A DNA stretch of 64,000 nucleotides from Methanosarcina horonobensis HB-1 = JCM 15518 (GTDB lineage: Archaea > Halobacteriota > Methanosarcinia > Methanosarcinales > Methanosarcinaceae): NCBI RefSeq assembly GCF_000970285.1, contig NZ_CP009516.1, positions 971,036 through 1,035,035 of the forward strand, in the 5' to 3' direction. The translations under genes and the position numbers were made by a program. The notes beneath the pieces were generated by a model, which worked only from the letters and a program-made list of their open reading frames with translations, had not been told where the DNA came from and did no database searches. Of this stretch, positions 1 to 64,000 are shown one piece after another; position 1 is the stretch's first letter, and every line of letters starts with the position of its first letter.

Positions 1-845
1 CCATTGATAACTCCATAGATAAGAGTACCATCTTCTGTAATCTCATCAAATTCTCTTGCTGTGTTTTTTGCAATTCTCTGAAACCTTTTGCGCAGCTGGA
101 CTGCGTCTTTATAGGTTGAAGAACAGAAATGAATCCTTTTACAGGCACGATAAGCATTTTCAGCATGGACGCAGGAACCGGCAGCAGCACACGAGGTGTC
201 TGATTCCAGGGAAAATCCGCTCTCCAGAAGCGCTTCAGAGTTATTATCTGAAAATTCCAGTTCATTAAGGTTGAGGAAAATCCCCATTTCCTCTGCAAAA
301 GCTGCAACCTTCTCAGCACCTTCGAGAGAAGGTATTTCGATTCCGGTTTCCATTCCCAGTTCTTTTGCATTTTGCAAGGCAGCTGAGTAAGGGCTGTGCC
401 TGAGTTCTCCCCAGACTGACTGCGGCGGATGGAAGCGAATCTCATCAAGACCTGCTTTTGCAAGTTTTTCAAGGGTCCACCTATCAGGAGCAAGAGAGGT
501 ATAAAGATGAATATGGTGACTTTTCCCGAAAGAGGCCTTAAGAAGGCGGATGTAGTACACGACTCTCTCTACCTTAAGTAAAGGCTCTCCGCCAGTAATC
601 CCTGTCCCGAGGGCGTCCATAAGCTCGGCTTCTTTTAGCAAATCCTCATCGCTTTTTACAGGCCTTTCGTTTGCAAAAATAATATCCTTTCCACGCCTTT
701 CGTTGGAAAGCGGGCAGTAAAAACAGTTTTTAGGGCAGAGCCCGGTTACAAAGAGCACCATTTTGGCACCCTGCTGGCAGAGTCTGCAACCTTCCGAAAG
801 GTAACTGCAAAAAGAGCCTGTCTGATCCTTGGTGAGTTTTTCCAT
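1..845 (-). CDS. Radical SAM protein (partial, runs off the left edge)
   Basis: At least 281 residues are visible and the C-terminus lies outside the window. The iron-sulfur motif CxxxCxxC is C37, C41, C44 (CPKNCFYC), followed by GGEP at residues 85-88, which binds S-adenosylmethionine in radical SAM enzymes. Three more cysteines (C13, C20, C23) precede the cluster motif and could hold a second metal site. A cysteine-rich stretch near residues 225-250 is also present. The ATG at 845 is the first in frame. The substrate cannot be told from sequence. The plus-strand ferredoxin gene diverges from the same intergenic region and could be an electron donor, which is inference. Confidence 0.85.
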   Translation of the reverse strand, partial: MEKLTKDQTGSFCSYLSEGCRLCQQGAKMVLFVTGLCPKNCFYCPLSNERRGKDIIFANERPVKSDEDLLKEAELMDALGTGITGGEPLLKVERVVYYIRLLKASFGKSHHIHLYTSLAPDRWTLEKLAKAGLDEIRFHPPQSVWGELRHSPYSAALQNAKELGMETGIEIPSLEGAEKVAAFAEEMGIFLNLNELEFSDNNSEALLESGFSLESDTSCAAAGSCVHAENAYRACKRIHFCSSTYKDAVQLRKRFQRIAKNTAREFDEITEDGTLIYGVIN

Positions 846-991
846 ACCTGAGACTGCATATTCTTTTGTCCTATATAAGGCTTGTTTCCTTATGCTTTCC
901 CAGGACCTTGATGAGAGGAACTCAATAAGAAGGAATTTCTTCAGGTCCGGTTCAGAAATTAATATATCTATCCGGTTCCAAAGGTTCACTG

Positions 992-1177
992 ATGTCAGAT
1001 ACGAATGGGTATGTTGTTGTCTTCGGCTGTAAAAGATGCGGAAAATGCAGGGATGTATGTCCTGTTGGAGCTATTTATGAGGAAAACGAGCTTGCGAAAA
1101 TCGATCCTGAAAAATGTAACCTCTGTATGAAATGCATCGATGAATGTACTAATAGATCCATCATCTACATGGACTGA
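992..1177 (+). CDS. Small 2[4Fe-4S] ferredoxin
   Basis: A 61-residue electron carrier with two cluster motifs: C13, C16, C19, C23-P and C42, C45, C48, C52. This is the usual pattern for bacterial-type two-cluster ferredoxins, though proline follows only the first motif. No signal peptide or membrane segment, so it should be cytoplasmic. AAGGTT just upstream of the ATG can serve as ribosome binding site. It is divergent from the radical SAM gene. A TATA-like stretch (CTATATAAGG) lies near 870-880. Its partner enzyme is not identifiable. Confidence 0.85.
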
Positions 1178-1303
1178 AGTGAGAACAAAGTAAGAACGAA
1201 ACAGGGACGAAATCAGAGTGAAGCTAGAATTAAATTAAAACGAAATTAGAGTGAAGTCAGAGACGAAATAGAATCGGAAAAATCAGGATAAGGTCGGAAT
1301 AAG

Positions 1304-2035
1304 ATGTTTGCCCCGAAAAAAGCACCATTTAAGAAAAAAATCATAGATATTACAGTACCCATTTCTCCTTCTACTCCTATCTTTCCAGGAGATCCCGAGC
1401 CTTCGGTTGAAAATATCTGCACTCTCGAAAAGGACGGGTTTGCAGTATCCAAGCTGGTTTTCGGAAGCCATACGGGCACGCATGTTGACGCACCCTCTCA
1501 TGTCCTGAAAGATGGACCCACTGTTGACAATTTAAATATTGAAAGCCTTATGGGTCAGGCGGTTGTTCTGGATTTTTCCCGAATCAATGGGGTGTTGACA
1601 GACTCTATCCTTAATAAGGCTTATAATGGCCAGAAAATTAGTGAAAGTGTTTCTATTCTCCTTGTGAAAACACAAAAATCTTCTTTCAGGAAAGAAAAAA
1701 ATTCTGAGACCTCAAATCTTCAATCAGGAGAAAGCGATAAAAGAATGGAACCTGAGGAGTCACCTGAAAATTCCGTTTATCTTGATGCAGGTGCTGCAGC
1801 CTGGATTTTCCGGCAGGGGTTCAAAACAGTCGGAATTGACAGCTTTTCCGTTGACAGTCTCTCTTCAGAAAGCCTGCCTGTCCACCACATACTGCTTTCA
1901 AATAACGTGAACATAGTGGAATGCCTTGACCTGAGTTCAGTAGAAGCAGGAATTTATTTTTTCCTTTGCTTGCCCCTGAAAGTTGAGGGTTGCGACGGTG
2001 CCCCGGCAAGAGCACTGCTGATTTCTTACTCCTGA
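1304..2035 (+). CDS. Cyclase-family metal-dependent hydrolase (kynurenine formamidase-like)
   Basis: A 243-residue protein of the cyclase/kynurenine formamidase family. The start DITVPISPSTPIFPGDP and the metal motif HTGTHVDAP (H56, H60, D62) are diagnostic. These residues bind zinc or manganese in characterised members. The C-terminal part (VGIDSFSVDS and following) also matches the family. A low-complexity insertion at about residues 125-150, rich in Ser, Glu and Lys, is not typical. The natural substrate is unknown; archaeal members are mostly uncharacterised. AAGGTCGG precedes the ATG. Confidence 0.85.
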   Translation: MFAPKKAPFKKKIIDITVPISPSTPIFPGDPEPSVENICTLEKDGFAVSKLVFGSHTGTHVDAPSHVLKDGPTVDNLNIESLMGQAVVLDFSRINGVLTDSILNKAYNGQKISESVSILLVKTQKSSFRKEKNSETSNLQSGESDKRMEPEESPENSVYLDAGAAAWIFRQGFKTVGIDSFSVDSLSSESLPVHHILLSNNVNIVECLDLSSVEAGIYFFLCLPLKVEGCDGAPARALLISYS

Positions 2036-2127
2036 TTTTTTCCAGTTTTCCGGGTCTGCAGATCTGCTGGCATGACTATCCTGATTTTTCCTTATTCTTT
2101 CCGGCTGTCCCTATTTTTTACTTTTTT

Positions 2128-2727
2128 TCAGAACCGGGACATTATATACTTTGTCCCATTGCAGGAGACCATTTCGAACAGGAACTCGCCTGAAACAGGA
2201 TCTTCTATTATCACTGCCGTGTTTTCAAGAGCTGAAGATGTTTCATTACCCTCCTGACTTCCAGCTGGGACCCACATACCTTCTGAGTTCTGTGTGCCTT
2301 TTATGAAATGGACTGGGTTTCCTTCAACCAGTACTCTTTTTTTCACCCCGCTTTTATACTGGTAAATGATGGTATTACTCTCGGTGACCCATTCTGAGTC
2401 GGTCAGGTTGCCGTTGCATTCCCTGTCCGGGTCCACCCCGAAACTGATGTACCTGACAGACGGCGGAAGAGAAAAGGTCAGGGTGCACATACTTCCTTCA
2501 GGACTGTTCCTGTCCGCCGGGTCCCGTGCATACCCTCTCTGAATCGAGAGAAGGGAAAGAGAAGCGGTTTCGATCTGAGCTTTTATTTCCGCATCCTGAA
2601 TGACCGGTGAGGTTATGCTCCATAAATGGGCAAGAAGGAGCACTACTGCAGCCAGAAGCGCAAGATATACTACAAGTTTAAGGGGAATCGTATCTGCGGC
2701 TACAGTGTCGGAATTAAATTTTTTCAT
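2128..2727 (-). CDS. Membrane-anchored extracytoplasmic protein, unknown function
   Basis: A 199-residue protein with one hydrophobic helix at about residues 16-38, preceded by a short basic/acidic N-terminus and followed by an extracytoplasmic domain with several N-glycosylation-like sites (NLT, NET, NGT). The arrangement resembles archaeal pilin-like or single-anchor surface proteins, but I see no clear prepilin peptidase site. Two cysteines are present at about residues 83 and 104, with one near the C-terminus. It converges with the cyclase gene. I do not recognise a family. Confidence 0.6.
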   Translation of the reverse strand: MKKFNSDTVAADTIPLKLVVYLALLAAVVLLLAHLWSITSPVIQDAEIKAQIETASLSLLSIQRGYARDPADRNSPEGSMCTLTFSLPPSVRYISFGVDPDRECNGNLTDSEWVTESNTIIYQYKSGVKKRVLVEGNPVHFIKGTQNSEGMWVPAGSQEGNETSSALENTAVIIEDPVSGEFLFEMVSCNGTKYIMSRF

Positions 2728-3076
2728 ATAATTGTAAATGATACTGACATAATAAAAAATTTTACTTAACTGGGGGAGAAGTTTTCTGGCAGCCAGAAAC
2801 CAAAAGGAAAACTTGAAGATAAAGAACAGTTAAAGGATAACAGGAGACAACTGATTAAAGAAAGCTGAGTAAAGTGATAGCAAAAAAGTTGAATAAAATA
2901 ATGATCAACAGATAAAGCCCAGAAGGAAATACAAACGAAAATTCAAAAAAAATGAAATAAAATAGAATCTATCGAAAAGTAAAGGAGGGTTTGGGATAAG
3001 CGAAGAATGTGATGAAAATCTGTTATGTATCCCTTTTTCTGAAGAGCAGCTTGAGGAAATAAAAAAATATGCAGCT

Positions 3077-3463
3077 ATGAGTGAAATGGAAGTCGAAGAA
3101 TTTATTAGAAATGTTTGTCTTACACACTGCCTCCAGCAAATGGAATACTTTCACGGGCAGAAACCTGAAGAATCTAAAGTTGCGGAAAGGGCTGCAAGGT
3201 CAGAGAATGGGTCAAAGGCTGAGCAACTGGAGAATATGCAAAAATCTCACCTTAAGAAAATCGAAATGAAAGGTAAGACTACTTCAAAAGATTTGCTTGA
3301 CGGGCCTCTTGTCCTTGATCAGCAGTGCATAATGGATCTGTTTGCAATCAAGCGGCAGTTTTGCAATACTTCAAATAATAAAATTATCACGGTAGCTCTG
3401 AAACTGGGTCTGAATCAGCTCAGTGTAGCCCTTGATATGCTCAAGCACAAACTGGAAGAATGA
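3077..3463 (+). CDS. Small cytoplasmic protein, unknown function (start uncertain)
   Basis: 128 residues from the ATG at 3077, mostly charged and helical, with no membrane segment. The frame is open upstream to 2966 and that stretch reads like natural coding sequence (PFSEEQLEEIKKYAA just before the ATG). A strong ribosome binding site AGGAGGG at 2983-2989 lies 6 bases before an in-frame ATA at 2996, while nothing resembling one precedes 3077. The true protein may therefore be about 155 residues with a non-standard start. The C-terminal region (residues 70-128) looks like a DNA-binding or dimerisation helix bundle, which is only an impression. Confidence 0.6.
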   Translation: MSEMEVEEFIRNVCLTHCLQQMEYFHGQKPEESKVAERAARSENGSKAEQLENMQKSHLKKIEMKGKTTSKDLLDGPLVLDQQCIMDLFAIKRQFCNTSNNKIITVALKLGLNQLSVALDMLKHKLEE

Positions 3464-3550
3464 AGCGGAGTGAAAAAAGAAAATGGTTAAGTAAGCAGCC
3501 TTCACGGGTAGCTTCTGAAGACGCAAAATACAGGCTATCTATTCAGGGTT

Positions 3551-5873
<2,323 letters not shown>

Positions 5874-5894
5874 TTAAGGTTTCATAATTTCCCT

Positions 5895-8800
5895 TCAGAA
5901 TTTTCCAAGTTTTTCTATGCTTTCTCTCATAGGTTCGGGAGAGAAAAGGCTCTTTTCAAGCCTTTCCGTAAACTCTTCCAGAACGGATACAGGTATATCA
6001 AAATCTGGAGACGGAGGGGTAAGTGTCTCAAGTTCAAGTTCTCCATCTTCAGTGATGTCTGAACTGAACCCGGGAAGGACCAGAATGGAAGACAGAAGCA
6101 GGACTGAGATTAAGTATTCCTTTCCGTAAAGCGCCCACGAGGAGCTGTTTTCGCCAGCCGGGTAGAAAATCTGGCTTATAGTAGCTGCAGGCCAGGATAT
6201 TAAAGGCAGGGTCGAAGCCGCAGGGTGAGACAGCAGTATGCTGAAAATTAAAAACAAGATTAACCCGAATCCTGCTTTTTTTATAACACTGTGTGCTCCC
6301 GGAGCAAGCCACCATTCCCACCAGGCATTTCTGGGACGTCTTGCATGGATATTTTTGAGAAGCAGAGCTGCAGGCTGTTTTACTTTTCTGGAGTTTTCAA
6401 GCTTCAGGCATTCTTCGAGCCTTTCGGAAGCTTTTCGGAAGTAATGGACTTTGCAATAGAAAAGCCCCAGGAAATACAGGGCATAAGCCCTCAATTCACT
6501 GTCTCCGGGTTCACGGCAAATGGCTGCCTTTTCAAGTTTTCCGGCAGCTGCAAGGAGAGTGTACCTGAAACGTGCACTGTCCTCCTCAAAAGAAGCTTCT
6601 GCAAACATATACCTGGCATATGCGTCCCAGAGCAGGAATCTCTGGTCTTCCGTGTCCAGGGTAAGAACCCGCCTGAATGACTCGAGTGCGTCTTCACATG
6701 CCTGTTCTTCAAGCTCTACTCTGCCTTTCAGGCTTCTTGAATACGCATTTTCTGGATCCGCTGAAATCGAAGCCTCAAGCTCTTTTAAAGCCCCTCTGCT
6801 GTTACCCAGTTTGAAGTAAAGTTCTGCGAGCCCGTTTCTTGCGTGGATATTCTTCGGGTTTACTTCAATCGCTTTTCTATAAGCCTGCAGAGCTTTCTCA
6901 ATATTCCCCTGCCTGGAACAGGCAAAACCCAGCAGGCAGGAGGAAAGATCGGTGTCTGTCTCCTTTACTGCTAACTTCTCAAGAATTCCGGCAGCCCCCT
7001 CAAAGTCCTGAAGCCTTATCAGGGCAAAGGCTTTCATTACTGAAGCCAGGGTGTCTTCCGGATTGAAGATAAGAACACTGTCAAATGCTTCAAGGGCTTT
7101 TTTCCATTCTCCGCAGTTTGCAAAAATAATGCCTTTCCCAAAGCAGGAGATCTTTCCATTTCCCGAAAGTTTTCTGGCACTCTCAAAGGCTTTCAGGGCA
7201 TCTTCGTATCTGCCAAGAGCGGCAAGGGCAAAACCTTTAGCTGTCCTGAGCTTTTCCAGCATGTGTTTATTTACGGCAGGGTTATGAGTCCAGAACTTTT
7301 CGGTTTTTTCTTCTTTGCTATTTTCTCCATTTCTTTCTGTCCCTATGGTTGCGTAAAAGATTTCTTCTGCCTGTAAAAGGATTTCCAGAGCTTCTTCATA
7401 TTTTTCAAGGCATATCAGGGCTATTCCTCCGTAAACCAGGGGTGATATATCATCCGGTCTGTGTTTTGCTGCCCTGTCAAAAGCTTTAATTGCTTCTTTA
7501 TATTCTCCAAGTTCGGCAAAAGCAAGCCCCCTGTGTTTCCAGCCCTCAGCCCCGATTTTATCCTCTGGAAGCTTTCCGGACAGCTCAAGGTATTTTTTAA
7601 AAGCTGTCTGGATCTGATTTTCGAGGGATTCTTCCGAATCTTTTTGCCTGTTTTTAAGCCCGGACAGGACAATTCCTTTATTGTACCGGGCGGGCAGGCT
7701 CTCATAATCAAGTGTAAGGAGATTTTCATAAGCCTCCAGAGCCTCCATATATCTCCCTAGTTTACAGAGAGTATTTCCCTTGCCGTTCCAGGCAAAGGTA
7801 TTTTCGATATCAAGCCTCAGAGCCTGTTCAAAGGCTTCCAGAGCTCTGGAAAAATCCCCAAGTTCATAATAGATTTCTCCAATTCCGCTCAGGGTACAGC
7901 TGTTTTCAGGCCCTGAGGAGAGGGCTTTTTCGTAAGCCTGCATCGCTTTATAATAGCTCCCAAGGGCAAGGAAGCAGCTGCCCATCCCTCCCCAGCCTTC
8001 CGAATTCTCAGGGTTTTCGTTGAGAGTTTTGCTGAAATAGTCCAGCGCCTGCTGGTATTTCCCAAGGGCAAGCAGGGCTTTTCCCCTGTTGATTTTTGCT
8101 TCGGTAAGAGAACTGTTCGTCTGAAGTACGCTTTCAAACGCCTGAAGTGCTTCTTCATACCTTCCAAGGCTTCCGAGAAGTCTGCCTTTTTCTATCCTGT
8201 TCCCTGCATTCATGGGCTCAAGAATAAGGCTTTTCTCAAAAGCTCCAAGAGCTTCTTCTCTTCTTCCGATACCCTCCAGAATTTTGCCCTGAGTCTCCCA
8301 TGCGCCTGCAGAAGAGGGTTCAAGTTCAAGAGCTTTCTCGCATGCTCTGAGAGCTTCCCTTCTTCTGCCCAGAGAAAGGTATGCTTTCGCCTTACCCTCC
8401 CATGCTCCTGCGTGTGAGGGTTCAAGCGCAAGTGTCTTTTCAAATGCTTCAAGAGCCTCTGAACTCTTTTCCAGAACGTAGAGGGATACTCCTCTATAAT
8501 ACCAGGCCCCGGGGTTCTCAGGTTTTATTTTTAGAGCTTGTGAAAGGGCTGAGACTGCCTCAACATGCCTTCCAAGCTGGTTCAAGGCAAGTCCGCTGTA
8601 ATAAAGAGCCCCAGCATGCTGCAAATCCCTTTCAAGCACTCCTCCGAAAGCCTCCAGAGCCTGTTCAGGAAGGTTCAAATACCCGAGCGTAAGCCCCTTA
8701 AAGTAACGAGCTGGAACGTTATCCGGATCAAAAGCAAGAGCTTTTTCAAAAGCCTCCAGGGCTTCCTCTGGCCGATCCAGGTATCGCAGTATATTTCCCC

Positions 8801-8957
8801 TGTACTGCCAGGCAATTGTGTCCTGAGGGTAAATCTCAAGCAGGGAATCAAACGCTTCAAGAGCCTTTTCAAAATTCTTCTCTGATCCGATCGGATTTTT
8901 CAGGTTCAAAAGAGCAAGGGCTTTACTGTACCAGGCTCTGGCGTAAAGAGATTGCAT
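5895..8957 (-). CDS. Giant TPR-repeat protein with C-terminal membrane segments
   Basis: A 1020-residue protein made almost entirely of 34-residue tetratricopeptide repeats (units such as ALEAFEKALALDPDN), about twenty by eye, covering roughly residues 1-800. TPR arrays form superhelical protein-binding scaffolds. After residue 850 come two hydrophobic segments (GFGLILFLIFSILLSHPAA and EYLISVLLLSSILVLPGF), so the repeat domain would be tethered to the membrane on the cytoplasmic side. A short acidic tail follows. AGAGGT lies 6 bases before the ATG. Partners are unknown. Tandem duplication within the gene is evident. Confidence 0.85.
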   Translation of the reverse strand: MQSLYARAWYSKALALLNLKNPIGSEKNFEKALEAFDSLLEIYPQDTIAWQYRGNILRYLDRPEEALEAFEKALAFDPDNVPARYFKGLTLGYLNLPEQALEAFGGVLERDLQHAGALYYSGLALNQLGRHVEAVSALSQALKIKPENPGAWYYRGVSLYVLEKSSEALEAFEKTLALEPSHAGAWEGKAKAYLSLGRRREALRACEKALELEPSSAGAWETQGKILEGIGRREEALGAFEKSLILEPMNAGNRIEKGRLLGSLGRYEEALQAFESVLQTNSSLTEAKINRGKALLALGKYQQALDYFSKTLNENPENSEGWGGMGSCFLALGSYYKAMQAYEKALSSGPENSCTLSGIGEIYYELGDFSRALEAFEQALRLDIENTFAWNGKGNTLCKLGRYMEALEAYENLLTLDYESLPARYNKGIVLSGLKNRQKDSEESLENQIQTAFKKYLELSGKLPEDKIGAEGWKHRGLAFAELGEYKEAIKAFDRAAKHRPDDISPLVYGGIALICLEKYEEALEILLQAEEIFYATIGTERNGENSKEEKTEKFWTHNPAVNKHMLEKLRTAKGFALAALGRYEDALKAFESARKLSGNGKISCFGKGIIFANCGEWKKALEAFDSVLIFNPEDTLASVMKAFALIRLQDFEGAAGILEKLAVKETDTDLSSCLLGFACSRQGNIEKALQAYRKAIEVNPKNIHARNGLAELYFKLGNSRGALKELEASISADPENAYSRSLKGRVELEEQACEDALESFRRVLTLDTEDQRFLLWDAYARYMFAEASFEEDSARFRYTLLAAAGKLEKAAICREPGDSELRAYALYFLGLFYCKVHYFRKASERLEECLKLENSRKVKQPAALLLKNIHARRPRNAWWEWWLAPGAHSVIKKAGFGLILFLIFSILLSHPAASTLPLISWPAATISQIFYPAGENSSSWALYGKEYLISVLLLSSILVLPGFSSDITEDGELELETLTPPSPDFDIPVSVLEEFTERLEKSLFSPEPMRESIEKLGKF

Positions 8958-9289
8958 AAGACCTCTGGCTTTATCTTCTAAAAATATTTGTATGGAATTA
9001 TATATGCTCTCAGATATAAATACGATTGCAGAAAAGAGTTACTGATTTAATTGTTTAGACCTTCCCTACCCTATAAGCTCAGTTTCCTTTAGCCTAAAAA
9101 CTGTTTTTAGTTTACGGTTAATAAAAATTTAATCAAGCCTGTCTGATGTCCTATCGAAAGAAATAAAAGAAAAGAAAAAAGAAAGTGAAAAGAAGGAAAA
9201 AGAAAACAGGAATTCTTGAAAAAGTTGTAAAAAATAAATAAAAGTCAGCAAAAAAACAATAAAGACTGACACCTAAAAATTTAGTGCCA
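8958..9289. other. Intergenic region upstream of the TPR gene
   Basis: About 330 bases, AT-rich. A TATA-like element on the minus strand (ATATATAA near 8998-9005) is suitably placed for the TPR gene. The rest is A-rich on the plus strand (9140-9260), with no recognisable gene. Confidence 0.5.
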
Positions 9290-9460
9290 TTACTCCTTCT
9301 TTTTCAGTTTTTCCTGTGGGAGTTTAAATATCAGCCTTACGTTTTTTAAGGTCAGGTTTCTGATAACAAGAGGTTTTGGCCTCAGTCCCTTTATTTTCAG
9401 GTTTTTAATTTTCGTGTCTTTTATTGTGATAATTTTCGTTCTCGCGTTTTTCTCTGACAT
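9290..9460 (-). CDS. Tiny basic protein, second of a tandem paralogous pair
   Basis: 56 residues, very basic, starting MSEKNARTKIITIKDTK and containing IKGLRPKPLVIRNLTLKNVR. The central 25 residues closely match the protein encoded immediately upstream (9462-9602), so the two arose by duplication. GAGGTAA of the upstream gene's end serves as ribosome binding site and the ATG follows the upstream stop by one base, implying translational coupling. The alternating hydrophobic/basic pattern suggests beta strands binding nucleic acid or a protein surface. No family recognised. Confidence 0.6.
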   Translation of the reverse strand: MSEKNARTKIITIKDTKIKNLKIKGLRPKPLVIRNLTLKNVRLIFKLPQEKLKKKE

Positions 9461-9461
9461 G

Positions 9462-9602
9462 TTACCTCTTTACCTTTCTGACATCTTTTAATGTCAGGTT
9501 CTTTATAATAAGAGGTTTCGGTCTCAGACCCTTTATTTTAAGGCTTTTTACTCGAATATTCTTTACTCTGGTAATTTTTATTTTCTTGCTTTCCTCGGAC
9601 AT
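9462..9602 (-). CDS. Tiny basic protein, first of a tandem paralogous pair
   Basis: 46 residues, starting MSEESKKIKITRVKNIRVK and containing IKGLRPKPLIIKNLTLKDVR. A strong ribosome binding site (GGAAAGGAGAGGG) lies about 6 bases upstream of the ATG, which argues that this short frame is really translated. It shares its core with the gene that starts one base after its stop. It has a net positive charge of about +12 and no cysteines. No known family recognised. The AT-rich segment at 9660-9720 upstream is a plausible promoter. Confidence 0.6.
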   Translation of the reverse strand: MSEESKKIKITRVKNIRVKSLKIKGLRPKPLIIKNLTLKDVRKVKR

Positions 9603-9779
9603 GCTTTATCCCTCTCCTTTCCAGACAGCATCTTTTAGCTTCCGGACTATACTTTTGTGGAGTATGTATGTCATAGGTATTACTTATAATAGAAAATAGT
9701 ATACAAGATAGTTAAACTATTGCATAAAAATAGTCATAACATTTTGTTTGATGGGATCTAATAAAGTAAAAAATAGGAT

Positions 9780-9965
9780 ATGGAAACATATAATAATGGA
9801 AAGGAGATCTGCAACAGTTTATGCAAAAAACTGAATAGAATCTGCAACATCTATAACAAAAAACTTGATAAGTTTCAAAGAAATGTCAGAGCACTTGAGA
9901 GATTTTCCTTGGAAAATGAAGATAGTGAAAGGAGCCGCAGGAAAAACTCCTGCGATCCGGGCTGA
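9780..9965 (+). CDS. Possible small protein, unknown
   Basis: A 61-residue frame, charged, with three cysteines in its N-terminal half (C11, C15, C22) and a coiled-coil-like middle. Only a weak ribosome binding site (AGGAT) precedes the ATG. The end of the frame runs into a perfect 7-bp hairpin that may instead belong to the rpS27ae operon on the other strand. Coding status is doubtful. Confidence 0.3.
   Translation: METYNNGKEICNSLCKKLNRICNIYNKKLDKFQRNVRALERFSLENEDSERSRRKNSCDPG
9936..9954 (-). terminator. Hairpin downstream of rpS27ae
   Basis: CGCAGGA and TCCTGCG form a perfect 7-bp stem with a 5-base loop, about 40 bases after the rpS27ae stop codon. Read on the minus strand the loop is GTTTT. 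It is a candidate 3' end structure for the seven-gene operon. Archaeal termination often relies on T-runs rather than hairpins, so function is uncertain. Confidence 0.35.
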
Positions 9966-9992
9966 AAAATGAGCTATGATTTCCCGAGAGGG

Positions 9993-10142
9993 TTATTTCT
10001 TGAATTCGGTGTAGCCGCACTTTCCGCAGGCAAGGCGGTTTTTGTGTTCGGCAAGGAATACGCCGGGTCCGCATCTGGGACAGAACTGTTTGAGTCTGGT
10101 TACGGAGTCGCCCTGGACTTTGTAATAATCTTTTACTGCCAT
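9993..10142 (-). CDS. rps27ae: 30S ribosomal protein S27ae
   Basis: A 49-residue zinc-ribbon ribosomal protein, beginning [16 protein letters not shown]. The zinc ligands are CPRC and CGKC in the order typical of S27ae (first pair near residue 22, second near residue 40). AGGTGTAC lies just upstream of the ATG. It is the last gene of the aIF2-gamma operon, 21 bases after rpS24e. Length and sequence are normal for archaea. Confidence 0.93.
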
Positions 10143-10163
10143 GTTTGTACACCTCAGTAAGGC

Positions 10164-10469
10164 TTAAGCCTCTTCTCCCTCAGTCTCTGATCCAGGGACA
10201 GCGTTCCTCTTCAGGATGTATGCCTGTTCTACCTGCTTCATGCGGTCTGCATCTTCGTAGAGCTTTGCATAGCCCTTGCTTTCCTGCATTCCGTATTCGG
10301 TCTTGATCCTCTGGACGACCAGCAGTTCAAGGGGGGCGTTTAACATTGCAGCAAGTTTGTTCCTGACATCACTTCTGGAAGGAGTCGAACCTTCATATTT
10401 CACAATGAAATCCAGTTCCCTTCTGTTTAAAAGTGAATTCTTTTTATCTTTAAGGATTTTTATGTCCAT
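10164..10469 (-). CDS. rps24e: 30S ribosomal protein S24e
   Basis: A 101-residue ribosomal protein. The N-terminus [19 protein letters not shown], the [13 protein letters not shown] helix and the [20 protein letters not shown] loop are characteristic. It has a short acidic Glu-rich tail. GGAGAATTCT precedes the ATG, which lies inside the end of the dephospho-CoA kinase gene (20-base overlap), showing tight translational coupling within the operon. Confidence 0.95.
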
Positions 10470-11037
10470 CTAGAATTCTCCGTATTTTATCCAATTCATT
10501 ATTTTGATTTTTGCTGATAAGCTTCTCAAAAAGAGCCCTTATCTCTTCTTTCTTTTTCTTGGTGACCTCTACAAAGACCACGCCCTCATCGGGCTGTCCG
10601 TAAAGGACAACAGCCCCAATTGGAGCCAGAAGAATTACCGGAAGGGTTGCCAGATCCTCTTCTCCTCTTACAAAGATGCGAAGGAGCTTTTCCGAGGCAA
10701 ACGCTTCACAAAGGGTTCTAATAAGCTCATCGGTAATAATTCCTGCAGGGTTGTCAACCGAAACTTCTTCGTAAACCTTGTCCCTGTTCCGGGCCGAAAC
10801 ATTGCTGGACACCGGTTTCCTTTTAGTGCGGTCATCCACAATACAGATGTCCGGAATAATCCCGGCTTCGAGCAGGTGGAAGGTAGTAACATCCCCTACG
10901 GATATAAGTTTTGTGGGGCTTGAAAGCTCCCCTGCAAACTTCTCTACCGTGTCCCTGCCCTTTCCCCTGTATAGAGTTCCAAGGGGTTTTTTCATAAGTG
11001 GACGAAGTTCTCTCGGAAGTTCGATATGAACACTCAA
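10450..11037 (-). CDS. GTP-dependent dephospho-CoA kinase (DUF359)
   Basis: A 195-residue enzyme of the former DUF359 family, shown in Thermococcus to phosphorylate dephospho-CoA with GTP as the last step of archaeal CoA synthesis. Family motifs seen: GTLYRGKG near residue 20, VGDVTT near residue 47 and [10 protein letters not shown] near residue 64. The start is a TTG preceded by AAGGTGCG, immediately after the spt4 stop. It sits between spt4 and rpS24e, a conserved euryarchaeal position. Confidence 0.9.
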
Positions 11038-11038
11038 C

Positions 11039-11224
11039 TCAGCGCACCTTCAAAGCAAATCTGTCCGGGATGTCAACCCCAAGTTTTTTTGCGATCTCCG
11101 AGCGTTCTGTGTCAAGGATGATAACAAGTCCACTCCATTCTTCTGCGAGGTCCGAAGTTCCGCAAACAGGACACGTTTGACCTTCCAGGACCCTCAGGCA
11201 GTGTCTACAGACTTTTTCTGGCAT
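11039..11224 (-). CDS. spt4: Transcription elongation factor Spt4
   Basis: A 61-residue zinc protein (previously RpoE2) that pairs with Spt5 and clamps RNA polymerase during elongation. Zinc ligands are C6, C9, C18 and C21. The later part SGLVIILDTERSEIAKKLG and the end GRFAL-like DRFALKVR match archaeal Spt4. AGAGGAT precedes the ATG. It lies between rpoE and the CoA kinase gene in the operon. Confidence 0.95.
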   Translation of the reverse strand: MPEKVCRHCLRVLEGQTCPVCGTSDLAEEWSGLVIILDTERSEIAKKLGVDIPDRFALKVR

Positions 11225-11255
11225 TGCAAATCCTCTTTTTTGCCTTCTTTTTTAT

Positions 11256-11840
11256 TCAGGCTGTCTCTTCACCTGAGACTGCCTGGGACTGCTTCTTTCT
11301 GCGGGCTTCTTCGAGCCACTGCAGTCTTCCAAGGGCAGTCTGTCGCATCGTAAGTCCTATTTTGCTTTCTTTTGGTTCCCTCTCATTGATGCTGACCGCA
11401 ATAATTCTGGCTCTTACATGGTCTCCTTCGGTAATTGACTTGCCTCCGTTTTTAGTAACAAGCCTTGCATTTTTCGCATCATATGAAATAAAATCGTCAG
11501 TGATCTGGCTGACATGGAGCAGCCCGTCCATTGGTCCCATTCCTACGAAGACTCCGAAGCCGACAGCTTCTACAACTTCCCCTTCAATAATCTCCTGGAG
11601 CTCTGGATAAAACATTACTGCTTCGAATGTCACATCATAGTACACAGCCCCGTCTCCGACGAGGATATGCCCTTCTCCTACCTCGTCAATATTGTAAACA
11701 GCAACGAGAGAGCCAAGTTTTTTGTCAACCTGCCCTTCAAGTTTTTCCCTTAATGCATTTTTAATGGTAGGCATCACTTCTTCCCCGAGAAGGGTGGGAG
11801 GAATGCGAACAGTATCAACGAGTTTCATTAATTTATACAT
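11256..11840 (-). CDS. rpoE1: DNA-directed RNA polymerase subunit E' (Rpo7)
   Basis: A 194-residue stalk subunit of archaeal RNA polymerase that partners Rpo4 and helps open promoters and bind nascent RNA. The N-terminal tip domain (MYKLMKLVDTVRIPP) is followed from about residue 80 by an S1 domain (VVEAVGFGVFVGMGPMDGLLH, LTMRQTALG). GGGTGAT lies 6 bases before the ATG. The C-terminal 20 residues are polar and variable. Member of the aIF2-gamma operon. Confidence 0.95.
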   Translation of the reverse strand: MYKLMKLVDTVRIPPTLLGEEVMPTIKNALREKLEGQVDKKLGSLVAVYNIDEVGEGHILVGDGAVYYDVTFEAVMFYPELQEIIEGEVVEAVGFGVFVGMGPMDGLLHVSQITDDFISYDAKNARLVTKNGGKSITEGDHVRARIIAVSINEREPKESKIGLTMRQTALGRLQWLEEARRKKQSQAVSGEETA

Positions 11841-11900
11841 CTGCTAATCACCCGTAAACTTAATCAATGGAACTGCTGCCCGGAAATGTCCGGTGGGTTT

Positions 11901-12266
11901 TCAAACAAAATCCAGTTTGTTTTTTTGGCGCAGGGATACGGTCTGGATCCCGCTTTCGGCAAGCCTGCGTTTTAACCCTATATCATTTGTCAGAACAGCC
12001 GCTTCCATCTCTCTGGCGAGCCTGAGAATCACATCATCCGCAGGTCCGATGCCTGCGATCCGTCTGCACCTTTCCATCATGGACCTGGCAACCTTTGCGG
12101 CTGTCCTGTTTGAACCTTTTTCCCGCTTTATGAGTTTTTCGATCTCGAATACAACAGCTTCAGGTACATAGAATTCATTAAAGCCCAGCCTTTTCAGTTC
12201 TTCGAAAATATCCACTCCGAACTGGACAGGGATCATGAATCCGTTAGTATCGATTATGATTTTCAA
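11901..12266 (-). CDS. PIN-domain ribonuclease-like protein (Fcf1/Utp24 type)
   Basis: A 121-residue PIN domain. Acidic residues expected for metal binding are visible: D7 in IIIDTNGF, E near residue 42 in [10 protein letters not shown] in GPADDVIL and D in [11 protein letters not shown]. Proteins of this type next to aIF2-gamma resemble the rRNA-processing factors Fcf1/Utp24. No antitoxin is adjacent, so a VapC toxin role is unlikely. The TTG start overlaps the aIF2-gamma stop by 4 bases. Confidence 0.85.
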
Positions 12267-13489
12267 CTTTTTATTACCCCTACTCCAATGAGCCGCCAGC
12301 GGGAATCAATTCTCCTGCTGATCGCAACCCTTGACCCGACGGCTGCACTTATCGGGCGCTTGAGTGCCACCTGGGCTTCATTTTTCCGGGCACTTGTGAC
12401 CACACCTACAGTCGTTGCGGTTCCTATGTTAAGCATAAGGGGTTCACTGGTCTTGATTTCATTGATCTTCTCTTCCCTTGTAACTCCCACTACTCTCTCG
12501 AGAAGGTGGAGTTCCATGACAAATTGATGCCTTGTTTCTGGAAGAGTTCCCGGGGCGCCTGCCATCTGTCCTGTTAAAGAGTCACCCTTTGTCAGGGTAG
12601 GGTCAAGATAAGTTCCTACGGCAAGGAGCCCTCCAGGAGTTGCTTCTTCTACCTTTGTTGCTCCTGCAAAAATCGATGAGACCGTTGTCAGAATGGGAAT
12701 CCATCTGGTGGTGCCTTCTGTTGTGACCTTTATTCCTGGTCTTATCTCAAGCTCGTCTCCCGGATGAAGTACGCCTTCAGTGAGTGTGCCTCCGATAACT
12801 CCACCGCGGATCTCATCAATTGAAGCTCCGGGTTTGTTAATGTCAAAAGACCGGGCAATAAGCATGCTAGCAGGCTTGTCAATTTTATGAACCGGAGTCG
12901 GGATCTGGGTTTCCAGAGCATCGATGAGAATATCGATATTAATATTCTGCTGGGCAGAAATCGGGATTATAGGCGCATTTTCGGCAACCGTGCCTTTGAC
13001 AAATTCTTTTATCTGGTGGTAGTGCTCGATAAGGCGCTCCCTTGATACAAGATCGATTTTGTTCTGGACAATGACGATGTTTTCAATTCCTATTATGTCC
13101 AGAGCCATAAGGTGTTCCTTTGTCTGGGGCTGCGGGCAGTCTTCGTTTGCGGCAATTACAAGCACTGCCCCATCCATAATTGCAGCACCGGAAAGCATGG
13201 TTGCCATCAGGGTCTCGTGTCCTGGGGCATCTACAAAAGAAACTGTCCTGTGCTCTTCTGTTGTTTCTCCGCAATTGGGGCAGGTCTTCTCCACAGTATA
13301 ACACTGGGGTTCAGGACATTTCGGGCATTTCATGAATGGGGAATCGGCGTACCCCAATCTTATCGAAATTCCTCTTTTTACTTCTTCGCTATGCGTATCC
13401 GTCCACACGCCGGATAAAGCTCTAACAAGTGTGGTTTTTCCATGGTCGACATGGCCTACCATGCCGATATTAACACAGGGCTGACTCAA
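12263..13489 (-). CDS. eif2g: Translation initiation factor aIF2 subunit gamma
   Basis: A 408-residue GTPase that carries initiator Met-tRNA to the small ribosomal subunit. G motifs: [10 protein letters not shown] near residue 12, DAPGHE near residue 89 and NKID near residue 143. A zinc-binding knuckle CPKCPEPQC...CPNC lies at about residues 56-75. The TTG at 13489 follows GGAGGAAATTACAAC, a very good ribosome binding site. It is the first gene of the minus-strand operon that continues to rpS27ae. Confidence 0.96.
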
Positions 13490-13870
13490 GTTGTAATTTC
13501 CTCCAGTAGAGTGAAGATAATCTGATATAAGGCAGGTATTTCTCCGAAATCTGCACCTTCAGGATTTTTAACTGCTTTCTTCCCTCGGGTTTTCAGACCT
13601 CAATTCTAAACCTGATCTGATTTTTAATTCTTACTATGTGATCCTTGGTTTGTTGTAATTGTAACTCAAAGCGGGATTTTACTTTAACGGGCTTTAAATG
13701 AGCCCGAACCCCTTCCCCGGGCAGTTCGGTATTTTCAAACTGAAAAGCCAGACAATATCTATCACTAAATTTTTAGTTACGGCTTGAATCTGGCAGATTC
13801 AGGGGATCCTTTTAAAGTTTACGGTATCCTGCACAATTCATATTACTAATGCCGGAAAGCCTTAATAAAT
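13490..13870. promoter_or_regulatory. Promoter region of the aIF2-gamma operon, with two palindromes
   Basis: About 380 bases between purP and aIF2-gamma, both on the minus strand. No gene is visible. Two inverted repeats lie close together: ACTAAATTTTTAGT at about 13764-13777 and TGAATCTG-G-CAGATTCA at 13785-13801. They sit about 70 bases after the purP stop and far upstream of aIF2-gamma, so they may be a terminator structure or an operator. Confidence 0.4.
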
Positions 13871-15034
13871 TTATGTGACGATCATATCGAGTTTCTCGAG
13901 CTCAAGAGCGCGTCTGATCTCAAAGGCTAGTCTTCTGCCCGTACTCATCGGCCTTCTCCAGAGGGAATTGCCGTATGAATGCCCGACAGACATATGCACA
14001 TTGGTCCCGCCGCCCACTCTCGGGGCGACATCATAAATATAAAAATTCAGGTCTTTGTCCACGCAGGTCTGGAGGCAGAAAGGTCCTATAATTCCAGGTG
14101 CATAATGTTCCTGAGTGGCTTTTACGTACTTTTCTCCCATTTCGAATACCTTTTCAAGGAGGGACTCGCGAAGAGTTGCCGAGTTGTGCCCGCAGACCGT
14201 ATATTCCGGGGTAAGCTGGTGAGGGGCAAGAGCCATTTGCTGGGGGGCAGGAAGCCTTACATGTCCGTCAAGGCTGGTCTCAAAACGCCAGTCAACACCA
14301 AGGAGCTCCAGCTTGCTCATTTTCGGCTCGATCGGGGAGTAGAACATATCAAGGTTGAACACGGGTCCTATGATATACCGCTCGATTCTGGCATTTTCAA
14401 GAGCTTCGCGCGTAATCACTCCCTGCTTAATAAGGGCTTCGGATTTTTCCACATATTCCTTATAGCTTGAGGCCGTGAAAAACCCCCTCTCGAGTTTCTT
14501 TACTGCATGAGGAAGCTTTACCATTACGAGTTCGTTAATCTCCTCGGGAGATTCTATCTTCTCAGGGAACGGAAGCCCTGCTTTTTCAAGAATCCAGTAA
14601 TAGCTCTGCTGTTCGCTTCTCTCTTCGCTCCTGAGGAGGTTCCTGCTCCCTACCATGGGCACTCTGAAATTATCTTCTATCTCATCTATGCTGCAGTAGG
14701 AGGTAAAAGAGCGGTTAGGAATAAAAAGCACTTTCTCGTCAACCAGTTTCTGCTGGTTCTGGGGCAGAAGGATTTCATTATACTTCTTATATACAACTGC
14801 CTCATCGACAATTCCTCTCTTTATTTTCCCGTAAGGGTCTCTCTGAGCTCTGAAGTACTCAGTGTAAGTTTTCTCCCTTCCGGCCTGGCAGACTGCAAGG
14901 GTTCTGAACTCTTCTTCAACTGCTCCGTCGCAGATGTCGAGTCCAGAATGAGAGGCAATTGTCCCTATCTTAATCTTATCAACATGCGCGTAATAGCCTT
15001 CAACAATTTCCTTTATTTCTTTCCTGTCAATCAT
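13871..15034 (-). CDS. purP: FAICAR synthetase PurP (formate-dependent, ATP-grasp)
   Basis: A 387-residue enzyme that makes FAICAR from AICAR, formate and ATP, replacing the folate-dependent PurH step of purine synthesis in archaea. The start MIDRKEIKEIVEGYY, IGTIASHSGLDI, YCSIDEIEDNFRVPMVGSRN and the C-terminal VAPRVGGGTNVHM are hallmarks of the DUF1246-DUF1297 pair that forms this ATP-grasp protein. Length is slightly above the Methanocaldococcus enzyme. It is a single gene flanked by intergenic regions. Methanosarcina genomes can carry PurP paralogues of less certain function. Confidence 0.9.
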   Translation of the reverse strand: MIDRKEIKEIVEGYYAHVDKIKIGTIASHSGLDICDGAVEEEFRTLAVCQAGREKTYTEYFRAQRDPYGKIKRGIVDEAVVYKKYNEILLPQNQQKLVDEKVLFIPNRSFTSYCSIDEIEDNFRVPMVGSRNLLRSEERSEQQSYYWILEKAGLPFPEKIESPEEINELVMVKLPHAVKKLERGFFTASSYKEYVEKSEALIKQGVITREALENARIERYIIGPVFNLDMFYSPIEPKMSKLELLGVDWRFETSLDGHVRLPAPQQMALAPHQLTPEYTVCGHNSATLRESLLEKVFEMGEKYVKATQEHYAPGIIGPFCLQTCVDKDLNFYIYDVAPRVGGGTNVHMSVGHSYGNSLWRRPMSTGRRLAFEIRRALELEKLDMIVT

Positions 15035-15312
15035 ATGTGATGTCTCTCAGCTTTTTCGAGGTATTAATACTTCCGTGAGATGGTGATCAGGTATGGTCAT
15101 GCGTGACTCTAACCTGTATTGAGATGATATTCCTGAAATGCAAGTCCTGCCAGTAGCTTGCCAGGTCTGTTAAACAAAAGTTTTAATTGGATTTTTCCCC
15201 ATTAACAGCTTTACCTATTAAAACCCTTTCTAATAGAAGTAATCATTTATATAATGGAGGGTAGGCCGGGAGCTGGTTTGCCTCTCAGGGCAGCCTCCGT
15301 TTTATCTGATTT

Positions 15313-16053
15313 TTAGAGGAAACTTAGAATCAAAGGTGTAATAAAGGTCTCAACTACAGCCGCCAGAAAGAGGAGAGGCAAAATCCAGCGAAAGTAAAAT
15401 TGCAGTCCTTCCTTAAATTCTTTTTTTATCTCAGTGGGCCTGCCTATGAGGGCAGCGAAAACCTGATGTCCGAGCCTGAGTCCGATTCCAGCTGACAGGA
15501 AGACCATGGGCAGTTCCAATACCCCGTGAGGAAGAAGGGCAAGGAAGATAAAAAGCAGGCCTCTTTCCTGGGCTACGATGTGTGAGATAACTCCTACAAT
15601 ATATCCATTGAAGGCGATAAACAGTACCGGAAGGATGCCAAAGACAAGCCCGAGCACAAGAAAGAGTAGGCTCACAAAGGCATTGTTAAGAAATATTCCA
15701 AGCATAATGAATATCGGAGGCAGGGCAAGGAGGGGCGCAAACCTGGAGCTGAACCCTTCCATCAGTGTATCAGCCATCTCCGGAAAATTTGCCGATGAAG
15801 TATAGCCTGCAACCAGAGCTCCGAAAAACACAAAGGTAATAAAAAGAACATATGGCCAGATAAAACGCAGGTAGCTGGTAAATCCGGATGCTCTTGAGGT
15901 ACCTGTTCCCGGCCGGGATTCTGTTTTTCTGCTGTCGGCTAAAAAGGAATTTTCCTCTGAAGCATATATTTTTTCCTCCCTTTCCCAATCAGGAGTTTCT
16001 GTCCTTACTTCTCCGTTTTTCTCCCGTAAATAATGGTCTTCCTCTCTTTCCAT
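15313..16053 (-). CDS. SpoIIM-family (DUF95) integral membrane protein
   Basis: About 246 residues: a charged cytoplasmic N-terminus of about 65 residues, then about five membrane helices with the family pattern (FLNNAFVSLLFLVLGLVFG, PHGVLELPMVFLSAGIGLR). Archaeal members have no spore role; many are found near RDD or transporter genes and their function is unknown. I prefer the ATG at 16053, which has GGGGAT upstream; a TTG at 16065 is possible. The next gene upstream is also a membrane protein (DUF63), so a two-gene operon is plausible. Confidence 0.85.
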   Translation of the reverse strand: MEREEDHYLREKNGEVRTETPDWEREEKIYASEENSFLADSRKTESRPGTGTSRASGFTSYLRFIWPYVLFITFVFFGALVAGYTSSANFPEMADTLMEGFSSRFAPLLALPPIFIMLGIFLNNAFVSLLFLVLGLVFGILPVLFIAFNGYIVGVISHIVAQERGLLFIFLALLPHGVLELPMVFLSAGIGLRLGHQVFAALIGRPTEIKKEFKEGLQFYFRWILPLLFLAAVVETFITPLILSFL

Positions 16054-16121
16054 GTTTATCCCCAATAAAAACCTGATACATTGAATCTTAACCTCAGCTG
16101 AGGCATCTGTTTACTACTCTT

Positions 16122-16991
16122 TCAGATTCCCAGCATCATTCGGATTGTGTTCCGGGTTGCCGGAGAAAGTCCGAGGATCAAAATAACCATTTTAATCAGC
16201 ATTTTCAGGTTGGTTGATTCCTCATCTTTCTCAAACTGGGTATCAAGTGCGTAAAGAACTCCTACGAAGATAACTATCTTCAATGGATACATAACCAGTG
16301 CAGTATCCGTAAGTTTAATAAGATAAGAAGGAAGCACGTGTTTTTCAAAGTACCCGAGTTTATCTATTCCTATATACGTTGAAGAAGCATCCAGCATATG
16401 GGCGAGCAGGATGGAAAGGTTTAGAGGATCGGTAAAAATCGAGGATTTAAAATGGAGGGCAATCAGATAAAATATAAACGTTAGTCCTATCCCTGCTCCT
16501 ATTACAAAAACCGGAATGTAAGCGACCACAATGTTCTCGAAGTACAGCAGAGTCCCAAGGTTTAATAAGAACCATGCCAGCCCGAAGCCTGCAAAAACCG
16601 GATGATAATCCTTTACAAGCCCTGCCTTTTGAATCCTTATTGAGAGCCAGAGGCAAACAACAGTTATTCCGAAAACCAGGAAATAAATGTTCGGGGTTAT
16701 AAGTAAATAGCTGAAAGGAGGGTGAAAGATGCCGGCAGGAGAGTCTTCAAGCACGCGTAGAGAAGAACCTGCAAGCACGAAAGGCAGGATCGAGAGAATG
16801 AACCTGGGCGTTATCTTTACTTCCAGCTTTTCAAGGAGCCTGAATATCCCAAAAATACAGATGCCCAGTATCACTGCCCAGGTAAACGTGTTTACAAGGT
16901 TATACCCTTCATCGCCCCTTATGGGGTCCAGATAGTAGGTATTGATAAATTGTGAAATTTTTTCAATTAAATAACTCATCTTATCACTCAT
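16122..16991 (-). CDS. DUF63-family integral membrane protein
   Basis: A 289-residue protein with about seven to eight predicted membrane helices. The start of the body, FINTYYLDPIRGDEGYN, and LPFVLAGSSLRVLEDSP followed by LLAHMLDASSTYIGID, match the archaeal DUF63 family, whose function is unknown. It is 68 bases upstream of the SpoIIM-like gene on the same strand. Two ATGs (16991 and 16979) are possible starts; GAGTGAT lies just before the second. Confidence 0.88.
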   Translation of the reverse strand: MSDKMSYLIEKISQFINTYYLDPIRGDEGYNLVNTFTWAVILGICIFGIFRLLEKLEVKITPRFILSILPFVLAGSSLRVLEDSPAGIFHPPFSYLLITPNIYFLVFGITVVCLWLSIRIQKAGLVKDYHPVFAGFGLAWFLLNLGTLLYFENIVVAYIPVFVIGAGIGLTFIFYLIALHFKSSIFTDPLNLSILLAHMLDASSTYIGIDKLGYFEKHVLPSYLIKLTDTALVMYPLKIVIFVGVLYALDTQFEKDEESTNLKMLIKMVILILGLSPATRNTIRMMLGI

Positions 16992-17775
16992 TCAAAACGG
17001 CAATAACCTAATACAACTGGTTCTTACTGTACATAGCTGAATCCGTGTACTGGCTTATATATTTGAAACAAATTTATTTCTGAACTGTAAATGTAGCGAA
17101 CTCAACAGTGAACGGTGTTCGGTTTAATTACAGATATTTCTTTGCCTTCTCGAAGCTCTACTTCAGGAAAAACAAACATATTATAAAGGTCTTATATAGA
17201 TCTTATATTATAGTGATCTTATATTTCTATGTTATTATATTTATTCTCTGTAATTGTGCATGTTAAAAGGTAAGATTTAATAGACTTATCAATAGAGAGA
17301 GAATTGGTTTAAGTAAATTACCCTGGAGAAGCGTCAATGTAAGAGAAGTTTCCATACTTAACTTCAGGCAGGCACAGAAACCTGACATGATCCGGACAAA
17401 AATCAAATAGACGAAAACAAATATGAAAGGTGTAAGCTGAAAGGATCCGGAACACTTCTTTTTGTTTCTTCTGAGAATTAAGTTAATGAATTAAATTCTC
17501 CTATTAAACTATGTATACTGTATTTCATAAGTTGTCGATGTTTTCTTCAGGTATTATCGTCTTCAGTGTCAGTCTCCAGTACAGGTATCTGCTGGTGTTA
17601 AATACCTGATAATTATAGATATTTGCAATAACAGTCTAGATGTTAATCTCCAGTAAGCAAGCTAACTGCTGGCTGGATAATTTATGTCGTGTTTATGAAA
17701 TTGAGTATATCAAAATTCAATATATTGAAATGAAGCATTTAGCGTATCTTTATCACGATCAAAATTCATGCGGGT
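16992..17775. other. Long intergenic region between DUF63 and egsA
   Basis: 784 bases with no protein frame I can support. It contains three copies of a TCTTATAT element at 17189-17226 (promoter-like, TATA-rich) and two similar short stem-forming segments at about 17573-17595 and 17647-17672, both starting TCTCCAGT and containing CTGCTGG. An unannotated small RNA is possible but unproven. Confidence 0.35.
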
Positions 17776-18846
17776 ATGAAATTGACTCTTAACAAGAACA
17801 GCGCAAAATGGATGCAGTTCCCGAGAGATGTACTTATCGGGCATGGCGTGCTTGAAGAGGTAGGAGATGTCTGCAGGGACCTTAAACTGAAAGGAAATGC
17901 GCTGATAGTAACCGGAGGCACTACAAGGGATGTTGCAGGCAGGAGAGTCTGTAAACTCCTTGAGGGTATGGGAGACAGTGCGGAGGCGATACTTACCTGC
18001 AGGGCCACAATGGAAGAAGTCGAGAAAATTACGGAAAAAGCTCTTGAAATAGATGCCAGTTTTCTCCTCGGTGTCGGGAGCGGCAGATCAATTGATCTTG
18101 CGAAACTTGCTTCGACAAGGCTTGAGCTTCCTTTTATTAGCGTGCCTACGGCAGCTTCCCATGATGGGATAGCGTCTTCTCGCGCCTCAATAATGGACAA
18201 CGGGAGAAACGCCTCCGTACAGGCTCAGGCTCCTATTGCGGTGATTGCGGATACGGAAGTTATCTCAGCAGCTCCTTTCCGTTTTCTTGCAGCGGGCTGC
18301 GGTGACATAATTTCCAATTACACGGCAGTTCTGGACTGGGAACTCGCAAGCAGGCTCAGGAATGAATACTTCGGGGAATATGCTGCAGCCCTTTCACGCA
18401 TGGCTGCCCGGGTAATTATCGAATATGCTGACTCCATAAAACCTGAGCATGAGACCTCTGTAAGGCTTGTGGTAAAAGCCCTGGTCTCGAATGGGGTTGC
18501 AATGAGTATTGCAGGCTCTTCAAGGCCGGCTTCTGGGTCCGAACATATGTTCAGTCATGCCCTTGACAGGATTGCTCCAAAGCCTGCACTTCATGGAGAA
18601 CAGTGTGGAGTTGGTACAATTTTGATGATGTACCTGCACGGAGGAAACTGGCAGGAGATAAGGGATGCTTTAAAAAAGATCGGGGCTCCTACAACTGCAG
18701 CAGAACTGGGCATAGAAGATAAATATATAGTCGAAGCTCTCTTACATGCACACAGTATCCGTCCGGACCGTTACACGATTCTTGGAAACGGACTTACTCC
18801 TTCGGCAGCTGAGAAGGTTGCAAGAATCACAAAGGTCATAAGTTGA
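17776..18846 (+). CDS. egsA: sn-Glycerol-1-phosphate dehydrogenase
   Basis: A 356-residue enzyme that reduces dihydroxyacetone phosphate to sn-glycerol-1-phosphate, setting the stereochemistry of archaeal membrane lipids. Visible motifs: GGTTRD (cofactor region), [12 protein letters not shown] (NAD(P) binding), [16 protein letters not shown], and the zinc ligands in [11 protein letters not shown] and LHGEQCGVG. Length is typical. The gene stands alone after a long upstream region, consistent with its own promoter. Confidence 0.96.
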
Positions 18847-19158
18847 GAAGTTGTTTTAACTCAGGCTGAAAAAGGAAATCAGCAACTGTTTGAAAAAGTC
18901 ATGAAATTGGATGCTATCAATAATTGAAACTAATAATTGGAATCTCTTAATGCAGGATTCGCGTTTAATCATAATCAATCGCTCATTCGGAATGTTAAAT
19001 GAATTTAATTTAATAATGCGTTTAACTTCAGGATAATCTAACTTTAAATGCCTTATTTCAGGTCCAGATTCAATACTAAATTCAAAATGTTTGGGAATAA
19101 CTTCAGGTATCCTGAAAACTCAAAAATACCCGAAAAAAATTTAAATGGAAGAACTATT
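18847..19158. other. Intergenic region upstream of the UPF0179 gene
   Basis: About 310 bases of AT-rich sequence. The UPF0179 frame is open back to 19048, but the family start corresponds to the ATG at 19159. No separate gene or RNA is evident. Confidence 0.4.
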
Positions 19159-19608
19159 ATGACAGAAAGCGATACCAAAATAACACTCATCGGATCACGG
19201 CTGGCAAGGGAAGGGCTGGAGTTCATATTCAAGGGTGAAATGCCTGAATGCAAGAAGTGCCGCTTGAAGAACACCTGCCTTAACCTTGAACCCGGACGCA
19301 GGTATAGAGTCGTGAGAATCAGAAGTAAAGATATACACGAATGTTTCCTGCACGACAGCGGGGTTCTTGCCGTCGATGTCAGCAGGGCTCCTATTACTAC
19401 AAACGTGGAGTCCAGAAAAGCAGTTGAAGGGGCAAAAATTATGTATGAGCCCGCCAAATGTGGCAAGAAAGAATGCGGTGAGTATGAGATCTGCCACCCG
19501 GAAGGGCTTTTAAAAGGGGACAAATGCAAAATTGTAGAGGTCCTTGAAAGCCTTGATTCAAAATGTGAAGCCAGCAATTCCTTGAAAAAGGTAAAACTTG
19601 CATGGTGA
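19159..19608 (+). CDS. UPF0179 family protein
   Basis: 149 residues from ATG 19159, which gives the usual family length. It contains a cysteine cluster CKKCRLKNTC near residue 31 and further Cys in CGKKECGEYEIC, so it probably binds a metal or iron-sulfur centre. This euryarchaeal family has no established function. A weak GGAAG precedes the start. A longer form starting at 19048 is possible but adds a low-quality N-terminus. The DUF2150 gene follows on the same strand. Confidence 0.88.
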   Translation: MTESDTKITLIGSRLAREGLEFIFKGEMPECKKCRLKNTCLNLEPGRRYRVVRIRSKDIHECFLHDSGVLAVDVSRAPITTNVESRKAVEGAKIMYEPAKCGKKECGEYEICHPEGLLKGDKCKIVEVLESLDSKCEASNSLKKVKLAW

Positions 19609-19683
19609 ACATAAACAAACACCTTTTAGTAATAGTAAGACTGATTATTAATTAATAAATAAAGTTTATAAGCGGTGTTATAA

Positions 19684-20319
19684 GTGCCTGAACATGAAAT
19701 GAACCAGGTCCCCCCCTATGAATTTTATACCCAAAAGCGCTGGGAAAACTGGCTCGGACGGGCAAGGGAAAGCGGTTTTCAAATCAAAGAGTCCGAAGAA
19801 GATGCTGGCAAAGAAAGTGCCGTATTCGTCAACATGGTCGACGATGTGATACTTGCCTGCCTGAAAGTAACCGCTCGCTTTGAAAAAGATATGCTCTCCA
19901 AAGAACAGGCTTTAGAGATTCTTGAGGAGATCAGAGATATCGTGCTTTCCGAGGTCGAACCCATTTCTGAGGATATCGACCTTATGATTGATTCAGTACA
20001 GACCTCTTTGATGGGGGCGCTTGTCGCCTTTGAATCCTATGTTATGGGCGATTATGACGAAGGAGTGAGTATTGAAGAGCTTATAAAAGCAGCAATCGAT
20101 GCAGAAGCCTCGGATAACCTTGAACTTGCTCTTGATTACACTGCACAGTGCGGCGCAATCGTGCTCAAAGGACAGAGCCTTCCAGAAGAGGTAATGGCTG
20201 AGCTCCCTTACGGAATTGTTGCAGAATGGCTTGACGGGATTGACTCAATCTCGGCAGCGATGGTAGGAAGCGACAGTTATAAAGAATTCGATGAAGATGA
20301 CGAGGAAGATATTGTATAA
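19684..20319 (+). CDS. DUF2150 family protein
   Basis: A 211-residue acidic cytoplasmic protein starting at a GTG. The pattern YEFYTQKRWENWLGR near the start and a run of helices through residue 190 match the archaeal DUF2150 family, of unknown function. The C-terminus ends in a strongly acidic tail (EFDEDDEEDIV). It lies 75 bases after UPF0179 and may be cotranscribed. Confidence 0.88.
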   Translation: MPEHEMNQVPPYEFYTQKRWENWLGRARESGFQIKESEEDAGKESAVFVNMVDDVILACLKVTARFEKDMLSKEQALEILEEIRDIVLSEVEPISEDIDLMIDSVQTSLMGALVAFESYVMGDYDEGVSIEELIKAAIDAEASDNLELALDYTAQCGAIVLKGQSLPEEVMAELPYGIVAEWLDGIDSISAAMVGSDSYKEFDEDDEEDIV

Positions 20320-20456
20320 GATCTTCCTCTACACTTTTCTTCAAACTTTTTAAGTACTCTAGATTTTCAAGTATTCCGGGCTTTCAGTACTCTAAATTTT
20401 AAATGTTCAAGACTTTTAAATACTTAATTTTTAAGCAACTGTGTTTTAACAATCAA

Positions 20457-21620
20457 TCAGGTTTTTTCCATAATCCTTTCATATACTTCAAGGGTCTTTT
20501 TAGCTATTGTTTCCCAGTTATATCTCTTTTTCAGGAGATCGTACCCCTTCTCTCCCATCCTGTTGCGGCCTAGTCCCTCAAGTACGTAATTCAGACCCCA
20601 GGCAATGGAAGAAGGTTCTTTATGGGCAATAATTCCTGTCCTGAAGTTCTCCACAAGGGCGACTGCATCACTTGCAACTACGGGTTTTTTTGCATCCCAT
20701 GCCTCAAGCACGACTATCCCGAAGGGCTCGTTCCGACTTGGAACACAGACAAGGTCGCAGGCATTGAACCAGTCTATGACAGTATTGTCAGGGGCGTAAC
20801 CAAGGAAATTGCAGGAATCCCCAATCCCAAGCCTGTAAGCCTGGTTTTCACATTGAGACCGCATCTCTCCTTCTCCTATGAGCACAAATTGGGCATCCCT
20901 TTTCCTCAGGACTTTTGCTGCAGCTTCAACAAGCAGGTCAGGTCCCTTCTGATAGGACATCCTTCCGGTGAAGAGTACTACAGGGAGGCAGGGATGTATT
21001 CCGTAGTTTCTTTTTATCTTTCCGGGATCAACTTCCCTTTTTATTTTTCCCACGTTTATCCCGTTGGGAATCTCCCATAGCTTGTAATCAGGAATTCTGT
21101 ATATGTGCTGGACTTCCTCTTTCAAAACTGTAGAGGTTACAACCACATCTGAAGCTTCATAGCCTCCAAGCCATTCCCTGTGAGAAATCTCTTTTGCCTC
21201 CCACCAGTCTCCATGCCTGTTTCCGTTGCGTCCCCATTCCGTGCTGTGGAAGGTCAGGACAAAAGGCAGCCCGAACTGGGCTTTAATTCTACAGAGAACG
21301 TTTACAGGATGCCAGTCATGTCCGTGGAGGATGTCAAACTCTCCTGCCTTCTCCCGGACGTCCAGGAACCGGCAATACATGCCGTCACACATCCTGTTCA
21401 TCTGCTCCACTATTCCTCCGGTCCGGTCGCACGCAATCCTGTGGTAGTGAACCCCATTGACCACTTCATCATTGTTTTCATGACCCCGGGTAAAAAGATG
21501 AACCTCATGTCCCTCAGCTACAAGAGCCTCAGAGAGTTCTGATACATGGGGTGCAATCCCTCCTACACGTATTGAATGCAAACTTTCCCAACTAAACATT
21601 CCTATTCGAATCTTTTTCAT
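20457..21620 (-). CDS. GT4 glycosyltransferase (glycogen/starch synthase-like)
   Basis: A 387-residue GT-B fold enzyme using a nucleotide sugar. Seen: RVGGIAPHVSELSEALVAEGH at residues about 17-37 (acceptor-binding loop), LHGHDWH near residue 98, TGRMSYQKGPDLL near residue 217, and the GT4 signature NEPFGIVVLEAWDAKKP near residue 305 with its two glutamates. Retaining mechanism is expected. It is the third gene of a minus-strand block with galT and a GT3-like synthase, suggesting storage-polysaccharide metabolism, although a 393-base gap separates it from galT. Confidence 0.88.
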   Translation of the reverse strand: MKKIRIGMFSWESLHSIRVGGIAPHVSELSEALVAEGHEVHLFTRGHENNDEVVNGVHYHRIACDRTGGIVEQMNRMCDGMYCRFLDVREKAGEFDILHGHDWHPVNVLCRIKAQFGLPFVLTFHSTEWGRNGNRHGDWWEAKEISHREWLGGYEASDVVVTSTVLKEEVQHIYRIPDYKLWEIPNGINVGKIKREVDPGKIKRNYGIHPCLPVVLFTGRMSYQKGPDLLVEAAAKVLRKRDAQFVLIGEGEMRSQCENQAYRLGIGDSCNFLGYAPDNTVIDWFNACDLVCVPSRNEPFGIVVLEAWDAKKPVVASDAVALVENFRTGIIAHKEPSSIAWGLNYVLEGLGRNRMGEKGYDLLKKRYNWETIAKKTLEVYERIMEKT

Positions 21621-22013
21621 AGACTCACTTGTTCCTTTTTGTCAAAGTGAAGGACATCATGATTTCCAAAAGTTACAGGCTTTTCCCCCAGCCTGTTCTG
21701 TTCAAACCCTTCAGCTTACCCGATTAAAACATGTTTTCAAGGTTGGTAAACTTGGGTTGCGCCTTTCTGATTTAGTTCTTCTGTACGTATTCCCCTCTTA
21801 AACCCTTCACGTACTCTGTTCATAACAGGCTTTATCTAAATATACGTGTCTGTTACGGACTATTTTTCGTATTAAGGACACAATCTCTATACTTCCCTAA
21901 CTTTATTCCTTATTTATTGTACATAAACATATCTCTGGTTTTTCTACATGTTTAGGACTGAATACTTTCACTCCGATTGTGTATTCTCTCTTCTTAATTT
22001 GTCATGAGACATC
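21621..22013. other. Intergenic region between galT and the GT4 gene
   Basis: 393 bases, T-rich at the galT end. A TATA-like stretch for the minus-strand GT4 gene may lie near 21840. No gene, repeat or RNA recognised. Confidence 0.4.
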
Positions 22014-23006
22014 TCATTCATTCCCCTTCAGGTATGAGGCTGCCTTTTCCGGAGAAACCGTATTAATATAAATTCCCGTGTTAAGTTCGAACCCGGCAGC
22101 TGTAGAAAGCCGGGGTAGTAACCTGAGATTCAGGTGGTACTCCGTAGTTTCAAAAAGCTGATAGAACATATGGTTATAGGGCAGGTCTCCAAATAATTTT
22201 GCGTAACTCCTGAGTATATCTCTTAAAATTTCCCCTAGGGCAAAAAGGAGTCCTGAACTGAGTTCCCCAAGAAAACTTATATGCTTTTTCGGAAGGATCC
22301 ATACCTCAAAAGGCACAGTTGAATAGTAAGGTGCAAAGGCTATGAAATCATTATTTTCAAGGATAAGGCGCGGTGAGATTTTTTCTTTTTCAAGGAGAGC
22401 GCAGTAAGGGCATTTTTGTGCATCTCTTATGGCTATCAGTTCCTTTTCAATAACCTGCGGGCAAACCGGCAGGGCTATGAGCTGGCTGTGCGGATGGTCC
22501 TGTGAAGCGCCTGCGGCTTTTCCGGAGTTTTTGAACAGGGATACATAAGAGATTTTCTCGTGAGCCGCGTAATGGCAGACTCTATCCCTGTAGACCTTCA
22601 TAAGTCCTGAGATCTCGGTATCGGAAAAGTCCTCCAGCTTTTTTCCGTGCACAGGAGACTCCACTATTACTTCATGGAAACCGAATCCTGGAATTACTTC
22701 AGATTTTTTTCCGAAGGATTCTGGGAAGGATGAGGCAGGAGAAAGTGCAGGATACAGGTTTGGAAAACAGCGAAAATCCCAGTTGCGTACTCTTTTTTCC
22801 CCTGTATCGGCAAAAACCTCTCCATTTTTGTATACTGCAGTTGCAGGAGGTGTTTTTTCTTCATTTCCCCCGCAGAAGACACAGTTCTCAGAATCGTTTT
22901 TTTCGGAACCTCTGACTGCTCCCGCAAAATCCGAAGGTCTTTTAGCTCTTTCTTCGGCAATTATGCAGTATTCATGGAGGAAATAATGCTTTCTGATTTC
23001 TGACAT
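22014..23006 (-). CDS. galT: Galactose-1-phosphate uridylyltransferase family protein
   Basis: A 330-residue HIT-superfamily nucleotidyltransferase. The catalytic HPHSQL (HxHxQ) lies near residue 168, zinc-binding cysteines are CVFC near residue 40 and CPYC near residue 195, and YHLNLRLLPR is near the end. It would exchange UMP between UDP-glucose and a sugar-1-phosphate; related archaeal enzymes may use ADP-sugars. GAGGTC lies before the ATG. It follows the GT3-like synthase by about 100 bases, so the two are probably cotranscribed. Confidence 0.9.
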   Translation of the reverse strand: MSEIRKHYFLHEYCIIAEERAKRPSDFAGAVRGSEKNDSENCVFCGGNEEKTPPATAVYKNGEVFADTGEKRVRNWDFRCFPNLYPALSPASSFPESFGKKSEVIPGFGFHEVIVESPVHGKKLEDFSDTEISGLMKVYRDRVCHYAAHEKISYVSLFKNSGKAAGASQDHPHSQLIALPVCPQVIEKELIAIRDAQKCPYCALLEKEKISPRLILENNDFIAFAPYYSTVPFEVWILPKKHISFLGELSSGLLFALGEILRDILRSYAKLFGDLPYNHMFYQLFETTEYHLNLRLLPRLSTAAGFELNTGIYINTVSPEKAASYLKGNE

Positions 23007-23104
23007 CTTGACCTCAACCTGGCCCTCTCAATTTGATTTTTTTCGGCCTTTTCTTTCAACCTGCTTTTTTCAGCCTGCCTATCTCAACCAGTTCCCTTCG
23101 AATT

Positions 23105-24928
23105 TCACCTTTTTCCGGAGTTTTTATCTCCCTCCTGTATGCAGAAGCGTGCTCCGCTTATCAATTCATAGTACTGTTCCGTGGGCTTTTCCCAGCCCAT
23201 ATCCTTTGCGAGAAGGAATGCTTCCCTGCAGAGTAATTTGTATTTTACTCTATCATCCACGAAGTTTCTGGTAAAGTAACTGACTGCCAGGGAATATTCA
23301 AGGACTGTCTCGTAATAGGAAAGGTCTATGTTATCAACTACTATCACCCCGCCCAGACCCTCTATCAGGGATTCGATAGTTTTTACAGCATCACTGAAAC
23401 CGCAGACTCTGCTTACCACACTTGGGGTCCCCTCTCTTCCGGCTTCAAGCCCTGTGAGCAGGAACGGGTCATAACGGGAAGGGAAAATCCCGGCACAGCA
23501 GCCTGCCATAAAATCTCTTACTCCCATGCCCAGCCCTCCGTCCTCTGTCGAGATGATCTGGGGATAGAGGACAGCTGCAACTGAACGCTTTCCCCTTACC
23601 ATTTTCGTGAAATCCAGCCCTCTTTCCTCTATCATCTGCTGAAGCCTGAGTTCGTTTCCTACAAGTACGTCTTTTGGCAGATGTACCGGAAACCCTTCGG
23701 GGAGGTTAGTTTTCGGGCCTTCTGCAGCTACAAGGAAGCAAATTACCTTGATCTTCTCTTCCATATGTCCTTCCATGATGCTGTTCCTGATTATGTGCTC
23801 GAGAGCCACAAGGGAATCAAGAAGGTCAGGGTATCCTTTATTTTCAACCTCTATGCGTGAGATTGTAAAAATAGGAATGATCTTTTCAGGCTCGATTTTT
23901 TCCCCTCCGTAATACTTATACAGATTTTCGGAAAGGAAATTTCTGATTTGTGCGAGGCAAAGTTCTTTCCTGTTCCAATCTATTTTTTCAGCTTCAATGG
24001 TTATCCCGTTTCTTATGACAATTCCGTTAATCCCGTAAAAAAGCCTGGCTTCCTGGCGGGTTGATTCCCCTACTGCAGTAACCGTATCTGCATAGAGGGC
24101 AAGAGCTTCGAGGGAGGCAAGGTTTTCAGGCACGCCCGGAGGCCATATACTATCATTGTTTCTTCTTTTTTGAATTGAATTATAACCTGCAGCCCTGCCG
24201 GGCAGAGTGGCGTGCAGGGTTGCAACGCTGTTTACCGGTATTCCCAGTTTTTTAAGTCTTGCAGGCGCGTAAAATGTCCCAAACTCGTGGCAGTGAAGGG
24301 AAATCCCGGGACAGGGAATGAGATCTTTACTCGAACCTGCTTCTTCTGCCCATGTGTCTGCAGTTCTGGGAGCAGAACTTACAAGGAGTCGGCTAAGCTC
24401 GGAAATCGAGTGTGAAAGAGAAAGATAATGGGTATATTCCGGACCATTAGGAAAGTTTTCGTATTTCAGGGAATCAAGCTCCAGAAGTTCATAGGCTTCG
24501 GCTTTGATTCTGCTTTCAAGAGTCATCTCTTTTCCCATGTATGATGAGCGAATCTTTCCAAAATCCGAGGTCTGAAACTGCAGGTACCCTATTCTGGTTT
24601 CCCCTACCATTTCCTCCCCTGTAAAGACTTTAATGCCTTCGTTTTCAAGGGTTTTCAGACTTTTCTTCAGTTCCCCGTCCGCGCTTAGAGGAGCAAGCCC
24701 ATCCATATTCGTGATCCTGTTCAGACCACGGTTCCAGTCTGCGCCCCTGTGCCCGAAATACGGGCCTGCGATAAGGATTTCTGTGTTTTCTTTTGCTTTG
24801 AGTTTACCGGAGTCAAAAAGAGCCGCAAGGGTATGCGCCTCTTCGTGAATGACGTTCCAGATCCCGCCCATTTTGTTTGATGCAGGTCCTGCCTCTTCTC
24901 CGGCAATCATAATGAAATGGTTTCCCAA
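23105..24928 (-). CDS. GT3-like glycogen synthase
   Basis: A 607-residue protein resembling the eukaryote-type (GT3) glycogen synthases. Seen: GGIWNVIHEEAHTL near the N-terminus, the HCHEFGTF and TLHATLPGR motifs near residues 230-255, and PSRYDPFLLTGLEAGREGTP near residue 490, which is the donor-binding acidic motif. It would elongate alpha-1,4-glucan with UDP-glucose. TTG start with GGGGGATTCA upstream. It opens the block followed by galT and a GT4 enzyme. Confidence 0.88.
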   Translation of the reverse strand: MGNHFIMIAGEEAGPASNKMGGIWNVIHEEAHTLAALFDSGKLKAKENTEILIAGPYFGHRGADWNRGLNRITNMDGLAPLSADGELKKSLKTLENEGIKVFTGEEMVGETRIGYLQFQTSDFGKIRSSYMGKEMTLESRIKAEAYELLELDSLKYENFPNGPEYTHYLSLSHSISELSRLLVSSAPRTADTWAEEAGSSKDLIPCPGISLHCHEFGTFYAPARLKKLGIPVNSVATLHATLPGRAAGYNSIQKRRNNDSIWPPGVPENLASLEALALYADTVTAVGESTRQEARLFYGINGIVIRNGITIEAEKIDWNRKELCLAQIRNFLSENLYKYYGGEKIEPEKIIPIFTISRIEVENKGYPDLLDSLVALEHIIRNSIMEGHMEEKIKVICFLVAAEGPKTNLPEGFPVHLPKDVLVGNELRLQQMIEERGLDFTKMVRGKRSVAAVLYPQIISTEDGGLGMGVRDFMAGCCAGIFPSRYDPFLLTGLEAGREGTPSVVSRVCGFSDAVKTIESLIEGLGGVIVVDNIDLSYYETVLEYSLAVSYFTRNFVDDRVKYKLLCREAFLLAKDMGWEKPTEQYYELISGARFCIQEGDKNSGKR

Positions 24929-25202
24929 CTCCTGAATCCCCCTCAGGTCATTTGCCGTTAAATTTATGCTTATTTTAAATCAGCCTTTGAATATTAATAC
25001 TTATCAATTGATAAAGCAAACTGATGCGGAGCGAATCTCCAGAATATTGCTCTCATGACCTTTTTCCTGTACTGCTAATGGCTGCAGTCGACAAGCCCAT
25101 CAGTCACGAACCAGCCAGCTGTTAATTGGTAATGAAAACGTATGTGGAAAAAAACAGAAGGGCTGGGATGATGCTGAGAAAGAAGTCTCACATACCCGTT
25201 TT

Positions 25203-26009
25203 TTAGACCTGAGTTTGAGTGCAGTCACCGAGTACCGAGGCTTTTGTCTTTGCGTAACAACTTTCTACAAGCTGCAAAGTCCCTTCGAGGTCCGTGATCT
25301 CAAACTCAAAGAGTGCAGAGAATTCTTTTACACAGGCATCAAAATCTTTTTCATAATCAAGGCCTGTATTTACCCTTGCAACCCTTTTGTAGCCTGCATA
25401 ATCAAAGACAAACTTTGACATCGTTATATCGTCAGGGTTCTGGCTCAGGCCTGCGGTTCTGACCATTTCCCTCCAGTTTACTGCCCACATTGGAGTCAGG
25501 AAAAAGGTACCTACCCCTCTACAGCTTTTCAGAACTTCCAGATAGCGTCCTCTTCCTCCCAGCACGGCACCGATACAGTCGTCTACGATTTCTCCGTTCT
25601 CTTCTTTCAGGATACGGATCTTGCAGTCCAGGGCTTTGAAGTCCTCTTCAATTTTCCCGAGTACGTTTCCGCAAAGCCCGTAAAAGAGCAGGATCCCATC
25701 CGAACTGGGAGCCATAAGTTCAACCTTTGAGTAAACGGTTTTTTTAAGGTTTTCAGGAATTGCGTGCAGGGCAAGCTCAAGCATGTAAACTATCAGGGTC
25801 AAACCTTTCTCGTCCCCTGCGGATTTATCGGGAATCTTTTCAGGAGGAAGGACTATATATTCAAGTCCTGCTTCGGTCATCTTTCTCACTATACCCTTGC
25901 AGTCTTCGTTTTCCACCACAAACACTTTTTTAATCTGAGGATCATTTTCAAGAAGGTGCATTATCTCGTCTTCGAACATCCTGCACCCTATTATGGTTAT
26001 TACCGGCAT
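25203..26009 (-). CDS. DUF1638 family protein
   Basis: A 268-residue protein of the DUF1638 family, common in methanogens and in organisms with corrinoid methyltransferases. Motifs: IGCRMFEDEI near the start, LLFYGLCGNVLG near residue 125, and CIGAVLGGRGRY near residue 160. The conserved cysteines suggest a metal or cofactor site. Function is not established. It is a single gene with long flanks. Confidence 0.85.
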   Translation of the reverse strand: MPVITIIGCRMFEDEIMHLLENDPQIKKVFVVENEDCKGIVRKMTEAGLEYIVLPPEKIPDKSAGDEKGLTLIVYMLELALHAIPENLKKTVYSKVELMAPSSDGILLFYGLCGNVLGKIEEDFKALDCKIRILKEENGEIVDDCIGAVLGGRGRYLEVLKSCRGVGTFFLTPMWAVNWREMVRTAGLSQNPDDITMSKFVFDYAGYKRVARVNTGLDYEKDFDACVKEFSALFEFEITDLEGTLQLVESCYAKTKASVLGDCTQTQV

Positions 26010-26415
26010 GTAGATTCCTCTTGCATGTGTAACTCATTGCTTTTCTCATTTTGAAAGCTGGCAGGGTGGCCCCTGAGAGGTTTCATTTAATTCTCAGAAT
26101 AATTCTCTTGAAAAACCATGTCCTTTAAAAATAATGTTCTTTAAAAAAAATCATCTAAACTTCGAAATATTCAATTTTATTTGATGACATTATGTATAGA
26201 AAAATATATTGCCGTCGTTTATAAATCTGAGCGTTAAAAAAATACACTAATCATCCAGTCGGTATATTTCAATAACTATTTGATAACTATTATTGCGAGA
26301 TTTATTTTGTAATTTTTCTCAGGTTGTCAGACGTGAATTCAAAATCCGGCAAAATCCGGAAGCAATTCGGCATCCGCTCTGAAAGCATTTTTCCGGTTTA
26401 CGGCCCTTTTCGGGA
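26010..26415. other. Intergenic region between DUF1638 and the broken DUF1772 gene
   Basis: About 405 bases, AT-rich (26140-26320). It includes the DUF1638 promoter side. No coding potential beyond the shifted frame that ends at 26416. Confidence 0.4.
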
Positions 26416-26855
26416 TCAGGTTCTCAACAGCAACCCTATATATACTACTGAAGCAACGAAGCTCAACAAGCTACGAACCGCATGAAGCCTGTTCCACTTT
26501 TCCAGGAGCGCCTGTGTTCGCTCGACTCAAGGTCGCGGCCAGGTGCTAAAAGTCGATGATTCGCAGGCATAATTGCAATGAATGTAAACGGCACTACCGA
26601 ACCGATTAGCCCGGCACCAAAGAGCCACAGGATGTCTCCACCGAGTAACCAGGCCGAAACCCCGGCAAGGAAACTTAAAATCGCTAGTGGGGCCTGCATT
26701 AACGTTGCGCGTTTGTAACTCGGGGCCCAAACGGTTGCGGCTATCTTCGTGCCACAGCTCATTCGAGCAGGATGCTCGACAAGATTGATATAGATGGCAG
26801 CACCTGCGAACAGGGTGCAACTCAAAACTGCAATGAACTCGACTGCAGTGATCAT
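26416..26855 (-). pseudogene. DUF1772-like membrane protein broken by a one-base frameshift
   Basis: The frame starts at ATG 26855 with an excellent AGGAGGACAC upstream and encodes four-helix DUF1772-like sequence (INLVEHPARM, APSYKRATLMQAPLA, PANHRLLAPGRDL). Near 26510 the frame goes wrong: the plus frame ends at 26463 with a nonsense tail. Reading one base shifted gives ALLEKWNRLHAVRSLLSFVA, exactly the expected C-terminal helix, up to a stop at 26416. A single-base deletion at about 26505-26515 explains both. It may be a real mutation or a sequencing error. Confidence 0.75.
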
Positions 26856-27148
26856 GTGTCCTCCTGTCGGTGTCGGTGATAAAAAACAAGCCTGGAACAA
26901 GGCTTCTTGATTTATTGAACTACACGACCTTTTGAAACGGGTAAACTGCGTGAGTGTCCTCCCGAGAGTTTATTTATTGGGCTATATTTATATTTATTAC
27001 CTGGCTGTTATTTATTATCTAAATCTTCTCTTCCGGATTCATTCGTATTCGATTCATCCATATTATTCATCTCATTCTTTCATCTCATTCTTTCATATCT
27101 TATCATCTGTATCCGATTCCTCCGAACTCGGGTTGTATCATGCTTTTT

Positions 27149-27976
27149 TTAGCTCCAGGTCTGGTAGTAACCTTCTTTTTCCAGGACTTTTACGGAGAGG
27201 GAAAAAAGCTCTGAGAGATTTGCATCTGTCAGGACATCTTCTTTTTTTCCGTCCCTGAAGACTTTTCCTTCTTTTATGAGGATCACACGGTTTATTTCCG
27301 GGATAACGTCCTGAAGGTTGTGAGTGACAAGAATTACGCTCTTGCCTGATTGTGCAATTTTCCTGACACTCTCACGGAAATTGTGCATGGCTTTTAAGTC
27401 AAGGCTGTTTGCAGGTTCATCGAGGATAAGGGCCTGAGGGTCGTGTACAAGAGCTCTCCCTATAAGCACCCTTCTTGCTTCTCCTGTGGAAAGCTCGCAC
27501 ATCAATCGATCCTCAAGGTGGGAAATTTCAAGGAATTCCAGGACTTCTTTTGCTCTGGCTTCCATTTCAGGAGTAACTTTGTGGTTGTAATATATTCCTA
27601 TGCTACTGAAAAATCCTGAGAGCACAACATCAAAGACTCGGATCTGACGGCAGCAGGTCTGCTGGAGTTCACCGGAAACTATCCCGAGTAGCTTCCTGAG
27701 CTCAAAAACGTGCCATGTCCCTTTGTCCATGATTTTCAGTACGAGTCCGTCAGCTCCTGCAAGCGGGTGGTACTCTTTTGTCAGGGTCTTTATCAGGGAA
27801 GATTTGCCTGAGCCATTGGGACCTATGATTGCAACATGTTCTCCGGGCTTGATGGAAAGAGAGATGGAATCAAGGATCTTTTTCCCGCTTCTGACAACTG
27901 TTACATTTTTCATTTCCAGCAGGGAGGGAGAGTTTTCCTTCCCTGTGTTTTTTAATTGTTCAGCCATTAGTATCAT
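27149..27976 (-). CDS. ABC transporter ATP-binding protein
   Basis: A 275-residue ATPase. Walker A GPNGSGKSSL near residue 55, signature LSTGEARRVLIGRAL near residue 165, Walker B ALILDEPANSLD near residue 184 and the switch histidine in VTHNLQ near residue 219. The signature reads LSTGE rather than LSGGQ. No membrane or binding-protein gene is adjacent, so its partner is unknown; related stand-alone ATPases resemble ModF or YlmA. ATG at 27967 is an alternative start. Confidence 0.88.
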   Translation of the reverse strand: MILMAEQLKNTGKENSPSLLEMKNVTVVRSGKKILDSISLSIKPGEHVAIIGPNGSGKSSLIKTLTKEYHPLAGADGLVLKIMDKGTWHVFELRKLLGIVSGELQQTCCRQIRVFDVVLSGFFSSIGIYYNHKVTPEMEARAKEVLEFLEISHLEDRLMCELSTGEARRVLIGRALVHDPQALILDEPANSLDLKAMHNFRESVRKIAQSGKSVILVTHNLQDVIPEINRVILIKEGKVFRDGKKEDVLTDANLSELFSLSVKVLEKEGYYQTWS

Positions 27977-28624
27977 CTTTTGAGTTTGAAATCAGCTTCT
28001 CAACCATACTTTAACCGGGTAACTTAGCCTTATAGTTTAGTCATTTAGTTTAGCCGCGTAGTTTAGTCGTTAGTTTAGTCATTAGTTTAGTTTGGTCGTA
28101 TCTCCAACCGGGTTCATACTTCTGGATTTGCCGGCTAGTTTTTACTGGAACTATTCTTTATCGGAACTTCCATTGTAATTATTTTTTCATCGGAATTTTC
28201 CCGTCCAGTAGAAGTTCCCCTTTTTAAATCTTTTCCATACTTCCAGTATAATTCTTAATTAAAGGAAAATTCGCCTAAAAAAACTCCTTTATGTCCTGCA
28301 TTAAGACTGTCGGATATAAATTAAAAATACTATCTCAAATTTACTTATAATATACTTCAGCTGCCTTTTATTTTCTCATTTTTATTTTAGTTTCTAAAAA
28401 TTCCCTACAAATAATTATTTTACTGTTTATTCGTTTATTTGAGCTTTTTTAAACCTTTGTTTCATATTCGGCAGCTTATAGACCTCCTAAATATTGTTAA
28501 AAACCTCTGTATTCCCCTTACTAAAGTTTCTAAGCCTCTATCTTAGTTTCTTATGTTTATATAATACTGTAAAATAAAGTCATCTTTACCGAAAAATAGA
28601 AAGGCATTGAAGGGAGGTTTTTTA
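27977..28624. repeat. Intergenic region with five phased TAGTTTAG repeats
   Basis: About 650 bases without a gene. TAGTTTAG occurs at 28033, 28046, 28059, 28071 and 28083, a period of 12-13 bases that is close to one helical turn plus two. It lies just upstream of the ABC ATPase gene (minus strand), so it could be a regulator-binding array or a slippage product. The remainder is AT-rich and featureless to me. Confidence 0.5.
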
Positions 28625-28981
28625 TTGGAAGTTAGACACATTCGGAGTACGTTTGGGGATTATCTGTACGATATCCGTTTTATCATTCTTTTTTATGTGA
28701 TAGGAGATTGGGCATCCACTTTTTACGCCCTGCCATTCGGCACTGAATATAACCCTGTTCCTGCAATGATCCTGGAAAACTACGGAATCTACCATCTTCT
28801 GCTTATAAAAATTGCTTTTATCCTCCTGCTCTTTTACGTAGCTCCGATAATAAAAGTCTCAAAAGGACGATGGGAACTCACAAAGCATATAATTGAATCG
28901 GTGGGCATCCTGGTAACTGTAAATAACCTCATGGTGGTCTGGTACGGGTCCAGCCTTGTAGAGACTCTGGGACTTGTCTGA
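28625..28981 (+). CDS. Small integral membrane protein (DUF5658-like)
   Basis: 118 residues with about three membrane helices (FIILFYVIGDWASTFYALP, LLIKIAFILLLFYVAPI, IIESVGILVTVNNLMVV). The conserved D in GDW and N in EYNPVP are reminiscent of DUF5658 proteins, of unknown function. I choose the TTG at 28625 because GGGAGGT ends 6 bases before it; a TTG at 28607 has no such signal. It is a single gene. Confidence 0.7.
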   Translation: MEVRHIRSTFGDYLYDIRFIILFYVIGDWASTFYALPFGTEYNPVPAMILENYGIYHLLLIKIAFILLLFYVAPIIKVSKGRWELTKHIIESVGILVTVNNLMVVWYGSSLVETLGLV

Positions 28982-29122
28982 GTCTCTGCAGACCCTGCAT
29001 TTCAGACTTTTTCCCTCCCTTTTTATTTTTCCCGGTCATTGATCTGAGCTCTATTTCTCTGCTGCTTTTTGCTGGTCCCCTTTTAATGTCCGTCTTTTAC
29101 TGCTCACCTGATGTCCTGCTGC

Positions 29123-29617
29123 TTACCTGGTTTTGGCGTATACGAAGCAGTCATAATACTCTTTTCCTATCCTGTGGATTCTCTTTGCGATCCCTTCTTT
29201 TTCATATCCGCACTTCATAGCAACCTGCTCACTTGCGAGGTTTCGAATATCCATAAGGATAACAATTCTTTGCAGTTTCAGTGTACCAAAACAGATTTTT
29301 TCAAGTTGCCTTACAGCTTCGGTTGCAATTCCCTGTCTCTGATAAGCGTTATCCACAAAATAGCCAATTTCTCCAACCCAGGGTCGGTGCTGGTCGATTC
29401 TTATCCCGCAGGCTCCTACAAGTTTATCGTCAAAAAAGATCGAATAGTTATGTTCAAAGTTTGTTTTTCTTTTGACATCATTCATTTTCAGGAACCGTTT
29501 TTCGTCTTCAATGGTTTCTACCGGCATTTCTATAAACTCACAGTTTGTGTGCGTAATGATTTCAAAAAAACGCTCGGCATCGGAAACTTCCTGAGGACGA
29601 ATTTTTACTTGAGACAT
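29123..29617 (-). CDS. GNAT N-acetyltransferase (RimJ/RimL type)
   Basis: A 164-residue acetyl-CoA-dependent acetyltransferase. VGEIGYFVDNAYQRQGIATEA at about residues 92-112 contains the Q/RxxGxA acetyl-CoA loop. The C-terminal part (NLASEQVAMKCGYEKEGI) is typical of RimJ/RimL-like enzymes that acetylate protein N-termini or small amines. Acceptor unknown. It stands alone, convergent with nothing nearby and divergent from the AlkD-like gene. Confidence 0.88.
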   Translation of the reverse strand: MSQVKIRPQEVSDAERFFEIITHTNCEFIEMPVETIEDEKRFLKMNDVKRKTNFEHNYSIFFDDKLVGACGIRIDQHRPWVGEIGYFVDNAYQRQGIATEAVRQLEKICFGTLKLQRIVILMDIRNLASEQVAMKCGYEKEGIAKRIHRIGKEYYDCFVYAKTR

Positions 29618-29748
29618 GATGGAAAATTAAGCTTCCCTCCTGAAATACGTTTTTGATGCTTCTGCCATCTCTTTGATATTTCTCAAGCGTAAAAAACAAA
29701 CTACAGGAAAACAAAGTATAAGTAACACCTTTGATTAAATAATAAACT

Positions 29749-30480
29749 GTGCAAGCCGATAATAAAATTGATATTATATCCAGGGTCAGAAAGGATCTGG
29801 TTAAAAGCGTTGATGAGAAGACTAAAAGCGGTTTTTCCCGTTTTTTTAAAGAGGAAGTTAAGTGCCATGGAGTAAAGTCTTCTGCTGTTAAAAAAATTGC
29901 AAAAGATTATTTTAAGGAACTGGAAAAGGCAGGGAAATCTAATAAAAAGAATGTGTTTGCCCTCTGTGAAAAATTCCTGAAGTCCGACTACTGCGAGGAG
30001 GCCTTTATCGCCTTCGAATGGGCATACGAGGTAAGAGACGAATATACAGAATCCGATTTCGAGATTTTTGAGCGCTGGATTAGAGACTACGTTAATAACT
30101 GGGCGAAGTGTGACACCCTTTGCAATCACGCAGTCGGCTCTTTTATCGAAGAATTCCCTTCCTTCGTTGAAAACCTCAAAGTCTGGGCGAAGTCTGACAA
30201 CCGCTGGCTCAGGCGCGCATCAGCCGTAACCCTTATTCTGCCCGCAAGAAAAGGTCTTTTCCTGCCCGAGATCTTTGCAATCTCAAACATCCTCCTCAAA
30301 GACACAGACGACCTGGTCCAGAAAGGCTACGGCTGGATGCTGAAAGAAGCCAGCAAACCCCACCAGCAGGACGTCTTCGAATACATCATGACTAACAAAA
30401 AAGAAATGCCCAGGACCTCCCTCAGGTATGCGATCGAAAAATTCCCTCCTGATCTGCGGGCTGAAGCTATGAAGAAATAA
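29749..30480 (+). CDS. DNA alkylation repair protein (AlkD-like HEAT repeat)
   Basis: A 243-residue helical-repeat protein of the DNA alkylation repair family, which includes AlkC/AlkD glycosylases. GTG start. Motifs: VKSSAVKKIAKDYF near residue 45, VNNWAKCDTLCNHAVG near residue 115, and RWLRRASAVTLILPARKG near residue 152. AlkD excises N3- and N7-alkylated bases. Whether this protein is active cannot be told from sequence alone. Confidence 0.85.
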   Translation: MQADNKIDIISRVRKDLVKSVDEKTKSGFSRFFKEEVKCHGVKSSAVKKIAKDYFKELEKAGKSNKKNVFALCEKFLKSDYCEEAFIAFEWAYEVRDEYTESDFEIFERWIRDYVNNWAKCDTLCNHAVGSFIEEFPSFVENLKVWAKSDNRWLRRASAVTLILPARKGLFLPEIFAISNILLKDTDDLVQKGYGWMLKEASKPHQQDVFEYIMTNKKEMPRTSLRYAIEKFPPDLRAEAMKK

Positions 30481-31039
30481 AAAAGCAGATAATAAAACCG
30501 TGACAGGAATTTCTAAAGTGGAAATATTACAGGCAACTCAAGGTACAGGCATCTTAAGGAAAACGACTAAAAAAGGATAAAAGTTTTGATGAAGGGAAGC
30601 TAAAGGAGGTTGAAGGGAGAGGAGTTTTTCCGATGCAATACCCCCATACTGCATCTATGAGCCCCGTTCTCCCCCCATATTCCCTAGTTTTGTTCCCATA
30701 TATTTTGCCAGCAGTCTGGTCTGCAGGCGGATCCATCTATGCAAGTTTTGTCTGTCTGCCAATCAAATGAATGTCTTCACAAGTATTTTTCTCTATTTAC
30801 CAAGTCATGATAAAGGATTATCACTGTCTAAGTTTTAGTGAGAAAGTTTGGTCCCTGTTTGTCTTCTCTATGTTTCTCTTGACAATGAAATGCTTTTGAA
30901 GTTCTTTATTATTATTTGTTAAGATATAATGTGAAAAATTAGGAAGTTAGGAAATCGGGTGAGTAAAGAGATGAAACAAACTCTGTTTTCTTAAAAGTTC
31001 TTAGCTTTTTGATTTGATTCCTGTACTTTGTCTGGACAG
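30481..31039. other. Intergenic region between the AlkD-like gene and csa3
   Basis: About 560 bases between two convergent genes. No convincing frame, RNA or repeat is seen. GC is slightly higher at 30560-30740 than around it; that part may be a gene remnant. Confidence 0.35.
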
Positions 31040-31642
31040 TTAAATAGAGGCAATCCTTCCTGCATCCGTTATCACGTATCCGCCGTCTCCGTCTGCTATA
31101 TAGCCCATTGCTTTGAGTTCCCGAAGGTGGTTGTAAGTCATTCCTTTAGAAATTCCGGCAATTGCTGCAATTTGAGTAACTGCGGAATTTCCTTTCTGGA
31201 TCTCTTCAAGTATTAGTTTCTTGGTTTCCGAGAGGTTGAAGCTCAGTACCGGAAAATCAATCATAGTGCTATCTTCTTCTGTCACATATACGATTCTCTG
31301 CACCATATCATTTCTTGCATACGCCCCGAAAAGCGCCCCAAAAGCCTGCGGCTTCCTGCCTCCTGAGACATTGACAATTACCTGGTTGCCTCTGTCGTGT
31401 TCCTTTTCAATTAGCTCTGCGACATCTTTTGCTACGCGAACGGTGTCATAGACTGCCGTATACTTCTTCTCGACTTCAAGCGCATTTTTAAAAGTTTTTT
31501 CAATTATCTCTTCGGATTGTACCTTCTTTTCATTTGCACCTTCTTCTGAAAGAAGAATAATTTTAGAAGGAGCAAGGCGAGTGACACAGATAATGACAGG
31601 TTCAAGGGAATAGATTGTGGAGATTAGAGTAAGCTTTGACAT
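31040..31642 (-). CDS. csa3: Csa3-like CRISPR transcriptional regulator (CARF-wHTH)
   Basis: A 200-residue regulator. Residues 1-130 form a CARF Rossmann-like domain (VIVNVSGGRKPQAFGALFGA is the ligand-loop signature) and residues 145-200 a winged helix (QIAAIAGISKGMTYNHLREL). CARF domains sense cyclic oligoadenylates or related ligands; Csa3 proteins control cas or spacer-acquisition genes in Sulfolobus. It is divergent from cas8b and shares a 216-base promoter region with it, which suggests direct control of the cas operon (inference). Confidence 0.88.
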   Translation of the reverse strand: MSKLTLISTIYSLEPVIICVTRLAPSKIILLSEEGANEKKVQSEEIIEKTFKNALEVEKKYTAVYDTVRVAKDVAELIEKEHDRGNQVIVNVSGGRKPQAFGALFGAYARNDMVQRIVYVTEEDSTMIDFPVLSFNLSETKKLILEEIQKGNSAVTQIAAIAGISKGMTYNHLRELKAMGYIADGDGGYVITDAGRIASI

Positions 31643-31858
31643 TAGGTGCTATGTATTGTTTGGTTAGATTATATGTTTTTCTATATAGGTTATATATTTA
31701 TATTTTATTTAATTTGATGATTATTATAATTTAGATTAGAAAAGTATATATAATATCTTATTAATCAATATCTTAGGTTCACTAGTTTAGGAATAAATTT
31801 ACAAAAAAATTAATTAATTGAATATCTTCTAGATTATTTTTACGAGGGTGTAGTTTCT
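31643..31858. promoter_or_regulatory. Divergent csa3/cas promoter region
   Basis: Very AT-rich (over 75 percent by eye). A TATA-like GTATATATAA at about 31745-31754 faces the cas operon and TATATAGGTTATATAT at about 31682-31697 could serve csa3. GAGGGTG at about 31844 is the weak ribosome binding site of cas8b. Confidence 0.55.
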
Positions 31859-33727
31859 GTGATCGAAGCGATGAAAGAAATTGGTGAGTATGCGCTCGAA
31901 AAAGAAAATAAAGATTTAAACGATTTTGTGTCAATTCTAGTTGAAAATCCTGCAAGCAATGAAACTTATAAACATGTATTTTGCATTAAGCTGGTTTCTT
32001 GCCAAAATAGTTTTGAGTTTAAAGAAATCGAACATCAGGAGTATTCAAAAGAGAAGATCGTAAAATATCTCTATAAGAGAGGGTCATCTAATGGTCCAGA
32101 TATTACTCCTACTGCAAGAGTCACAGAAATCAAAAAAACCTTCTCTAACAAGATTATAGGCTGGTTTTCAAAGCCCTTGAAAGAAGCAAAGCCCATATTA
32201 GATGGTGAAGAAGTCCAATTTTTGGAGCTTCTTGGGAAGTGCATAAAAGAAAATGAAGAAATAATACTTTCTGAGCTTGAACCTAAAGTAAACTCAATCG
32301 ATGCAAAGGAAAACTCGATATTAACCTTGGTTCTTGAAGAAAATGACTTCGTCAGATATGTCGGAGACTTTGAGGTATTTCGAAAAATCCTTAAAAACAA
32401 TGGAGCTTCTAAATTTTACAGCAAATATGACATCATCTCTAAGGATGATGATAAAGTATGTTCTGTTTGCAAAACATATAAGGAAGTTTATGGTTTCGTT
32501 ACGCCTTATGAATTCTATACCGTAGATAAGCGGGGATTTGTTAGTGGAGGATTTGACCAAAGTAAGGCATGGAGAAACAATCCCGTTTGTCTTGAATGTG
32601 CCTTAAAAATCACAGCCGGAAAAGAATATATTGAGAAATATATGTCTTTTGGTTTTTACGGATTTAATTTCCTCCTTATCCCTAAACTACTTAATAAAAG
32701 TACCAGCGAGGAAATTTTCGATATTTTTGAAAAGTTCAATGAAAAGAAATTTGCGTTTAATAAGGAATATAAAAATTTCTTGCAGGCCAATGAAAATGAC
32801 ATCCTTGAAATTCTAAGTGAGGCAGATGATTATCTTAATTTTAATTTTCAATTTTATGAAAAATCCAATTCTGCATATCGAATTCTTTTATATATCGAGG
32901 ATGTTCTTCCTTCCAGACTAAGAGAGCTTTTCAACTCCAAAGAAATTGTTGACAAGAAAAAATTATTCCGCAATTATTCATCTGTCGATACCGAAACAAA
33001 ATCAATTCAGTTCACGTTAGGTAATGTAAGGTGGTTTTTCCCAAATACTCTAGATGATCCTAATTTGAATAAATATTTTTTAGAAATAACAAATGGGATA
33101 TTTACTGGAGCACCAATTGATTACAATTTTTTACTAAAGTATATCATGCAGCGTATTAGAAAAGATTTCAGGAATGGAAATCCCACAAGATATTCGCTAT
33201 TTCTAGGATTCCAATTGTTAGATTTCTTAAATCAACTGCATTTGCTTGGAAATTATACAGGAGGTAAGTATGTGAATTCTAAGAATTTATCAGTTTTATT
33301 AAATGGTACAGTACCAGGCGAAAAGCATGGTTATGAAGAACGGACAAATGTTATCTTTTCGGAGTTTGAAAACTTTTTCGATACCGACGCAAAGAAAGCT
33401 GTTTTTTTGGAAGGTACGCTTGTCCAGTACCTACTAAATATTCAAAAGTTCCAGCGTGGAAGCACTCCTTTCAGAACTAAACTTAGGGGCCTGAATCTTG
33501 ATGAACGTTATGTGAAAAGAATCTTCCCTGAGATCATAAATAAACTCGAAGAGTATGATGCTAATTATTACAAAGAATTAGAGACCCTTATAGCAAAGTA
33601 CATGATTCAATCTGGCACTGATTGGAAAATGTCAAACGACGAAATCAGCTTCTATTTTGTTTTAGGTATGAATTTGTCAAATCTCTTAAAATCACCTAAA
33701 TCTGAGGTGGAGATAGAAAATGACTGA
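31859..33727 (+). CDS. cas8b: Type I-B Cascade large subunit Cas8b (Csh1)
   Basis: A 622-residue protein at the head of the cas operon, in the position and size range of Cas8b, which recognises the PAM and holds the target strand in Cascade. A zinc-finger-like set of cysteines is present: CSVC (C201, C204) and CLEC (C244, C247), as expected for the TM1802/Csh1 family. GTG start. Its last 8 bases overlap cas7. Function rests on context plus the zinc motif; overall sequence of this subunit is always variable. Confidence 0.88.
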   Translation: MIEAMKEIGEYALEKENKDLNDFVSILVENPASNETYKHVFCIKLVSCQNSFEFKEIEHQEYSKEKIVKYLYKRGSSNGPDITPTARVTEIKKTFSNKIIGWFSKPLKEAKPILDGEEVQFLELLGKCIKENEEIILSELEPKVNSIDAKENSILTLVLEENDFVRYVGDFEVFRKILKNNGASKFYSKYDIISKDDDKVCSVCKTYKEVYGFVTPYEFYTVDKRGFVSGGFDQSKAWRNNPVCLECALKITAGKEYIEKYMSFGFYGFNFLLIPKLLNKSTSEEIFDIFEKFNEKKFAFNKEYKNFLQANENDILEILSEADDYLNFNFQFYEKSNSAYRILLYIEDVLPSRLRELFNSKEIVDKKKLFRNYSSVDTETKSIQFTLGNVRWFFPNTLDDPNLNKYFLEITNGIFTGAPIDYNFLLKYIMQRIRKDFRNGNPTRYSLFLGFQLLDFLNQLHLLGNYTGGKYVNSKNLSVLLNGTVPGEKHGYEERTNVIFSEFENFFDTDAKKAVFLEGTLVQYLLNIQKFQRGSTPFRTKLRGLNLDERYVKRIFPEIINKLEEYDANYYKELETLIAKYMIQSGTDWKMSNDEISFYFVLGMNLSNLLKSPKSEVEIEND

Positions 33728-34697
33728 AGTAAACAGACGATCTGAAATTGTATTTTTGTATGATATAAAAGATGGAAATCCAAACGGAGATCCACTTGAT
33801 GATAACAAACCACGGATTGACGAAGAGACAGGAATAAATCTTGTAACAGATGTCAGGTTTAAGAGGACAATCCGTGATCATCTCTATAAGTTTAGAGGTA
33901 AGGAGATTTTTGTTAGGGAAATCTCGGATGAAAACGGTTCTATTCAAGATGCAAAAATGAGGGCAAGAGATTTTTTGACAATCGAAGAGCCTCTTGATTC
34001 ATTCGAAACTGGTAAGAACAATATTAATGAAAATCTTTTGAATGATTGTATTGATGTTCGCTTATTCGGTGGCACTGTTCCCCTTGAACTTAAACTTAAG
34101 AAAGGAAAAGATACGGGTTCCATAACTCATACAGGTCCTGTACAGTTTAAGATCGGCAGGTCAATGCACAAAGTCTTCATAAAACATTTCCGCGGAACAG
34201 GAGCTTTTGCTTCAAAGGAAGGGGCCAGTCAGAAAACGTTCCGTGAAGAGGATTTCTTGCCTTACTCTTTGATAAGTTTTTACGGAATTATTAATGAAAA
34301 CGCGGCAAAGGACACGAAGCTTTCAGAGGAAGATATAGATCTACTTCTTGATGGGATGTGGAATGGAACTAAAAACCTGATTTCCAGATCAAAAGTAGGC
34401 CAGGTTCCCCGCCTCTTGTTCAAAGTAAACTACAAAGAGGGGAATTATCACATCGGGGATTTGAACAACCTTTTCAGTCTAAAGTCTGATTTGATAGATG
34501 AAGAGATCAGGGACATTTCACAGATAAGGATTGAGGTCCAGAGGCTGGTTGAGGTATTGGGTAAAAGCAAAGATAAAATCGAAAATGCCCAGCTTTGCAT
34601 GGATGGATCGATTGTGTTCACATATGGCGGAGAAGAGATCGACTTCGAAAAAAGCCTTATGGAAGCCGGGATAAATACTGAAATATTATCAATGTGA
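33720..34697 (+). CDS. cas7: Type I-B Cascade backbone Cas7 (Csh2)
   Basis: A 325-residue RAMP protein that coats the crRNA in repeated copies. The N-terminal SEIVFLYDIKDGNPNGDP and DVRFKRTIRDHL are hallmarks of Csh2-type Cas7. The central THTGPVQFKIGRSMHKV and FRGTGAFA parts belong to the thumb/palm region. It overlaps cas8b by 8 bases and is followed after 9 bases by cas5, so the three Cascade subunits are translationally linked. Confidence 0.94.
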   Translation: MTEVNRRSEIVFLYDIKDGNPNGDPLDDNKPRIDEETGINLVTDVRFKRTIRDHLYKFRGKEIFVREISDENGSIQDAKMRARDFLTIEEPLDSFETGKNNINENLLNDCIDVRLFGGTVPLELKLKKGKDTGSITHTGPVQFKIGRSMHKVFIKHFRGTGAFASKEGASQKTFREEDFLPYSLISFYGIINENAAKDTKLSEEDIDLLLDGMWNGTKNLISRSKVGQVPRLLFKVNYKEGNYHIGDLNNLFSLKSDLIDEEIRDISQIRIEVQRLVEVLGKSKDKIENAQLCMDGSIVFTYGGEEIDFEKSLMEAGINTEILSM

Positions 34698-34706
34698 GCT
34701 AAGAAC

Positions 34707-35408
34707 ATGAAAGTATTAGTGTTCGATGTATGGGGAGAATTCGGTCATTTCCGAAAACACTATACTACAACTTCTCCCCTTACATATTCTATTCCTCCTA
34801 GAACGGCTATTGCAGGTATGATTGGTGCTATAGAAGGGTTTGGGAAAGATGAGTATCTGCAGTATTTCTCTAAAGAAAATGCAAATATTGCGGTGAAAAT
34901 AAGCTGTCCTATTAAAAAGACTAGAATTGCAGAAAATCTAATAGACACCAAAATTGCCCCTATGATGAGCAGAATAAAGACCAGAACCCAGATAAGATTC
35001 GAAGTATTGAAAGATGTAAAATACAGGATTTATTTTTCTCATTCTTCGGAAGAAGTGTATAACAAACTTTATTCTATGTTAAAAGAACATAAGTCGGTGT
35101 ATACTCTGTGCCTTGGTCTGAGCGAACATATTGCTAATTATGAATTCATAGGAGAAATGGAGGCTGTCAGTGAACTTTTAGATTCTGAAAGGGAAATCCA
35201 TTCTGTAGTTCCTGAAAAAGAACTCATAAAAATCAGCTTTGAAGAAGGAAAAGAATATTTTTCAGAGACTATTCCAATAGAAATGCTTCCAAATAGGGAA
35301 GTTACAGAATATGGCAAAATTTTGTTTGAAAAAAACGCAAAATGCATCCTTGCGAATGTAAATAATCTCTGGAGGCTTGAGAATGGGGAAGGAATTATCT
35401 TCATGTGA
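34707..35408 (+). CDS. cas5: Cascade subunit Cas5 (type I-B)
   Basis: A 233-residue RAMP protein that caps the 5' handle of the crRNA. VWGEFGHFRKHYTTTSPLTY followed by PPRTAIAGMIGAI at the N-terminus is the Cas5 signature. A second ferredoxin-like half is less clear. Its 3' end overlaps cas3 by 26 bases when cas3 starts at 35383, a strong coupling. Confidence 0.93.
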   Translation: MKVLVFDVWGEFGHFRKHYTTTSPLTYSIPPRTAIAGMIGAIEGFGKDEYLQYFSKENANIAVKISCPIKKTRIAENLIDTKIAPMMSRIKTRTQIRFEVLKDVKYRIYFSHSSEEVYNKLYSMLKEHKSVYTLCLGLSEHIANYEFIGEMEAVSELLDSEREIHSVVPEKELIKISFEEGKEYFSETIPIEMLPNREVTEYGKILFEKNAKCILANVNNLWRLENGEGIIFM

Positions 35409-37818
35409 TTTCCATCTTCATTCCCATCCTGATAAAATACTATTTAGGCACCTATCCAATGTAGGAAATAAATCTATCTCGACCAGCAGGGAGAAAAGCT
35501 TATCACTGGAAAAGTTTGGGATTGATGAAAATATCTTTTCCAAAATCTCATTTCTTATAGGGATTTGTCATGATTTTGGAAAGGGAACGGATTATTTTCA
35601 GAGGTATCTTTTTGAAACAGATTTAGCCATACAGAGGAGTTTAAAAAATAAAAAAGAATACCACCATGGCCTTATCTCAGCTATTTTTACCTATTACATA
35701 TTAGAAAAATATGTAGACTCACTTAATGATAAAAATATTTTGGAATATATTCCTACCATAGGGTATCTCATTGTAAAAAGGCATCATGGAAACTTAAAAG
35801 ATGCTGAGGATGAAATCCGAGAACTAATAGATAAAGATGTTCTTGAGATTATTGATCTTCAAATAAAGTCATTAGACATAAGTGAATTGAAAACAGTATA
35901 TGAAAAGTTACTCGATGGATACGATATTTCTTCTGACATCGATACTTTCTGCAATGAATATCGCTCTATTGCGGGCGAGATTTTAAAAAATAGAAGAAAA
36001 CTCGTAAAATTACTCAAGGGAGAGCAGTTTACAGGTTATTATCTAATTACATTAACTCTTTACTCGATTCTTATAAATTCTGATAAGATAGATGCGTCTT
36101 CCATTGATGTTTCCAGTGAAATAGAAATTTCATCTGAACTTGTGGATATGTATATGGTAGAAAAAGGCTTCCACAATAACGAAAGTACAATCAATAAGAT
36201 ACGTAATGGGATTTACAAGGAAGTCACAGAAAATATTGAAAAACTTGACCTTGATAACAAAATATATTCGATAAGCGTTCCTACAGGTTCAGGTAAAACT
36301 CTGACATCACTTTCTTTCGCATTAAAATTGAAAGCAAGATTAAGAGAGGAAAAGAGAATCAAGGCAAAAATAATTTATTCTCTACCTTTTCTGAGTATCA
36401 TAGATCAGAATTACGACGTTTTTGAAGGTGTTTTTAAAACAGTTGAGATAGCAAATCCTTCTGAGGATGTACTACTTAAACATCATCACCTTGCAGATAT
36501 TTTTTACAGAACGCAAGACAACGAAGAATTTGAAGGGCTTAAAAGTTTATTTTTAATAGAGGGATGGAACTCTGAGATAATTGTTACCACTTTTGTCCAG
36601 TTTTTCCACACAATTGTATCCAATAAAAATCGCTCACTCAGGAAATTTCACACCATTGCGAATTCGATTGTAATACTTGATGAGGTCCAGTCAATTCCTC
36701 ATAAGTACTGGCTACTGTTAAAACAGGTCATTTCGGGTTTTGCAAAATATTTTAATACATACTTCATTTTTGTGACAGCAACTCAACCTCTCATTTTTGA
36801 TCCTGAAAAAGGGGAAATCATTGAGCTGGTGAAAAATAAAGATAAATATTTCAGAGAGTTTGATCGAGTTAAGTTGAAAATAAATCTGAGTTCAATAGGC
36901 ATGAATGATTTCAAGGAAATAATTGAATCAGAAGTCAAAAAGAACCCAGAAAAGGACTTCTTATTTGTATTGAACACTATTAAATCTTCTCTAGAAGTTT
37001 TTAAACATTTAAAGAATTTAGAACTTGATAATAGTGATTATTATTATCTTTCTACTAACATTATCCCAAAAGAGAGGCTTAATAGAATTAAAAAAATCAA
37101 GGAGAAGTCGGAAAAAAGAAAAATTATCGTCAGCACTCAACTTATAGAAGCTGGAGTAGATATAGATGTGGATATTGTTTACAGGGATTTTGCCACAATT
37201 GACTCAATAAATCAAGTTTCTGGAAGATGTAACAGGAATTCTTCCAAAAGTTATCGAGGACAAGTAAATATTGTGGTTCTGAAAGATGAAAGGAAAGAAT
37301 TCCATCGATATATATATTCGAGTTTTCTCATCGACAAAACAAAAGAAGTGTTGAAGGAATCTCCTTCGGAAATTTATGAAGAGGACTTGCTTTTTTTAAA
37401 TAACAGTTACTTCAGAAAAGTTAAAGATACTTCAAGTGAAGACGAATCTAAGGAACTACTATCATACATAAATGAGCTTAAATTTAAAACCCTTACATCT
37501 GATTTCAGATTAATAGAAGATAAAGTAGGATACGAAAAAATAGATGTATTTGTTGAAATGGACGATGAGGCGGTTGAAACATGGAAAGAATACATCTTAA
37601 TAAAATCTCTTAAAAATCCTCTGAATAGAAAAGAGAAATTCTTGGCGATCAGGAAAAAATTCAATGAATACATCATTTCCGTATCTAAAAATGACTTTTC
37701 CTGTGAAGAACCAGAGGATCTCAATATCGGATACATTCCTCTTGAACAAATAAAACATTATTATGATCCTGAAACCGGTTTTATCTTTAAATTAAAGCCC
37801 ACCATGATGTGTGATTGA
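35383..37818 (+). CDS. cas3: Cas3 HD nuclease-helicase
   Basis: About 811 residues. The N-terminal HD nuclease has H63-D64 in ICHDFGKG, HH in EYHHGL and KRHHG further on. The SF2 helicase follows: Walker A PTGSGKT near residue 301, the DEVQ box near residue 432 (ILDEVQSIP), motif III TATQP, and motif VI QVSGRCNRN. Cas3 unwinds and degrades target DNA recruited by Cascade. ATG 35383 is preferred because GGAGG ends 7 bases before it; a TTG at 35377 is too close. Confidence 0.95.
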   Translation: MGKELSSCDFHLHSHPDKILFRHLSNVGNKSISTSREKSLSLEKFGIDENIFSKISFLIGICHDFGKGTDYFQRYLFETDLAIQRSLKNKKEYHHGLISAIFTYYILEKYVDSLNDKNILEYIPTIGYLIVKRHHGNLKDAEDEIRELIDKDVLEIIDLQIKSLDISELKTVYEKLLDGYDISSDIDTFCNEYRSIAGEILKNRRKLVKLLKGEQFTGYYLITLTLYSILINSDKIDASSIDVSSEIEISSELVDMYMVEKGFHNNESTINKIRNGIYKEVTENIEKLDLDNKIYSISVPTGSGKTLTSLSFALKLKARLREEKRIKAKIIYSLPFLSIIDQNYDVFEGVFKTVEIANPSEDVLLKHHHLADIFYRTQDNEEFEGLKSLFLIEGWNSEIIVTTFVQFFHTIVSNKNRSLRKFHTIANSIVILDEVQSIPHKYWLLLKQVISGFAKYFNTYFIFVTATQPLIFDPEKGEIIELVKNKDKYFREFDRVKLKINLSSIGMNDFKEIIESEVKKNPEKDFLFVLNTIKSSLEVFKHLKNLELDNSDYYYLSTNIIPKERLNRIKKIKEKSEKRKIIVSTQLIEAGVDIDVDIVYRDFATIDSINQVSGRCNRNSSKSYRGQVNIVVLKDERKEFHRYIYSSFLIDKTKEVLKESPSEIYEEDLLFLNNSYFRKVKDTSSEDESKELLSYINELKFKTLTSDFRLIEDKVGYEKIDVFVEMDDEAVETWKEYILIKSLKNPLNRKEKFLAIRKKFNEYIISVSKNDFSCEEPEDLNIGYIPLEQIKHYYDPETGFIFKLKPTMMCD

Positions 37819-37819
37819 C

Positions 37820-38479
37820 ATGAAAGTCAAAACGCTAACTTTAACTCTTGTTCCTGACCGAAAAGTAGGAACAAACGCCTCAAAACTTCGAGGGTTTTTC
37901 GCTACCCGGTTTAATGAATATACACTTTTGCATCAACATAACTGTGATAAAGTAATTTACATGTATCCTTTAGTCCAATATAAAATTTTGAAAGGTATTC
38001 CTCTAGTTTTCGGAATAAATGAAGGTGTGGAAATTCTTCAGGAAATTTTCAACAAATACGAAAAAATCGAGTTAGATGAATCCACATATGAAATTCTGGA
38101 AAAAAAAGTATCTTTCAAAGAACAGGAATTCGGCCTTTCTGACAAATTCCATACCTACAGCTTTGAGACTCCCTGGTTTGCTTTGAACCAGGAAAATTTC
38201 ACAGATAAGTACAAGAAAATAGGAACTAACGAACAAAAAGAACTCCTTAGAAAAACTCTCGTTGGAAATATTCTTTCCATGTCCAAATCCCTTGGCTACA
38301 CTGTTCCGGGGCAAATCAAGTGTGAGACAAATCTGCGCCCCGGCTCTAGTAGAATGAAAGGAGTGGAAATTGCCACTTTTAAAGGAAAGTTTATGGTTAA
38401 CTTCCTCATCCCTGACTATTTCGGCCTTGGAAAATCCGTATCTCGCGGTTTTGGGACGGTGAAAAGATGCAGCTTGTAA
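37820..38479 (+). CDS. cas6: Cas6 crRNA-processing endoribonuclease
   Basis: About 219 residues. It has two RAMP folds; the C-terminal glycine-rich loop GLGKSVSRGFGTVKR is typical of Cas6, which cuts the repeat 8 bases from its end to leave the ATTGAAAC handle. Histidines near residues 35-40 (LLHQHNC) could be catalytic, as in other I-B Cas6 enzymes. The GTG at 37811 is an alternative start overlapping cas3. It overlaps cas1 by 13 bases. Confidence 0.9.
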   Translation: MKVKTLTLTLVPDRKVGTNASKLRGFFATRFNEYTLLHQHNCDKVIYMYPLVQYKILKGIPLVFGINEGVEILQEIFNKYEKIELDESTYEILEKKVSFKEQEFGLSDKFHTYSFETPWFALNQENFTDKYKKIGTNEQKELLRKTLVGNILSMSKSLGYTVPGQIKCETNLRPGSSRMKGVEIATFKGKFMVNFLIPDYFGLGKSVSRGFGTVKRCSL

Positions 38480-39438
38480 TCAATACTCACGGCTCCTTCC
38501 TTAAAAAACAAAACAACTGTTTTCTTGTAAAAGTTGACGACAAAGTTTTCGAAGTTTCAGAAAAGAAAGTGGACAGTATCCTGATCACGACCTCTGCCAC
38601 CATAACTACCGATGCAATCAAATTTGCGGTAGAAAACAATATCGATATCGTTTTTCTGGACAACTTCGGAGACCCTTATGGCAGAATCTGGCACTCAAAA
38701 CTCGGGAGCACGACATACATCAGGAGAAGGCAGCTTGAGATTTCGGAAGAGCCCGAGGGATTCAGGCTTGCGAAAGGCTGGATAGAACAGAAGATCGACA
38801 GCCAGATACTTTTTTTGAAAGACCTCAAAAAGAACAGGCCTGAACAGAAGGATGAACTTGACGATTATATTTCTGGAATGGAAGATATGAAAGCGCAGCT
38901 TGAAGCCCTTGAGGGGACGCTTGACGAAATGCGAGGGAAGATCATGGGCCTTGAAGGGATGGCTTCTAGGCATTATTTTGAGGCTTTGAGTTATCTTCTG
39001 CCCGATAAATGGAAATTCAATGGCAGAAGCAGAAACCCTGCAAAGGACGAATTTAACTGCCTTTTGAATTATGGATATGGAGTTTTGTATTCAAGGGTTG
39101 AAAAAGCGTGCATTATAGCAGGGCTTGACCCTTATGTCGGTTTTAACCACACAGATGACTATAACAAAAAGTCGTTTGTTTTTGACCTTATTGAGATGTA
39201 CCGCATCCATATTGACAGGACAGTTTTCAATCTTTTTTCGAAAAAACAGGTTTCAGACAGCTTTTTTGATGAGATCCCGAAAGGCATGACTCTTAATAAG
39301 GAGGGTAAAGCCGTCCTTATCCAGGCTGTCAATGAAACTTTTGATAAAGAAATAAGCTATAGGGGCAGGAACATAAAAATTGGGAACACTATCCAGTTCG
39401 ACTGTCACAGGATTGCAAACAGCCTGATCGGGAAATAA
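38467..39438 (+). CDS. cas1: Cas1 integrase
   Basis: A 323-residue subunit of the Cas1-Cas2 spacer integrase. Metal-binding residues are visible: E163 in LEGMASR, H228 in GFNHTDD, and E243 (or D240) in FDLIEMYR. The N-terminal beta domain (QLVINTHGSFLKKQNN) and DNFGDPYGRIW are typical of I-B Cas1. All catalytic positions appear intact, so the adaptation module is probably active. Confidence 0.96.
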   Translation: MQLVINTHGSFLKKQNNCFLVKVDDKVFEVSEKKVDSILITTSATITTDAIKFAVENNIDIVFLDNFGDPYGRIWHSKLGSTTYIRRRQLEISEEPEGFRLAKGWIEQKIDSQILFLKDLKKNRPEQKDELDDYISGMEDMKAQLEALEGTLDEMRGKIMGLEGMASRHYFEALSYLLPDKWKFNGRSRNPAKDEFNCLLNYGYGVLYSRVEKACIIAGLDPYVGFNHTDDYNKKSFVFDLIEMYRIHIDRTVFNLFSKKQVSDSFFDEIPKGMTLNKEGKAVLIQAVNETFDKEISYRGRNIKIGNTIQFDCHRIANSLIGK

Positions 39439-39533
39439 AAGCTTTGACGTGATAAATTCGTGAAGCAGTAACGTAATGATCCAGATAATTAATGATTCAA
39501 TATGATGATTCGATAAAAGTAAGAATGAGGTGA

Positions 39534-39830
<297 letters not shown>

Positions 39831-39846
39831 ATTTTCTGAGGTACGT

Positions 39847-40554
39847 ATGATCAATTATGAGTGTGTGATGAACGAGGGACAAGCTGAAATCTGTATCGAG
39901 AAAGATACAGACCTTGAAAAAAATCCCGAAGACGAAGATAGCACAGCCGTTGAGCCTGATTCTGAAAACGATTCCGGAACAATAATCCGAATTTCAGATG
40001 TTCTTGAATATCTGTTCTGCCCCCGCTTCATTTACTATATGTACTGCCTCGATATCCCCCAGCACGAAGAGAAAAGGTTTAAGGTTATCAAAGGCCGTGA
40101 AGTCCATGAAACAAGAAAACTCACAAATAGGGATTATGTGAGAAAGAAACTGAACTGCATAAGGAAAGAGAGCGACATTTTTATTGCTTCAAAGCAGCAC
40201 CATATAAAAGGAATCGTTGATGAGGTACTATTTCTTGAAGATGGGACTGCTGCTCCTCTTGAGTACAAATTTGCCGAATATAAAGACAAAGTTTTTAAGA
40301 CCTATAAGTTTCAGCTGGTTTTGCAGGCTCTTTTGATCCGGGAAAATTATAATATTGAAGTAAACCGCGCCTACCTCTGTTTTACCCGGAGCAACAGCCT
40401 GGTCAAAGAAATGGAGATTACCCCTTCTGATTTCAAAAAAGCCGAAAAAATAATCGAAGAAATACTCGATATCGTTCAAAAAGGCTTATATCCCAAGACA
40501 TCCAGATCTTCTAGAAAATGCGTAGATTGCTGTTATCGGAATATCTGCGTATGA
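39847..40554 (+). CDS. cas4: Cas4 nuclease with acidic N-terminal extension
   Basis: A 235-residue PD-(D/E)XK nuclease with an iron-sulfur cluster that trims prespacers and helps select PAM-containing spacers. Cluster cysteines: one in YLFCPRF near residue 57 and three in CVDCCYRNIC at the end. GIVDEVL and PLEYKFAE give the catalytic D and E-x-K. The first 45 residues are strongly acidic and not usual for Cas4. TGAGGT precedes the ATG. Last gene before the leader. Confidence 0.93.
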   Translation: MINYECVMNEGQAEICIEKDTDLEKNPEDEDSTAVEPDSENDSGTIIRISDVLEYLFCPRFIYYMYCLDIPQHEEKRFKVIKGREVHETRKLTNRDYVRKKLNCIRKESDIFIASKQHHIKGIVDEVLFLEDGTAAPLEYKFAEYKDKVFKTYKFQLVLQALLIRENYNIEVNRAYLCFTRSNSLVKEMEITPSDFKKAEKIIEEILDIVQKGLYPKTSRSSRKCVDCCYRNICV

Positions 40555-40667
40555 AGATGTTTTTCTTGTATTTATAAAGGGTTTGATAATTTTCCAACAA
40601 GAATTTTAGCCCCGAAAAAGGGCATATTTTAGGCCTTTTCTGGCCAAATAACGGAAATTTTTGCCCT
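40555..40667 (+). promoter_or_regulatory. CRISPR leader
   Basis: 113 bases between the cas4 stop and the first repeat. A TATA-like TTTATAAAG lies at about 40570, and GGCC-TTTTCT-GGCC forms a small inverted repeat near 40632-40645. Repeat orientation (8-base handle ATTGAAAC at the right end of each repeat) means transcription from here to the right, so the newest spacers are near 40705. Confidence 0.7.
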
Positions 40668-43600
40668 ATTCGAGAGCAAGATCCATTAAAACAAGGATTG
40701 AAACTCCGTTCTTATTTCTTTTCCACAATGCCCACAGTATTCGAGAGCAAGATCCATTAAAACAAGGATTGAAACTCTGGTCCTGGTCTGATCTTCCATC
40801 GCATCCAGTAAATTCGAGAGCAAGATCCATTAAAACAAGGATTGAAACAACCTCGTACACTCCCAGGAATTCGACCTCTACCAAAATTCGAGAGCAAGAT
40901 CCATTAAAACAAGGATTGAAACAGATCAAGCCAGAAGCAAGACAGCTTCTAGCCAGATTCGAGAGCAAGATCCATTAAAACAAGGATTGAAACTTTCAAA
41001 AACAAAAAATCTTGGATGTACCATCGATGAATTCGAGAGCAAGATCCATTAAAACAAGGATTGAAACCAGAGTGTCCTGAGAGAAAACGCCCTTCTCATA
41101 TGAAGGATTCGAGAGCAAGATCCATTAAAACAAGGATTGAAACTCATGGATGTTAATATAAGCGCAAGCGTCCGCCATATTCGAGAGCAAGATCCATTAA
41201 AACAAGGATTGAAACTTGAACCATTCTGCCAGAACTCCGATGATTTCAAATTCGAGAGCAAGATCCATTAAAACAAGGATTGAAACACAACTCGATATCT
41301 GTATCCTGATAGCGGGACCAAATTCGAGAGCAAGATCCATTAAAACAAGGATTGAAACGATCATCTTAACGTATTTACGAATGTTTCAAAAAAATTCGAG
41401 AGCAAGATCCATTAAAACAAGGATTGAAACAAACATCATTTAAGTGAAAACCGAAAAGAATGGAGAATTCGAGAGCAAGATCCATTAAAACAAGGATTGA
41501 AACATCCTCCAATGAAATAATTGCACTTGCAAATTCTATTCGAGAGCAAGATCCATTAAAACAAGGATTGAAACTTGCATCGATATCGACGGTAACTGCT
41601 TCTTTTTTTGATTCGAGAGCAAGATCCATTAAAACAAGGATTGAAACTTTTCTTTTTTCACAATAACAGCATGATATATATTATTCGAGAGCAAGATCCA
41701 TTAAAACAAGGATTGAAACTGGATTTACCATAAGATTGCAGAAAAATTGTAGTATTCGAGAGCAAGATCCATTAAAACAAGGATTGAAACGCCAGCTTAT
41801 GCCGAAAATAATAATATGATAGTGTAATTCGAGAGCAAGATCCATTAAAACAAGGATTGAAACGGCTTTTCGTCTGTACTTTACAACGAGTATAAGGTGA
41901 TTCGAGAGCAAGATCCATTAAAACAAGGATTGAAACGTTTATAATGTGCTATCAGCCCGTTTTTTGGAATAATTCGAGAGCAAGATCCATTAAAACAAGG
42001 ATTGAAACGTTCAACCACGCTTGACCACCTTCTTCAGATAGGATTCGAGAGCAAGATCCATTAAAACAAGGATTGAAACCCCAATGAAGGCATGTTTCAT
42101 AAATTTGAAAAGAATTCGAGAGCAAGATCCATTAAAACAAGGATTGAAACTCGTGAAGCCTGGTAAACTGCATCAATACACAAGAATTCGAGAGCAAGAT
42201 CCATTAAAACAAGGATTGAAACCATGTTTTGTAATTACTATCGAAAATGTAGTATCATTCGAGAGCAAGATCCATTAAAACAAGGATTGAAACTTGGAGC
42301 AGTGTAGTCTTTTAGGTCGTCCCTTACGATTCGAGAGCAAGATCCATTAAAACAAGGATTGAAACTGACAAAAACCGAAGACGTAATAAATTTAATAAAA
42401 TTCGAGAGCAAGATCCATTAAAACAAGGATTGAAACCCTTGAGAATCCCTGAAATACTCTTAATCTGTTCGAATTCGAGAGCAAGATCCATTAAAACAAG
42501 GATTGAAACGTCCGATTCTTTTTTCACCTGGCAAATAATCGCTGTATTCGAGAGCAAGATCCATTAAAACAAGGATTGAAACGCCAACTGATGCCTATCG
42601 CTCTGGTAATTGGTGGAATTCGAGAGCAAGATCCATTAAAACAAGGATTGAAACAACTGGAACAGAGATGTAAAAAATGTGCCTAATATCGGATTCGAGA
42701 GCAAGATCCATTAAAACAAGGATTGAAACAATGTTCTGCCGTGAGTATTGCCGAGAAGTCGCCAAAAATTCGAGAGCAAGATCCATTAAAACAAGGATTG
42801 AAACTGTCTCTTCTCATGTCTTCCTCATCTCCTCGTGTTTATTCGAGAGCAAGATCCATTAAAACAAGGATTGAAACCGAAGGAGGAACTTGCTTTTGCG
42901 AAGGAGTATTATGAATTCGAGAGCAAGATCCATTAAAACAAGGATTGAAACTATAAATTGTTCTGGTAAATATCCTCACTCTTTATTCGAGAGCAAGATC
43001 CATTAAAACAAGGATTGAAACCATCTACGAATCTTCTGTGAAAAGTCTTCACCTGGATTCGAGAGCAAGATCCATTAAAACAAGGATTGAAACATCAAAT
43101 CCAAGTCACAAACCTGACCCGCCGCATTATTCGAGAGCAAGATCCATTAAAACAAGGATTGAAACTCTCTTGGAGGTTCTGAGATTGAGACTAGTAAGGG
43201 ATTCGAGAGCAAGATCCATTAAAACAAGGATTGAAACATTGCATTGCTCCATTTGTAGAAGAAGGTTCTTATATATTCGAGAGCAAGATCCATTAAAACA
43301 AGGATTGAAACTTGTGGTACCGTCTAAACCTTTCATTGTTGAATCACAATTCGAGAGCAAGATCCATTAAAACAAGGATTGAAACCTCCCCATTTCTCAG
43401 GAAGTCAGGAAGTCCATAGGATTCGAGAGCAAGATCCATTAAAACAAGGATTGAAACTTTTTCTTTTGTGGCTTGCTGGTGTGCATTTCTATATTCGAGA
43501 GCAAGATCCATTAAAACAAGGATTGAAACGAACAGTATTCAAGATCTCCACCAGGAGGTGAGACAATTCGAGAGCAAGATCCATTAAAACAAGGATTGAA

Positions 43601-44260
43601 ACAAAATCACTTCGTTCTGTTCTGTAAGCTTTTCCTGATTCGAGAGCAAGATCCATTAAAACAAGGATTGAAACAATCATATCTATATCCACAACAACGA
43701 GGTAAATACTATTCGAGAGCAAGATCCATTAAAACAAGGATTGAAACTTCATTTCTGCGTATTTCTTACGACATCTGCATACAAGATTCGAGAGCAAGAT
43801 CCATTAAAACAAGGATTGAAACACATCGTAAAGTTTGCTATGATTCCAACATGTCACGATTCGAGAGCAAGATCCATTAAAACAAGGATTGAAACAAAAA
43901 TAATACGCTAATGCTCCAATTGCGCCGATTCCAATTCGAGAGCAAGATCCATTAAAACAAGGATTGAAACTCCCGCTATCAGTTTCGCCAGATAGTCCGA
44001 AGCCTCATTCGAGAGCAAGATCCATTAAAACAAGGATTGAAACTTTTGTAATGGGCTAACATCGAACCTGGTATATTGTAATTCGAGAGCAAGATCCATT
44101 AAAACAAGGATTGAAACACAGCGAACTTAAAGCTGTAACTGTAATCAAAAAGGATTCGAGAGCAAGATCCATTAAAACAAGGATTGAAACCACCGGCAGC
44201 AAAGAAGTCGGTTGCCCTGAGAAATTCGAGAGCAAGATCCATTAAAACAAGGATTGAAAC
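40668..44260 (+). CRISPR. Main type I-B CRISPR array, 50 repeats and 49 spacers
   Basis: The repeat is 37 bases, starting ATTCGAGAGCAAG and ending GGATTGAAAC, with CCATTAAAAC in the middle. I counted 50 copies from 40668 to 44224 with repeat-to-repeat distances of 70-76 bases, giving spacers of 33-39 bases. All copies look identical, including the last at 44224-44260, so there is no degenerate terminal repeat. I saw no spacer duplicated in the array. Frames read through the array are artefacts. Loss-free repeats together with intact Cas1, Cas2 and Cas4 suggest recent activity. Confidence 0.98.
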
Positions 44261-44335
44261 ATCTAACTCTAAATAGATTTTTGGCAAACTTTAATGTATA
44301 TTTATTTATCATATTATAATATATTATAACAGAAT

Positions 44336-44587
44336 ATGTCTACAATAGCTATAGACCCGGATGTAAAAGAATCGCTTAGAGAGTTAAAGTTAGCTCCAGA
44401 AGAGTCTTATAATTCGGTAGTTAAGAGACTTATTAGCGAAGTTAAAAAGAAAGAAGACTATAAGCCTATGTTTCCAAAAGAAGAAAAACAAGAACATAAG
44501 GAATCTCGTATAAAAGATTTTAATGCTTGGTTAGAAAAGAAGCTGGTAGAAGATAAAAATATTTTAGATGCACTTGGAAGAAAGTGA
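44336..44587 (+). CDS. Antitoxin of a Doc-like pair (copy 1)
   Basis: An 83-residue charged protein. The first 35 residues (STIAIDPDVKESLRELKLAPEESYNSVVKRLI) look like a ribbon-helix-helix DNA-binding domain; the rest is a flexible toxin-binding tail. It overlaps the toxin gene by 20 bases. The upstream ATATTATAATATATTATAA at about 44309-44328 holds repeated halves and is probably both promoter and operator. Identical protein at 47503. Confidence 0.8.
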   Translation: MSTIAIDPDVKESLRELKLAPEESYNSVVKRLISEVKKKEDYKPMFPKEEKQEHKESRIKDFNAWLEKKLVEDKNILDALGRK

Positions 44588-44975
44588 TGCTTTGATCAGT
44601 TTAATTGAAATTTTGAAAATTCATCAAAAGGTTATAGATTACGATAAATTTAAAGATCCAGATGATTATACCCCCGCAATACGTTCTTTAGCTACGTTGG
44701 AATTAATGTTTGAATATTTAATAAAAGAATCTAATACTATTTTCGAAAATGCAGCAATAATAGTCTATACTATTGTTGCAAAACATCCGTTTTTCAACGG
44801 AAACAAAAGAACTGGTTATGAAGCCATGAATTTTGTTATTGAAGATGCAGGATACAAGTTTACATCTACAGATAAAGAGATGATAGAATTCATAATTAGA
44901 GTAGCTACAACAGAAAATGAAATGTCAATTGAAGAAATAAAAGAATGGATAATTCGACATACGGAAAGAACATGA
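44568..44975 (+). CDS. Fic/Doc-family toxin (copy 1)
   Basis: A 135-residue Doc-type protein. HPFFNGNKRT at residues 73-82 is the Fic/Doc active-site motif: the histidine is the base and NKR binds phosphates. Doc phosphorylates elongation factor Tu, while related Fic proteins AMPylate targets. The gene overlaps its antitoxin, the normal layout of such modules. Identical protein at 47735. Confidence 0.88.
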   Translation: MHLEESDALISLIEILKIHQKVIDYDKFKDPDDYTPAIRSLATLELMFEYLIKESNTIFENAAIIVYTIVAKHPFFNGNKRTGYEAMNFVIEDAGYKFTSTDKEMIEFIIRVATTENEMSIEEIKEWIIRHTERT

Positions 44976-45015
44976 TAACATAGAATCAAAGAGATGTACA
45001 GAGCAACAATTAATT

Positions 45016-45051
45016 ATTCAACAGCATAATCCACTAAAACAGGATTGAAAT
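45016..45051 (+). CRISPR. Degenerate CRISPR repeat after TA copy 1
   Basis: 36 bases aligning to the repeat: ATTCAACAGCATAATCCACT then AAAACAGGATTGAAAT. One base is deleted and the last base changed. It lies 38 bases after the toxin stop. Confidence 0.8.
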
Positions 45052-45226
45052 AATATTTTAATGTCTACTCTTAGAGGAATGACAGCTGAACAAATCATAG
45101 ACATCTGAAATTTATGAAAACTCAGCTGAACATTTCAATAATGAAATTCTTGAAAAATAGCATCAGGAACAACAATTCAATAACAAATAAATATCATCGA
45201 ATTAATAATGACAGAGGTGATGTTTT

Positions 45227-45451
45227 GTGAGAACAAAAGAATTTCTTGTAATAATTGAAAAAAGTGAAAACGGTGGATATGTAGCTTTTGTTCCAGATTT
45301 GCCTGGATGTCATACACAAGGGGATACATTGGAAGATGTAAGAAAATATATTAAAGATGCAATTCAGCTTTATCTCGAAGTTGAATCAGATTATTTGAAT
45401 GAAGAACCTACAAAATTTGTGAGTGCAGAGATGATGCAGGTTGAAATATGA
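45227..45451 (+). CDS. hicB: HicB-family antitoxin
   Basis: A 74-residue protein with the partially degraded RNase H fold of HicB: GGYVAFVPDLPGCHTQGDT and EALANIKDAI-like EDVRKYIKDAIQLYLE. It neutralises HicA. GTG start with GAGGTGAT upstream. It overlaps hicA by 4 bases (ATGA). In many systems hicA precedes hicB; here the order is antitoxin first, also known. Confidence 0.9.
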   Translation: MRTKEFLVIIEKSENGGYVAFVPDLPGCHTQGDTLEDVRKYIKDAIQLYLEVESDYLNEEPTKFVSAEMMQVEI

Positions 45452-45687
45452 CAAAAATAAAACCACTTTCAAATAAAAAGGTAATTAAAGCACTTGAGAA
45501 AGTTGGTTTTCAACCTATTCGACAAACAGGTAGTCATTTATTTATGAAAAATCCAGATGGTAGAACTACCATTATACCAATTCATTCAAAAGAAATTAAA
45601 GTTGAAATTATTAACGCAATTTTAAAAGAAGCGAAAATTTCAAGAGAAGAATGGATTGAATTAGTTAAAAATTTAATACTTTTTTAG
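45448..45687 (+). CDS. hicA: HicA-family mRNA interferase toxin
   Basis: A 79-residue dsRBD-like toxin. KVIKALEKVGFQPIRQTGSHLFM and TTIIPIHSKEIKVEI are the HicA signature; the histidine of TGSH is catalytic. It cleaves mRNA independently of the ribosome. A degenerate CRISPR repeat begins only 5 bases after its stop codon. Confidence 0.92.
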   Translation: MTKIKPLSNKKVIKALEKVGFQPIRQTGSHLFMKNPDGRTTIIPIHSKEIKVEIINAILKEAKISREEWIELVKNLILF

Positions 45688-45691
45688 AGAA

Positions 45692-45728
45692 ATTCGCGAG
45701 CAAGATCCACTAAAACAAGAATCGAAAC
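45692..45728 (+). CRISPR. Degenerate CRISPR repeat after hicA
   Basis: Full 37-base length, starting ATTCGCGAGCAAGATCCACT and ending CAAGAATCGAAAC. Four or five substitutions from the main-array repeat. Confidence 0.9.
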
Positions 45729-45767
45729 GGACCTGCAGATCTAGGAAAGGAAAAGTGAAGGAAAAAT

Positions 45768-46118
45768 TTACTTCTTGTAACCAAATATTTTATCGTATTT
45801 TTTATGATCGATTATATCGATCACTATTACGAGAGTTTCAACACCCGGATTACCAGCTGTAAGTGTATAGAGCATTCTCCAGAATCTGGGAAGTTCCACT
45901 CTAAACAGGTTCTTTACCCCATATTTGTTTTTGTATTCTGAAGGAATTAATCTTTTAGCAATTGGATTTCCATAATGAACATCGTTTTTTATTAACTCTA
46001 TTTTCTGATGGAAAGCATTAAGGATAGTCTCTTCCTGCTTTGAGTCCGAAGCCTTACGTACCAGATATTCACATGCCTCATCAGCTTCAGGAGTTAATCT
46101 TACACTTACACGCTTCAT
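45768..46118 (-). CDS. RelE/ParE-like toxin
   Basis: A 116-residue protein with the shape of RelE-superfamily toxins: basic strands KNLFRVELPRFWRMLYTL and VIDIIDHKKYDKIFGYKK at the C-terminus, and a helical first half. RelE toxins cut mRNA at the ribosome; ParE toxins poison gyrase. Which applies is not clear. It lies 14 bases after the gene 46133-46411 on the same strand. Confidence 0.75.
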   Translation of the reverse strand: MKRVSVRLTPEADEACEYLVRKASDSKQEETILNAFHQKIELIKNDVHYGNPIAKRLIPSEYKNKYGVKNLFRVELPRFWRMLYTLTAGNPGVETLVIVIDIIDHKKYDKIFGYKK

Positions 46119-46132
46119 GATTTATTCACATT

Positions 46133-46411
46133 TTATAGCTCACGTCCGTAAATCGCAACGTTCCTTAAATTTTTATTTGTGTTGTGAATCCATGTTATTC
46201 CTCTTAACCCCACAACTATTTTATTACTTTTCTCTAGATATTCCAAAACAGTCATTAAAGTATTGTGGTTTACCTGCCGTGGAAGTGCTTTTTTGAGTTC
46301 CGGAATAGTTATAACACTATTTGGGCTATTTTGTATAGTATCTTCTACCATAATAATAGTATTAAGAGTTGGAGAAGGTTTTACCTTATCAGAATTTAAT
46401 GCCTCTGTCAT
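46133..46411 (-). CDS. Putative antitoxin/wHTH partner of the RelE-like toxin
   Basis: A 92-residue protein with a winged-helix-like region (ITIPELKKALPRQVNHNTLMTVLEYLEKSNKIV), directly upstream of the RelE-like gene. Size, order and spacing fit an antitoxin that also represses the operon. No family name recognised. Confidence 0.65.
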   Translation of the reverse strand: MTEALNSDKVKPSPTLNTIIMVEDTIQNSPNSVITIPELKKALPRQVNHNTLMTVLEYLEKSNKIVVGLRGITWIHNTNKNLRNVAIYGREL

Positions 46412-47157
46412 TTCTTCACTTCCATAGATTTGAAATGATCATGTAAGAAATAGTTATTAATTAGTAATTTACTTGCATCTATGTGTACTTATGGTTTACG
46501 GTGACATATGCAAAGGCACTGGATATCCTCTAAGAAAAACACTATCTGTTGAAGTATTCTTTCTGGTCCTGATGAAGGCGTGTGAGAACCTGCAGGTCCA
46601 GGAATAAATTAAAAGAGGAAGATTTAGCCGTCATTGCCCAGGCATCCACTTTACGCAGGTTAGTGCCATACCCTGCAACCGGACTCAGGTGTTTTCCGGA
46701 CCAGCTTCTCCAGCTCTGGCCTTGTATTTTGCGAGGGTCTCGAAATGACTGAGATGTGAGATAGCCGTTTGTGACTGGACACTTAGAACGTCTTAATATT
46801 AAATTTTAGTCTACGATCAGGATAAGACTTGAGCATTTGAACTAAAAAACGATAGCATTAAACCGTTAAATGCCTAAAATGTAAATTTTAAGCCTGATGT
46901 CTAATGTATTTGATTTTATACATCGAGCGAGTAAATCTGATGTAATAAATTTATGATCTGAGTTTGAAATTAACAATGTTCGCTATCCAAATGTAGAAAT
47001 GGTTTGAATTTTAAGACAGCCTCTTAAAGATTGAAACGTATGTCAGAACTTCTTTAATCTAATTGATGGGGTTGCAATTGACTCGAAAACTCATTAGAGA
47101 TTGAAACCGTTCCAGGTAGTCTTGGAAGAGTTCTACGCATTCCATTGCAACTGATTA
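46412..47157. other. Non-coding stretch with gene and IS remnants
   Basis: About 750 bases without an intact gene. Segment 46590-46780 has higher GC and looks like a decayed gene. TTTAAGACAGCCTCTTAA at about 47009-47026 matches the end of the IS5-type element at 61563-61580. Near 47071-47107 a sequence ending GAGATTGAAAC may be a very decayed CRISPR repeat. Confidence 0.45.
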
Positions 47158-47194
47158 GAAAACTCTCAAAATTTACTAAAACAAAGATTGAAAT
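47158..47194 (+). CRISPR. Strongly degenerate CRISPR repeat
   Basis: The right half (TTTACTAAAACAAAGATTGAAAT) clearly matches the repeat; the left half is nearly unrecognisable. Confidence 0.6.
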
Positions 47195-47234
47195 ATTGGT
47201 CTTCCTACACTGCTACATGAGCTCGAATTTTTCT

Positions 47235-47406
47235 ATTCGTGAGCAAGATCCATTAAAACAAGGATTGAAACAATCATTACTTTCATATTGAAAGCTATGC
47301 GTAAGAATTCGCGAGCAAGATCCACTAAAACAAGGATTGAAACATTATTCTGATGTAAATTTTGTAGATAGTTCATCAACATTCGCGAGTAAAATCCTTA
47401 AAACAA
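47235..47406 (+). CRISPR. Relic mini-array, two repeats plus a truncated third
   Basis: Repeats at 47235-47271 (one mismatch, ATTCGTGAGC) and 47307-47343 (ATTCGCGAGC with CCACT), then a truncated third at 47381-47406. Spacers are 35 and 37 bases, in the normal range. It ends about 50 bases before copy 2 of the Doc-like cassette. Confidence 0.92.
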
Positions 47407-47502
47407 TTTTTTCTGTTGATATCTTGCAGGCTCTGACAGAATCAATTTTGACAAAATTGAATGTGTACTTATTTATCATATTATAACATATTATAACAGA
47501 AT

Positions 47503-47754
47503 ATGTCTACAATAGCTATAGACCCGGATGTAAAAGAATCGCTTAGAGAGTTAAAGTTAGCTCCAGAAGAGTCTTATAATTCGGTAGTTAAGAGACTTAT
47601 TAGCGAAGTTAAAAAGAAAGAAGACTATAAGCCTATGTTTCCAAAAGAAGAAAAACAAGAACATAAGGAATCTCGTATAAAAGATTTTAATGCTTGGTTA
47701 GAAAAGAAGCTGGTAGAAGATAAAAATATTTTAGATGCACTTGGAAGAAAGTGA
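47503..47754 (+). CDS. Antitoxin of a Doc-like pair (copy 2)
   Basis: Protein identical to the one at 44336. The promoter here reads CATATTATAACATATTATAAC, a clean direct repeat of ATATTATAAC, slightly different from copy 1; this may mark the operator. Identical coding sequence implies recent duplication or gene conversion. Confidence 0.8.
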   Translation: MSTIAIDPDVKESLRELKLAPEESYNSVVKRLISEVKKKEDYKPMFPKEEKQEHKESRIKDFNAWLEKKLVEDKNILDALGRK

Positions 47755-48142
47755 TGCTTTGATCAGTTTAATTGAAATTTTGAAAATTCATCAAAAGGTT
47801 ATAGATTACGATAAATTTAAAGATCCAGATGATTATACCCCCGCAATACGTTCTTTAGCTACGTTGGAATTAATGTTTGAATATTTAATAAAAGAATCTA
47901 ATACTATTTTCGAAAATGCAGCAATAATAGTCTATACTATTGTTGCAAAACATCCGTTTTTCAACGGAAACAAAAGAACTGGTTATGAAGCCATGAATTT
48001 TGTTATTGAAGATGCAGGATACAAGTTTACATCTACAGATAAAGAGATGATAGAATTCATAATTAGAGTAGCTACAACAGAAAATGAAATGTCAATTGAA
48101 GAAATAAAAGAATGGATAATTCGACATACGGAAAGAACATGA
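47735..48142 (+). CDS. Fic/Doc-family toxin (copy 2)
   Basis: Identical to the toxin at 44568, with the same HPFFNGNKRT motif (residues 73-82) and the same 20-base overlap with its antitoxin. Each antitoxin copy should neutralise both toxins, so loss of one cassette is tolerated. Confidence 0.88.
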   Translation: MHLEESDALISLIEILKIHQKVIDYDKFKDPDDYTPAIRSLATLELMFEYLIKESNTIFENAAIIVYTIVAKHPFFNGNKRTGYEAMNFVIEDAGYKFTSTDKEMIEFIIRVATTENEMSIEEIKEWIIRHTERT

Positions 48143-48182
48143 TAACATAGAATCAAAGAGATGTACAGAGCAACAATTAATT

Positions 48183-48219
48183 ATTCAACATCATAATCCA
48201 CTAAAACAAGGATTGAAAC
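48183..48219 (+). CRISPR. Degenerate CRISPR repeat after TA copy 2
   Basis: 37 bases starting ATTCAACATCATAATCCACT and ending AACAAGGATTGAAAC. Followed by a spacer-length 36 bases and the next relic at 48256. Confidence 0.88.
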
Positions 48220-48255
48220 CTATATTATATTTTTTGTCTGCAACGTTTTCTATAT

Positions 48256-48291
48256 ATTCTAGAGCTAGATCTATAAAACAAGAGCTGAAAC
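48256..48291 (+). CRISPR. Degenerate CRISPR repeat before the chitosanase gene
   Basis: 36 bases starting ATTCTAGAGCTAGATCTATA and ending AAGAGCTGAAAC. It lies 45 bases upstream of the chitosanase start. Confidence 0.8.
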
Positions 48292-48336
48292 CAAAAATTG
48301 TACAGTTGGATCAAAATACAGGAAAGGAGAATCTAC

Positions 48337-49089
48337 TTGAAAATATGGATGGTTTTGATATTCCTCCTTCTGATGGCAGTACCTTGTGCCGCCTCAGACA
48401 AGGAAGCAGCCTTGCAGATGACAACCGCACTTGAGAACAGTGTTATTGAAATGCAGTTCAATTATGCGGAAAACCTGGGAGATGGTCGTGGAATTACGTT
48501 CGGCTGCGTTGGGTTTTGTACAGGGACATATGATGGGAACATTCTGATTAAGCACTATACAGAACTGAATCCGAACAATGACCTGGCAAGGTTCATTCCT
48601 GCCTTAGATGCTATTGATAGTAGTTCTCATACTGCTACTGCTGCTGATAGAGATGGCAATCCAAGTGTGGAAGGACTGGATGGTTTCATTGAGGCTGTGA
48701 AAGGATGTGACGACCCGCTGTTCGAGCAGGCTCAGCTGGACATGCTGGACAAATTGTATTGGGATCCAGCAATGAAACTGGCTGAGGGAGCAGGTTGTAA
48801 GAATGCTTTGACGAAGGCATTCATCTATGATATGTATGTGAGGCATGGTCCTAATGGTGCCCAGAGCATCATGAAGGAAGCCGGTTCTGTTGGGGACGAT
48901 GAAAACGCCTACTTGGAAAGGCTGTTCCAGTACAGGGATTCTGCACTCAAGAATGAAGGCCTGGGTGATGTGGACAGGGATAATGGATACAAACAGGTAT
49001 TAGAAGCGGGCAATATCGACCTGGCCACACCATTCACGTTTGAAGCACATGGAGACATGTTCAACATTTCTGGTGATCTTGGGATTTGA
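48337..49089 (+). CDS. Secreted GH46 chitosanase
   Basis: About 250 residues from TTG 48337, chosen because GGAAAGGAGAA lies 6 bases upstream and it gives a clean signal peptide (MKIWMVLIFLLLMAVPCAAS). The mature part is GH46: E33 in TALENS and D49 in LGDGRG are the likely catalytic pair, followed by GFCTGTYDGN and the family end AGNIDLATPF. GH46 enzymes hydrolyse chitosan with inversion. Such an enzyme is unexpected in a methanogen and more common in bacteria, so transfer is likely. Relic CRISPR repeats bound it on both sides. Confidence 0.9.
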   Translation: MKIWMVLIFLLLMAVPCAASDKEAALQMTTALENSVIEMQFNYAENLGDGRGITFGCVGFCTGTYDGNILIKHYTELNPNNDLARFIPALDAIDSSSHTATAADRDGNPSVEGLDGFIEAVKGCDDPLFEQAQLDMLDKLYWDPAMKLAEGAGCKNALTKAFIYDMYVRHGPNGAQSIMKEAGSVGDDENAYLERLFQYRDSALKNEGLGDVDRDNGYKQVLEAGNIDLATPFTFEAHGDMFNISGDLGI

Positions 49090-49190
49090 TTCGAGAGCAA
49101 GATCCACTAAAACAAGGATTGAAACCATAAGTATTAAGACTGTGCATTATCCTGAGTTATTCGAGAGCAAGGTCCACTAAAGCAAGGATT
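49089..49190 (+). CRISPR. Relic repeat-spacer-repeat after the chitosanase gene
   Basis: First repeat 49089-49125 differs from the main repeat only at CCACT; its first base is the last base of the chitosanase stop codon. A 33-base spacer follows, then a second repeat from 49159 truncated near 49190 and carrying GGTCC and AGCAAGG changes. Confidence 0.93.
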
Positions 49191-49341
49191 ATACTCGGAT
49201 CATACCTGCTCCTGGCATACAAACATATCAACACCAATAAACACTGCAAGCAATATTACTAACGAGTTGCTGCTATACCCCAGATGCTGTAAAAGAAAAT
49301 TAAGCAAAATCTCATTAATCATATCTGTAATAAGAGATAAT

Positions 49342-49842
49342 ATGGACAGTCTGAAGAGTGGAGATATTACTGTACGCACGCAAAAGTCTGGTGATGCCGC
49401 ATATATAGCTTATAGACATTGCGTTCTTTACGAAAAAGAATACGGACTTTGCGGAACTTTTGAGCAGTACGTGCTGGACAGCCTGGTTAAATATATTGAG
49501 CACAGGTCCGAAGGGGAAATCTGGGTAGCAGAGTATAATGGTCAGATTGTTGGCTTTATAGGAGTTGTCAGTACAGACAAAAATACAGCGCAGCTCAGAT
49601 GGTTTTTAATAGAGCCAGAATTTCGCGGAACAGGCTTGGGCAGACAGTTGATGACCATAGCAGTCGACTACTGCAAACAAAAAAAGTTCAGTCGAGTATT
49701 TTTGTGGACAATGCAGGGTTTGGAGGTTGCATACCATTTGTATAGTAGTTTTGGATTTATTCCTGTAGAACAGGTCGAAAATAATACATGGAAAAGAGGT
49801 GTGGTAGAAGAGCGCTGGGAACTTTTATTGGAATCTGTGTAA
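49342..49842 (+). CDS. GNAT-family N-acetyltransferase
   Basis: 166 residues from ATG 49342. RWFLIEPEFRGTGLGRQLM at about residues 92-110 carries the acetyl-CoA binding R-x-x-G-x-G/A loop, and the helix after it plus VAYHLYSSFGFIPVEQ complete the fold. Substrate unknown. The frame extends upstream to 49267 but that part is poor. It lies between two relic CRISPR clusters, so it is another cargo gene. Confidence 0.87.
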   Translation: MDSLKSGDITVRTQKSGDAAYIAYRHCVLYEKEYGLCGTFEQYVLDSLVKYIEHRSEGEIWVAEYNGQIVGFIGVVSTDKNTAQLRWFLIEPEFRGTGLGRQLMTIAVDYCKQKKFSRVFLWTMQGLEVAYHLYSSFGFIPVEQVENNTWKRGVVEERWELLLESV

Positions 49843-50001
49843 AACCGGGCAGTCGCTTAACTCGTTATATGTTTCTAATACTTTTTACGTTAAATAAAAC
49901 AGAATATCGAAGGACAAATATCGAGTTTAAAAATCAATTGGAATGATAACGTTTTTTCATATTTATCGTTTTTGTCATTTTTGTGCATATAATATTTAGA
50001 A

Positions 50002-50181
50002 CATCGTGAGCAAGATCTATTAATACAAGGATTGAAACTGCTTGTGCATCCAGCCGGCTATCAAGCAGCTGGCTTATTCGAGAGCAAAATCCACTAAAAC
50101 AAGGATTGAAACCACAATTGGACTCGACTATGAACTTATTGAGGTAAAATTCGAGAGCAAGATCCACTAAAACAAAGATTA
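50002..50181 (+). CRISPR. Relic mini-array of three degenerate repeats
   Basis: Repeats at 50002-50038 (starts CATCGTGAGC), 50076-50112 (near perfect, CAAAATCCACT) and 50149-50181 (truncated at AAAGATTA). The spacers are 37 and 36 bases. It closes the cargo block carrying the GNAT gene. Confidence 0.92.
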
Positions 50182-50564
50182 AGGCCTTTTCGATTTTTGC
50201 CAGCATTCATACTGTTTGCTTCTTTTCATATTGACGTTTCAGGCTCTCAAGTGCATATCTTCAGCATACACCGAAGCCAGGAGTTAAAGCCAAAAATATG
50301 ATAGTGGGGTCAATCTTGCGTTCGCATTTTATAATATCAGTCCTCCTAGCAGTTTCCCTTGAACATTCTTTGGGAAATATTTTTGAAGAGGATTTTAGAG
50401 AGTAATTTTAGAGTAGAGGTTTTTCAGAGCAGATTAGAATGAGCATATATGATTACATATAGTTTTATGGAATGATTATTATAAAACTATATGTAAAAAA
50501 CTGAATTATCCCTTAACCGATGACCAATGAATGAGGTCTTGGTTAAAGAAAGGACTGATTTGCC
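50182..50564. promoter_or_regulatory. Region upstream of the ZIP gene with a 16-bp inverted repeat
   Basis: 383 bases without a gene. A perfect inverted repeat of 16-base arms, TTACATATAGTTTTAT at 50453-50468 and its complement at 50481-50496, has a 12-base centre. It ends about 68 bases before the ZIP transporter start and is a candidate operator or transposon end. Confidence 0.7.
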
Positions 50565-51329
50565 TTGCTGGATGTATTGGAGGCAGGATTCTGGGGCCTC
50601 ATTGCGGGTCTGGGTTTGTTTTTGGGTGCTCTGGTCGGCTATTTTGTGGAACTTCGCCACCACGTGATTGCCACGATCATGGGGTTTGGTGGAGGCGTTC
50701 TGATTTCGATTTTGTCTTTCGATCTCATGGAAGAAGCGTATGAGCTGACAGGATTTGAAATGACCGCCGCTGGGTTTTTAGCAGGCGGCTTAGTTTTTAG
50801 CACAGCGAACTGGCTGCTTGCAAGGCATGGGGCACAAAACCGCAAGCGCTGTGGACAATGTGTGCAGCAGCCGAGTGAGGAACAACATCCGGGAAGTGGG
50901 ATATCGCTGTTTTTAGGCGCTCTGGTGGATGGTATTCCAGAGTCGCTGGTAATTGGATTAAGCTTGATTGGAGGCGGTATGATCCCATCCGCTACGCTGG
51001 CAGGTTTTTTCCTGGCAAACGTTCCCCAGGGGCTTTCCAGCGCTTCGGGCATGAAAGATGCTAGGCGATCCGCTCGCTACGTGCTCGGCGCGTGGGGAGG
51101 ATTGACACTCGCCTCTGGCGTTGCAGCACTTTTAGGATACAGCATCTTCGGAGGACTTTCGACAAGCATGATCGCGTTGATGTCTGCATTTGCTGCCGGA
51201 GGGCTGTTAGCGATGCTGACGGAGACGATGATCCCCGAGGCATTCGACCAGGCGTCCGCCTTCATCGGGCTAATTACTGTAACGGGTTTTCTGGCAGCGT
51301 TTGTCATATTGAAGATAAGTCTTCACTAA
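50565..51329 (+). CDS. ZIP-family metal ion transporter
   Basis: A 254-residue membrane protein with about eight helices. GALVDGIPESLVIGLSLI near residue 138 is the ZIP helix IV motif, where D, E and nearby residues line the metal path (zinc, iron or manganese). The charged His/Cys-containing loop at residues 85-110 (HGAQNRKRCGQCVQQ) may sense or store metal. TTG start with AAAGGA upstream. Composition and neighbours look bacterial (Firmicutes-like). Confidence 0.85.
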   Translation: MLDVLEAGFWGLIAGLGLFLGALVGYFVELRHHVIATIMGFGGGVLISILSFDLMEEAYELTGFEMTAAGFLAGGLVFSTANWLLARHGAQNRKRCGQCVQQPSEEQHPGSGISLFLGALVDGIPESLVIGLSLIGGGMIPSATLAGFFLANVPQGLSSASGMKDARRSARYVLGAWGGLTLASGVAALLGYSIFGGLSTSMIALMSAFAAGGLLAMLTETMIPEAFDQASAFIGLITVTGFLAAFVILKISLH

Positions 51330-51378
51330 ACTTGCAGCTCTTCAGCAGCGGTGCCCGGCCTGATAATTCGGCCTGATA

Positions 51379-51466
51379 ATTGACAGGGATGTCAATATAT
51401 GCCACATTTATATATGTTGACAGGAGTGTCAGTATACGCTATATTTATACTGACAGGACGGTCAGT
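51379..51466. promoter_or_regulatory. Three tandem palindromic operators for the TetR regulator
   Basis: ATTGACAGGGATGTCAAT at 51379-51396, TTGACAGGAGTGTCAG at 51417-51432 and ACTGACAGGACGGTCAGT at 51449-51466 share the core TGACAGG-x-TGTCA. Archaeal TATA-like boxes (TTTATATAT near 51408 and TATATTTATA near 51440) lie between them. Binding of the adjacent TetR protein would block its own promoter. Confidence 0.75.
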
Positions 51467-51475
51467 AAAACGGAG

Positions 51476-52096
51476 ATGATGCAGTTGCCTTTACAGCTTT
51501 ACGATAAAGAGCAAATTTTGGATTCCTGTTTGGCAGTGTTTGCCCGGTATGGGTATGAAAAGACATCAACAGCGATGCTGGCTGAGGCAGCTGGTATTTC
51601 CAGAGCACTGATCTTTCACCATTTCAAGAGCAAAAAAGAGCTTTATCTAAGTTTACTGGACCGATGCTTTGCCAGAGGAAGGATTGAAATGGGCTTTGAC
51701 AACCTGTTGGAATATAAGGACTTTTTTGCGGCTAAAAAAGAGTTCAGTATAATTAAATTCAATTATTATAAAAAAAATCCTGATTTGTACAAATTTGTGC
51801 GAGAAGCCTTTTTTGCAACACCGTATGAATTGAAGATGGAGATTGAAGAAAAGTACGGAGAGTTGATCACCAACAGGGACAAAGAGTGGGAGCTGCTGTT
51901 TGCCAAAGTTCCCCTCCGGGAAGGCGTGGATCGCGGGCAGTCATTCAAGCTGGTCATGCTCGTACTGGATTATTTCGACAACAAATATATATCGGAATTA
52001 GCGGACGATAGCGATTTGGATGAGACGTATCTCCAAAGCTTTCTGGCTGAGAGAGACAGTTTTCTGGCTCTGGTTCGGCATGGAATCGAAAGGTAA
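51476..52096 (+). CDS. TetR/AcrR-family transcriptional regulator
   Basis: 206 residues from ATG 51476. The N-terminal helix-turn-helix ILDSCLAVFARYGYEKTSTAMLAEAAGISRALIFHHF is typical TetR; the C-terminal domain (residues 60-206) should bind an inducer. An upstream extension to 51380 would run through the three palindromes and is unlikely. It precedes the rifampicin-phosphotransferase-like gene by 18 bases, so they are probably one operon. Confidence 0.9.
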   Translation: MMQLPLQLYDKEQILDSCLAVFARYGYEKTSTAMLAEAAGISRALIFHHFKSKKELYLSLLDRCFARGRIEMGFDNLLEYKDFFAAKKEFSIIKFNYYKKNPDLYKFVREAFFATPYELKMEIEEKYGELITNRDKEWELLFAKVPLREGVDRGQSFKLVMLVLDYFDNKYISELADDSDLDETYLQSFLAERDSFLALVRHGIER

Positions 52097-52114
52097 AGGA
52101 GAGGGGTTGTAAGA

Positions 52115-54469
52115 ATGGCTGACATGGTAAAAAGCTTCCGTGAGCTAACACCTGAACTGCAGGCCACAGCCGGCGGCAAAGGCGGCACACTGGCAAGGCT
52201 GTTCCAGGCCGGATATCCCGTGCCGGCAGGCTTCGTCGTTTTACCAACTGCTTTTCTGGATGAAAAGCTGACTGACGAAGCCTGGGATGAAGTGCGAGTT
52301 CATCTACATGCCATCACGAAGGACAATGTCAGAGCACAGTTTGCCGTAAGGTCGTCAGCTTTGAGTGAAGATTCGGCTCGGACTTCCTTTGCCGGGGAAT
52401 TTGAAACAGTACTTAACGTAGAATCGGATAAAGAGATACAGGAAGCGATCTATACAGTTTTCAGATCAAGAGAAGCTGAACGAGTGAAAGCCTACAGTGC
52501 TATTCAGGGTATGGATCAGTTACACCAGATTGCGGTAGTGGTTCAGCTGATGGTGCCGTCGGAGATTTCCGGCGTATTATTTACTGCCGATCCGTTTACC
52601 GGCAGTTTTGCCAGCATGATAGGTAATTATGTCCATGGTTTGGGTGAGCGGCTGGTATCCGGTGAGGTAGATGCACATACTTTCAAATTGATGCGGCCAA
52701 AAGGGAAATATGACGGCCCGGAAGAATTTAAGAAACACGCCCCGGTGCTGTAGCAATATGCTGCAAGGCTCGAGAGAGAACTGGGTGCCCCACAGGATAT
52801 CGAATGGGCGGTTGCGAAAGGAAAACTGTACCTGCTGCAGGCAAGGCCGATAACCACACTGACAGAGGGCAATCTGGACACCTATGAAATAAACGAAAGC
52901 CTGGCCGGTGATGCCCTTTGGGTAAATACCAATGTGGGGGAGGCAATCCCTGATGTTATTACACCGTTTACCTGGAGTCTGGTAAGGGGCCTGGACAATG
53001 AGTCCGGTTTCATTCCTGGATACTATCTATGGTCCGGCAATATCTGCGGCAGAATATACTCAAATATCAGCCAGAGATTATCCGCAATTACGGCACTATA
53101 CGGTTGGGATGCCAAACGGGCCATGACGCTAATCGGTGAAATTTTTGGTCATATTCCTGAAGATTTAAGCGTACCCGTATATCCATTTTCACGGTTTCAT
53201 TTGATTAAGGAGATGCTGCCAGGGATAAAGCGTCTAATCTGGAATACTTTAAAAGCCTCTAAAAATATGCCGTCGTTTCTCAATGACACACCTGTCTGGT
53301 GCGGAAAGATGACAGAACGGATCGGAAAAATAAAGACAGAGGCAGAGCTGCTGTCGTTGTGGAAAGATGAGCTCCAGCCTTATAGCTTCAAGGCCTGGTG
53401 GATGCATATCACAGCAGGCAGCAAAGCAGTGCTTGCTTTGAGATTAAATAAGAAGCTTGCAAAGTTGGTAGGAACGGAAGATGCGAATGCGCTTCTGTCC
53501 AACTTAAGAGGAAGCTCCGAACTGGCAAGTCTTGGGCCGATCACAGGCATTTCCAGGGTTATCAAGGGAGAAATGAGCCGGGAAGAATATTTGCTGCAGT
53601 ACGGCCACCGGGGACCCCATGAGTTTGAGCTGTCCATACCTGGTCCTGCTGAGGATAATACCTGGCTGGAGAGGCAGGTAGAGGAATTTGGAAAGATGGA
53701 TGTGGATGGGCTTTTAGAGAGACAGCATACTCAATTCGAAGCAGCCAGGAAGAGATTTCAGGAGCGTTTTCCCAATAAAGTAAAATGGCTTGATAAGCAG
53801 CTGGCGAAAGCATCGGAAGGCACTCGCCTCAGGGAAGCAGCCCGTTCGGAGTTGGTAAGGGTATTAAGAGTTGTTCGGGCCTTTGCGCTTAAAACAGGAG
53901 AGCTTACGGGAATAGGGGACAGTGTATTTTTCCTCTATGTTAATGAAGTTGAAAACTTGCTTGCAGGAGACAATTCAGCACTGAAGTATGTTCCCGCAAG
54001 AAAAGAGAACTATGAGAAATATAAAGCTCTGCCGCCGTTCCCGTCAATTATCCGGGGAAGATTCGATCCCTTCGAATGGGCAAAGGACCCCGATAGAAGA
54101 CTTGATTACTACGATGCTACTATGCCGGTTGCTACTGCGCCTTATTCGGAAATGCTCAGAGGATTTGCCGGAGCAGCCGGCAAGGTAGAAGGGAGGGTGC
54201 GCGTTCTGGCAAATCCCGAAGAAGGCGAAATGCTGCAGCCAGGTGAAATTCTGGTCGCCACAACCACCAATGTTGGATGGACACCTCTATTCCCTCGAGC
54301 CGCAGCAATAGTCACCGATATAGGAGCTCCGCTGTCCCACGCTGCCATAGTAGCCAGAGAACTTGGTATTCCTGCTGTTGTGGGATGTGGCAACGCCACT
54401 CTAAGGCTAAAAACAGGAGACAGGGTTATAGTTGACGGTGGACAGGGAACTGTACATATATTGAAGTGA
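52115..54469 (+). CDS. Rifampicin phosphotransferase-like PEP-utilising enzyme with in-frame UAG
   Basis: One frame of 785 codons interrupted at codon 213 (TAG, 52751-52753). N-terminal ATP-grasp domain with GGKGGTLARLF and QLMVPSEISGVLFTADPFTG; a middle helical region; and a C-terminal phosphohistidine domain with GAPLSHAAIVAREL (H742). It ends after the His domain and lacks the pyruvate/PEP barrel of PEP synthase, which is the order found in rifampicin phosphotransferases (ATP, rifampicin, His domains). Coding quality does not drop after the TAG. Either a nonsense mutation (CAG to TAG is one change) or pyrrolysine decoding. Ribosome binding site GGAGAGGGG before the ATG. Confidence 0.8.
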
Positions 54470-54545
54470 AAAGTCAATTTTTACATTTTAAAATGAGTCG
54501 GTACGTCAAATTTTTTGGATATTTTCGGGCATATTCGAAAGCGTT

Positions 54546-54812
54546 GTGACCAACTGTACTTTTAGGGGTAATACTAGCCTATCTAAGTCTTATCTTTACG
54601 CCAACCAGGAGATTCGTAATCGGATTGAGGCCTTGCGCAAGCAGCAGGAAGGTGTTTCCTCTAAGCTGGTGAAGCAAGAGATGACCGATAGCAGCAAAGA
54701 TGTTTTTTTGGCCGCGAAGAACAAAAGGATTCATGAGTTGGAGGAAGAGGTCAAACATCTCAAAGGTGAGCTTCAGCGCCTAAGAGGGCAATTGTATGAG
54801 AAGGGGCTTTAA
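54546..54812 (+). CDS. DUF6262/TnpC-like protein fragment (Tn554-type element)
   Basis: An 88-residue frame with GTG start. SKSYLYANQEIRNRIEALRKQ and the coiled-coil KNKRIHELEEEVKHLKGELQRLRGQLYE match the small third protein of Tn554-like transposons. The usual N-terminus is missing; the first residues are non-homologous, so it is truncated. No TnpA/TnpB recombinase gene is present. It is a trace of how the bacterial-type genes to its left may have arrived. Confidence 0.7.
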   Translation: MTNCTFRGNTSLSKSYLYANQEIRNRIEALRKQQEGVSSKLVKQEMTDSSKDVFLAAKNKRIHELEEEVKHLKGELQRLRGQLYEKGL

Positions 54813-55005
54813 GCTACGTTGAGGACATATCCACAACGCGAACGAAAGAAATGGCTGAGTTTTTGGGTCGGGAGTTAAGATAACTTGAAGAAAAGGTAAA
54901 GATACATAAGCGGCAGCTGGCTCTACTGGAAAAAAACAATCAGCAATGCATAAAAAAGTTATACAGTTTATGCGGTTTTGACAAAAAATAAAGAGGAGGA
55001 TTACT

Positions 55006-55524
55006 ATGAATGAGAAAGTAGTAGAACAACAGGAGAGAAACATAATTATAGAAGCAGCAAAGCTTGCCGATCGTGCACAGATCAGCGAATTGCTGAGCCG
55101 CTTCTGCAGCGTTGTAGACGATAAATGCATCAGCGTTGCGACGGTGGCGGCTGTTTTCACACCGGATGGCCGCTTCGTGTCTCCCAATGGCGCGGCAGCT
55201 GTCGGTCCTGAGGTTATTGCCGAAGAAAAAAGCAAGAGCTTCAGCCGGTTCCGCGCAACGCACCACGTCACTAGCGACCATATCATCGACCTCGACGGGG
55301 ACACCGCTCACCTACGAGCTAATATGACAGCGATGCACCTGTGGGCTGAAGAGGAGAGTGATCCGAGGTCGCTGCAATCGCATTTTGTTGCCGGAGGTGT
55401 TTTTGAAGCGGTCGCGGTACGTACCAGCGACGGGTGGCGGTTCAGCGAACTGAAGTCGCGTATTACGTGGCGAACGGGTGCAAGTCTGCCTGTAATGGCG
55501 AAGATGGGTAAACCAAGGGACTGA
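55006..55524 (+). CDS. SnoaL-like (NTF2-fold) protein
   Basis: A 172-residue protein with excellent ribosome binding site AGAGGAGGATTACT before the ATG. LADRAQISELLSRFCSVVDD near residue 20, VFTPDGRFVSP and THHVTSDHIIDLDGDTAHLR fit the SnoaL-like domain used by small-molecule dehydratases, cyclases and isomerases. Substrate unknown. Higher GC than flanks, so it appears foreign. Confidence 0.82.
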   Translation: MNEKVVEQQERNIIIEAAKLADRAQISELLSRFCSVVDDKCISVATVAAVFTPDGRFVSPNGAAAVGPEVIAEEKSKSFSRFRATHHVTSDHIIDLDGDTAHLRANMTAMHLWAEEESDPRSLQSHFVAGGVFEAVAVRTSDGWRFSELKSRITWRTGASLPVMAKMGKPRD

Positions 55525-55699
55525 CGGGAAGAATCGGTAGGCACGCATCGGCAGAAGCATTGGCAAGGAGGCCGAGTGGACTGGCTGGAAAGGCGTATGG
55601 GAAAGTACTGCCTGCTGCCCAATAACGAAGTTGAAAAATGCCGAACTGGAGTTCGCAGATATCCTTCAATGAAAAAACTACCCCGAAGTAAGTTGTAAC

Positions 55700-55925
55700 A
55701 ATGCTTTTGGGCAATTCGCCTTTTAACCGGTTTTACAATATAACCAACAATGACAGTTGCAATGAAGCCTGCAGCCAAAGGAATAATATTTTTTCTCACA
55801 AACTCGGCTGGCTCAACGCCGCAGATTGCTGCTACCGGAATAACGCCCCAAGGGATGATTGTTCCTCCGCATACCCATACGGCAGCTATTTGTCCGAGCG
55901 CTGCAAGTCCTTCTCTGCTTATGTG
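55700..55925 (-). pseudogene. C-terminal fragment of a multi-pass membrane transporter
   Basis: The minus strand encodes two hydrophobic helices with GGTIIPWGVIPVAAICGV and FVRKNIIPLAAGFIATVIVG followed by KPVKRR, which is transporter-like sequence. There is no start or upstream part; sequence to the right (55927) is the direct repeat. The exact family is not certain. Confidence 0.55.
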
Positions 55926-56177
55926 TAACGAAAGAATGGCTGAGTTTTTGGGCCGGGGGTTAAGATAATGTCAGCCAGATGTCAACTCGCTGAATAAAAA
56001 TTAGATAGGGAATTTGTTAATAATCTCATTATACTCATGCTGCGCTTCTGTGATTACAGGCTTTGAGTATACTTCTAAGACTTCCTGCTTTTATGACCAA
56101 TGTATAGTTATATTAACGCATCATTTTTATGATGTTGAATCTAACTTGAACTTCGCGACAGAGATGCTTCTACTAGG

Positions 56178-56213
56178 ATTCGAGAGCAAAATCACTAAAA
56201 CAGGGATTGAAAC
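56178..56213 (+). CRISPR. Single degenerate CRISPR repeat
   Basis: 36 bases starting ATTCGAGAGCAAAATCACTA and ending CAGGGATTGAAAC, with one deletion and three substitutions. Confidence 0.9.
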
Positions 56214-56274
56214 CAGGTAGTATTAACATCCGAAATTATCTCATGATCAAACTTTCTTGTTCTGATTAACTTCT

Positions 56275-56484
56275 TTAGTTTTCTGTTAATGATTTTTTTA
56301 CATATTCTACAGCATCAGCTATTACAGACACGCCAAAGTCGTTTCCATACTCTTTAAACCTTAAACAAAATGCTTGAGCTATAATTAAAGAATGTGGCAA
56401 AGAAATATGAAAATTTATATAATTCATACGCATAAAATCTTTAATGTCATCCAAAACATATTTGGGAACTATTGAATGCGACAC
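56275..56484 (-). CDS. Small protein of unknown function (possibly a fragment)
   Basis: A 69-residue frame with GTG start. It looks like natural protein (helical, with ISLPHSLIIAQAFCLRFKEYG) but I recognise no family. It lies between two relic CRISPR repeats, and could be a remnant or a TA component. Confidence 0.35.
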   Translation of the reverse strand: MSHSIVPKYVLDDIKDFMRMNYINFHISLPHSLIIAQAFCLRFKEYGNDFGVSVIADAVEYVKKSLTEN

Positions 56485-56768
56485 GTTGGATGATCTCCCA
56501 ATGAAGTTATTTTTTTACTGAATATATTTTCTTTTTATCATATAACAACGTTTCATTTTTACTTGTTTTATTATTTTTATTTTTTAGTAATACGTTCTCT
56601 AACATGGGAAATCTTTATGTATCTGAACGCATTTTTATTGATGTGTAACTCAAATTTACTTGATTTGCTTGAAAAACGGCATTTTCCTCCCTAAATCTGC
56701 ACTGTAGTTTTTCAGGAGTGGTTTGCCATTTACCTCTCCTGAAATCTGCTGTCTTCCTGCACTAATTC

Positions 56769-56805
56769 ATTTACGAGTAAGGTCCACTAAAACAAGGATT
56801 GAAAC
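56769..56805 (+). CRISPR. Single degenerate CRISPR repeat
   Basis: Starts ATTTACGAGTAAGGTCCACT and ends AAGGATTGAAAC. The right 20 bases match the main repeat well. Confidence 0.85.
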
Positions 56806-56941
56806 ACTGTAACATAAAGTTGTTAAAGCGCCAAAAATGAAAACTCTTTACAAAATCGGAATTGGTCTTATGTGGTTTTCTACATCAAAAATTGTTGGTA
56901 CTACACTTAGTGTGTAGTATCCGGAAATTCTTAAAAGGCAG

Positions 56942-57898
56942 TTACATCGAAGTAGCTGGCACATAAGCGGTGAAAGGAACTGCTTGAGACTCAGAATTTA
57001 CGGCTTCTCCTTCAAAGACATATACTGGTAAAGCGGAATCCTGTTCTTCGCCTGCAGGCTCCATCCAATAGGCAAGATAAATATTCTTGATGCTTACCTT
57101 ATCGATTGTATCCAGGTTTGCCGTTAAGAACATGGCTTTGCCATTTTGCAGTTCAGTATAGGCAGTCTCAGCTGTTTTAATATTCGCTTTTTCCTTAGAT
57201 ATCTCTACATCTTTCCACGCCTTGAACAAACCAACGACTTCACCCTTCTCTCCGATATATACCTTTATTTTGTTACCAGGACCAACAATGGGTATGCCAT
57301 TAATCTCTCTTGCAGATGCAACTACCTGAAGCACCACATCGTACTCTTCCAGGACTTTTCCTGTACTTTTCTCAGACTCTAACTGCTTATCAGCAACAAC
57401 TTTATCCAGTTTAGCATCAGACGGAAGAAGATTCATTTTTGCAAGGAAGCTCTCTGCAATTTTTATTGCCTCTGCATCCGATGGTAAATCCGGCTGTGAT
57501 GAAACTACGGGGCTCATTTTTTCAGGTACGGAATAAAATATTGCTCCTGATTTCTCATAGACCATCAAATGTTCAGTTCCATCTTCACTCAGCATACCTA
57601 TTTTCCCGGTCCCGGCAGGACCGGCTTCTCCGGTAAAACCAAAACGTTGTCCTATTTCTTCGACATATTCAGATGATACCGTGGGTGCTTTCGTCTCTAA
57701 AATAGGAAATGTACTTTCTAACTCTGGAAAAGAAGTTTCCAGCGTAAATCCCACTGATGAATCAATGCCTGCCTCGTTTGTCGGGAGAACGGTGCCTGCC
57801 TGAGTATGTAACGCCATGCTAATTCCGAATATTGTAAGTATGGATACTATCCCCGCCAAAACCAATATTTTATTTTTCAATTTGCTCCCTCCTTTCAA
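56942..57898 (-). CDS. Secreted partner protein of the DUF6345 protein
   Basis: A 318-residue protein with signal peptide (ILVLAGIVSILTIFGISMA) and a large extracytoplasmic part. Several segments (AEAIKIAESFLAKMNLLP, KIKVYIGEKGEVVGLFKAWKDVE) resemble PepSY/propeptide-like repeats that chaperone or inhibit proteases. It overlaps the DUF6345 gene by 4 bases (ATGA), so the two are translated together. A role as inhibitor or folding partner is inference. Confidence 0.65.
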   Translation of the reverse strand: MKGGSKLKNKILVLAGIVSILTIFGISMALHTQAGTVLPTNEAGIDSSVGFTLETSFPELESTFPILETKAPTVSSEYVEEIGQRFGFTGEAGPAGTGKIGMLSEDGTEHLMVYEKSGAIFYSVPEKMSPVVSSQPDLPSDAEAIKIAESFLAKMNLLPSDAKLDKVVADKQLESEKSTGKVLEEYDVVLQVVASAREINGIPIVGPGNKIKVYIGEKGEVVGLFKAWKDVEISKEKANIKTAETAYTELQNGKAMFLTANLDTIDKVSIKNIYLAYWMEPAGEEQDSALPVYVFEGEAVNSESQAVPFTAYVPATSM

Positions 57899-58653
57899 CA
57901 GTTATAAGTCCATGTAGTGAATTGATCATCCACAGCAGGATCGGAAATTACCGTACCCTGGCCCCATATTTTGTCATTGCCACAAGTTGATGTTTCACCA
58001 AATACTTTTAGAGTAACGCCTGCAGGCTGATTGATATCTATCCCATAGAACCAGGCATTCTTTACCGTATATGCATCATCGTTTGCACCATCATCAATTA
58101 GATAACCAGCCCAGTTCTCTCCGTCACCAGCATAATTATATGCCGTGGTGGAAAAACCACATATCAAATGAGCACCTTGTAAGGACTCTGAAAAATCGTT
58201 GTTGCTTAGAGTATTACATGCATGTAGACCGATCCATTCTAAATCGTAGTCTCCCCATTCAGCTTCATTAGCATAAACTTTCTCTGTGTATGCAGATACA
58301 TCAAGTTTTCCAGCAGAACCATGTCCCTGGTAGAACGCAATGTCTACACCATCAATATAAGTAGTATCCGAACCACTCTGTTCGAAATGAGCAGCTTTTG
58401 CGTTGCTATCTCCTTTGTTGAACTTCTTTGTCCACCCAGCGTTCCCGATACGATTATAAAAACCCACAGCAGAATCATCACTATTAGGTAAGTCCGCATA
58501 CGGGTAGGTATAATCGCATACCCATTCAATCCCAACTTCCGGACTTGATGAATCGCTATCATCGCCCGTACCAGCGCTTGCTGGCAATGTTAGTGCTGCA
58601 AGGATACATAAGACCAACATGGTTGTTCTAATTCCATATCTACTTCCGTTCAT
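57895..58653 (-). CDS. Secreted DUF6345 protein with caspase-like His/Cys pair
   Basis: A 252-residue exported protein (signal peptide through residue 27). The DUF6345-like body has GNAGWTKKFNKGDSNAKA, then DIAFYQGHGSAG (H111) and EWIGLHACNTLS (C146). A hydrophobic strand followed by H-G and another followed by A-C is the clan CD cysteine peptidase pattern (caspases, gingipains). Whether it cleaves protein is unproven. Coupled to the downstream partner gene; the membrane-anchored regulator 138 bases upstream may control both. Confidence 0.75.
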   Translation of the reverse strand: MNGSRYGIRTTMLVLCILAALTLPASAGTGDDSDSSSPEVGIEWVCDYTYPYADLPNSDDSAVGFYNRIGNAGWTKKFNKGDSNAKAAHFEQSGSDTTYIDGVDIAFYQGHGSAGKLDVSAYTEKVYANEAEWGDYDLEWIGLHACNTLSNNDFSESLQGAHLICGFSTTAYNYAGDGENWAGYLIDDGANDDAYTVKNAWFYGIDINQPAGVTLKVFGETSTCGNDKIWGQGTVISDPAVDDQFTTWTYNC

Positions 58654-58790
58654 GCACTATCTCCATTATTTTTTTCACAAAACAATTAATTTGTATTGTA
58701 TTATGGAGTAGATATGAAAAATTAATAAAAGGTCGTAATATGTTCGGAAAAAACCGAATTTCAGAAACTGCCTGCTGCCTTCTCACATTA

Positions 58791-59294
58791 CTAAAAAAAA
58801 TGTTTTTTCTCTATCCCTACACCCCATTGCCTTAAACTAGAATAGAAAAGTATGACGCTTATTACAATAAAAAGCAGGCCTGCTAAAAGATAAAGTGTTA
58901 TATCATAGGCACTTTCCGCTGGAGGATATGTACTTTGTCCCAAATAATCTGTCATGAATTTGGCGATGTATGTAAAGCCACATGCAACTGACACGACAGA
59001 GAAAGATAAAAGAACCAGTATCTTATTCTTTTCCTGTGGACGCAAGAGAATTATGCCTTTTTCTGTTATTTCATAGTATATCCATTTGTGGGTTCCCTCT
59101 TTTTTCCTTACCAAGCCAGCATCGAGTAACTTTTCTAAATGTTCATGAACTGTCGATTTTGCCAGATTTTCAGTTTTCGAGAGTTCTGTGATCGTCATAC
59201 ATCTTGCATCAAGTTTTCTTAAAATCGAAATCCTTGATATTGACGATAACGCGATAAACGACTTCAAGTCCAATATAACGTTCTCAGACGTCAA
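58791..59294 (-). CDS. Membrane-anchored winged-helix regulator
   Basis: 167 residues. An ArsR/MarR-like winged helix (TITELSKTENLAKSTVHEHLEKLLDAGLVRKKEG) at residues about 32-68 and wing KWIYYEITEKG, then two membrane helices (VLLSFSVVSVACGFTYIA and LYLLAGLLFIVISVILFY). Such proteins can read an envelope signal directly. It is first in a minus-strand block with the DUF6345 pair. TTG start at 59294. Confidence 0.82.
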   Translation of the reverse strand: MTSENVILDLKSFIALSSISRISILRKLDARCMTITELSKTENLAKSTVHEHLEKLLDAGLVRKKEGTHKWIYYEITEKGIILLRPQEKNKILVLLSFSVVSVACGFTYIAKFMTDYLGQSTYPPAESAYDITLYLLAGLLFIVISVILFYSSLRQWGVGIEKKHFF

Positions 59295-59708
59295 AAACTA
59301 CGCACCTTTAATTAAGTTCATATTGCGACTATTTCTACTATTTATTACAAATACTTCTACTATTAACTTATCGAGTACAAATAATTGTATTTCGGTATGC
59401 TTTTTGGTTGGCAAGCAAATTTAAATCGTGTGTAGAATTCTACAAGAATTTGCATTAATGATTATATTCTTTCCTCATATTGACGACTCTCACGGTGTAT
59501 AGCCTGTATGGATAGAGTTTGTATCAGTTTTAACACTTTATTCATAACTCGATTTAAAAAATCAACTATTAGAATCTGTTAGTATTATCTAACTAATAGA
59601 GAATGTTAATCAAAATAATTTTAGAACTTATTATAAGTGACTTTCATTAAGGAAAAGAAATCCGGGAATTCTTTTTTGAGTAATATTCTAATTTCATATT
59701 CACTATTG
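59295..59708. other. AT-rich region upstream of the winged-helix regulator
   Basis: About 410 bases with no gene seen. The regulator's promoter should lie at 59300-59420. The rest is AT-rich up to the relic repeat at 59709. Confidence 0.4.
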
Positions 59709-59745
59709 ATTCGAGAGCAAGCTCCATTAAAATAAGAGTTAAAAC
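59709..59745 (+). CRISPR. Single degenerate CRISPR repeat
   Basis: Starts ATTCGAGAGCAAGCTCCATT and ends AAGAGTTAAAAC. It lies 62 bases from the end of the CapA-like gene. Confidence 0.88.
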
Positions 59746-59806
59746 TTAATTTAAACAAAATTTTTTGAAATTCAAGCTAAAAATTGCATATTTTAGTTAC
59801 TAAAAA

Positions 59807-60931
59807 TCAATTTATTATAAGTTCGATGGAATTATCGCTAAGTAGTTTAAATTCCGTATCAAATGCCTTCCCTTCCCTGTTTAAAACATGTTTTATCCAT
59901 TTTGCGTAATTACGGCCTGCGTAGTTTAATTTAAAATTTTTTATCTGCATGGGTATAATCTTTAATTTGCTGATCTTTCCCATGTCAGTGTCAAAGTCGA
60001 CAAAATACATTAGGGCAAGGTCGTCTCTGTATATTTCGTAGCCTGTTATCCCTTCATAATCATTTATAAAATCGCCGCATCCGTACAATATTAATCTATT
60101 TTTATAGACCTCAATGCCTATTGGATGATGCGATGAATGGCCATGCACTATGTTTACCCCTGCCAGATCGATAAGGTTATGTGCAAATTCCATATGAGCC
60201 TTGGATATTCTGTAGCCCCAATTGCTGCCCCAGTGGATTGATACTATCGAAATATCATTCTTGCCTCTTATTGCGTCGAATTTTTCTTTTATGTTCCTGA
60301 CCGTATTTATTGAATAATCGGGAATAAGATTTACCCCGGCTCTGTTACTTTCAGCGCTCCATTCATTCGGAATGCCGCTTGTAATTGAGCCACAGGAATA
60401 TATTAAAACTCTTCCCTTCCTTTTTAAATCAAACACGGCAACTTTTTCAGCTAAAGACTTATCAATTCCTGCGCCTGCAAATTTTATTTTTGCATCGCTG
60501 AGTGTTTTAATGGTTTCATCAAGCCCCTTATATCCCCAGTCCAGGACATGATTATTGGCAAGAGAAGTAAAGTCAATCCCAGCATCTTTTATTACGTTAA
60601 TATTTTGAGGATTTAACTTGTAATGAATTCCTTTATGTTTCCAGTAATCCCTGCTTGATGTTACGCTTGTTTCAAGATTTATGATCTTTAAATCCGGTTT
60701 TTTATTGTCAAACTCCTTTAATGCGTCTCCCCAGACGTATGAATAATCCACGGGTTTATCAATCTCGCCGTTTTTATCTTCCGCAATATCCACATATCCT
60801 TTTGCAGACTTCATGTACGGCTCATAAATCCTCGGATCGCCCGGATGAGGCAGAATCTGGTCAATCCCCCTTCCAAGCATAACGTCGCCGCATAGGAAAA
60901 TTGAAATTATTTTTTCTATGGTCATATTCAT
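59807..60931 (-). CDS. CapA-family (PgsA-like) metallophosphoesterase-fold protein
   Basis: A 374-residue protein of the CapA family linked in bacteria to poly-gamma-glutamate capsule. Motifs: CGDVMLGRG near residue 15, NLETSVTSS near residue 84, ANNHVLDWGYKGL near residue 125, SIHWGSNWGY near residue 233 and VHGHSSHHP near residue 258, giving the metal-binding Asp, Asn and His set. No signal peptide is obvious. Flanked by relic CRISPR repeats on both sides. Confidence 0.88.
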   Translation of the reverse strand: MNMTIEKIISIFLCGDVMLGRGIDQILPHPGDPRIYEPYMKSAKGYVDIAEDKNGEIDKPVDYSYVWGDALKEFDNKKPDLKIINLETSVTSSRDYWKHKGIHYKLNPQNINVIKDAGIDFTSLANNHVLDWGYKGLDETIKTLSDAKIKFAGAGIDKSLAEKVAVFDLKRKGRVLIYSCGSITSGIPNEWSAESNRAGVNLIPDYSINTVRNIKEKFDAIRGKNDISIVSIHWGSNWGYRISKAHMEFAHNLIDLAGVNIVHGHSSHHPIGIEVYKNRLILYGCGDFINDYEGITGYEIYRDDLALMYFVDFDTDMGKISKLKIIPMQIKNFKLNYAGRNYAKWIKHVLNREGKAFDTEFKLLSDNSIELIIN

Positions 60932-61112
60932 ATTTAATTCGAGATATCATTTAAAATATATTACCATATTATTATAAATTTGTTAGAGTTTGGCAAATAT
61001 GGACCGCCCATAAATCCTATTGTATTTTTTTCAATAAGATGCCTATAATAATTTTCAGTACTGCAATTACTAAAATATTTCACAAAAATTTGACATTTGA
61101 ATCTATCCAATG

Positions 61113-61193
61113 ATTACGAATTTTCCACTAAACAAGGATTGAAACAATAGAAATACCGACATCCACTTTATGAAATCTTTATTCGCAAGCAAG
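61113..61193 (+). CRISPR. Degenerate repeat, spacer and half repeat cut by an IS fragment
   Basis: Repeat 61113-61145 (ends CCACTAAACAAGGATTGAAAC), a 35-base spacer, and the first 13 bases of the next repeat (ATTCGCAAGCAAG) at 61181-61193. Transposase-coding sequence starts directly after. Confidence 0.8.
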
Positions 61194-61580
61194 TTCATAC
61201 CTCCAATATTCAGGATCAAGATGGAGCTAAACTTGTTCTGCAACAGATTAGTGGGACGTTCTCTCGATTGAAGCTTATTTGGGCTGATGCAGGTTACTCA
61301 GATCAACTTGTTGATTGGGTCAAAGTAGCTTGTGGTTGGGTACTTGAAATGGTTACGAGGAGAGATGATGTCAAAGGTTTTCAAGTACTGCCTCACAGAT
61401 GGATAGTAGAGCATACATTTGGACGACTAGGTCGATATCGACGGTTGAGTAAAGATTACGAAGGATTGACAGAATCAAGTCAAGCATTCATATATGCTGC
61501 GATAATTAATATAATGATTAAAGACTGGCTAGGATCAAATCTTGAAGCAAATGAAAAAAATTTAATTTTAAGACAGTCTC
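61194..61580 (+). pseudogene. Truncated IS5-type transposase
   Basis: The frame from about 61194 reads HTSNIQDQDGAKLVLQQISG, LKLIWADAGY and VLPHRWIVEHTFGRLGRYRR, RLSKDYEG: the C-terminal half of an IS5-family DDE transposase with its last Asp and Glu regions. The N-terminal half is missing. TTTAAGACAGTCTCTTAA at 61563-61580 resembles the IS end. The open frame continues to 61693 through non-transposase sequence. The element was clipped exactly at a CRISPR repeat. Confidence 0.82.
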
Positions 61581-61691
61581 TTAATTCCACTTTAACAAAA
61601 AACAATAATAGTTCTTTTTTCATCTTTGTAATATCGGCTTGCCTTCCTGCCACAGCAGACAATGTACCAACAAGCTGTCATCGCAGGAAAT

Positions 61692-61797
61692 AACTCAAAG
61701 ATCCACTAAAAGAGGGATTGAATTGTGAGATTATGGGAGTTGTGAATGATCCAGAAATAAAATTCAATAGCAAGATCTATTAAATAATAATCGAAAC
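61692..61797 (+). CRISPR. Two degenerate CRISPR repeats with one spacer
   Basis: 61692-61723 (AGATCCACTAAAAGAGGGATT core) and 61762-61797 (starts ATTCAATAGCAAGATCTATT, ends TAATCGAAAC), separated by 38 bases. Confidence 0.75.
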
Positions 61798-61836
61798 TAA
61801 AAAACCATGTCACTTCTCATTGCAACCTCGAACTCG

Positions 61837-61888
61837 ACATCAACTTTCAGACACTAAAGTGTACATCAACTCCCGGACACTAAAGTGT
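61837..61888. repeat. Tandem 26-base repeat at the 3' end of the RNB gene
   Basis: Two units, ACATCAACTTTCAGACACTAAAGTGT-like, at 61837-61862 and 61863-61888 differ at about four bases. The second includes the last codons and stop of the RNB gene. Such tandem ends are seen at some insertion-sequence termini. Confidence 0.7.
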
Positions 61889-63686
61889 ATATCATCGCTC
61901 TAGCTGCTAACCTTTTGGCCCTTTGCTTTTTTCCTGCTTGGCCGGTGCTGGTCGAGGAGCCAAAGGTGCAGGTACAGGTGAAGGTCGGCTTGTTGGTCGA
62001 GCCTTCCGTCTCAAACGAATAAGCCGGCAAGGGAAGTTTCTTTGCCTGACAATATTCCTGCAGGGCAAAAATTGGGTCTTTTGACGTGTTAATTGTCATT
62101 TCTCCCTTACTGGCCGGCAGGTCTGCTACCTTGGTCTTCAAGTCAGGAGTGGGTAAGCCCAGAATAGTTGCGAGCAGGTCTACGGATGCCCGCTGCATTG
62201 CGCCTTTCTTTGTCAGGTCCTCATATGCAGCGGACTGGTACTCTCTGTCACCGACTCTAATGGCGCTCAGGGCGGTGAATACCGGTATGTTGCCTCGGGC
62301 AGTTTCGGTCACTTCATATATGGGCATCTGCCAACCTGGTATATGTTGTGCGATATCGAAGATTGAGACTGCGTGATGAGGCGCAGTTGCTAACTCTTCC
62401 AGCACTGCTCTTTTAAGCTCAGTCCATCTTTCGCCATCAGGGGCCTGCAGGAGTACCAGCCCTGTGCAGATGATCGGCAACTTGCCAAGGCGTTTCTGGA
62501 AAACATCGCGGTAAGCCTCGGGGCAGTCTCCCCCTTTGCGGATCAGAAATTTGGTGATGCGCTCGAAATCTGTATCGCTTGCATTCTCAATCCTGTTCCT
62601 CAGGATGGCAAACTCAGCTTCTTTATACGCCTTTTCTTTCATGTACTCGCTTTTAGCCTTGTCGTTTTCAAGGTGCTTCAGGTTAATGTGCGATGCAATT
62701 GCCTGAATCTCTTCTTTAGAATGGGGCAAGGGCTCGTTCCGGATGTATGCCCTGATCTGCTGGTGGTTAACGAGATCAGCATACCTTCGGATGGGCGAGG
62801 TGAAATGGGTATACGCTCCGAGGTTCAGTCCGAAATGGCCCAGGATGACGGGGCCATATTCCGCTCTATTGAGCATCATGTACGCGGTATGCCTGACTGT
62901 AGCTATGTTTACCTCAGGGATGACAGCTATGCTTTCGAGCAGCTTCAGCAAGTCCTCCCGCTCAGGGGTGGCGCTCCGGGCTGTATGGTTACGGAAAAGG
63001 ATAGGAATGTCATTTTTGACCGCATACTCTGCTACGGCCATGTTAGCGAGAATCATCAGCTCTTGGATGATAACGTAGCCGATAGTATCTTCCCTGCGTT
63101 TCAGTTGCCGTAGCGATCCTTCTTCACTCGTCACCAGCCCCTTCCCCAAATCGTAGAATGCCAGCGCTCCGTGGTTACGGCGCTGCATCAAAAGACCGTT
63201 CGCTAACTGGCTTGCGAGCTTGATGAGAGCGTGCTGCGTGTGCTCCTTATCAGAGAGAATGCCGGGGACGTCAGAGAAAGCTATCTTTGCTTCGCTGGTC
63301 ATCGCAGTCCGCGAAATCTTTATTTCACGGATTGACAGATCCATGCCGAGGATGATATCCACAACGAGGACATACTTCGACTCTCCCGGCCATAGGGAAA
63401 ACTTCCCGTCTGCGAGCCGCCGGGGCAGCATCGGGCTGTTACCGTTTGCATAATACCTGGTCTCTACCCGGGATATCGCAAGTTGATCAAGCTCTGAATG
63501 CTTGTGAATTACTTTTGCGACGTCCGTGATCATGACCACGACGTGCCAGCCGCCGTTTTCCATGGTTTCCACCCAGATTGCATCATCCATGTCCCGGGTT
63601 GTCACGTCATCGATCGTAATGCCTCTGAGCATATCTGGCATAGTATCACTTAGGTGCAAAATTTGGTTTGCTTTCCTTATATGCAT
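61866..63686 (-). CDS. RNB-domain exoribonuclease (RNase II/R-like) with C-terminal dsRBD
   Basis: A 606-residue protein. TIDDVTTRDMDDAIWVE near residues 24-40 holds the catalytic aspartates (D26, D32, D34, D35) of RNB 3'-5' exoribonucleases; FTSPIRRYADLVNHQQ and the helices after it complete the RNB domain to about residue 370. Residues about 535-600 form a double-stranded RNA-binding domain (LQEYCQAKKLPLPAY and RAKRLAARAMI). The N-terminal cold-shock and C-terminal S1 domains of RNase R are absent. RNB enzymes are rare in methanogens, so this is probably acquired. The last residues lie in a tandem repeat. Confidence 0.88.
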   Translation of the reverse strand: MHIRKANQILHLSDTMPDMLRGITIDDVTTRDMDDAIWVETMENGGWHVVVMITDVAKVIHKHSELDQLAISRVETRYYANGNSPMLPRRLADGKFSLWPGESKYVLVVDIILGMDLSIREIKISRTAMTSEAKIAFSDVPGILSDKEHTQHALIKLASQLANGLLMQRRNHGALAFYDLGKGLVTSEEGSLRQLKRREDTIGYVIIQELMILANMAVAEYAVKNDIPILFRNHTARSATPEREDLLKLLESIAVIPEVNIATVRHTAYMMLNRAEYGPVILGHFGLNLGAYTHFTSPIRRYADLVNHQQIRAYIRNEPLPHSKEEIQAIASHINLKHLENDKAKSEYMKEKAYKEAEFAILRNRIENASDTDFERITKFLIRKGGDCPEAYRDVFQKRLGKLPIICTGLVLLQAPDGERWTELKRAVLEELATAPHHAVSIFDIAQHIPGWQMPIYEVTETARGNIPVFTALSAIRVGDREYQSAAYEDLTKKGAMQRASVDLLATILGLPTPDLKTKVADLPASKGEMTINTSKDPIFALQEYCQAKKLPLPAYSFETEGSTNKPTFTCTCTFGSSTSTGQAGKKQRAKRLAARAMIYTLVSGS

Positions 63687-63797
63687 GTTGGTCAGTAGAA
63701 AAGTGGTAAGAGATGCTCATTTTTAGAAGCAGTTGTCTCTGCCGTGCTGTCTTGGTGGAAAAAAGAAACTTTGTGCCATCGCGGAAAAATCATTCCA

Positions 63798-63834
63798 GAT
63801 TCGCAGGCAAGATCCGTTAAAATAAGGATTGAAA
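63798..63834 (+). CRISPR. Degenerate CRISPR repeat near the right edge
   Basis: Starts ATTCGCAGGCAAGATCCGTT and ends AATAAGGATTGAAAC. It shows that the relic zone extends at least to here. Confidence 0.88.
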
Positions 63835-63885
63835 CTCTTATCCAGCGGCTAAAATCGAGCTGGATATGGACTGTCTGGACAGGTT

Positions 63886-64000
63886 CCATTTGTATTATAT
63901 TGTCCATTTGTTGTATTATATTGAGAAACGCGGTCAGGTTGTGCGCCTACCTGCCCGTTCTATTATTGCGGGAAGAAATATAAAAGTAAAAACCTCTTTT
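63886..64000. other. Right-edge sequence, unassigned
   Basis: Contains a short direct repeat (TCCATTTG then TATTATATTG, twice) at about 63886-63925. A plus-strand frame across 63744-63983 includes the relic repeat and is not a credible gene. Nothing else seen before the edge. Confidence 0.3.

Follow-up and report, generated by a model that had tools for sequence, protein, structure and literature searches.

Organization of the locus

The window (the whole stretch of DNA that was analysed, 64,000 nucleotides) contains an intact CRISPR array headed by cas genes and followed on its right by a trail of degenerate copies of the array repeat, with whole genes lying between them. The features are listed below with their coordinates in the window, their strand and the evidence for each.

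35377-37818, +, cas3 (HD nuclease and helicase; NCBIfam TIGR01587/TIGR01596)
38467-39438, +, cas1 (TIGR00287, E 7e-106)
39540-39830, +, cas2 (TIGR01573)
39847-40554, +, cas4, adjoining the leader (TIGR00372)
40555-40667, +, array leader, conserved in the genus (search with 40500-40704)
40668-44260, +, intact CRISPR array, 50 repeats of 37 nt (repeat scan)
44279-45015, +, cassette: antitoxin and Fic/Doc toxin, copy 1 (Pfam; 99% copy at 47446-48182; repeat-bounded in G019, G008 and relatives)
45016-45052, +, relic repeat (score 49)
45053-45691, +, cassette: HicB and HicA, stop codon 4 nt short of the relic that follows (Pfam, sequence)
45692-45728, +, relic repeat (score 62)
45729-47156, -, cassette: RelE/ParE-like protein and partner, with a MITE-like element at 46790-47030 (sequence searches, fold matches)
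47157-47417, +, four relic repeats, two of them partial, spacers of 35-41 nt (repeat scan)
47446-48182, +, cassette: antitoxin and Fic/Doc toxin, copy 2 (copy comparison)
48183-48291, +, two relic repeats, 36 nt spacer (repeat scan)
48292-49088, +, cassette: GH46 chitosanase, stop codon sharing one base with the next relic (Pfam, sequence)
49089-49195, +, two relic repeats, 33 nt spacer (gapped and ungapped scans)
49196-50001, +, cassette: GNAT acetyltransferase (Pfam)
50002-50185, +, three relic repeats, spacers of 37 and 36 nt (gapped and ungapped scans)
50186-56177, +, long inter-relic block: 254-aa ORF, TetR, PPDK_N and PEP-utilizer ORFs, SnoaL-like (Pfam)
56178-56213, +, relic repeat (score 59)
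56769-56805, +, relic repeat (score 54)
56806-59708, -, inter-relic block: 318-aa protein, DUF6345 protein, HTH protein (Pfam)
59709-59745, +, relic repeat (score 54)
59746-61109, -, cassette: PGA_cap (CapA-like) protein (Pfam)
61124-61145, +, partial relic repeat, 22 nt (score 39)
61688-61797, +, two relic repeats, 37 nt spacer (repeat scan)
61798-63798, -, cassette: RNB-dsrm exoribonuclease-like gene (Pfam; flanked by relics left and right in 8 of the 11 genomes holding the gene)
63799-63835, +, relic repeat, the zone continuing past the window (repeat scan)

Pfam matches (Fic/Doc, GH46, PGA_cap, and RNB with dsrm) support the cargo named in an earlier, sequence-only reading of this DNA, namely the Doc-like toxin-antitoxin pair found twice, HicBA, chitosanase, GNAT, CapA and RNB, and the block which that reading called resistance-type consists of TetR, PPDK_N and PEP-utilizer ORFs and a SnoaL-like protein. 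Its 'DUF6345 pair' is reduced to one DUF6345 protein, the neighbour being the 318-aa protein, which has no Pfam match. No Pfam match was obtained for the 'RelE-like pair' either, and comparison of the family with the sequences of solved structures gave chance-level matches only; the predicted structure of the first protein, which is of modest confidence (pLDDT 65, pTM 0.53), has toxin-antitoxin complexes as its best nine PDB fold matches (ParDE, YoeB-YefM, PfiAT and PrpAT, all with E > 0.05), the toxins of which are members of the RelE/ParE superfamily. The homology between the two Doc copies of the window extends to the end of a degenerate repeat.

The relic repeats

A gapped scan of the window (score of at least 30) yielded 20 relics to the right of the intact array, with scores of 35-74, in line with the original estimate of about twenty; all are oriented like the array on the plus strand, with none on the minus strand, and an ungapped scan (up to 14 mismatches) likewise gave matches on the plus strand only. 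The control, 10 shuffles of the region by a simple two-base block shuffle, gave best scores of 22-31 per shuffle, so that relics scoring less than about 38 come near to the highest shuffle score and the weakest relics (35, 38, 39 and 39) are individually only modestly above chance. Repeat-spacer-repeat units were recovered where they had been read by eye at 47235 (35 nt, then 37 nt), 49089 (33 nt), 50002 (37 and 36 nt) and 61762 (37 nt), and a further one lies at 48183 (36 nt); at 61113 the scan found only a partial repeat of 22 nt, with the next relic 542 bp away, so that the supposed unit there is not confirmed. Nor does the zone end at 63834, as had been proposed: the trail runs about 9 kb past the window end, and one weak match occurs 20 kb beyond the window.

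The trail has the marks of a CRISPR remnant, in that the relics match the resident repeat beyond chance and point in the same direction as the array, 29 of the 30 short intervals between adjacent relics are spacer-sized (32-42 nt), and a leader match together with cas3, cas1, cas2 and cas4 stands at the array head. Relic score declines with distance from the array (pooled rho -0.47; negative in seven of eight zones), a trend that reaches p < 0.05 alone in only three of the eight zones, with no rise of decay in G029. The relics also avoid genes. Only one of the 20 touches any of 21 listed genes, by 6 nt and at the end of a transposase-fragment ORF, as against a mean of 14.3 gene-touching relics, and never fewer than 6, in 20,000 trials of random placement; relics placed at random relative to gene boundaries, an outcome that would have told against the sequence-only reading, are thus not what is found.

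The asymmetry recurs at seven anchored arrays, where 72 relic matches lie downstream (20-40 kb scanned each), none on the minus strand, and 2 lie upstream (20 kb scanned each). Of 33 arrays scanned, 10 occupy this locus or its vicinity and carry relics or inserts downstream; among the other 23, 16 have 0-1 downstream matches and 7 have more, several of these 7 being split or of another repeat type. With 16 of 23 arrays elsewhere nearly free of downstream matches, a trail is ruled out as a property of every array with this repeat; it belongs mainly to one ancestral locus, and the property may concern that old locus alone. The genome of the window (G000) has a second array near 2.40 Mb, with 45 repeats counted. 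At up to 3 mismatches in 30, all 58 forward-strand matches in this genome fall in the window array or trail, and 42 of the 45 reverse-strand matches are among the matches listed, all in the second array; the listed matches therefore comprise the two arrays and the trail, and no solitary repeats dispersed over the genome were seen at this threshold.

An ordered island shared across Methanosarcina

Thirty genomes of the genus, several of them fragmentary, were searched, with blocks for comparison chosen by hand from them and the loci of some relatives serving for repeat scans only. Many genomes share an ordered island, which begins at the leader on the cas4 side and ends at a gene for an amino-acid permease, beyond the window; this gene comes after conserved relics in the six species compared. 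Several gene families recur in at least 10 zones, fossil spacers are common to different species, and, although presence varies, the families between leader and permease stand in the same order in 384 of the 393 pairwise comparisons, with 45 of 49 family pairs never reversed (the comparisons are not independent of one another). This count excludes genes beyond the permease and cas3, takes the Doc pair once, and omits families in fewer than three zones as well as F10, F18 and F24, which were judged to be chance ORFs from repeat arrays; it supersedes a wider count (1328 of 1337) that included flanking genes past the permease, cas3 and the Doc pair as two. Zones G009, G001 and G007 contain relic-poor stretches. 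Vertical inheritance rather than ongoing shuffling accounts for much of the gene order at the distal end. Relatives of the cupin (F1) and acyltransferase (F8) genes follow one another in the same order, among relics, in G037 of a related genus of the family (g5), in which dispersed relics are also seen in G035 and G038. Across the family, the repeat occurs in 9 of the 14 genera.

The comparison between relatives that the sequence-only reading had proposed does reveal repeat-bounded genes that are present in some species and absent from others. RNB directly adjoins the array in G012 and G003, Doc stands between array and RNB in G019, and the array-to-RNB interval holds Doc plus 2.3 kb in G004 and about 17 kb of genes in G000. 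A relic to the left of the F12 methyltransferase gene is common to G003, G005 and G029, and to its left both spacer and gene differ in all three species (RNB, Doc and another methyltransferase, respectively). Doc, RelE and a 607-bp unit occupy differing intervals across genomes: Doc (97-98% identity) is found to one side of a common fossil repeat-spacer run in G005 and to the other side of it in G029, and the 607/609-bp unit directly abuts repeats at both ends in G011 and also in G019, there at another array. Several of the traced breaks, inspected by hand, fall at repeats. A single-site integrated mobile element or genomic island does not describe this locus, which is made up of numerous distinct pieces bounded by repeats, whose patterns of presence differ.

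Model for the trail

In our preferred reading, which we hold to be reasonably probable, the leader-far part of an ancient type I array was turned into an ordered gene island by leader growth and repeat recombination. The array would formerly have extended to the permease gene, because in several species that gene still has conserved relics and a fossil spacer next to it. Single genes or small gene sets, by whatever route they may have entered, ended up between repeats; spacer addition at the leader end would then move older repeats and genes outward, and repeats no longer used by the array would decay. Recombination between direct repeats, the likeliest agent of which would be the host's general recombination proteins, may remove or relocate repeat-bounded pieces, and species therefore differ by cassettes. 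More speculatively, toxin-antitoxin genes beside the living array might penalise deletions and so keep the trail in place.

Several cases do not fit repeat-bounded cassettes. The left ends of Doc cassettes lie 18-448 nt, and RelE ends 29-647 nt, from a repeat; 12 of 15 matches to the RelE-type genes have no relic nearby, and the RelE pair is oppositely oriented in G007. Three of 12 Doc matches are without relics (one a degraded copy, one near a contig end), and the 20 kb surrounding a HicBA relative (2.14 Mb in G029) contain no repeat. Cargo without relics, the other outcome held to count against the sequence-only reading, does occur in part, for RNB in G009, which has no flanking relics, and for some intervals between shared genes in which no relic is detectable. 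The varying distance and orientation of the RelE-type genes, the relics truncated at insert edges, the MITE-like pieces present in arrays and trail, and a conserved order that agrees with vertical descent would all suit a passive origin, in which the array tail is a harmless site for ordinary insertions (by transposable elements or end joining) and the repeats are decaying bystanders. Such an origin seems rather unlikely, however, given the three different neighbours at the break of one shared relic, the unit that is flush on both sides at arrays of two species, and the occurrence of one and the same Doc in intervals that do not correspond, within islands that are colinear in other respects.

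The array itself might instead take up genes, if Cas1-Cas2-Cas4 occasionally integrated gene-sized DNA. These three genes adjoin the leader in the window, and contig 91 of G011 contains seven inserts of 179-1278 bp in exact spacer position, with full or nearly full repeats around them, two of which (311 and 264 bp) match at 95% starting immediately behind the repeat and are flanked by different spacers. Yet spacers keep strictly to one length range (31-49 nt in 1756 of the 1781 intervals bounded by full repeats), flush ends are also expected from exchange between repeats, the inserts may conceal remnants of a normal spacer, and no source was found for those tested: no counterpart of the 482-bp insert was detected in the 29 other genomes, and a 1568-bp stretch spanning the 311, 482 and 483 inserts matched nothing in phage records. 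We regard this route as quite improbable, and likewise hardly expect the broader claim to hold, by which capture of gene-sized DNA by the Cas adaptation proteins makes the array a platform for acquiring and ordering genes while toxin-antitoxin cassettes guard the trail from deletion. A viral origin of the inserts found no support, as the tested G011 inserts and the Doc protein gave no virus or phage match; with six short peptide patterns each, neither the 70-aa ORF of the 311-bp insert nor Doc had a relative in viral contigs. It is very improbable that mobile elements carrying a solitary CRISPR repeat recombined with the array and left genes between two repeats. In favour of this route, a single crossover of a circle would yield repeat-insert-repeat, and integration of viral genomes via solitary repeat units has been envisaged according to a review (PMC8616872); against it, no virus or phage record matched the tested inserts or Doc, and inserts of 179-500 bp would require subsequent trimming.

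Targeting of the cassettes by spacers was considered as a further origin of the breaks and gained no support. When 1981 spacers were compared with the examined loci, 15 matches lay outside arrays (a filter-dependent number), 11 of them being fossil spacers of relic runs (10 beside the permease gene) and 4 others, and no pattern among the 15 pointed to targeting as the cause of the breaks.

Relation to known systems

At the degenerate trailer end of CRISPR arrays, leader-far repeat-spacer units decay, and the trail resembles such trailers in its leader-far decay, common strand and spacing. Here, however, the relics span tens of kilobases, with whole genes between them in an order largely conserved across species. 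Integron cassette arrays consist of small repeat-delimited genes that vary as units between relatives. The sequence-only reading, which drew this parallel, is supported in part: gene-sized pieces do lie between the repeats of an old array, and repeat-bounded genes are present in some species and absent from others. An integron-like mechanism gained no support, and the likeness, repeat-bounded genes varying between relatives though several ends lie away from repeats, is one of outcome. The boundary here is a CRISPR repeat, a candidate recombination site, and no integrase or dedicated recombinase occurs among the profile-scanned proteins of the locus, nor did an attC site turn up in the course of these analyses.

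No earlier description of such a gene-bearing relic array came up in searches of open-licence papers. If the reading is true, immune memory can become a lasting, ordered store of ordinary genes in which the CRISPR repeat is the boundary mark. Its layers suggest a relative time line, with widely shared genes and fossil spacers leader-distal and species-specific ones leader-near, and the locus is a naturally occurring test case for the way in which repeats cause adjacent DNA to be lost or shifted, and for the question whether long DNA is ever incorporated by adaptation proteins.

The viral solitary repeat units discussed in PMC8616872 would provide a way into arrays by recombination of repeat with repeat, but no such virus was found here for the tested inserts and Doc. 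CRISPR loci interrupted by insertion sequences likewise contain foreign DNA; insertion into cas genes is reported in PMC10359306. The cargo described here, in contrast, is mainly ordinary genes and toxin-antitoxin pairs rather than transposons, with several families recurring in at least 10 zones.

A relic trail downstream of the CRISPR array

The sequence-only reading had placed a trail of decayed copies of one repeat to the right of an intact CRISPR array; the trail is real, and its extent is greater than was stated there.

40668-44260: intact CRISPR array, 50 repeats of 37 nt
Right of the array, up to 63835: 20 decayed (relic) repeats, all on the array's strand

The same scan finds no relic repeats on the opposite strand of the window. 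Relic scores range from 35 to 74, compared with best scores of 22-31 in shuffled sequence; because the scores begin at 35 and the shuffled best reaches 31, the lowest-scoring relics are near noise, while most are far above it. Across the genome (G000), the near matches among those listed, which include 42 of 45 reverse matches, comprise the array and its trail and a second array at 2.40 Mb. Behind this second array (contig 1, ~2392700-2394100) stand 20 weak, evenly spaced matches that probably belong to an array with another repeat.

The relics lie almost entirely in the spaces between genes. The 21 listed genes cover 69% of the relic stretch and a single one of the 20 relics touches one of them, compared with a mean of 14.3 and a minimum of 6 when relics are placed at random (20,000 trials). 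The farther a relic lies from the array, the lower its score tends to be (85 relics in eight relic-bearing stretches, hereafter zones; pooled rho -0.47, p 6e-6), a trend that is negative in seven of the eight zones, with p below 0.05 in three and a value of +0.08 in G029, and that fits an outward ageing of the trail.

Conservation of the trail and of gene order

Thirty Methanosarcina genomes were searched, and stretches around leaders and cassettes (the genes between relics) were taken for comparison. Similar same-strand trails are found downstream of arrays in G012, G022, G029, G019, G003 and G004, and the arrays of these six genomes and G000 together have 72 matches downstream (within 20-40 kb) as against 2 upstream (within 20 kb). 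Zones also occur without an array in the compared stretch in G008, G005, G010, G024 and G027. Cas-family genes stand directly before three of these: cas3 in G010, G005 and G024 (NCBIfam-tested in G024), joined in G010 and G005 by cas8b1, cas7 and cas5 (tested in G010 for the first and last of these and in G005 for cas7). These three zones therefore seem to be this same locus, its array and adaptation genes having been lost. Sixteen of the 33 scanned arrays, all away from this locus, have no or one downstream match; a further seven outside the locus exceed this, some of them because the array is split or its repeat is of another type.

A masked comparison shows common blocks in a constant order that runs from the leader side up to a gene for an amino-acid permease (family F4), which is present in 10 zones and stands behind conserved relic repeats in G000, G019, G010, G022, G009 and G007. 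The fossil spacer beside it (locus L089, 13900-14100) is shared as a spacer by G000, G019, G010 and G009 and recurs in the sequence of G007 and G008, being 87-97% alike between species. When the count is restricted to families that lie between leader and permease, and the Doc pair (antitoxin and Fic/Doc) is taken as one, family order agrees in 384 of 393 pairwise comparisons among 17 zones, although the comparisons are not independent; each of the nine exceptions includes G001, G027 or G023, and 45 of the 49 family pairs that occur in two or more zones never switch order. Presence, by contrast with order, varies by zone: the cupin F1 is found in 13, the RNB-dsrm gene (RNB) in 11, Doc in 8, the UbiA-like F11 in 7 and the nitroreductase-like F19 in 4.

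Within the family, 54 of 111 genomes carry the repeat itself (up to 3 mismatches in 28), and they represent 9 of 14 genera. Nine stretches from five genomes of two other genera (g5 and g10) were picked for matches that, as listed, seemed either scattered or arranged as in an array. Dispersed same-strand relics are seen in the g5 genomes G037, G038 and G035, with relatives of the cupin and of the acyltransferase F8 among those of G037 in the Methanosarcina order; arrays are seen in G060 and G064 (g10) and in one G037 stretch, and two of the nine stretches contain no repeat match.

Filled and empty sites

RNB directly adjoins the array in G012 and G003. In G019 Doc stands between the two, in G004 Doc plus another 2.3 kb, and in G000 ~17 kb, the RNB-relic junctions matching between these species. 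Odd bases common to G003, G005 and G029 mark the relic before the methyltransferase F12 as one and the same, and the preceding spacer and gene differ in each. G005 and G029 have in common two successive fossil spacers, and their Doc genes (97-98% alike) lie on opposite sides of these.

Several pieces end at repeats. A unit of 607/609 bp fits flush between repeats both in G011, where the left repeat is heavily decayed, and next to a different array in G019. One cassette has the same first ~27 bases after the left repeat and the same right end at the repeat in G008 and G011, the G008 copy being longer by ~190 bases. In both G011 and G002 the left end of a 402-bp piece is flush with a repeat, the right repeat being absent in G002, and a ~190-bp piece has its right end at a repeat in three contexts with differing left sides.

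Routes of entry

Among full-repeat intervals in the arrays and zones examined, 1756 of 1781 measure 31-49 nt and 25 are longer, seven of the latter lying in one array.

L028 (G011 contig 91), 1500-8600: array with seven inserts of gene size, each flush between repeats (179, 311, 482, 483, 264, 1195 and 1278 bp)

The 311- and 264-bp inserts show 95% identity starting at their first base and have different neighbouring spacers. Small ORFs, complete and preceded by stretches resembling ribosome-binding sites, are present in some inserts; the G011 inserts tested yielded no source. It is in these flush inserts that Cas1-Cas2 could most readily have played a part, but identical insert ends would result from exchange between repeats. 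Recombination of viral solitary repeats with CRISPR arrays has been envisaged (PMC8616872).

Relics flank Doc matches on both sides in 9 of 12 cases and on neither side in 3; RNB matches on both sides in 8 of 11, on one in 2 (one at a contig end) and on neither in 1; and RelE-type matches have relics nearby in only 3 of 15. Larger surrounding stretches contain no repeat for the HicBA relative of G029 or the RelE relatives of G004, G027, G024, G010 and G005, and one weak match each for those of G001 and G019. By manual inspection of the breakpoints, Doc left ends lie 18-448 nt and RelE ends 29-647 nt from a repeat. Cassettes without relics and ends off repeats make it likely that genes entered by several routes. 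The likeness to integron cassettes drawn in the sequence-only reading is fair as a description of the outcome, but unproven as a mechanism. In the accessible parts of the open-licence literature, no paper was found to describe an ordered island made of genes that lie between relics of a CRISPR array; because most subscription papers fall outside this search, it is weak support for novelty.

Cargo genes of the window

Fic/Doc is present twice, each time with an antitoxin-like partner, VapB-type or DUF7557 (the first copy by Pfam, the second by 99% identity to the first). Pfam also supports HicBA, GH46, GNAT, TetR, SnoaL-like, DUF6345, PGA_cap and RNB-dsrm genes, an HTH protein, a transposase fragment, and PPDK_N and PEP-utilizer domains on two neighbouring ORFs (52115-54469), perhaps one broken phosphotransferase-type gene. 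A RelE-like identity is suggested for a further cassette protein by a structural model of modest quality; the nine PDB folds that it matches best are all toxin-antitoxin complexes, at weak E-values.

A 222-aa ORF between cas3 and cas1 (37811-38479) has no NCBIfam match. The SnoaL-like gene is flanked by a 34-nt direct repeat, 94% alike (54850-54883 and 55935-55968), and the GH46 chitosanase stretch (48292-49088) has further matches in G000, four near 4.42 Mb and one at 1.75 Mb. At 46790-47030 lies a MITE-like element of ~240 bp, with dozens of copies genus-wide that are roughly 68-88% alike.

Follow-up and report, generated by a model that had tools for sequence, protein, structure and literature searches.

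CRISPR arrays are usually seen as stores of spacers of about 36 nt whose old end simply erodes. At one locus of Methanosarcina horonobensis HB-1, a gene for a chitosanase-family enzyme lies between worn CRISPR repeats, which raises the question of how gene-sized DNA comes to sit in an array. We analysed the window, a stretch of 64,000 nt from the 5.02-Mb single contig of the host genome (G000), and compared it with the same locus in 13 congeners. We favour, with moderate confidence, the reading that the chitosanase is one cassette of a CRISPR fossil zone, in which homologous recombination between repeats adds, swaps and removes segments.

The chitosanase gene and its junctions

The features at the junction, in window coordinates, are as follows.

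48183-48219, + strand: relic repeat, first of the upstream pair, 5 mismatches to the consensus
48220-48255, + strand: fossil spacer of 36 nt between the upstream pair
48256-48292, + strand: relic repeat adjoining the chitosanase, strongly decayed (12 mismatches ungapped), with TATA-like CTATAAAA inside
48337-49089, + strand: GH46 chitosanase-family gene, most likely with a TTG start, 250 aa, signal-peptide-like N-terminus
49089-49125, + strand: perfect C-type repeat abutting the gene, 0 mismatches
49126-49158, + strand: fossil spacer of 33 nt between the downstream pair
49159-49195, + strand: relic repeat with its 3' end lost, 6 mismatches

This map confirms two claims of an earlier note on this DNA: that a repeat-spacer-repeat unit lies on each side of the gene, with spacers of 36 and 33 nt, and that the downstream repeat begins on the last base of the stop codon. 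The stop TGA occupies 49087-49089 and the repeat (ATTCGAG..) begins at 49089, on its A, so the repeat completes the stop codon TG|A. At the other end, TTG at 48337 is most likely the start, with GGAG upstream and AAGGAGAATC before it, as in one viral relative. Homology to other GH46 genes extends from 23-30 nt past the left repeat up to the right repeat, where the reading frame ends. Viral relatives run on (..NLGISQVV, ..LDLGEYQEE), and two paralogues from a GH46 cluster terminate at nearly the same residue as the CRISPR copy. In the decayed repeat at 48256-48292 the letters CTATAAAAC form a TATA-like box, plausibly spaced from the start, and judged by its letters this relic may act as the promoter of the chitosanase.

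The relics belong to one repeat family, lie on the same strand and are in part spaced by spacer-sized intervals. Between the array and 63.8 kb they score 38-72, and a shuffle of 104 kb gave three matches with a score of 28. No terminal inverted repeats or target-site duplications were seen by eye at the gene, where the flanking 37-nt repeats could mask short duplications.

The two repeats that flank the chitosanase differ sharply in decay, with 12 mismatches on the left and 0 on the right, and they were therefore probably not neighbours in one old array. The claim that the gene occupies the place of a spacer holds as a description of its position and not as one of its origin; comparable events elsewhere in the zone also break at repeats and not inside spacers. 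The same numbers bear on the idea that Cas1-Cas2, or a casposase, integrated a viral fragment of ~796 bp as an oversized spacer. The exact right junction at a repeat boundary, the viral-type gene and the one-gene insert are as this idea predicts, and a genuine spacer in the second array of the genome does match GH46 genes. One integration would nevertheless leave two equal repeat copies, the chitosanase site is distal and not at the leader, and the other cassettes measure 0.4 to over 3 kb and are not viral. We consider integration as a spacer very unlikely.

The array and its fossil zone in the window

The chitosanase is one of many intervals in a long zone, whose features are listed with those of the array.

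31859-40554, + strand: type I cas operon (Cas_TM1802, Cas7, ... Cas4), upstream of the array, from Pfam and open reading frames
40668-44260, + strand: intact CRISPR array, whose 50 repeats of 37 nt are identical and have T at position 19
44336-44975, + strand: toxin-antitoxin (TA) pair copy 1 (DUF7557/VapB-like plus Fic/Doc), first cassette past the live array
45016-45050, + strand: relic repeat after TA copy 1, matching the single repeat (18421) of genome G020; left edge of the 16.7 kb extra segment
45692-45728, + strand: relic repeat
47167-47406, + strand: relic cluster of four repeats (47167, 47235, 47307 and 47381, the last with its 3' end lost) separated by spacers
47503-48142, + strand: second copy of the TA pair, matching copy 1 at 100% over the stretch between ATG and stop
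49327-49842, + strand: GNAT acetyltransferase, next cassette after the chitosanase
50002-50185, + strand: relic cluster of three repeats (50002, 50076 and 50149, the last with its 3' end lost) separated by spacers
50565-55524, + strand: cargo of a putative ZIP-like transporter (no Pfam match), TetR, PPDK_N / PEP-utilizer proteins and a SnoaL-like protein
56178-59745, + strand: relic repeats 56178, 56769 and 59709, with DUF6345 and HTH genes on the - strand between them
59807-60931, - strand: PGA_cap gene, 89% DNA identity with the M. acetivorans zone
61124-61797, + strand: relic repeats 61124, 61698 and 61762, the last being the right edge of the 16.7 kb extra segment
61268-61690: transposase remnant inside the zone, from Pfam
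61866-63686, - strand: RNB-domain/dsrm gene (RNB exonuclease), an old cassette, from Pfam
63799-63835, + strand: relic repeat after the RNB gene

The Cas8b-like protein Cas_TM1802 assigns the operon to subtype I-B. Relics in this genome occur only on the distal side of the array, with the cas genes on the other side, and span 45016 to ~73098; they are weaker past 63835, and the last ones lie in the 20 kb that follow the window. Most of them carry C at repeat position 19, as does a second array at 2400559-2403809, and the live array carries T, which suggests that the relics predate the repeat that the live array now has. The last repeat of several relic clusters is 3'-degenerate, like an array end. 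Modules of a gene plus a repeat-spacer-repeat unit recur inside the extra segment (TA copy 2, the chitosanase, GNAT), and no cargo other than GH46 is obviously viral. The junction to which the earlier note drew attention as a single exact case is thus real, but it is one of many in an architecture that proves to be genus-wide.

The two TA copies are 100% identical from the ATG through most of the following repeat and only ~75% alike upstream; they may reflect recent conversion or duplication. Elsewhere in the genome, a third array with a different repeat (TCGAGAAGTAGCTTCCACTAAAATAAGGATTGAAAC) lies at 2392665-2394111, and old relics beyond it (2377752-2377859) give the second CRISPR locus a relic tail as well.

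Degenerate repeat pairs beside genes, one of them a TA pair, resemble creA genes (PMC9458426, PMC8501985), and a degenerate repeat-spacer-repeat unit could in principle yield a guide RNA with which Cascade represses the neighbouring gene. Seed matches of the fossil spacers within 1 kb show no excess against this expectation (mean 7.2, and 7.0 for shuffled spacers), and regulation of this kind is hardly credible as the reason for the arrangement.

The fossil zone across Methanosarcina

The comparison set comprised, besides G000, 42-60 kb from each of the 13 congeners, anchored on an upstream neighbour gene; one of these, G001, we take to be M. acetivorans C2A. An array or its remnants, followed by relics, lies ~14 kb past the anchor in 10 of the 14 genomes, at the same chromosomal site and with a different gene content in each. 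The zone is 6-29 kb long, and worn repeats alternate in it with whole genes. Within the first 20 kb after the arrays (ten species), all 99 relics share the strand of the array, with 0 on the opposite one; elsewhere in the compared loci there is 1 relic far downstream, and 2 lie upstream of arrays. Relic quality drops with distance from the array (pooled Spearman -0.51, p=9e-9, n=110). The gaps between relics are bimodal, with 35 of 32-61 nt, 63 of at least 371 nt and two in between.

A distal relic is orthologous in G000, G010, G020 and G023 and has the derived sequence TTAAGCAGG in common, so parts of the zone are older than these species. The TA pair directly behind the array is found there also in G020, G004 and G030, and within the zone of G005. 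The RNB cassette is kept in G020, G010, G003 and G004, in every case with a repeat on its left border. We conclude that the zone is what a type I-B array has become at its leader-distal, unmaintained end, at one fixed chromosomal site in Methanosarcina. In the open-access literature, the scope of a search with subscription papers and most preprints outside it, we found no account of such gene-bearing zones.

A candidate orthology of the fossil spacer at 48220-48255 with M. acetivorans (80% over 61 nt) failed once the repeats were excluded. In M. acetivorans, one array repeat (G001:C1:2379122-2379291) is split by an insertion of ~125 bp with CACTAA on both sides, which resembles a small transposon with a target duplication.

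A 16.7 kb segment between two repeats

The closest view of how the chitosanase arrived comes from G020. Its order is array, TA pair, one repeat (18421) and RNB gene, and that of the window is array, TA pair, repeat 45016, 16.7 kb including the chitosanase, repeat 61762 and RNB gene. The left block (44289-45050) aligns to G020 17672-18456, through repeat 45016 onto the single repeat, and the right block (61761-63835) aligns to G020 18420-20474, starting on that same repeat. For the whole segment, G020 accordingly supplies the empty site that the earlier note proposed to look for. No genome compared has the two relics that flank the chitosanase without the gene between them, and the comparison covers the entire 16.7 kb.

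None of the other congeners compared at this locus encodes any GH46 protein, here or elsewhere. The locus, its relics and the neighbouring RNB and TA genes are present in species without GH46, so the chitosanase is younger than the repeats; this goes against an ancestral locus in which the gene came first and was inherited vertically. The segment would have entered after this lineage split from its sequenced relatives.

Breakpoints and cassettes at repeats

Breakpoints at repeats recur across the genus. At the left end of the RNB gene, homology starts from the base after the repeat in G000, G010 and G003, and the sequence left of the repeat differs; the left end of a second gene, X, shows the same repeat-bounded pattern in G003, G005 and G030. 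In G003, gene X is preceded by repeat, spacer S* and repeat. In G005 a TA pair, a repeat, a spacer S' and a further repeat stand between that unit and X, with S* 28/32 identical in the two genomes. The pair reads as an empty and a filled site, that is, as repeat-bounded gain or loss. G001 and G030 share a methyltransferase cassette whose alignment, at 88.4% identity, opens with the first base of the left repeat and closes with the last base of the right one. The outer flanks of the cassette are unrelated in the two genomes, and the nearby anchor region is mostly 73-78% identical.

Of the 232 alignment block ends over all pairs of genomes, 28 lie no more than 10 nt from relics in both members of the pair, and 500 trials with shifted relics gave a mean of 0.6 and a maximum of 5. 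Because shared repeats help alignments to extend to repeat ends, not too much weight should be put on how large this excess is. The G003/G005 pair and the methyltransferase cassette are independent of this statistic. Some left-side breakpoints reflect only ordinary turnover of the live array beside a fixed last repeat.

The main rival to recombination between repeats is random insertion plus spacer deletion: genes would occasionally be inserted illegitimately into the old end, spacers between them would be deleted by repeat-repeat recombination, useful genes would stay, and the repeat borders would be what is left over. Repeat-repeat deletion is an accepted property of CRISPR arrays, a transposase remnant does lie within the zone, and the 3'-degenerate repeats that end several clusters would suit such decay. 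It accounts poorly for one cassette with both of its border repeats in two species, at above-background identity and in different neighbourhoods, for the opposite order of the TA and Y cassettes in G030 and G005, and for a chitosanase cut short exactly at a repeat. Passive decay is on these grounds possible but doubtful.

The repeat-bounded blocks, the methyltransferase cassette and the single repeat of G020 point instead to entry and exit by repeat-repeat recombination as the most likely course. Short runs of old repeats, as repeat-spacer-repeat units, would separate the genes at the retired array end; a presumed host recombinase would act on the CRISPR repeats, and gene-sized segments would enter, swap and leave. 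Recombination between repeats would make cassettes begin and end at repeats. We infer this mechanism from sequence comparison, and it calls for putative recombination over 37 bp, often imperfect, in these archaea.

Origin of the GH46 gene

The window protein matches Pfam PF01374 (Glyco_hydro_46) over profile positions 2-210 of 210 (E=3.2e-43) and PDB 1chk by phmmer (E=1.8e-33). Its E33 and D49 are invariant in 8 relatives and align with Glu22 and Asp40 of 1chk, which we take to be the GH46 catalytic pair. The family as a whole is mainly bacterial. It was found in 3 of 31 Methanosarcina genomes and in 2 of 393 genomes sampled from the phylum. The earlier note was right to call GH46 unusual in methanogens, given those two phylum genomes and one more congener. 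G000 has six copies.

One of the six belongs to a provirus at 1751 kb that also encodes a Mu-like major capsid protein, a tail tube protein and neck proteins, and on viral contig L069 a relative (62%) is flanked by portal-like and MuF-like genes. In the GH46 tree the actinobacterial enzymes are far off, and the CRISPR copy forms a long separate branch in a Methanosarcina/viral group, with no firm position inside it. The phylogeny that the earlier note proposed as a check thus sets the actinobacterial enzymes apart and names no donor. The suggested direct import from bacteria is unsupported; the nearest relatives of the gene lie in the G000 provirus and on viral contigs. Judged by these relatives, the chitosanase belongs to a GH46 lineage circulating in Methanosarcina viruses, and we infer a virus as donor of the gene.

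A spacer of the second array (G000:C1:2401702-2401738) matches the GH46 copy at 4426k in 30/37 positions and the provirus copy in 29/37; shuffled spacers match at most 23 positions. The matched segment is in frame with the protein NAYLQK.I.LRD. A search of contigs with a single GH46 protein gave no matches, and a search with a GH46 alignment returned Clostridium, a Paceibacterota MAG and two Methanosarcina MAGs. In the Paceibacterota MAG (contig JAQVBZ010000010.1) the GH46 domain is part of a large protein and 62% identical to the Methanosarcina copies; it could be the enzyme of a partner cell or a binning error.

Four GH46 genes stand in tandem in G000 (L012:5299-13749), and the last of them has three disaggregatase-related repeats (PF06848) as its fusion partner. 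Methanosarcina aggregates are held together by methanochondroitin, a polymer that disaggregatase breaks down (PMC12369344). The fusion, taken with this activity, points to an envelope polysaccharide as substrate. The substrate of the Methanosarcina/viral clade is probably not chitosan, and that of the GH46 product may be methanochondroitin. Cutting of the envelope would serve virus entry, virus exit or host disaggregation.

A possible viral vehicle

Two features place repeats of this kind on viral DNA.

L077:2055-2164, same in L093: viral mini-CRISPR array of two full Methanosarcina-type repeats, between terminase-like and portal genes
L011:3130-3151 = G000:C1:1750129-1750150: solitary 22-nt exact repeat piece in the provirus, just before an ATG (AAGGATTGAAAATG)

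They suggest a special case of repeat recombination, compatible with it, in which a GH46 virus with its own repeat-spacer-repeat unit recombined with the host array and left the gene and that unit behind. Recombination of leader-less phage mini-arrays with host arrays has been proposed (PMC6858448). The Methanosarcina-type virus L077, identical over this stretch to L093, bears a full mini-array with a 36-nt spacer, and its portal shares 51% identity with the portal of L069, the contig with GH46, and 49% with an M. acetivorans locus. In the GH46 provirus, the 22-nt piece follows GH46 at a distance of ~0.84 kb, on the same strand, and is a candidate for a solitary repeat unit (RNA anti-CRISPR) or for a ribosome-binding site of repeat origin. 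Against carry-over, no contig found has both GH46 and a full mini-array, so the viral vehicle stays hypothetical, and no fossil-zone genes were found near viral repeats save one weak (26-28%) protein match. Carry-over in this form is, in our judgement, unlikely.

Exact repeat 22-mers were found on ~24 IMG/VR contigs. These were rejected as Methanosarcina viruses in general, as many may have other hosts with similar repeats, and the viral repeats used are those of L077/L093, by portal homology, and of the provirus in the genome itself.

Significance

In Methanosarcina the old array end persists genus-wide as a dated record in which repeats decay with distance, and it is a site where whole genes are gained or swapped with breakpoints at repeats. 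Whether CRISPR repeats can mediate horizontal gene exchange thereby becomes testable in closed genomes and in culturable archaea, and a gene called a chitosanase is tied to Methanosarcina viruses and, putatively, to a polymer of the host envelope. We hold only tentatively, and as rather improbable, the wider idea that the repeats are the exchange joints of a gene-cassette platform, through which the retired end collects, trades and sheds genes by recombination between repeats, mini-array viruses being among the vehicles. If it is true, an immune-memory locus would also be a doorway for viral genes.

Comparison with known systems

The Methanosarcina zone resembles the trailer end of CRISPR arrays in that repeats decay away from the leader and the last ones often lose their 3' end. 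Unlike known trailer ends, it extends over 6-29 kb, holds many genes between repeats, occurs genus-wide and has cargo that is exchanged. Integron cassette arrays likewise consist of genes bounded by short direct repeats, with strain-variable order and content and with units that move. The borders of the zone are CRISPR repeats, by contrast, with no attC sites; no integron integrase was among the window proteins scanned, and movement is probably by general homologous recombination.

As in CreTA modules (PMC9458426), degenerate repeat pairs stand beside genes, in one cassette beside a TA pair. The TA pair of the zone is a protein toxin-antitoxin (Doc type), unlike CreTA, and no guide-target match was found. 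The window protein matches the GH46 chitosanase 1chk over the whole domain and keeps the residues aligned with Glu22 and Asp40, whereas members of the Methanosarcina/viral clade are extended at the C-terminus or fused to disaggregatase repeats. Host-array repeats on viral DNA are likewise a feature of virus-borne mini-CRISPR arrays (PMC6858448) and of solitary repeat units, or Racrs (PMC10651486). The outcome proposed here differs from theirs in that genes would be deposited in the host array, rather than spacers gained by the virus.

What the first reader, a model, noticed from the sequence alone, without database searches (positions are those of the whole stretch)
56942..59294. Three-gene system: membrane-anchored regulator, caspase-like exported protein and coupled partner
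The DUF6345 protein has H-G (H111) and A-C (C146) motifs after hydrophobic strands, as in clan CD peptidases. Its gene overlaps that of an exported protein with PepSY-like segments that could be a trans inhibitor or chaperone. Upstream is a winged-helix regulator with two membrane helices. Together they could form a signal-controlled surface protease or defence/interference unit. It lies within the CRISPR relic zone, so it is probably mobile.
Basis: partly seen in the sequence, partly recalled or inferred. Interest (0 to 1): 0.66.

Follow-up and report, generated by a model that had tools for sequence, protein, structure and literature searches.

The report
Exported caspase-fold protease with YycH-like partner
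A methanogenic archaeon carries an exported protein of unknown function that has the fold and catalytic pair of caspases, gingipains and legumain, and its gene is nearly always followed by one for a membrane-anchored protein of the protease-inhibitor (PepSY/YycH) type, so the two probably form a regulated protease at the cell surface.

Summary
The window (a Methanosarcina genome) encodes, all on the minus strand, a winged-helix regulator with two membrane helices (R), an exported DUF6345 protein (T) and a partner with an N-terminal membrane helix (P).

T is very probably a clan CD cysteine peptidase. H111 and C146 are invariant in 33/33 homologues, and in 44/44 in a wider set. The AlphaFold model (pLDDT 88, pTM 0.84) matches SAVED-CHAT, gingipain RgpB, caspases and legumain (Z 13-15.5), with His and Cys at the ends of the expected strands.

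P has the YycH/YycI fold, and relatives match the FTP/PepSY propeptide families. P lies directly downstream of 58 of 67 DUF6345 genes in 393 genomes. The two domains are fused in Planctomycetota and an archaeon (T-P) and in Deinococcus (P-T). A tethered T-P model has pTM 0.88; without coordinates I cannot say whether P covers the active site.

R is often adjacent but not obligatory. A fourth, undescribed membrane gene (C) belongs to many such operons and is absent here. Proteolysis and inhibition are inferred, not shown. Evidence for defence is lacking; mobility is unproven.

The parts
57895..58653 (-). T: exported DUF6345 protein, 252 aa, signal peptide then clan CD (caspase/gingipain-like) catalytic domain
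   Evidence: PF19872 E 2e-43; AlphaFold2 pLDDT 88.4, pTM 0.84; VIA Z 15.5 to SAVED-CHAT, 15.0 to RgpB, 13.7 to caspase-8, 13.0 to legumain
58321..58323 (-). codon of H111, predicted catalytic histidine, right after strand 105-109
   Evidence: invariant 33/33, 44/44 in the wider set; end of strand in the model
58216..58218 (-). codon of C146, predicted catalytic cysteine (nucleophile), right after strand 140-144
   Evidence: invariant 33/33, 44/44 in the wider set; end of strand in the model
56942..57898 (-). P: partner with N-terminal signal anchor and a YycH/YycI (FTP/PepSY-like) extracytoplasmic region; more likely start is the TTG at 57880 with a GGAGG upstream
   Evidence: family hits FTP, YycI, DUF4901; modelled homologue matches YycH Z 12.3 and 11.4, YycI Foldseek E 2e-6; downstream of 58/67 DUF6345 genes
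58791..59294 (-). R: winged-helix (ArsR/HTH_20-type) regulator with two C-terminal transmembrane helices
   Evidence: HTH_20 E 1.5e-9; two hydrophobic segments 92-110 and 132-150; R-family genes within 3 kb of DUF6345 in about 20 loci

Best explanation
T and P form an extracytoplasmic peptidase complex. T is exported by its signal peptide and folds as a clan CD cysteine peptidase with a His111/Cys146 pair (fold and pair shown by model and conservation; activity inferred). P is held in the membrane by its N-terminal helix and binds T through its YycH/PepSY-like outer region (gene pairing, three or more separate fusions and a confident tethered model support binding). P most likely helps T to fold and keeps it inactive or localised, as FTP/PepSY propeptides do for thermolysin-type peptidases and YpeB does for SleB (inferred). 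R, where present, is a membrane-anchored transcriptional regulator that probably controls the operon or responds to the state of the complex (inferred).
For: H111, W140 and C146 invariant in 33 sequences, the others 21-66% identical to the window's protein; H and C 44/44 where aligned. The model's top matches are all clan CD folds: SAVED-CHAT Foldseek E 2e-6, caspases, RgpB, legumain; Z 13-15.5 over about 180 residues. Secondary structure gives His after one core strand and Cys after the next, with a three-stranded mini-sheet between, the arrangement described for clan CD (PMC4357240). P directly downstream on the same strand in 58/67 DUF6345 hits; P in 45/48 DUF6345 genomes. Fusions T-P in three Planctomycetota loci and in archaeal L034, reverse order P-(Ig-like)-T in a Deinococcus plasmid protein. 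T and P distances correlate, r 0.85, 0/2000 permutations. Tethered L008 T-P model pLDDT 88.8, pTM 0.88 with a disordered linker. Inhibitory role of PepSY/BLIP-like folds, and of YpeB on SleB, from PMC4282423 and PMC2954215.
Against: No peptidase assay exists; clan CD folds include transamidases. No coordinates were returned, so neither the H-C distance nor occlusion of the active site was measured. The tethered model used a stop codon read through, has three true fusions in its alignment, and had no control with a non-cognate pair. P occurs without T in 26 of 71 genomes, so it is not solely a T inhibitor. The three Planctomycetota fusions have Ser and Cys beside the His where most members have Gly. 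The T/P correlation may only reflect shared inheritance.
Confidence: 0.6

Rival explanations
1. T is a processing enzyme or transamidase rather than a degradative protease: it matures or anchors surface (S-layer-type) proteins, and P is a permanent structural subunit that positions substrates.
For: The fold also matches the GPI transamidase catalytic subunit (8imy_K, Z 12.7) and plant asparaginyl ligases (6l4v, Z 12.6). T-P pairing is nearly obligate and tandem copies of P follow one T in some loci (L045, L056), as might be expected for subunits of a complex.
Against: No recurrent surface-protein substrate gene was found beside the pair in 20 wide neighbourhoods; fold similarity is no closer to transamidases than to hydrolases.
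Confidence: 0.2
2. T-P is the outer part of a transmembrane signalling unit: P (with the small membrane protein C) senses the envelope and T cuts the short outer loop of R, releasing its winged-helix domain to act on transcription.
For: R has a winged helix and two membrane helices with a loop of about 20 residues between them. R-family genes lie within 3 kb of DUF6345 in about 20 loci; I estimate 0.03 expected by chance. L002 keeps the order T-P-C-R, and P-C-R also occurs without T (L068, L069). YycH and YycI are accessory proteins of the kinase WalK (PMC7355866 abstract).
Against: Many T-P pairs lack a nearby R. C is missing from this window. No cleavage site or released form is known.
Confidence: 0.25
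3. The cassette is a defence or inter-microbial conflict module: T is a toxin-like effector and P its immunity protein.
For: Patchy distribution, 6/31 genomes of the genus; caspase-fold effectors occur in defence systems such as SAVED-CHAT, the top fold match; it lies downstream of a CRISPR array.
Against: T has a signal peptide and P a signal anchor, so both act outside; T and P have no PADLOC match, T no phage match; no defence genes were recognised beside relatives; the CRISPR repeats nearby are isolated relics.
Confidence: 0.08
4. T has lost catalysis and is a binding protein that merely keeps the caspase fold.
For: No activity is known to me for any DUF6345 protein; no paper in the library names the family.
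Against: H and C are kept in 44/44 aligned domains down to about 21% identity, which binding alone does not explain well.
Confidence: 0.07

Closest known systems
Gingipain R (RgpB, peptidase family C25, clan CD)
   Same: exported; caspase-like fold (Z 15.0, 181 residues, 3.0 A); His/Cys pair; kept in check by a prodomain
   Different: 14% identity; the RgpB prodomain is in cis (own knowledge); T has no C25 Pfam match
SAVED-CHAT caspase-like protease
   Same: best fold match (Z 15.5, 183 residues, 2.9 A)
   Different: 12% identity; SAVED-CHAT is intracellular and activated by a cyclic oligonucleotide (own knowledge); T is exported and has no SAVED domain
Legumain and GPI transamidase (C13)
   Same: fold Z about 13; legumain is controlled by a C-terminal domain (PMC4357240), comparable to the T-P order of the fusions
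   Different: P has a YycH/PepSY-like fold; no C13 Pfam match
Thermolysin-type peptidases (M4) with FTP/PepSY propeptides
   Same: peptidase paired with an FTP/PepSY-type domain thought to inhibit it (PMC4282423, PMC2954215); family members of P hit FTP
   Different: M4 is a metallopeptidase with the propeptide in cis at the N-terminus; here a cysteine-peptidase fold and usually a separate downstream gene
YycH/YycI regulators of WalK; YpeB-SleB
   Same: P fold matches YycH (Z 12.3, 11.4) and YycI (Foldseek E 2e-6); N-terminal membrane anchor; YpeB inhibits its partner enzyme SleB (PMC4282423)
   Different: no histidine kinase gene recognised beside T-P; the partner here is a peptidase fold

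Membership tests
Clan CD cysteine peptidases | conserved His/Cys pair in the order His then Cys | tested here: met
   H111 and C146 33/33, 44/44
Clan CD cysteine peptidases | caspase/haemoglobinase fold | tested here: met
   AlphaFold model pLDDT 88.4; Z 13-15.5 to clan CD members over about 180 residues
Clan CD cysteine peptidases | His and Cys at the C-terminal ends of core strands 3 and 4, with a small three-stranded sheet after strand 3 (PMC4357240) | tested here: met
   strands 105-109 then H111, 140-144 then C146; short strands 111-113, 116-118, 125-127; strand order only, no coordinates
Clan CD cysteine peptidases | glycine next to the catalytic histidine (PMC4357240) | tested here: met
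   G110 in 41/44 and G112 in 36/44 aligned domains; the three Planctomycetota fusions have Ser-His-Cys
Clan CD cysteine peptidases | peptidase activity dependent on the cysteine | not testable with these tools
   needs bench work
Named clan CD families C11, C13, C14, C25, CHAT | match to the family's sequence profile | tested here: not met
   only DUF6345 in Pfam, nothing in NCBIfam; no PDB sequence match, single or profile; so a separate family of the clan
DUF6345 (PF19872) | score above Pfam's cut-off | tested here: met
   148.8 bits against 26.9
FTP/PepSY/YycI superfamily (for P) | sequence match to FTP, PepSY or YycI profile | tested here: inconclusive
   window P itself no match; relatives: FTP 11/31 best 4e-5, YycI 9/31 best 1.6e-8; L034 FTP 23.3 bits against 21
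FTP/PepSY/YycI superfamily (for P) | YycH/YycI fold | tested here: met
   modelled on the L008 homologue (45% identical to window P): Z 12.3 and 11.4 to YycH, Foldseek 2e-6 to YycI
FTP/PepSY/YycI superfamily (for P) | binds and regulates a partner | not testable with these tools
   only pairing, fusions and a confident tethered model
Known anti-phage defence systems | match to PADLOC models | tested here: not met
   T and P none; R only Csa3/CARF-associated matches in the winged-helix region

The most novel reading that the evidence does not exclude
An undescribed archaeal envelope system: an exported caspase-fold peptidase (T), a YycH/YycI-like anchored partner (P), a small one-helix membrane protein (C) and a membrane-bound winged-helix regulator (R), in which protease state outside the cell is coupled to transcription inside. 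The window holds a rearranged form without C.
Probability: 0.25. Interest if true: 0.78.

Novelty: new variant of a known kind. Interest (0 to 1): 0.62.

Why it matters
DUF6345 has no stated function and no paper in the searched library names it. Placing it among clan CD peptidases adds a caspase-fold family to archaea, whose genomes have been said to lack clear caspase homologues although caspase-like activity was measured, Methanosarcina acetivorans included (PMC3615174). M. acetivorans carries a DUF6345 gene (control genome), so its contribution can be tested directly by deletion. Being exported and absent from most archaea sampled, DUF6345 cannot explain that activity in general. A YycH/PepSY-type partner for a cysteine-peptidase fold would also extend the inhibitor idea beyond metallopeptidases and cell-wall lytic enzymes.

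Tried and rejected
PDB sequence searches with T, P and both profiles gave nothing useful; weak anti-sigma F and viral NSs hits to P (E 0.03-0.15) were judged chance. First attempts to align T and P rows with the Planctomycetota fusion misplaced P rows and were discarded in favour of the read-through alignment A5, checked column by column. Idea that orphan P genes sit beside another peptidase: upstream genes were unrelated or unrecognised. Empty-site comparison in other Methanosarcina: flanks are themselves scattered, so no clean insertion site was obtained. Searching Planctomycetota and Chloroflexota more widely failed because loci are not accepted as centres. C-family gene in the window: none. 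No Foldseek search of T against viral structures was made. A first profile of T was contaminated by the fusion proteins and was rebuilt from trimmed domains.

Full report
WHAT IS THERE. The window lies in a 5.02 Mb Methanosarcina-type genome (the genus is inferred from its relatives and from control hits, the species was not identified). Three minus-strand genes run R (58791-59294), T (57895-58653), P (56942-57898). T is DUF6345, PF19872, 148.8 bits against a cut-off of 26.9. R has an ArsR-type winged helix and two hydrophobic helices; T has an N-terminal signal-type segment and P a stronger hydrophobic one that could stay as an anchor. P most likely starts at the TTG at 57880, behind GGAGG, 14 nt after the T stop; the reported overlap of 2 nt depends on the earlier TTG.

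T IS A CLAN CD PEPTIDASE FOLD. In 33 homologues from archaea, Planctomycetota and a Chloroflexota genome bin, H111, W140 and C146 are invariant. In a wider set of 50 domains, all 44 that cover the region keep H and C; the six others are fragments, some of them cut by masked sequence. AlphaFold2 gives pLDDT 88.4 and pTM 0.84, core mostly above 90. Foldseek returns SAVED-CHAT, caspases, RgpB and legumain, and VIA-align gives Z 15.5, 15.0, 13.7 and 13.0 to SAVED-CHAT, RgpB, caspase-8 and legumain. The strand order puts H111 and C146 right behind successive core strands with a three-stranded mini-sheet between them, as described for the clan in PMC4357240. Sequence searches find no named family of the clan. 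I therefore read DUF6345 as a separate clan CD family; activity is not shown.

P IS A YycH/YycI-LIKE PARTNER. The window's P has no significant Pfam match, but relatives match FTP (11/31, best 4e-5), YycI (9/31, best 1.6e-8) and the YcdB repeat (7/31). In the modelled homologue L008, residues 219-519 match YycH (Z 12.3 and 11.4) and Foldseek finds YycI at 2e-6 and 5coz at 7e-9. Proteins of the PepSY/BLIP-like superfamily are thought to inhibit a partner domain in cis or in trans (PMC2954215), as shown for YpeB on SleB (cited in PMC4282423).

T AND P BELONG TOGETHER. In 393 genomes of the phylum, DUF6345 occurs in 48 and P in 71; 45 have both, and 58 of 67 DUF6345 hits have P directly downstream on the same strand. 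P without T occurs in about 26 genomes, so T seems to need P more than P needs T. Fusions T-P occur in three Planctomycetota loci and in archaeal L034, and P-(Ig-like)-T in a protein of Deinococcus peraridilitoris plasmid pDEIPE01. Some loci have T followed by several P copies, or T-P repeated. Pairwise distances of T and P correlate with r 0.85 (0/2000 permutations), which may only mean joint inheritance.

THE TETHERED MODEL. In L008 T and P are in the same frame, separated by a stop. Reading that stop as Gln, with the other in-frame pairs, the true fusions and single T and P rows aligned, AlphaFold2 gave pLDDT 88.8 and pTM 0.88 over 524 residues with a disordered linker. Two equal domains with no fixed mutual position would be expected near 0.5 (own knowledge), so the docking is predicted with confidence. 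Limits: artificial tether, no non-cognate control, no coordinates, hence no statement on where P sits relative to the active site.

R AND C. R-family genes lie within 3 kb of DUF6345 in about 20 of the 69 strongest R hits examined, either downstream on the same strand or upstream in either orientation; my estimate of the chance expectation is 0.03. In its own genome R is the only full-length member (213 bits, next 39). A small one-helix protein, C, without a Pfam match, follows P in some ten of the loci examined, among them L002, the second-closest relative, whose order is T-P-C-R. C and R also accompany P without T (L068, L069). C is absent from this window.

HOW IT MOST LIKELY WORKS. Shown: genes, conserved pair, gene pairing, fusions. 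Predicted with confidence: the folds and T-P contact. Inferred: T cleaves proteins outside the membrane; P assists folding and restrains or localises T; R controls the operon. Rivals are transamidation, signalling by cleavage of R, and a conflict role; the last has little support.

SURROUNDINGS. A CRISPR array lies at about 40.7-44.3 kb, followed by isolated, partly degenerate repeats, two of which (56769-56805 and 59709-59745) bracket the R-T-P cassette. One relative (L100) keeps the sequence next to P and its last 18 codons but not the rest, so the cassette has been lost or replaced there. This fits gain and loss but does not identify a mobile element.

VERDICT. A new family of a known clan with a new kind of partner: new variant of a known kind.

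Noticed in passing
window 44224-63835: Isolated CRISPR repeats, exact to 6 mismatches of 37, are scattered beyond the array at 45692, 47235, 47307, 48183, 49089, 50002, 50076, 50149, 56769, 59709, 63799 (none in shuffles). Single genes or cassettes lie between successive repeats; 56769-56805 and 59709-59745 bracket R-T-P.
   Followed up: partly
L101, L102, L103 and L104: In other Methanosarcina genomes the homologue of the RNB gene (window 61866-63686, 85-88% identity) and, in G001, of the PGA_cap gene (59807-60931, 89%) also lie beside CRISPR repeats, as if the same genes recur next to arrays.
   Followed up: partly
L100:4315-5171: Genome G009 keeps window 56323-57004 with the last 18 codons of P (83% identity at protein level) but no T or complete P there: remnant of a lost or replaced cassette.
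   Followed up: partly
L043:10313-10837, L044:7321-7830, L002:1707-2156, L068:1231-1662: Undescribed family C, about 150-200 aa with one N-terminal membrane helix, often between P and R; L015 shows a weak match at the N-terminus of P, possibly a C-P fusion.
   Followed up: partly
L045:5012-10203, L056:7901-14737: One DUF6345 gene followed by four or five tandem P genes.
   Followed up: no
window 61268-61693: By eye, a fragment resembling an IS5-type transposase C-terminus; related sequence at 61193-61585 occurs in many places across the genus.
   Followed up: no
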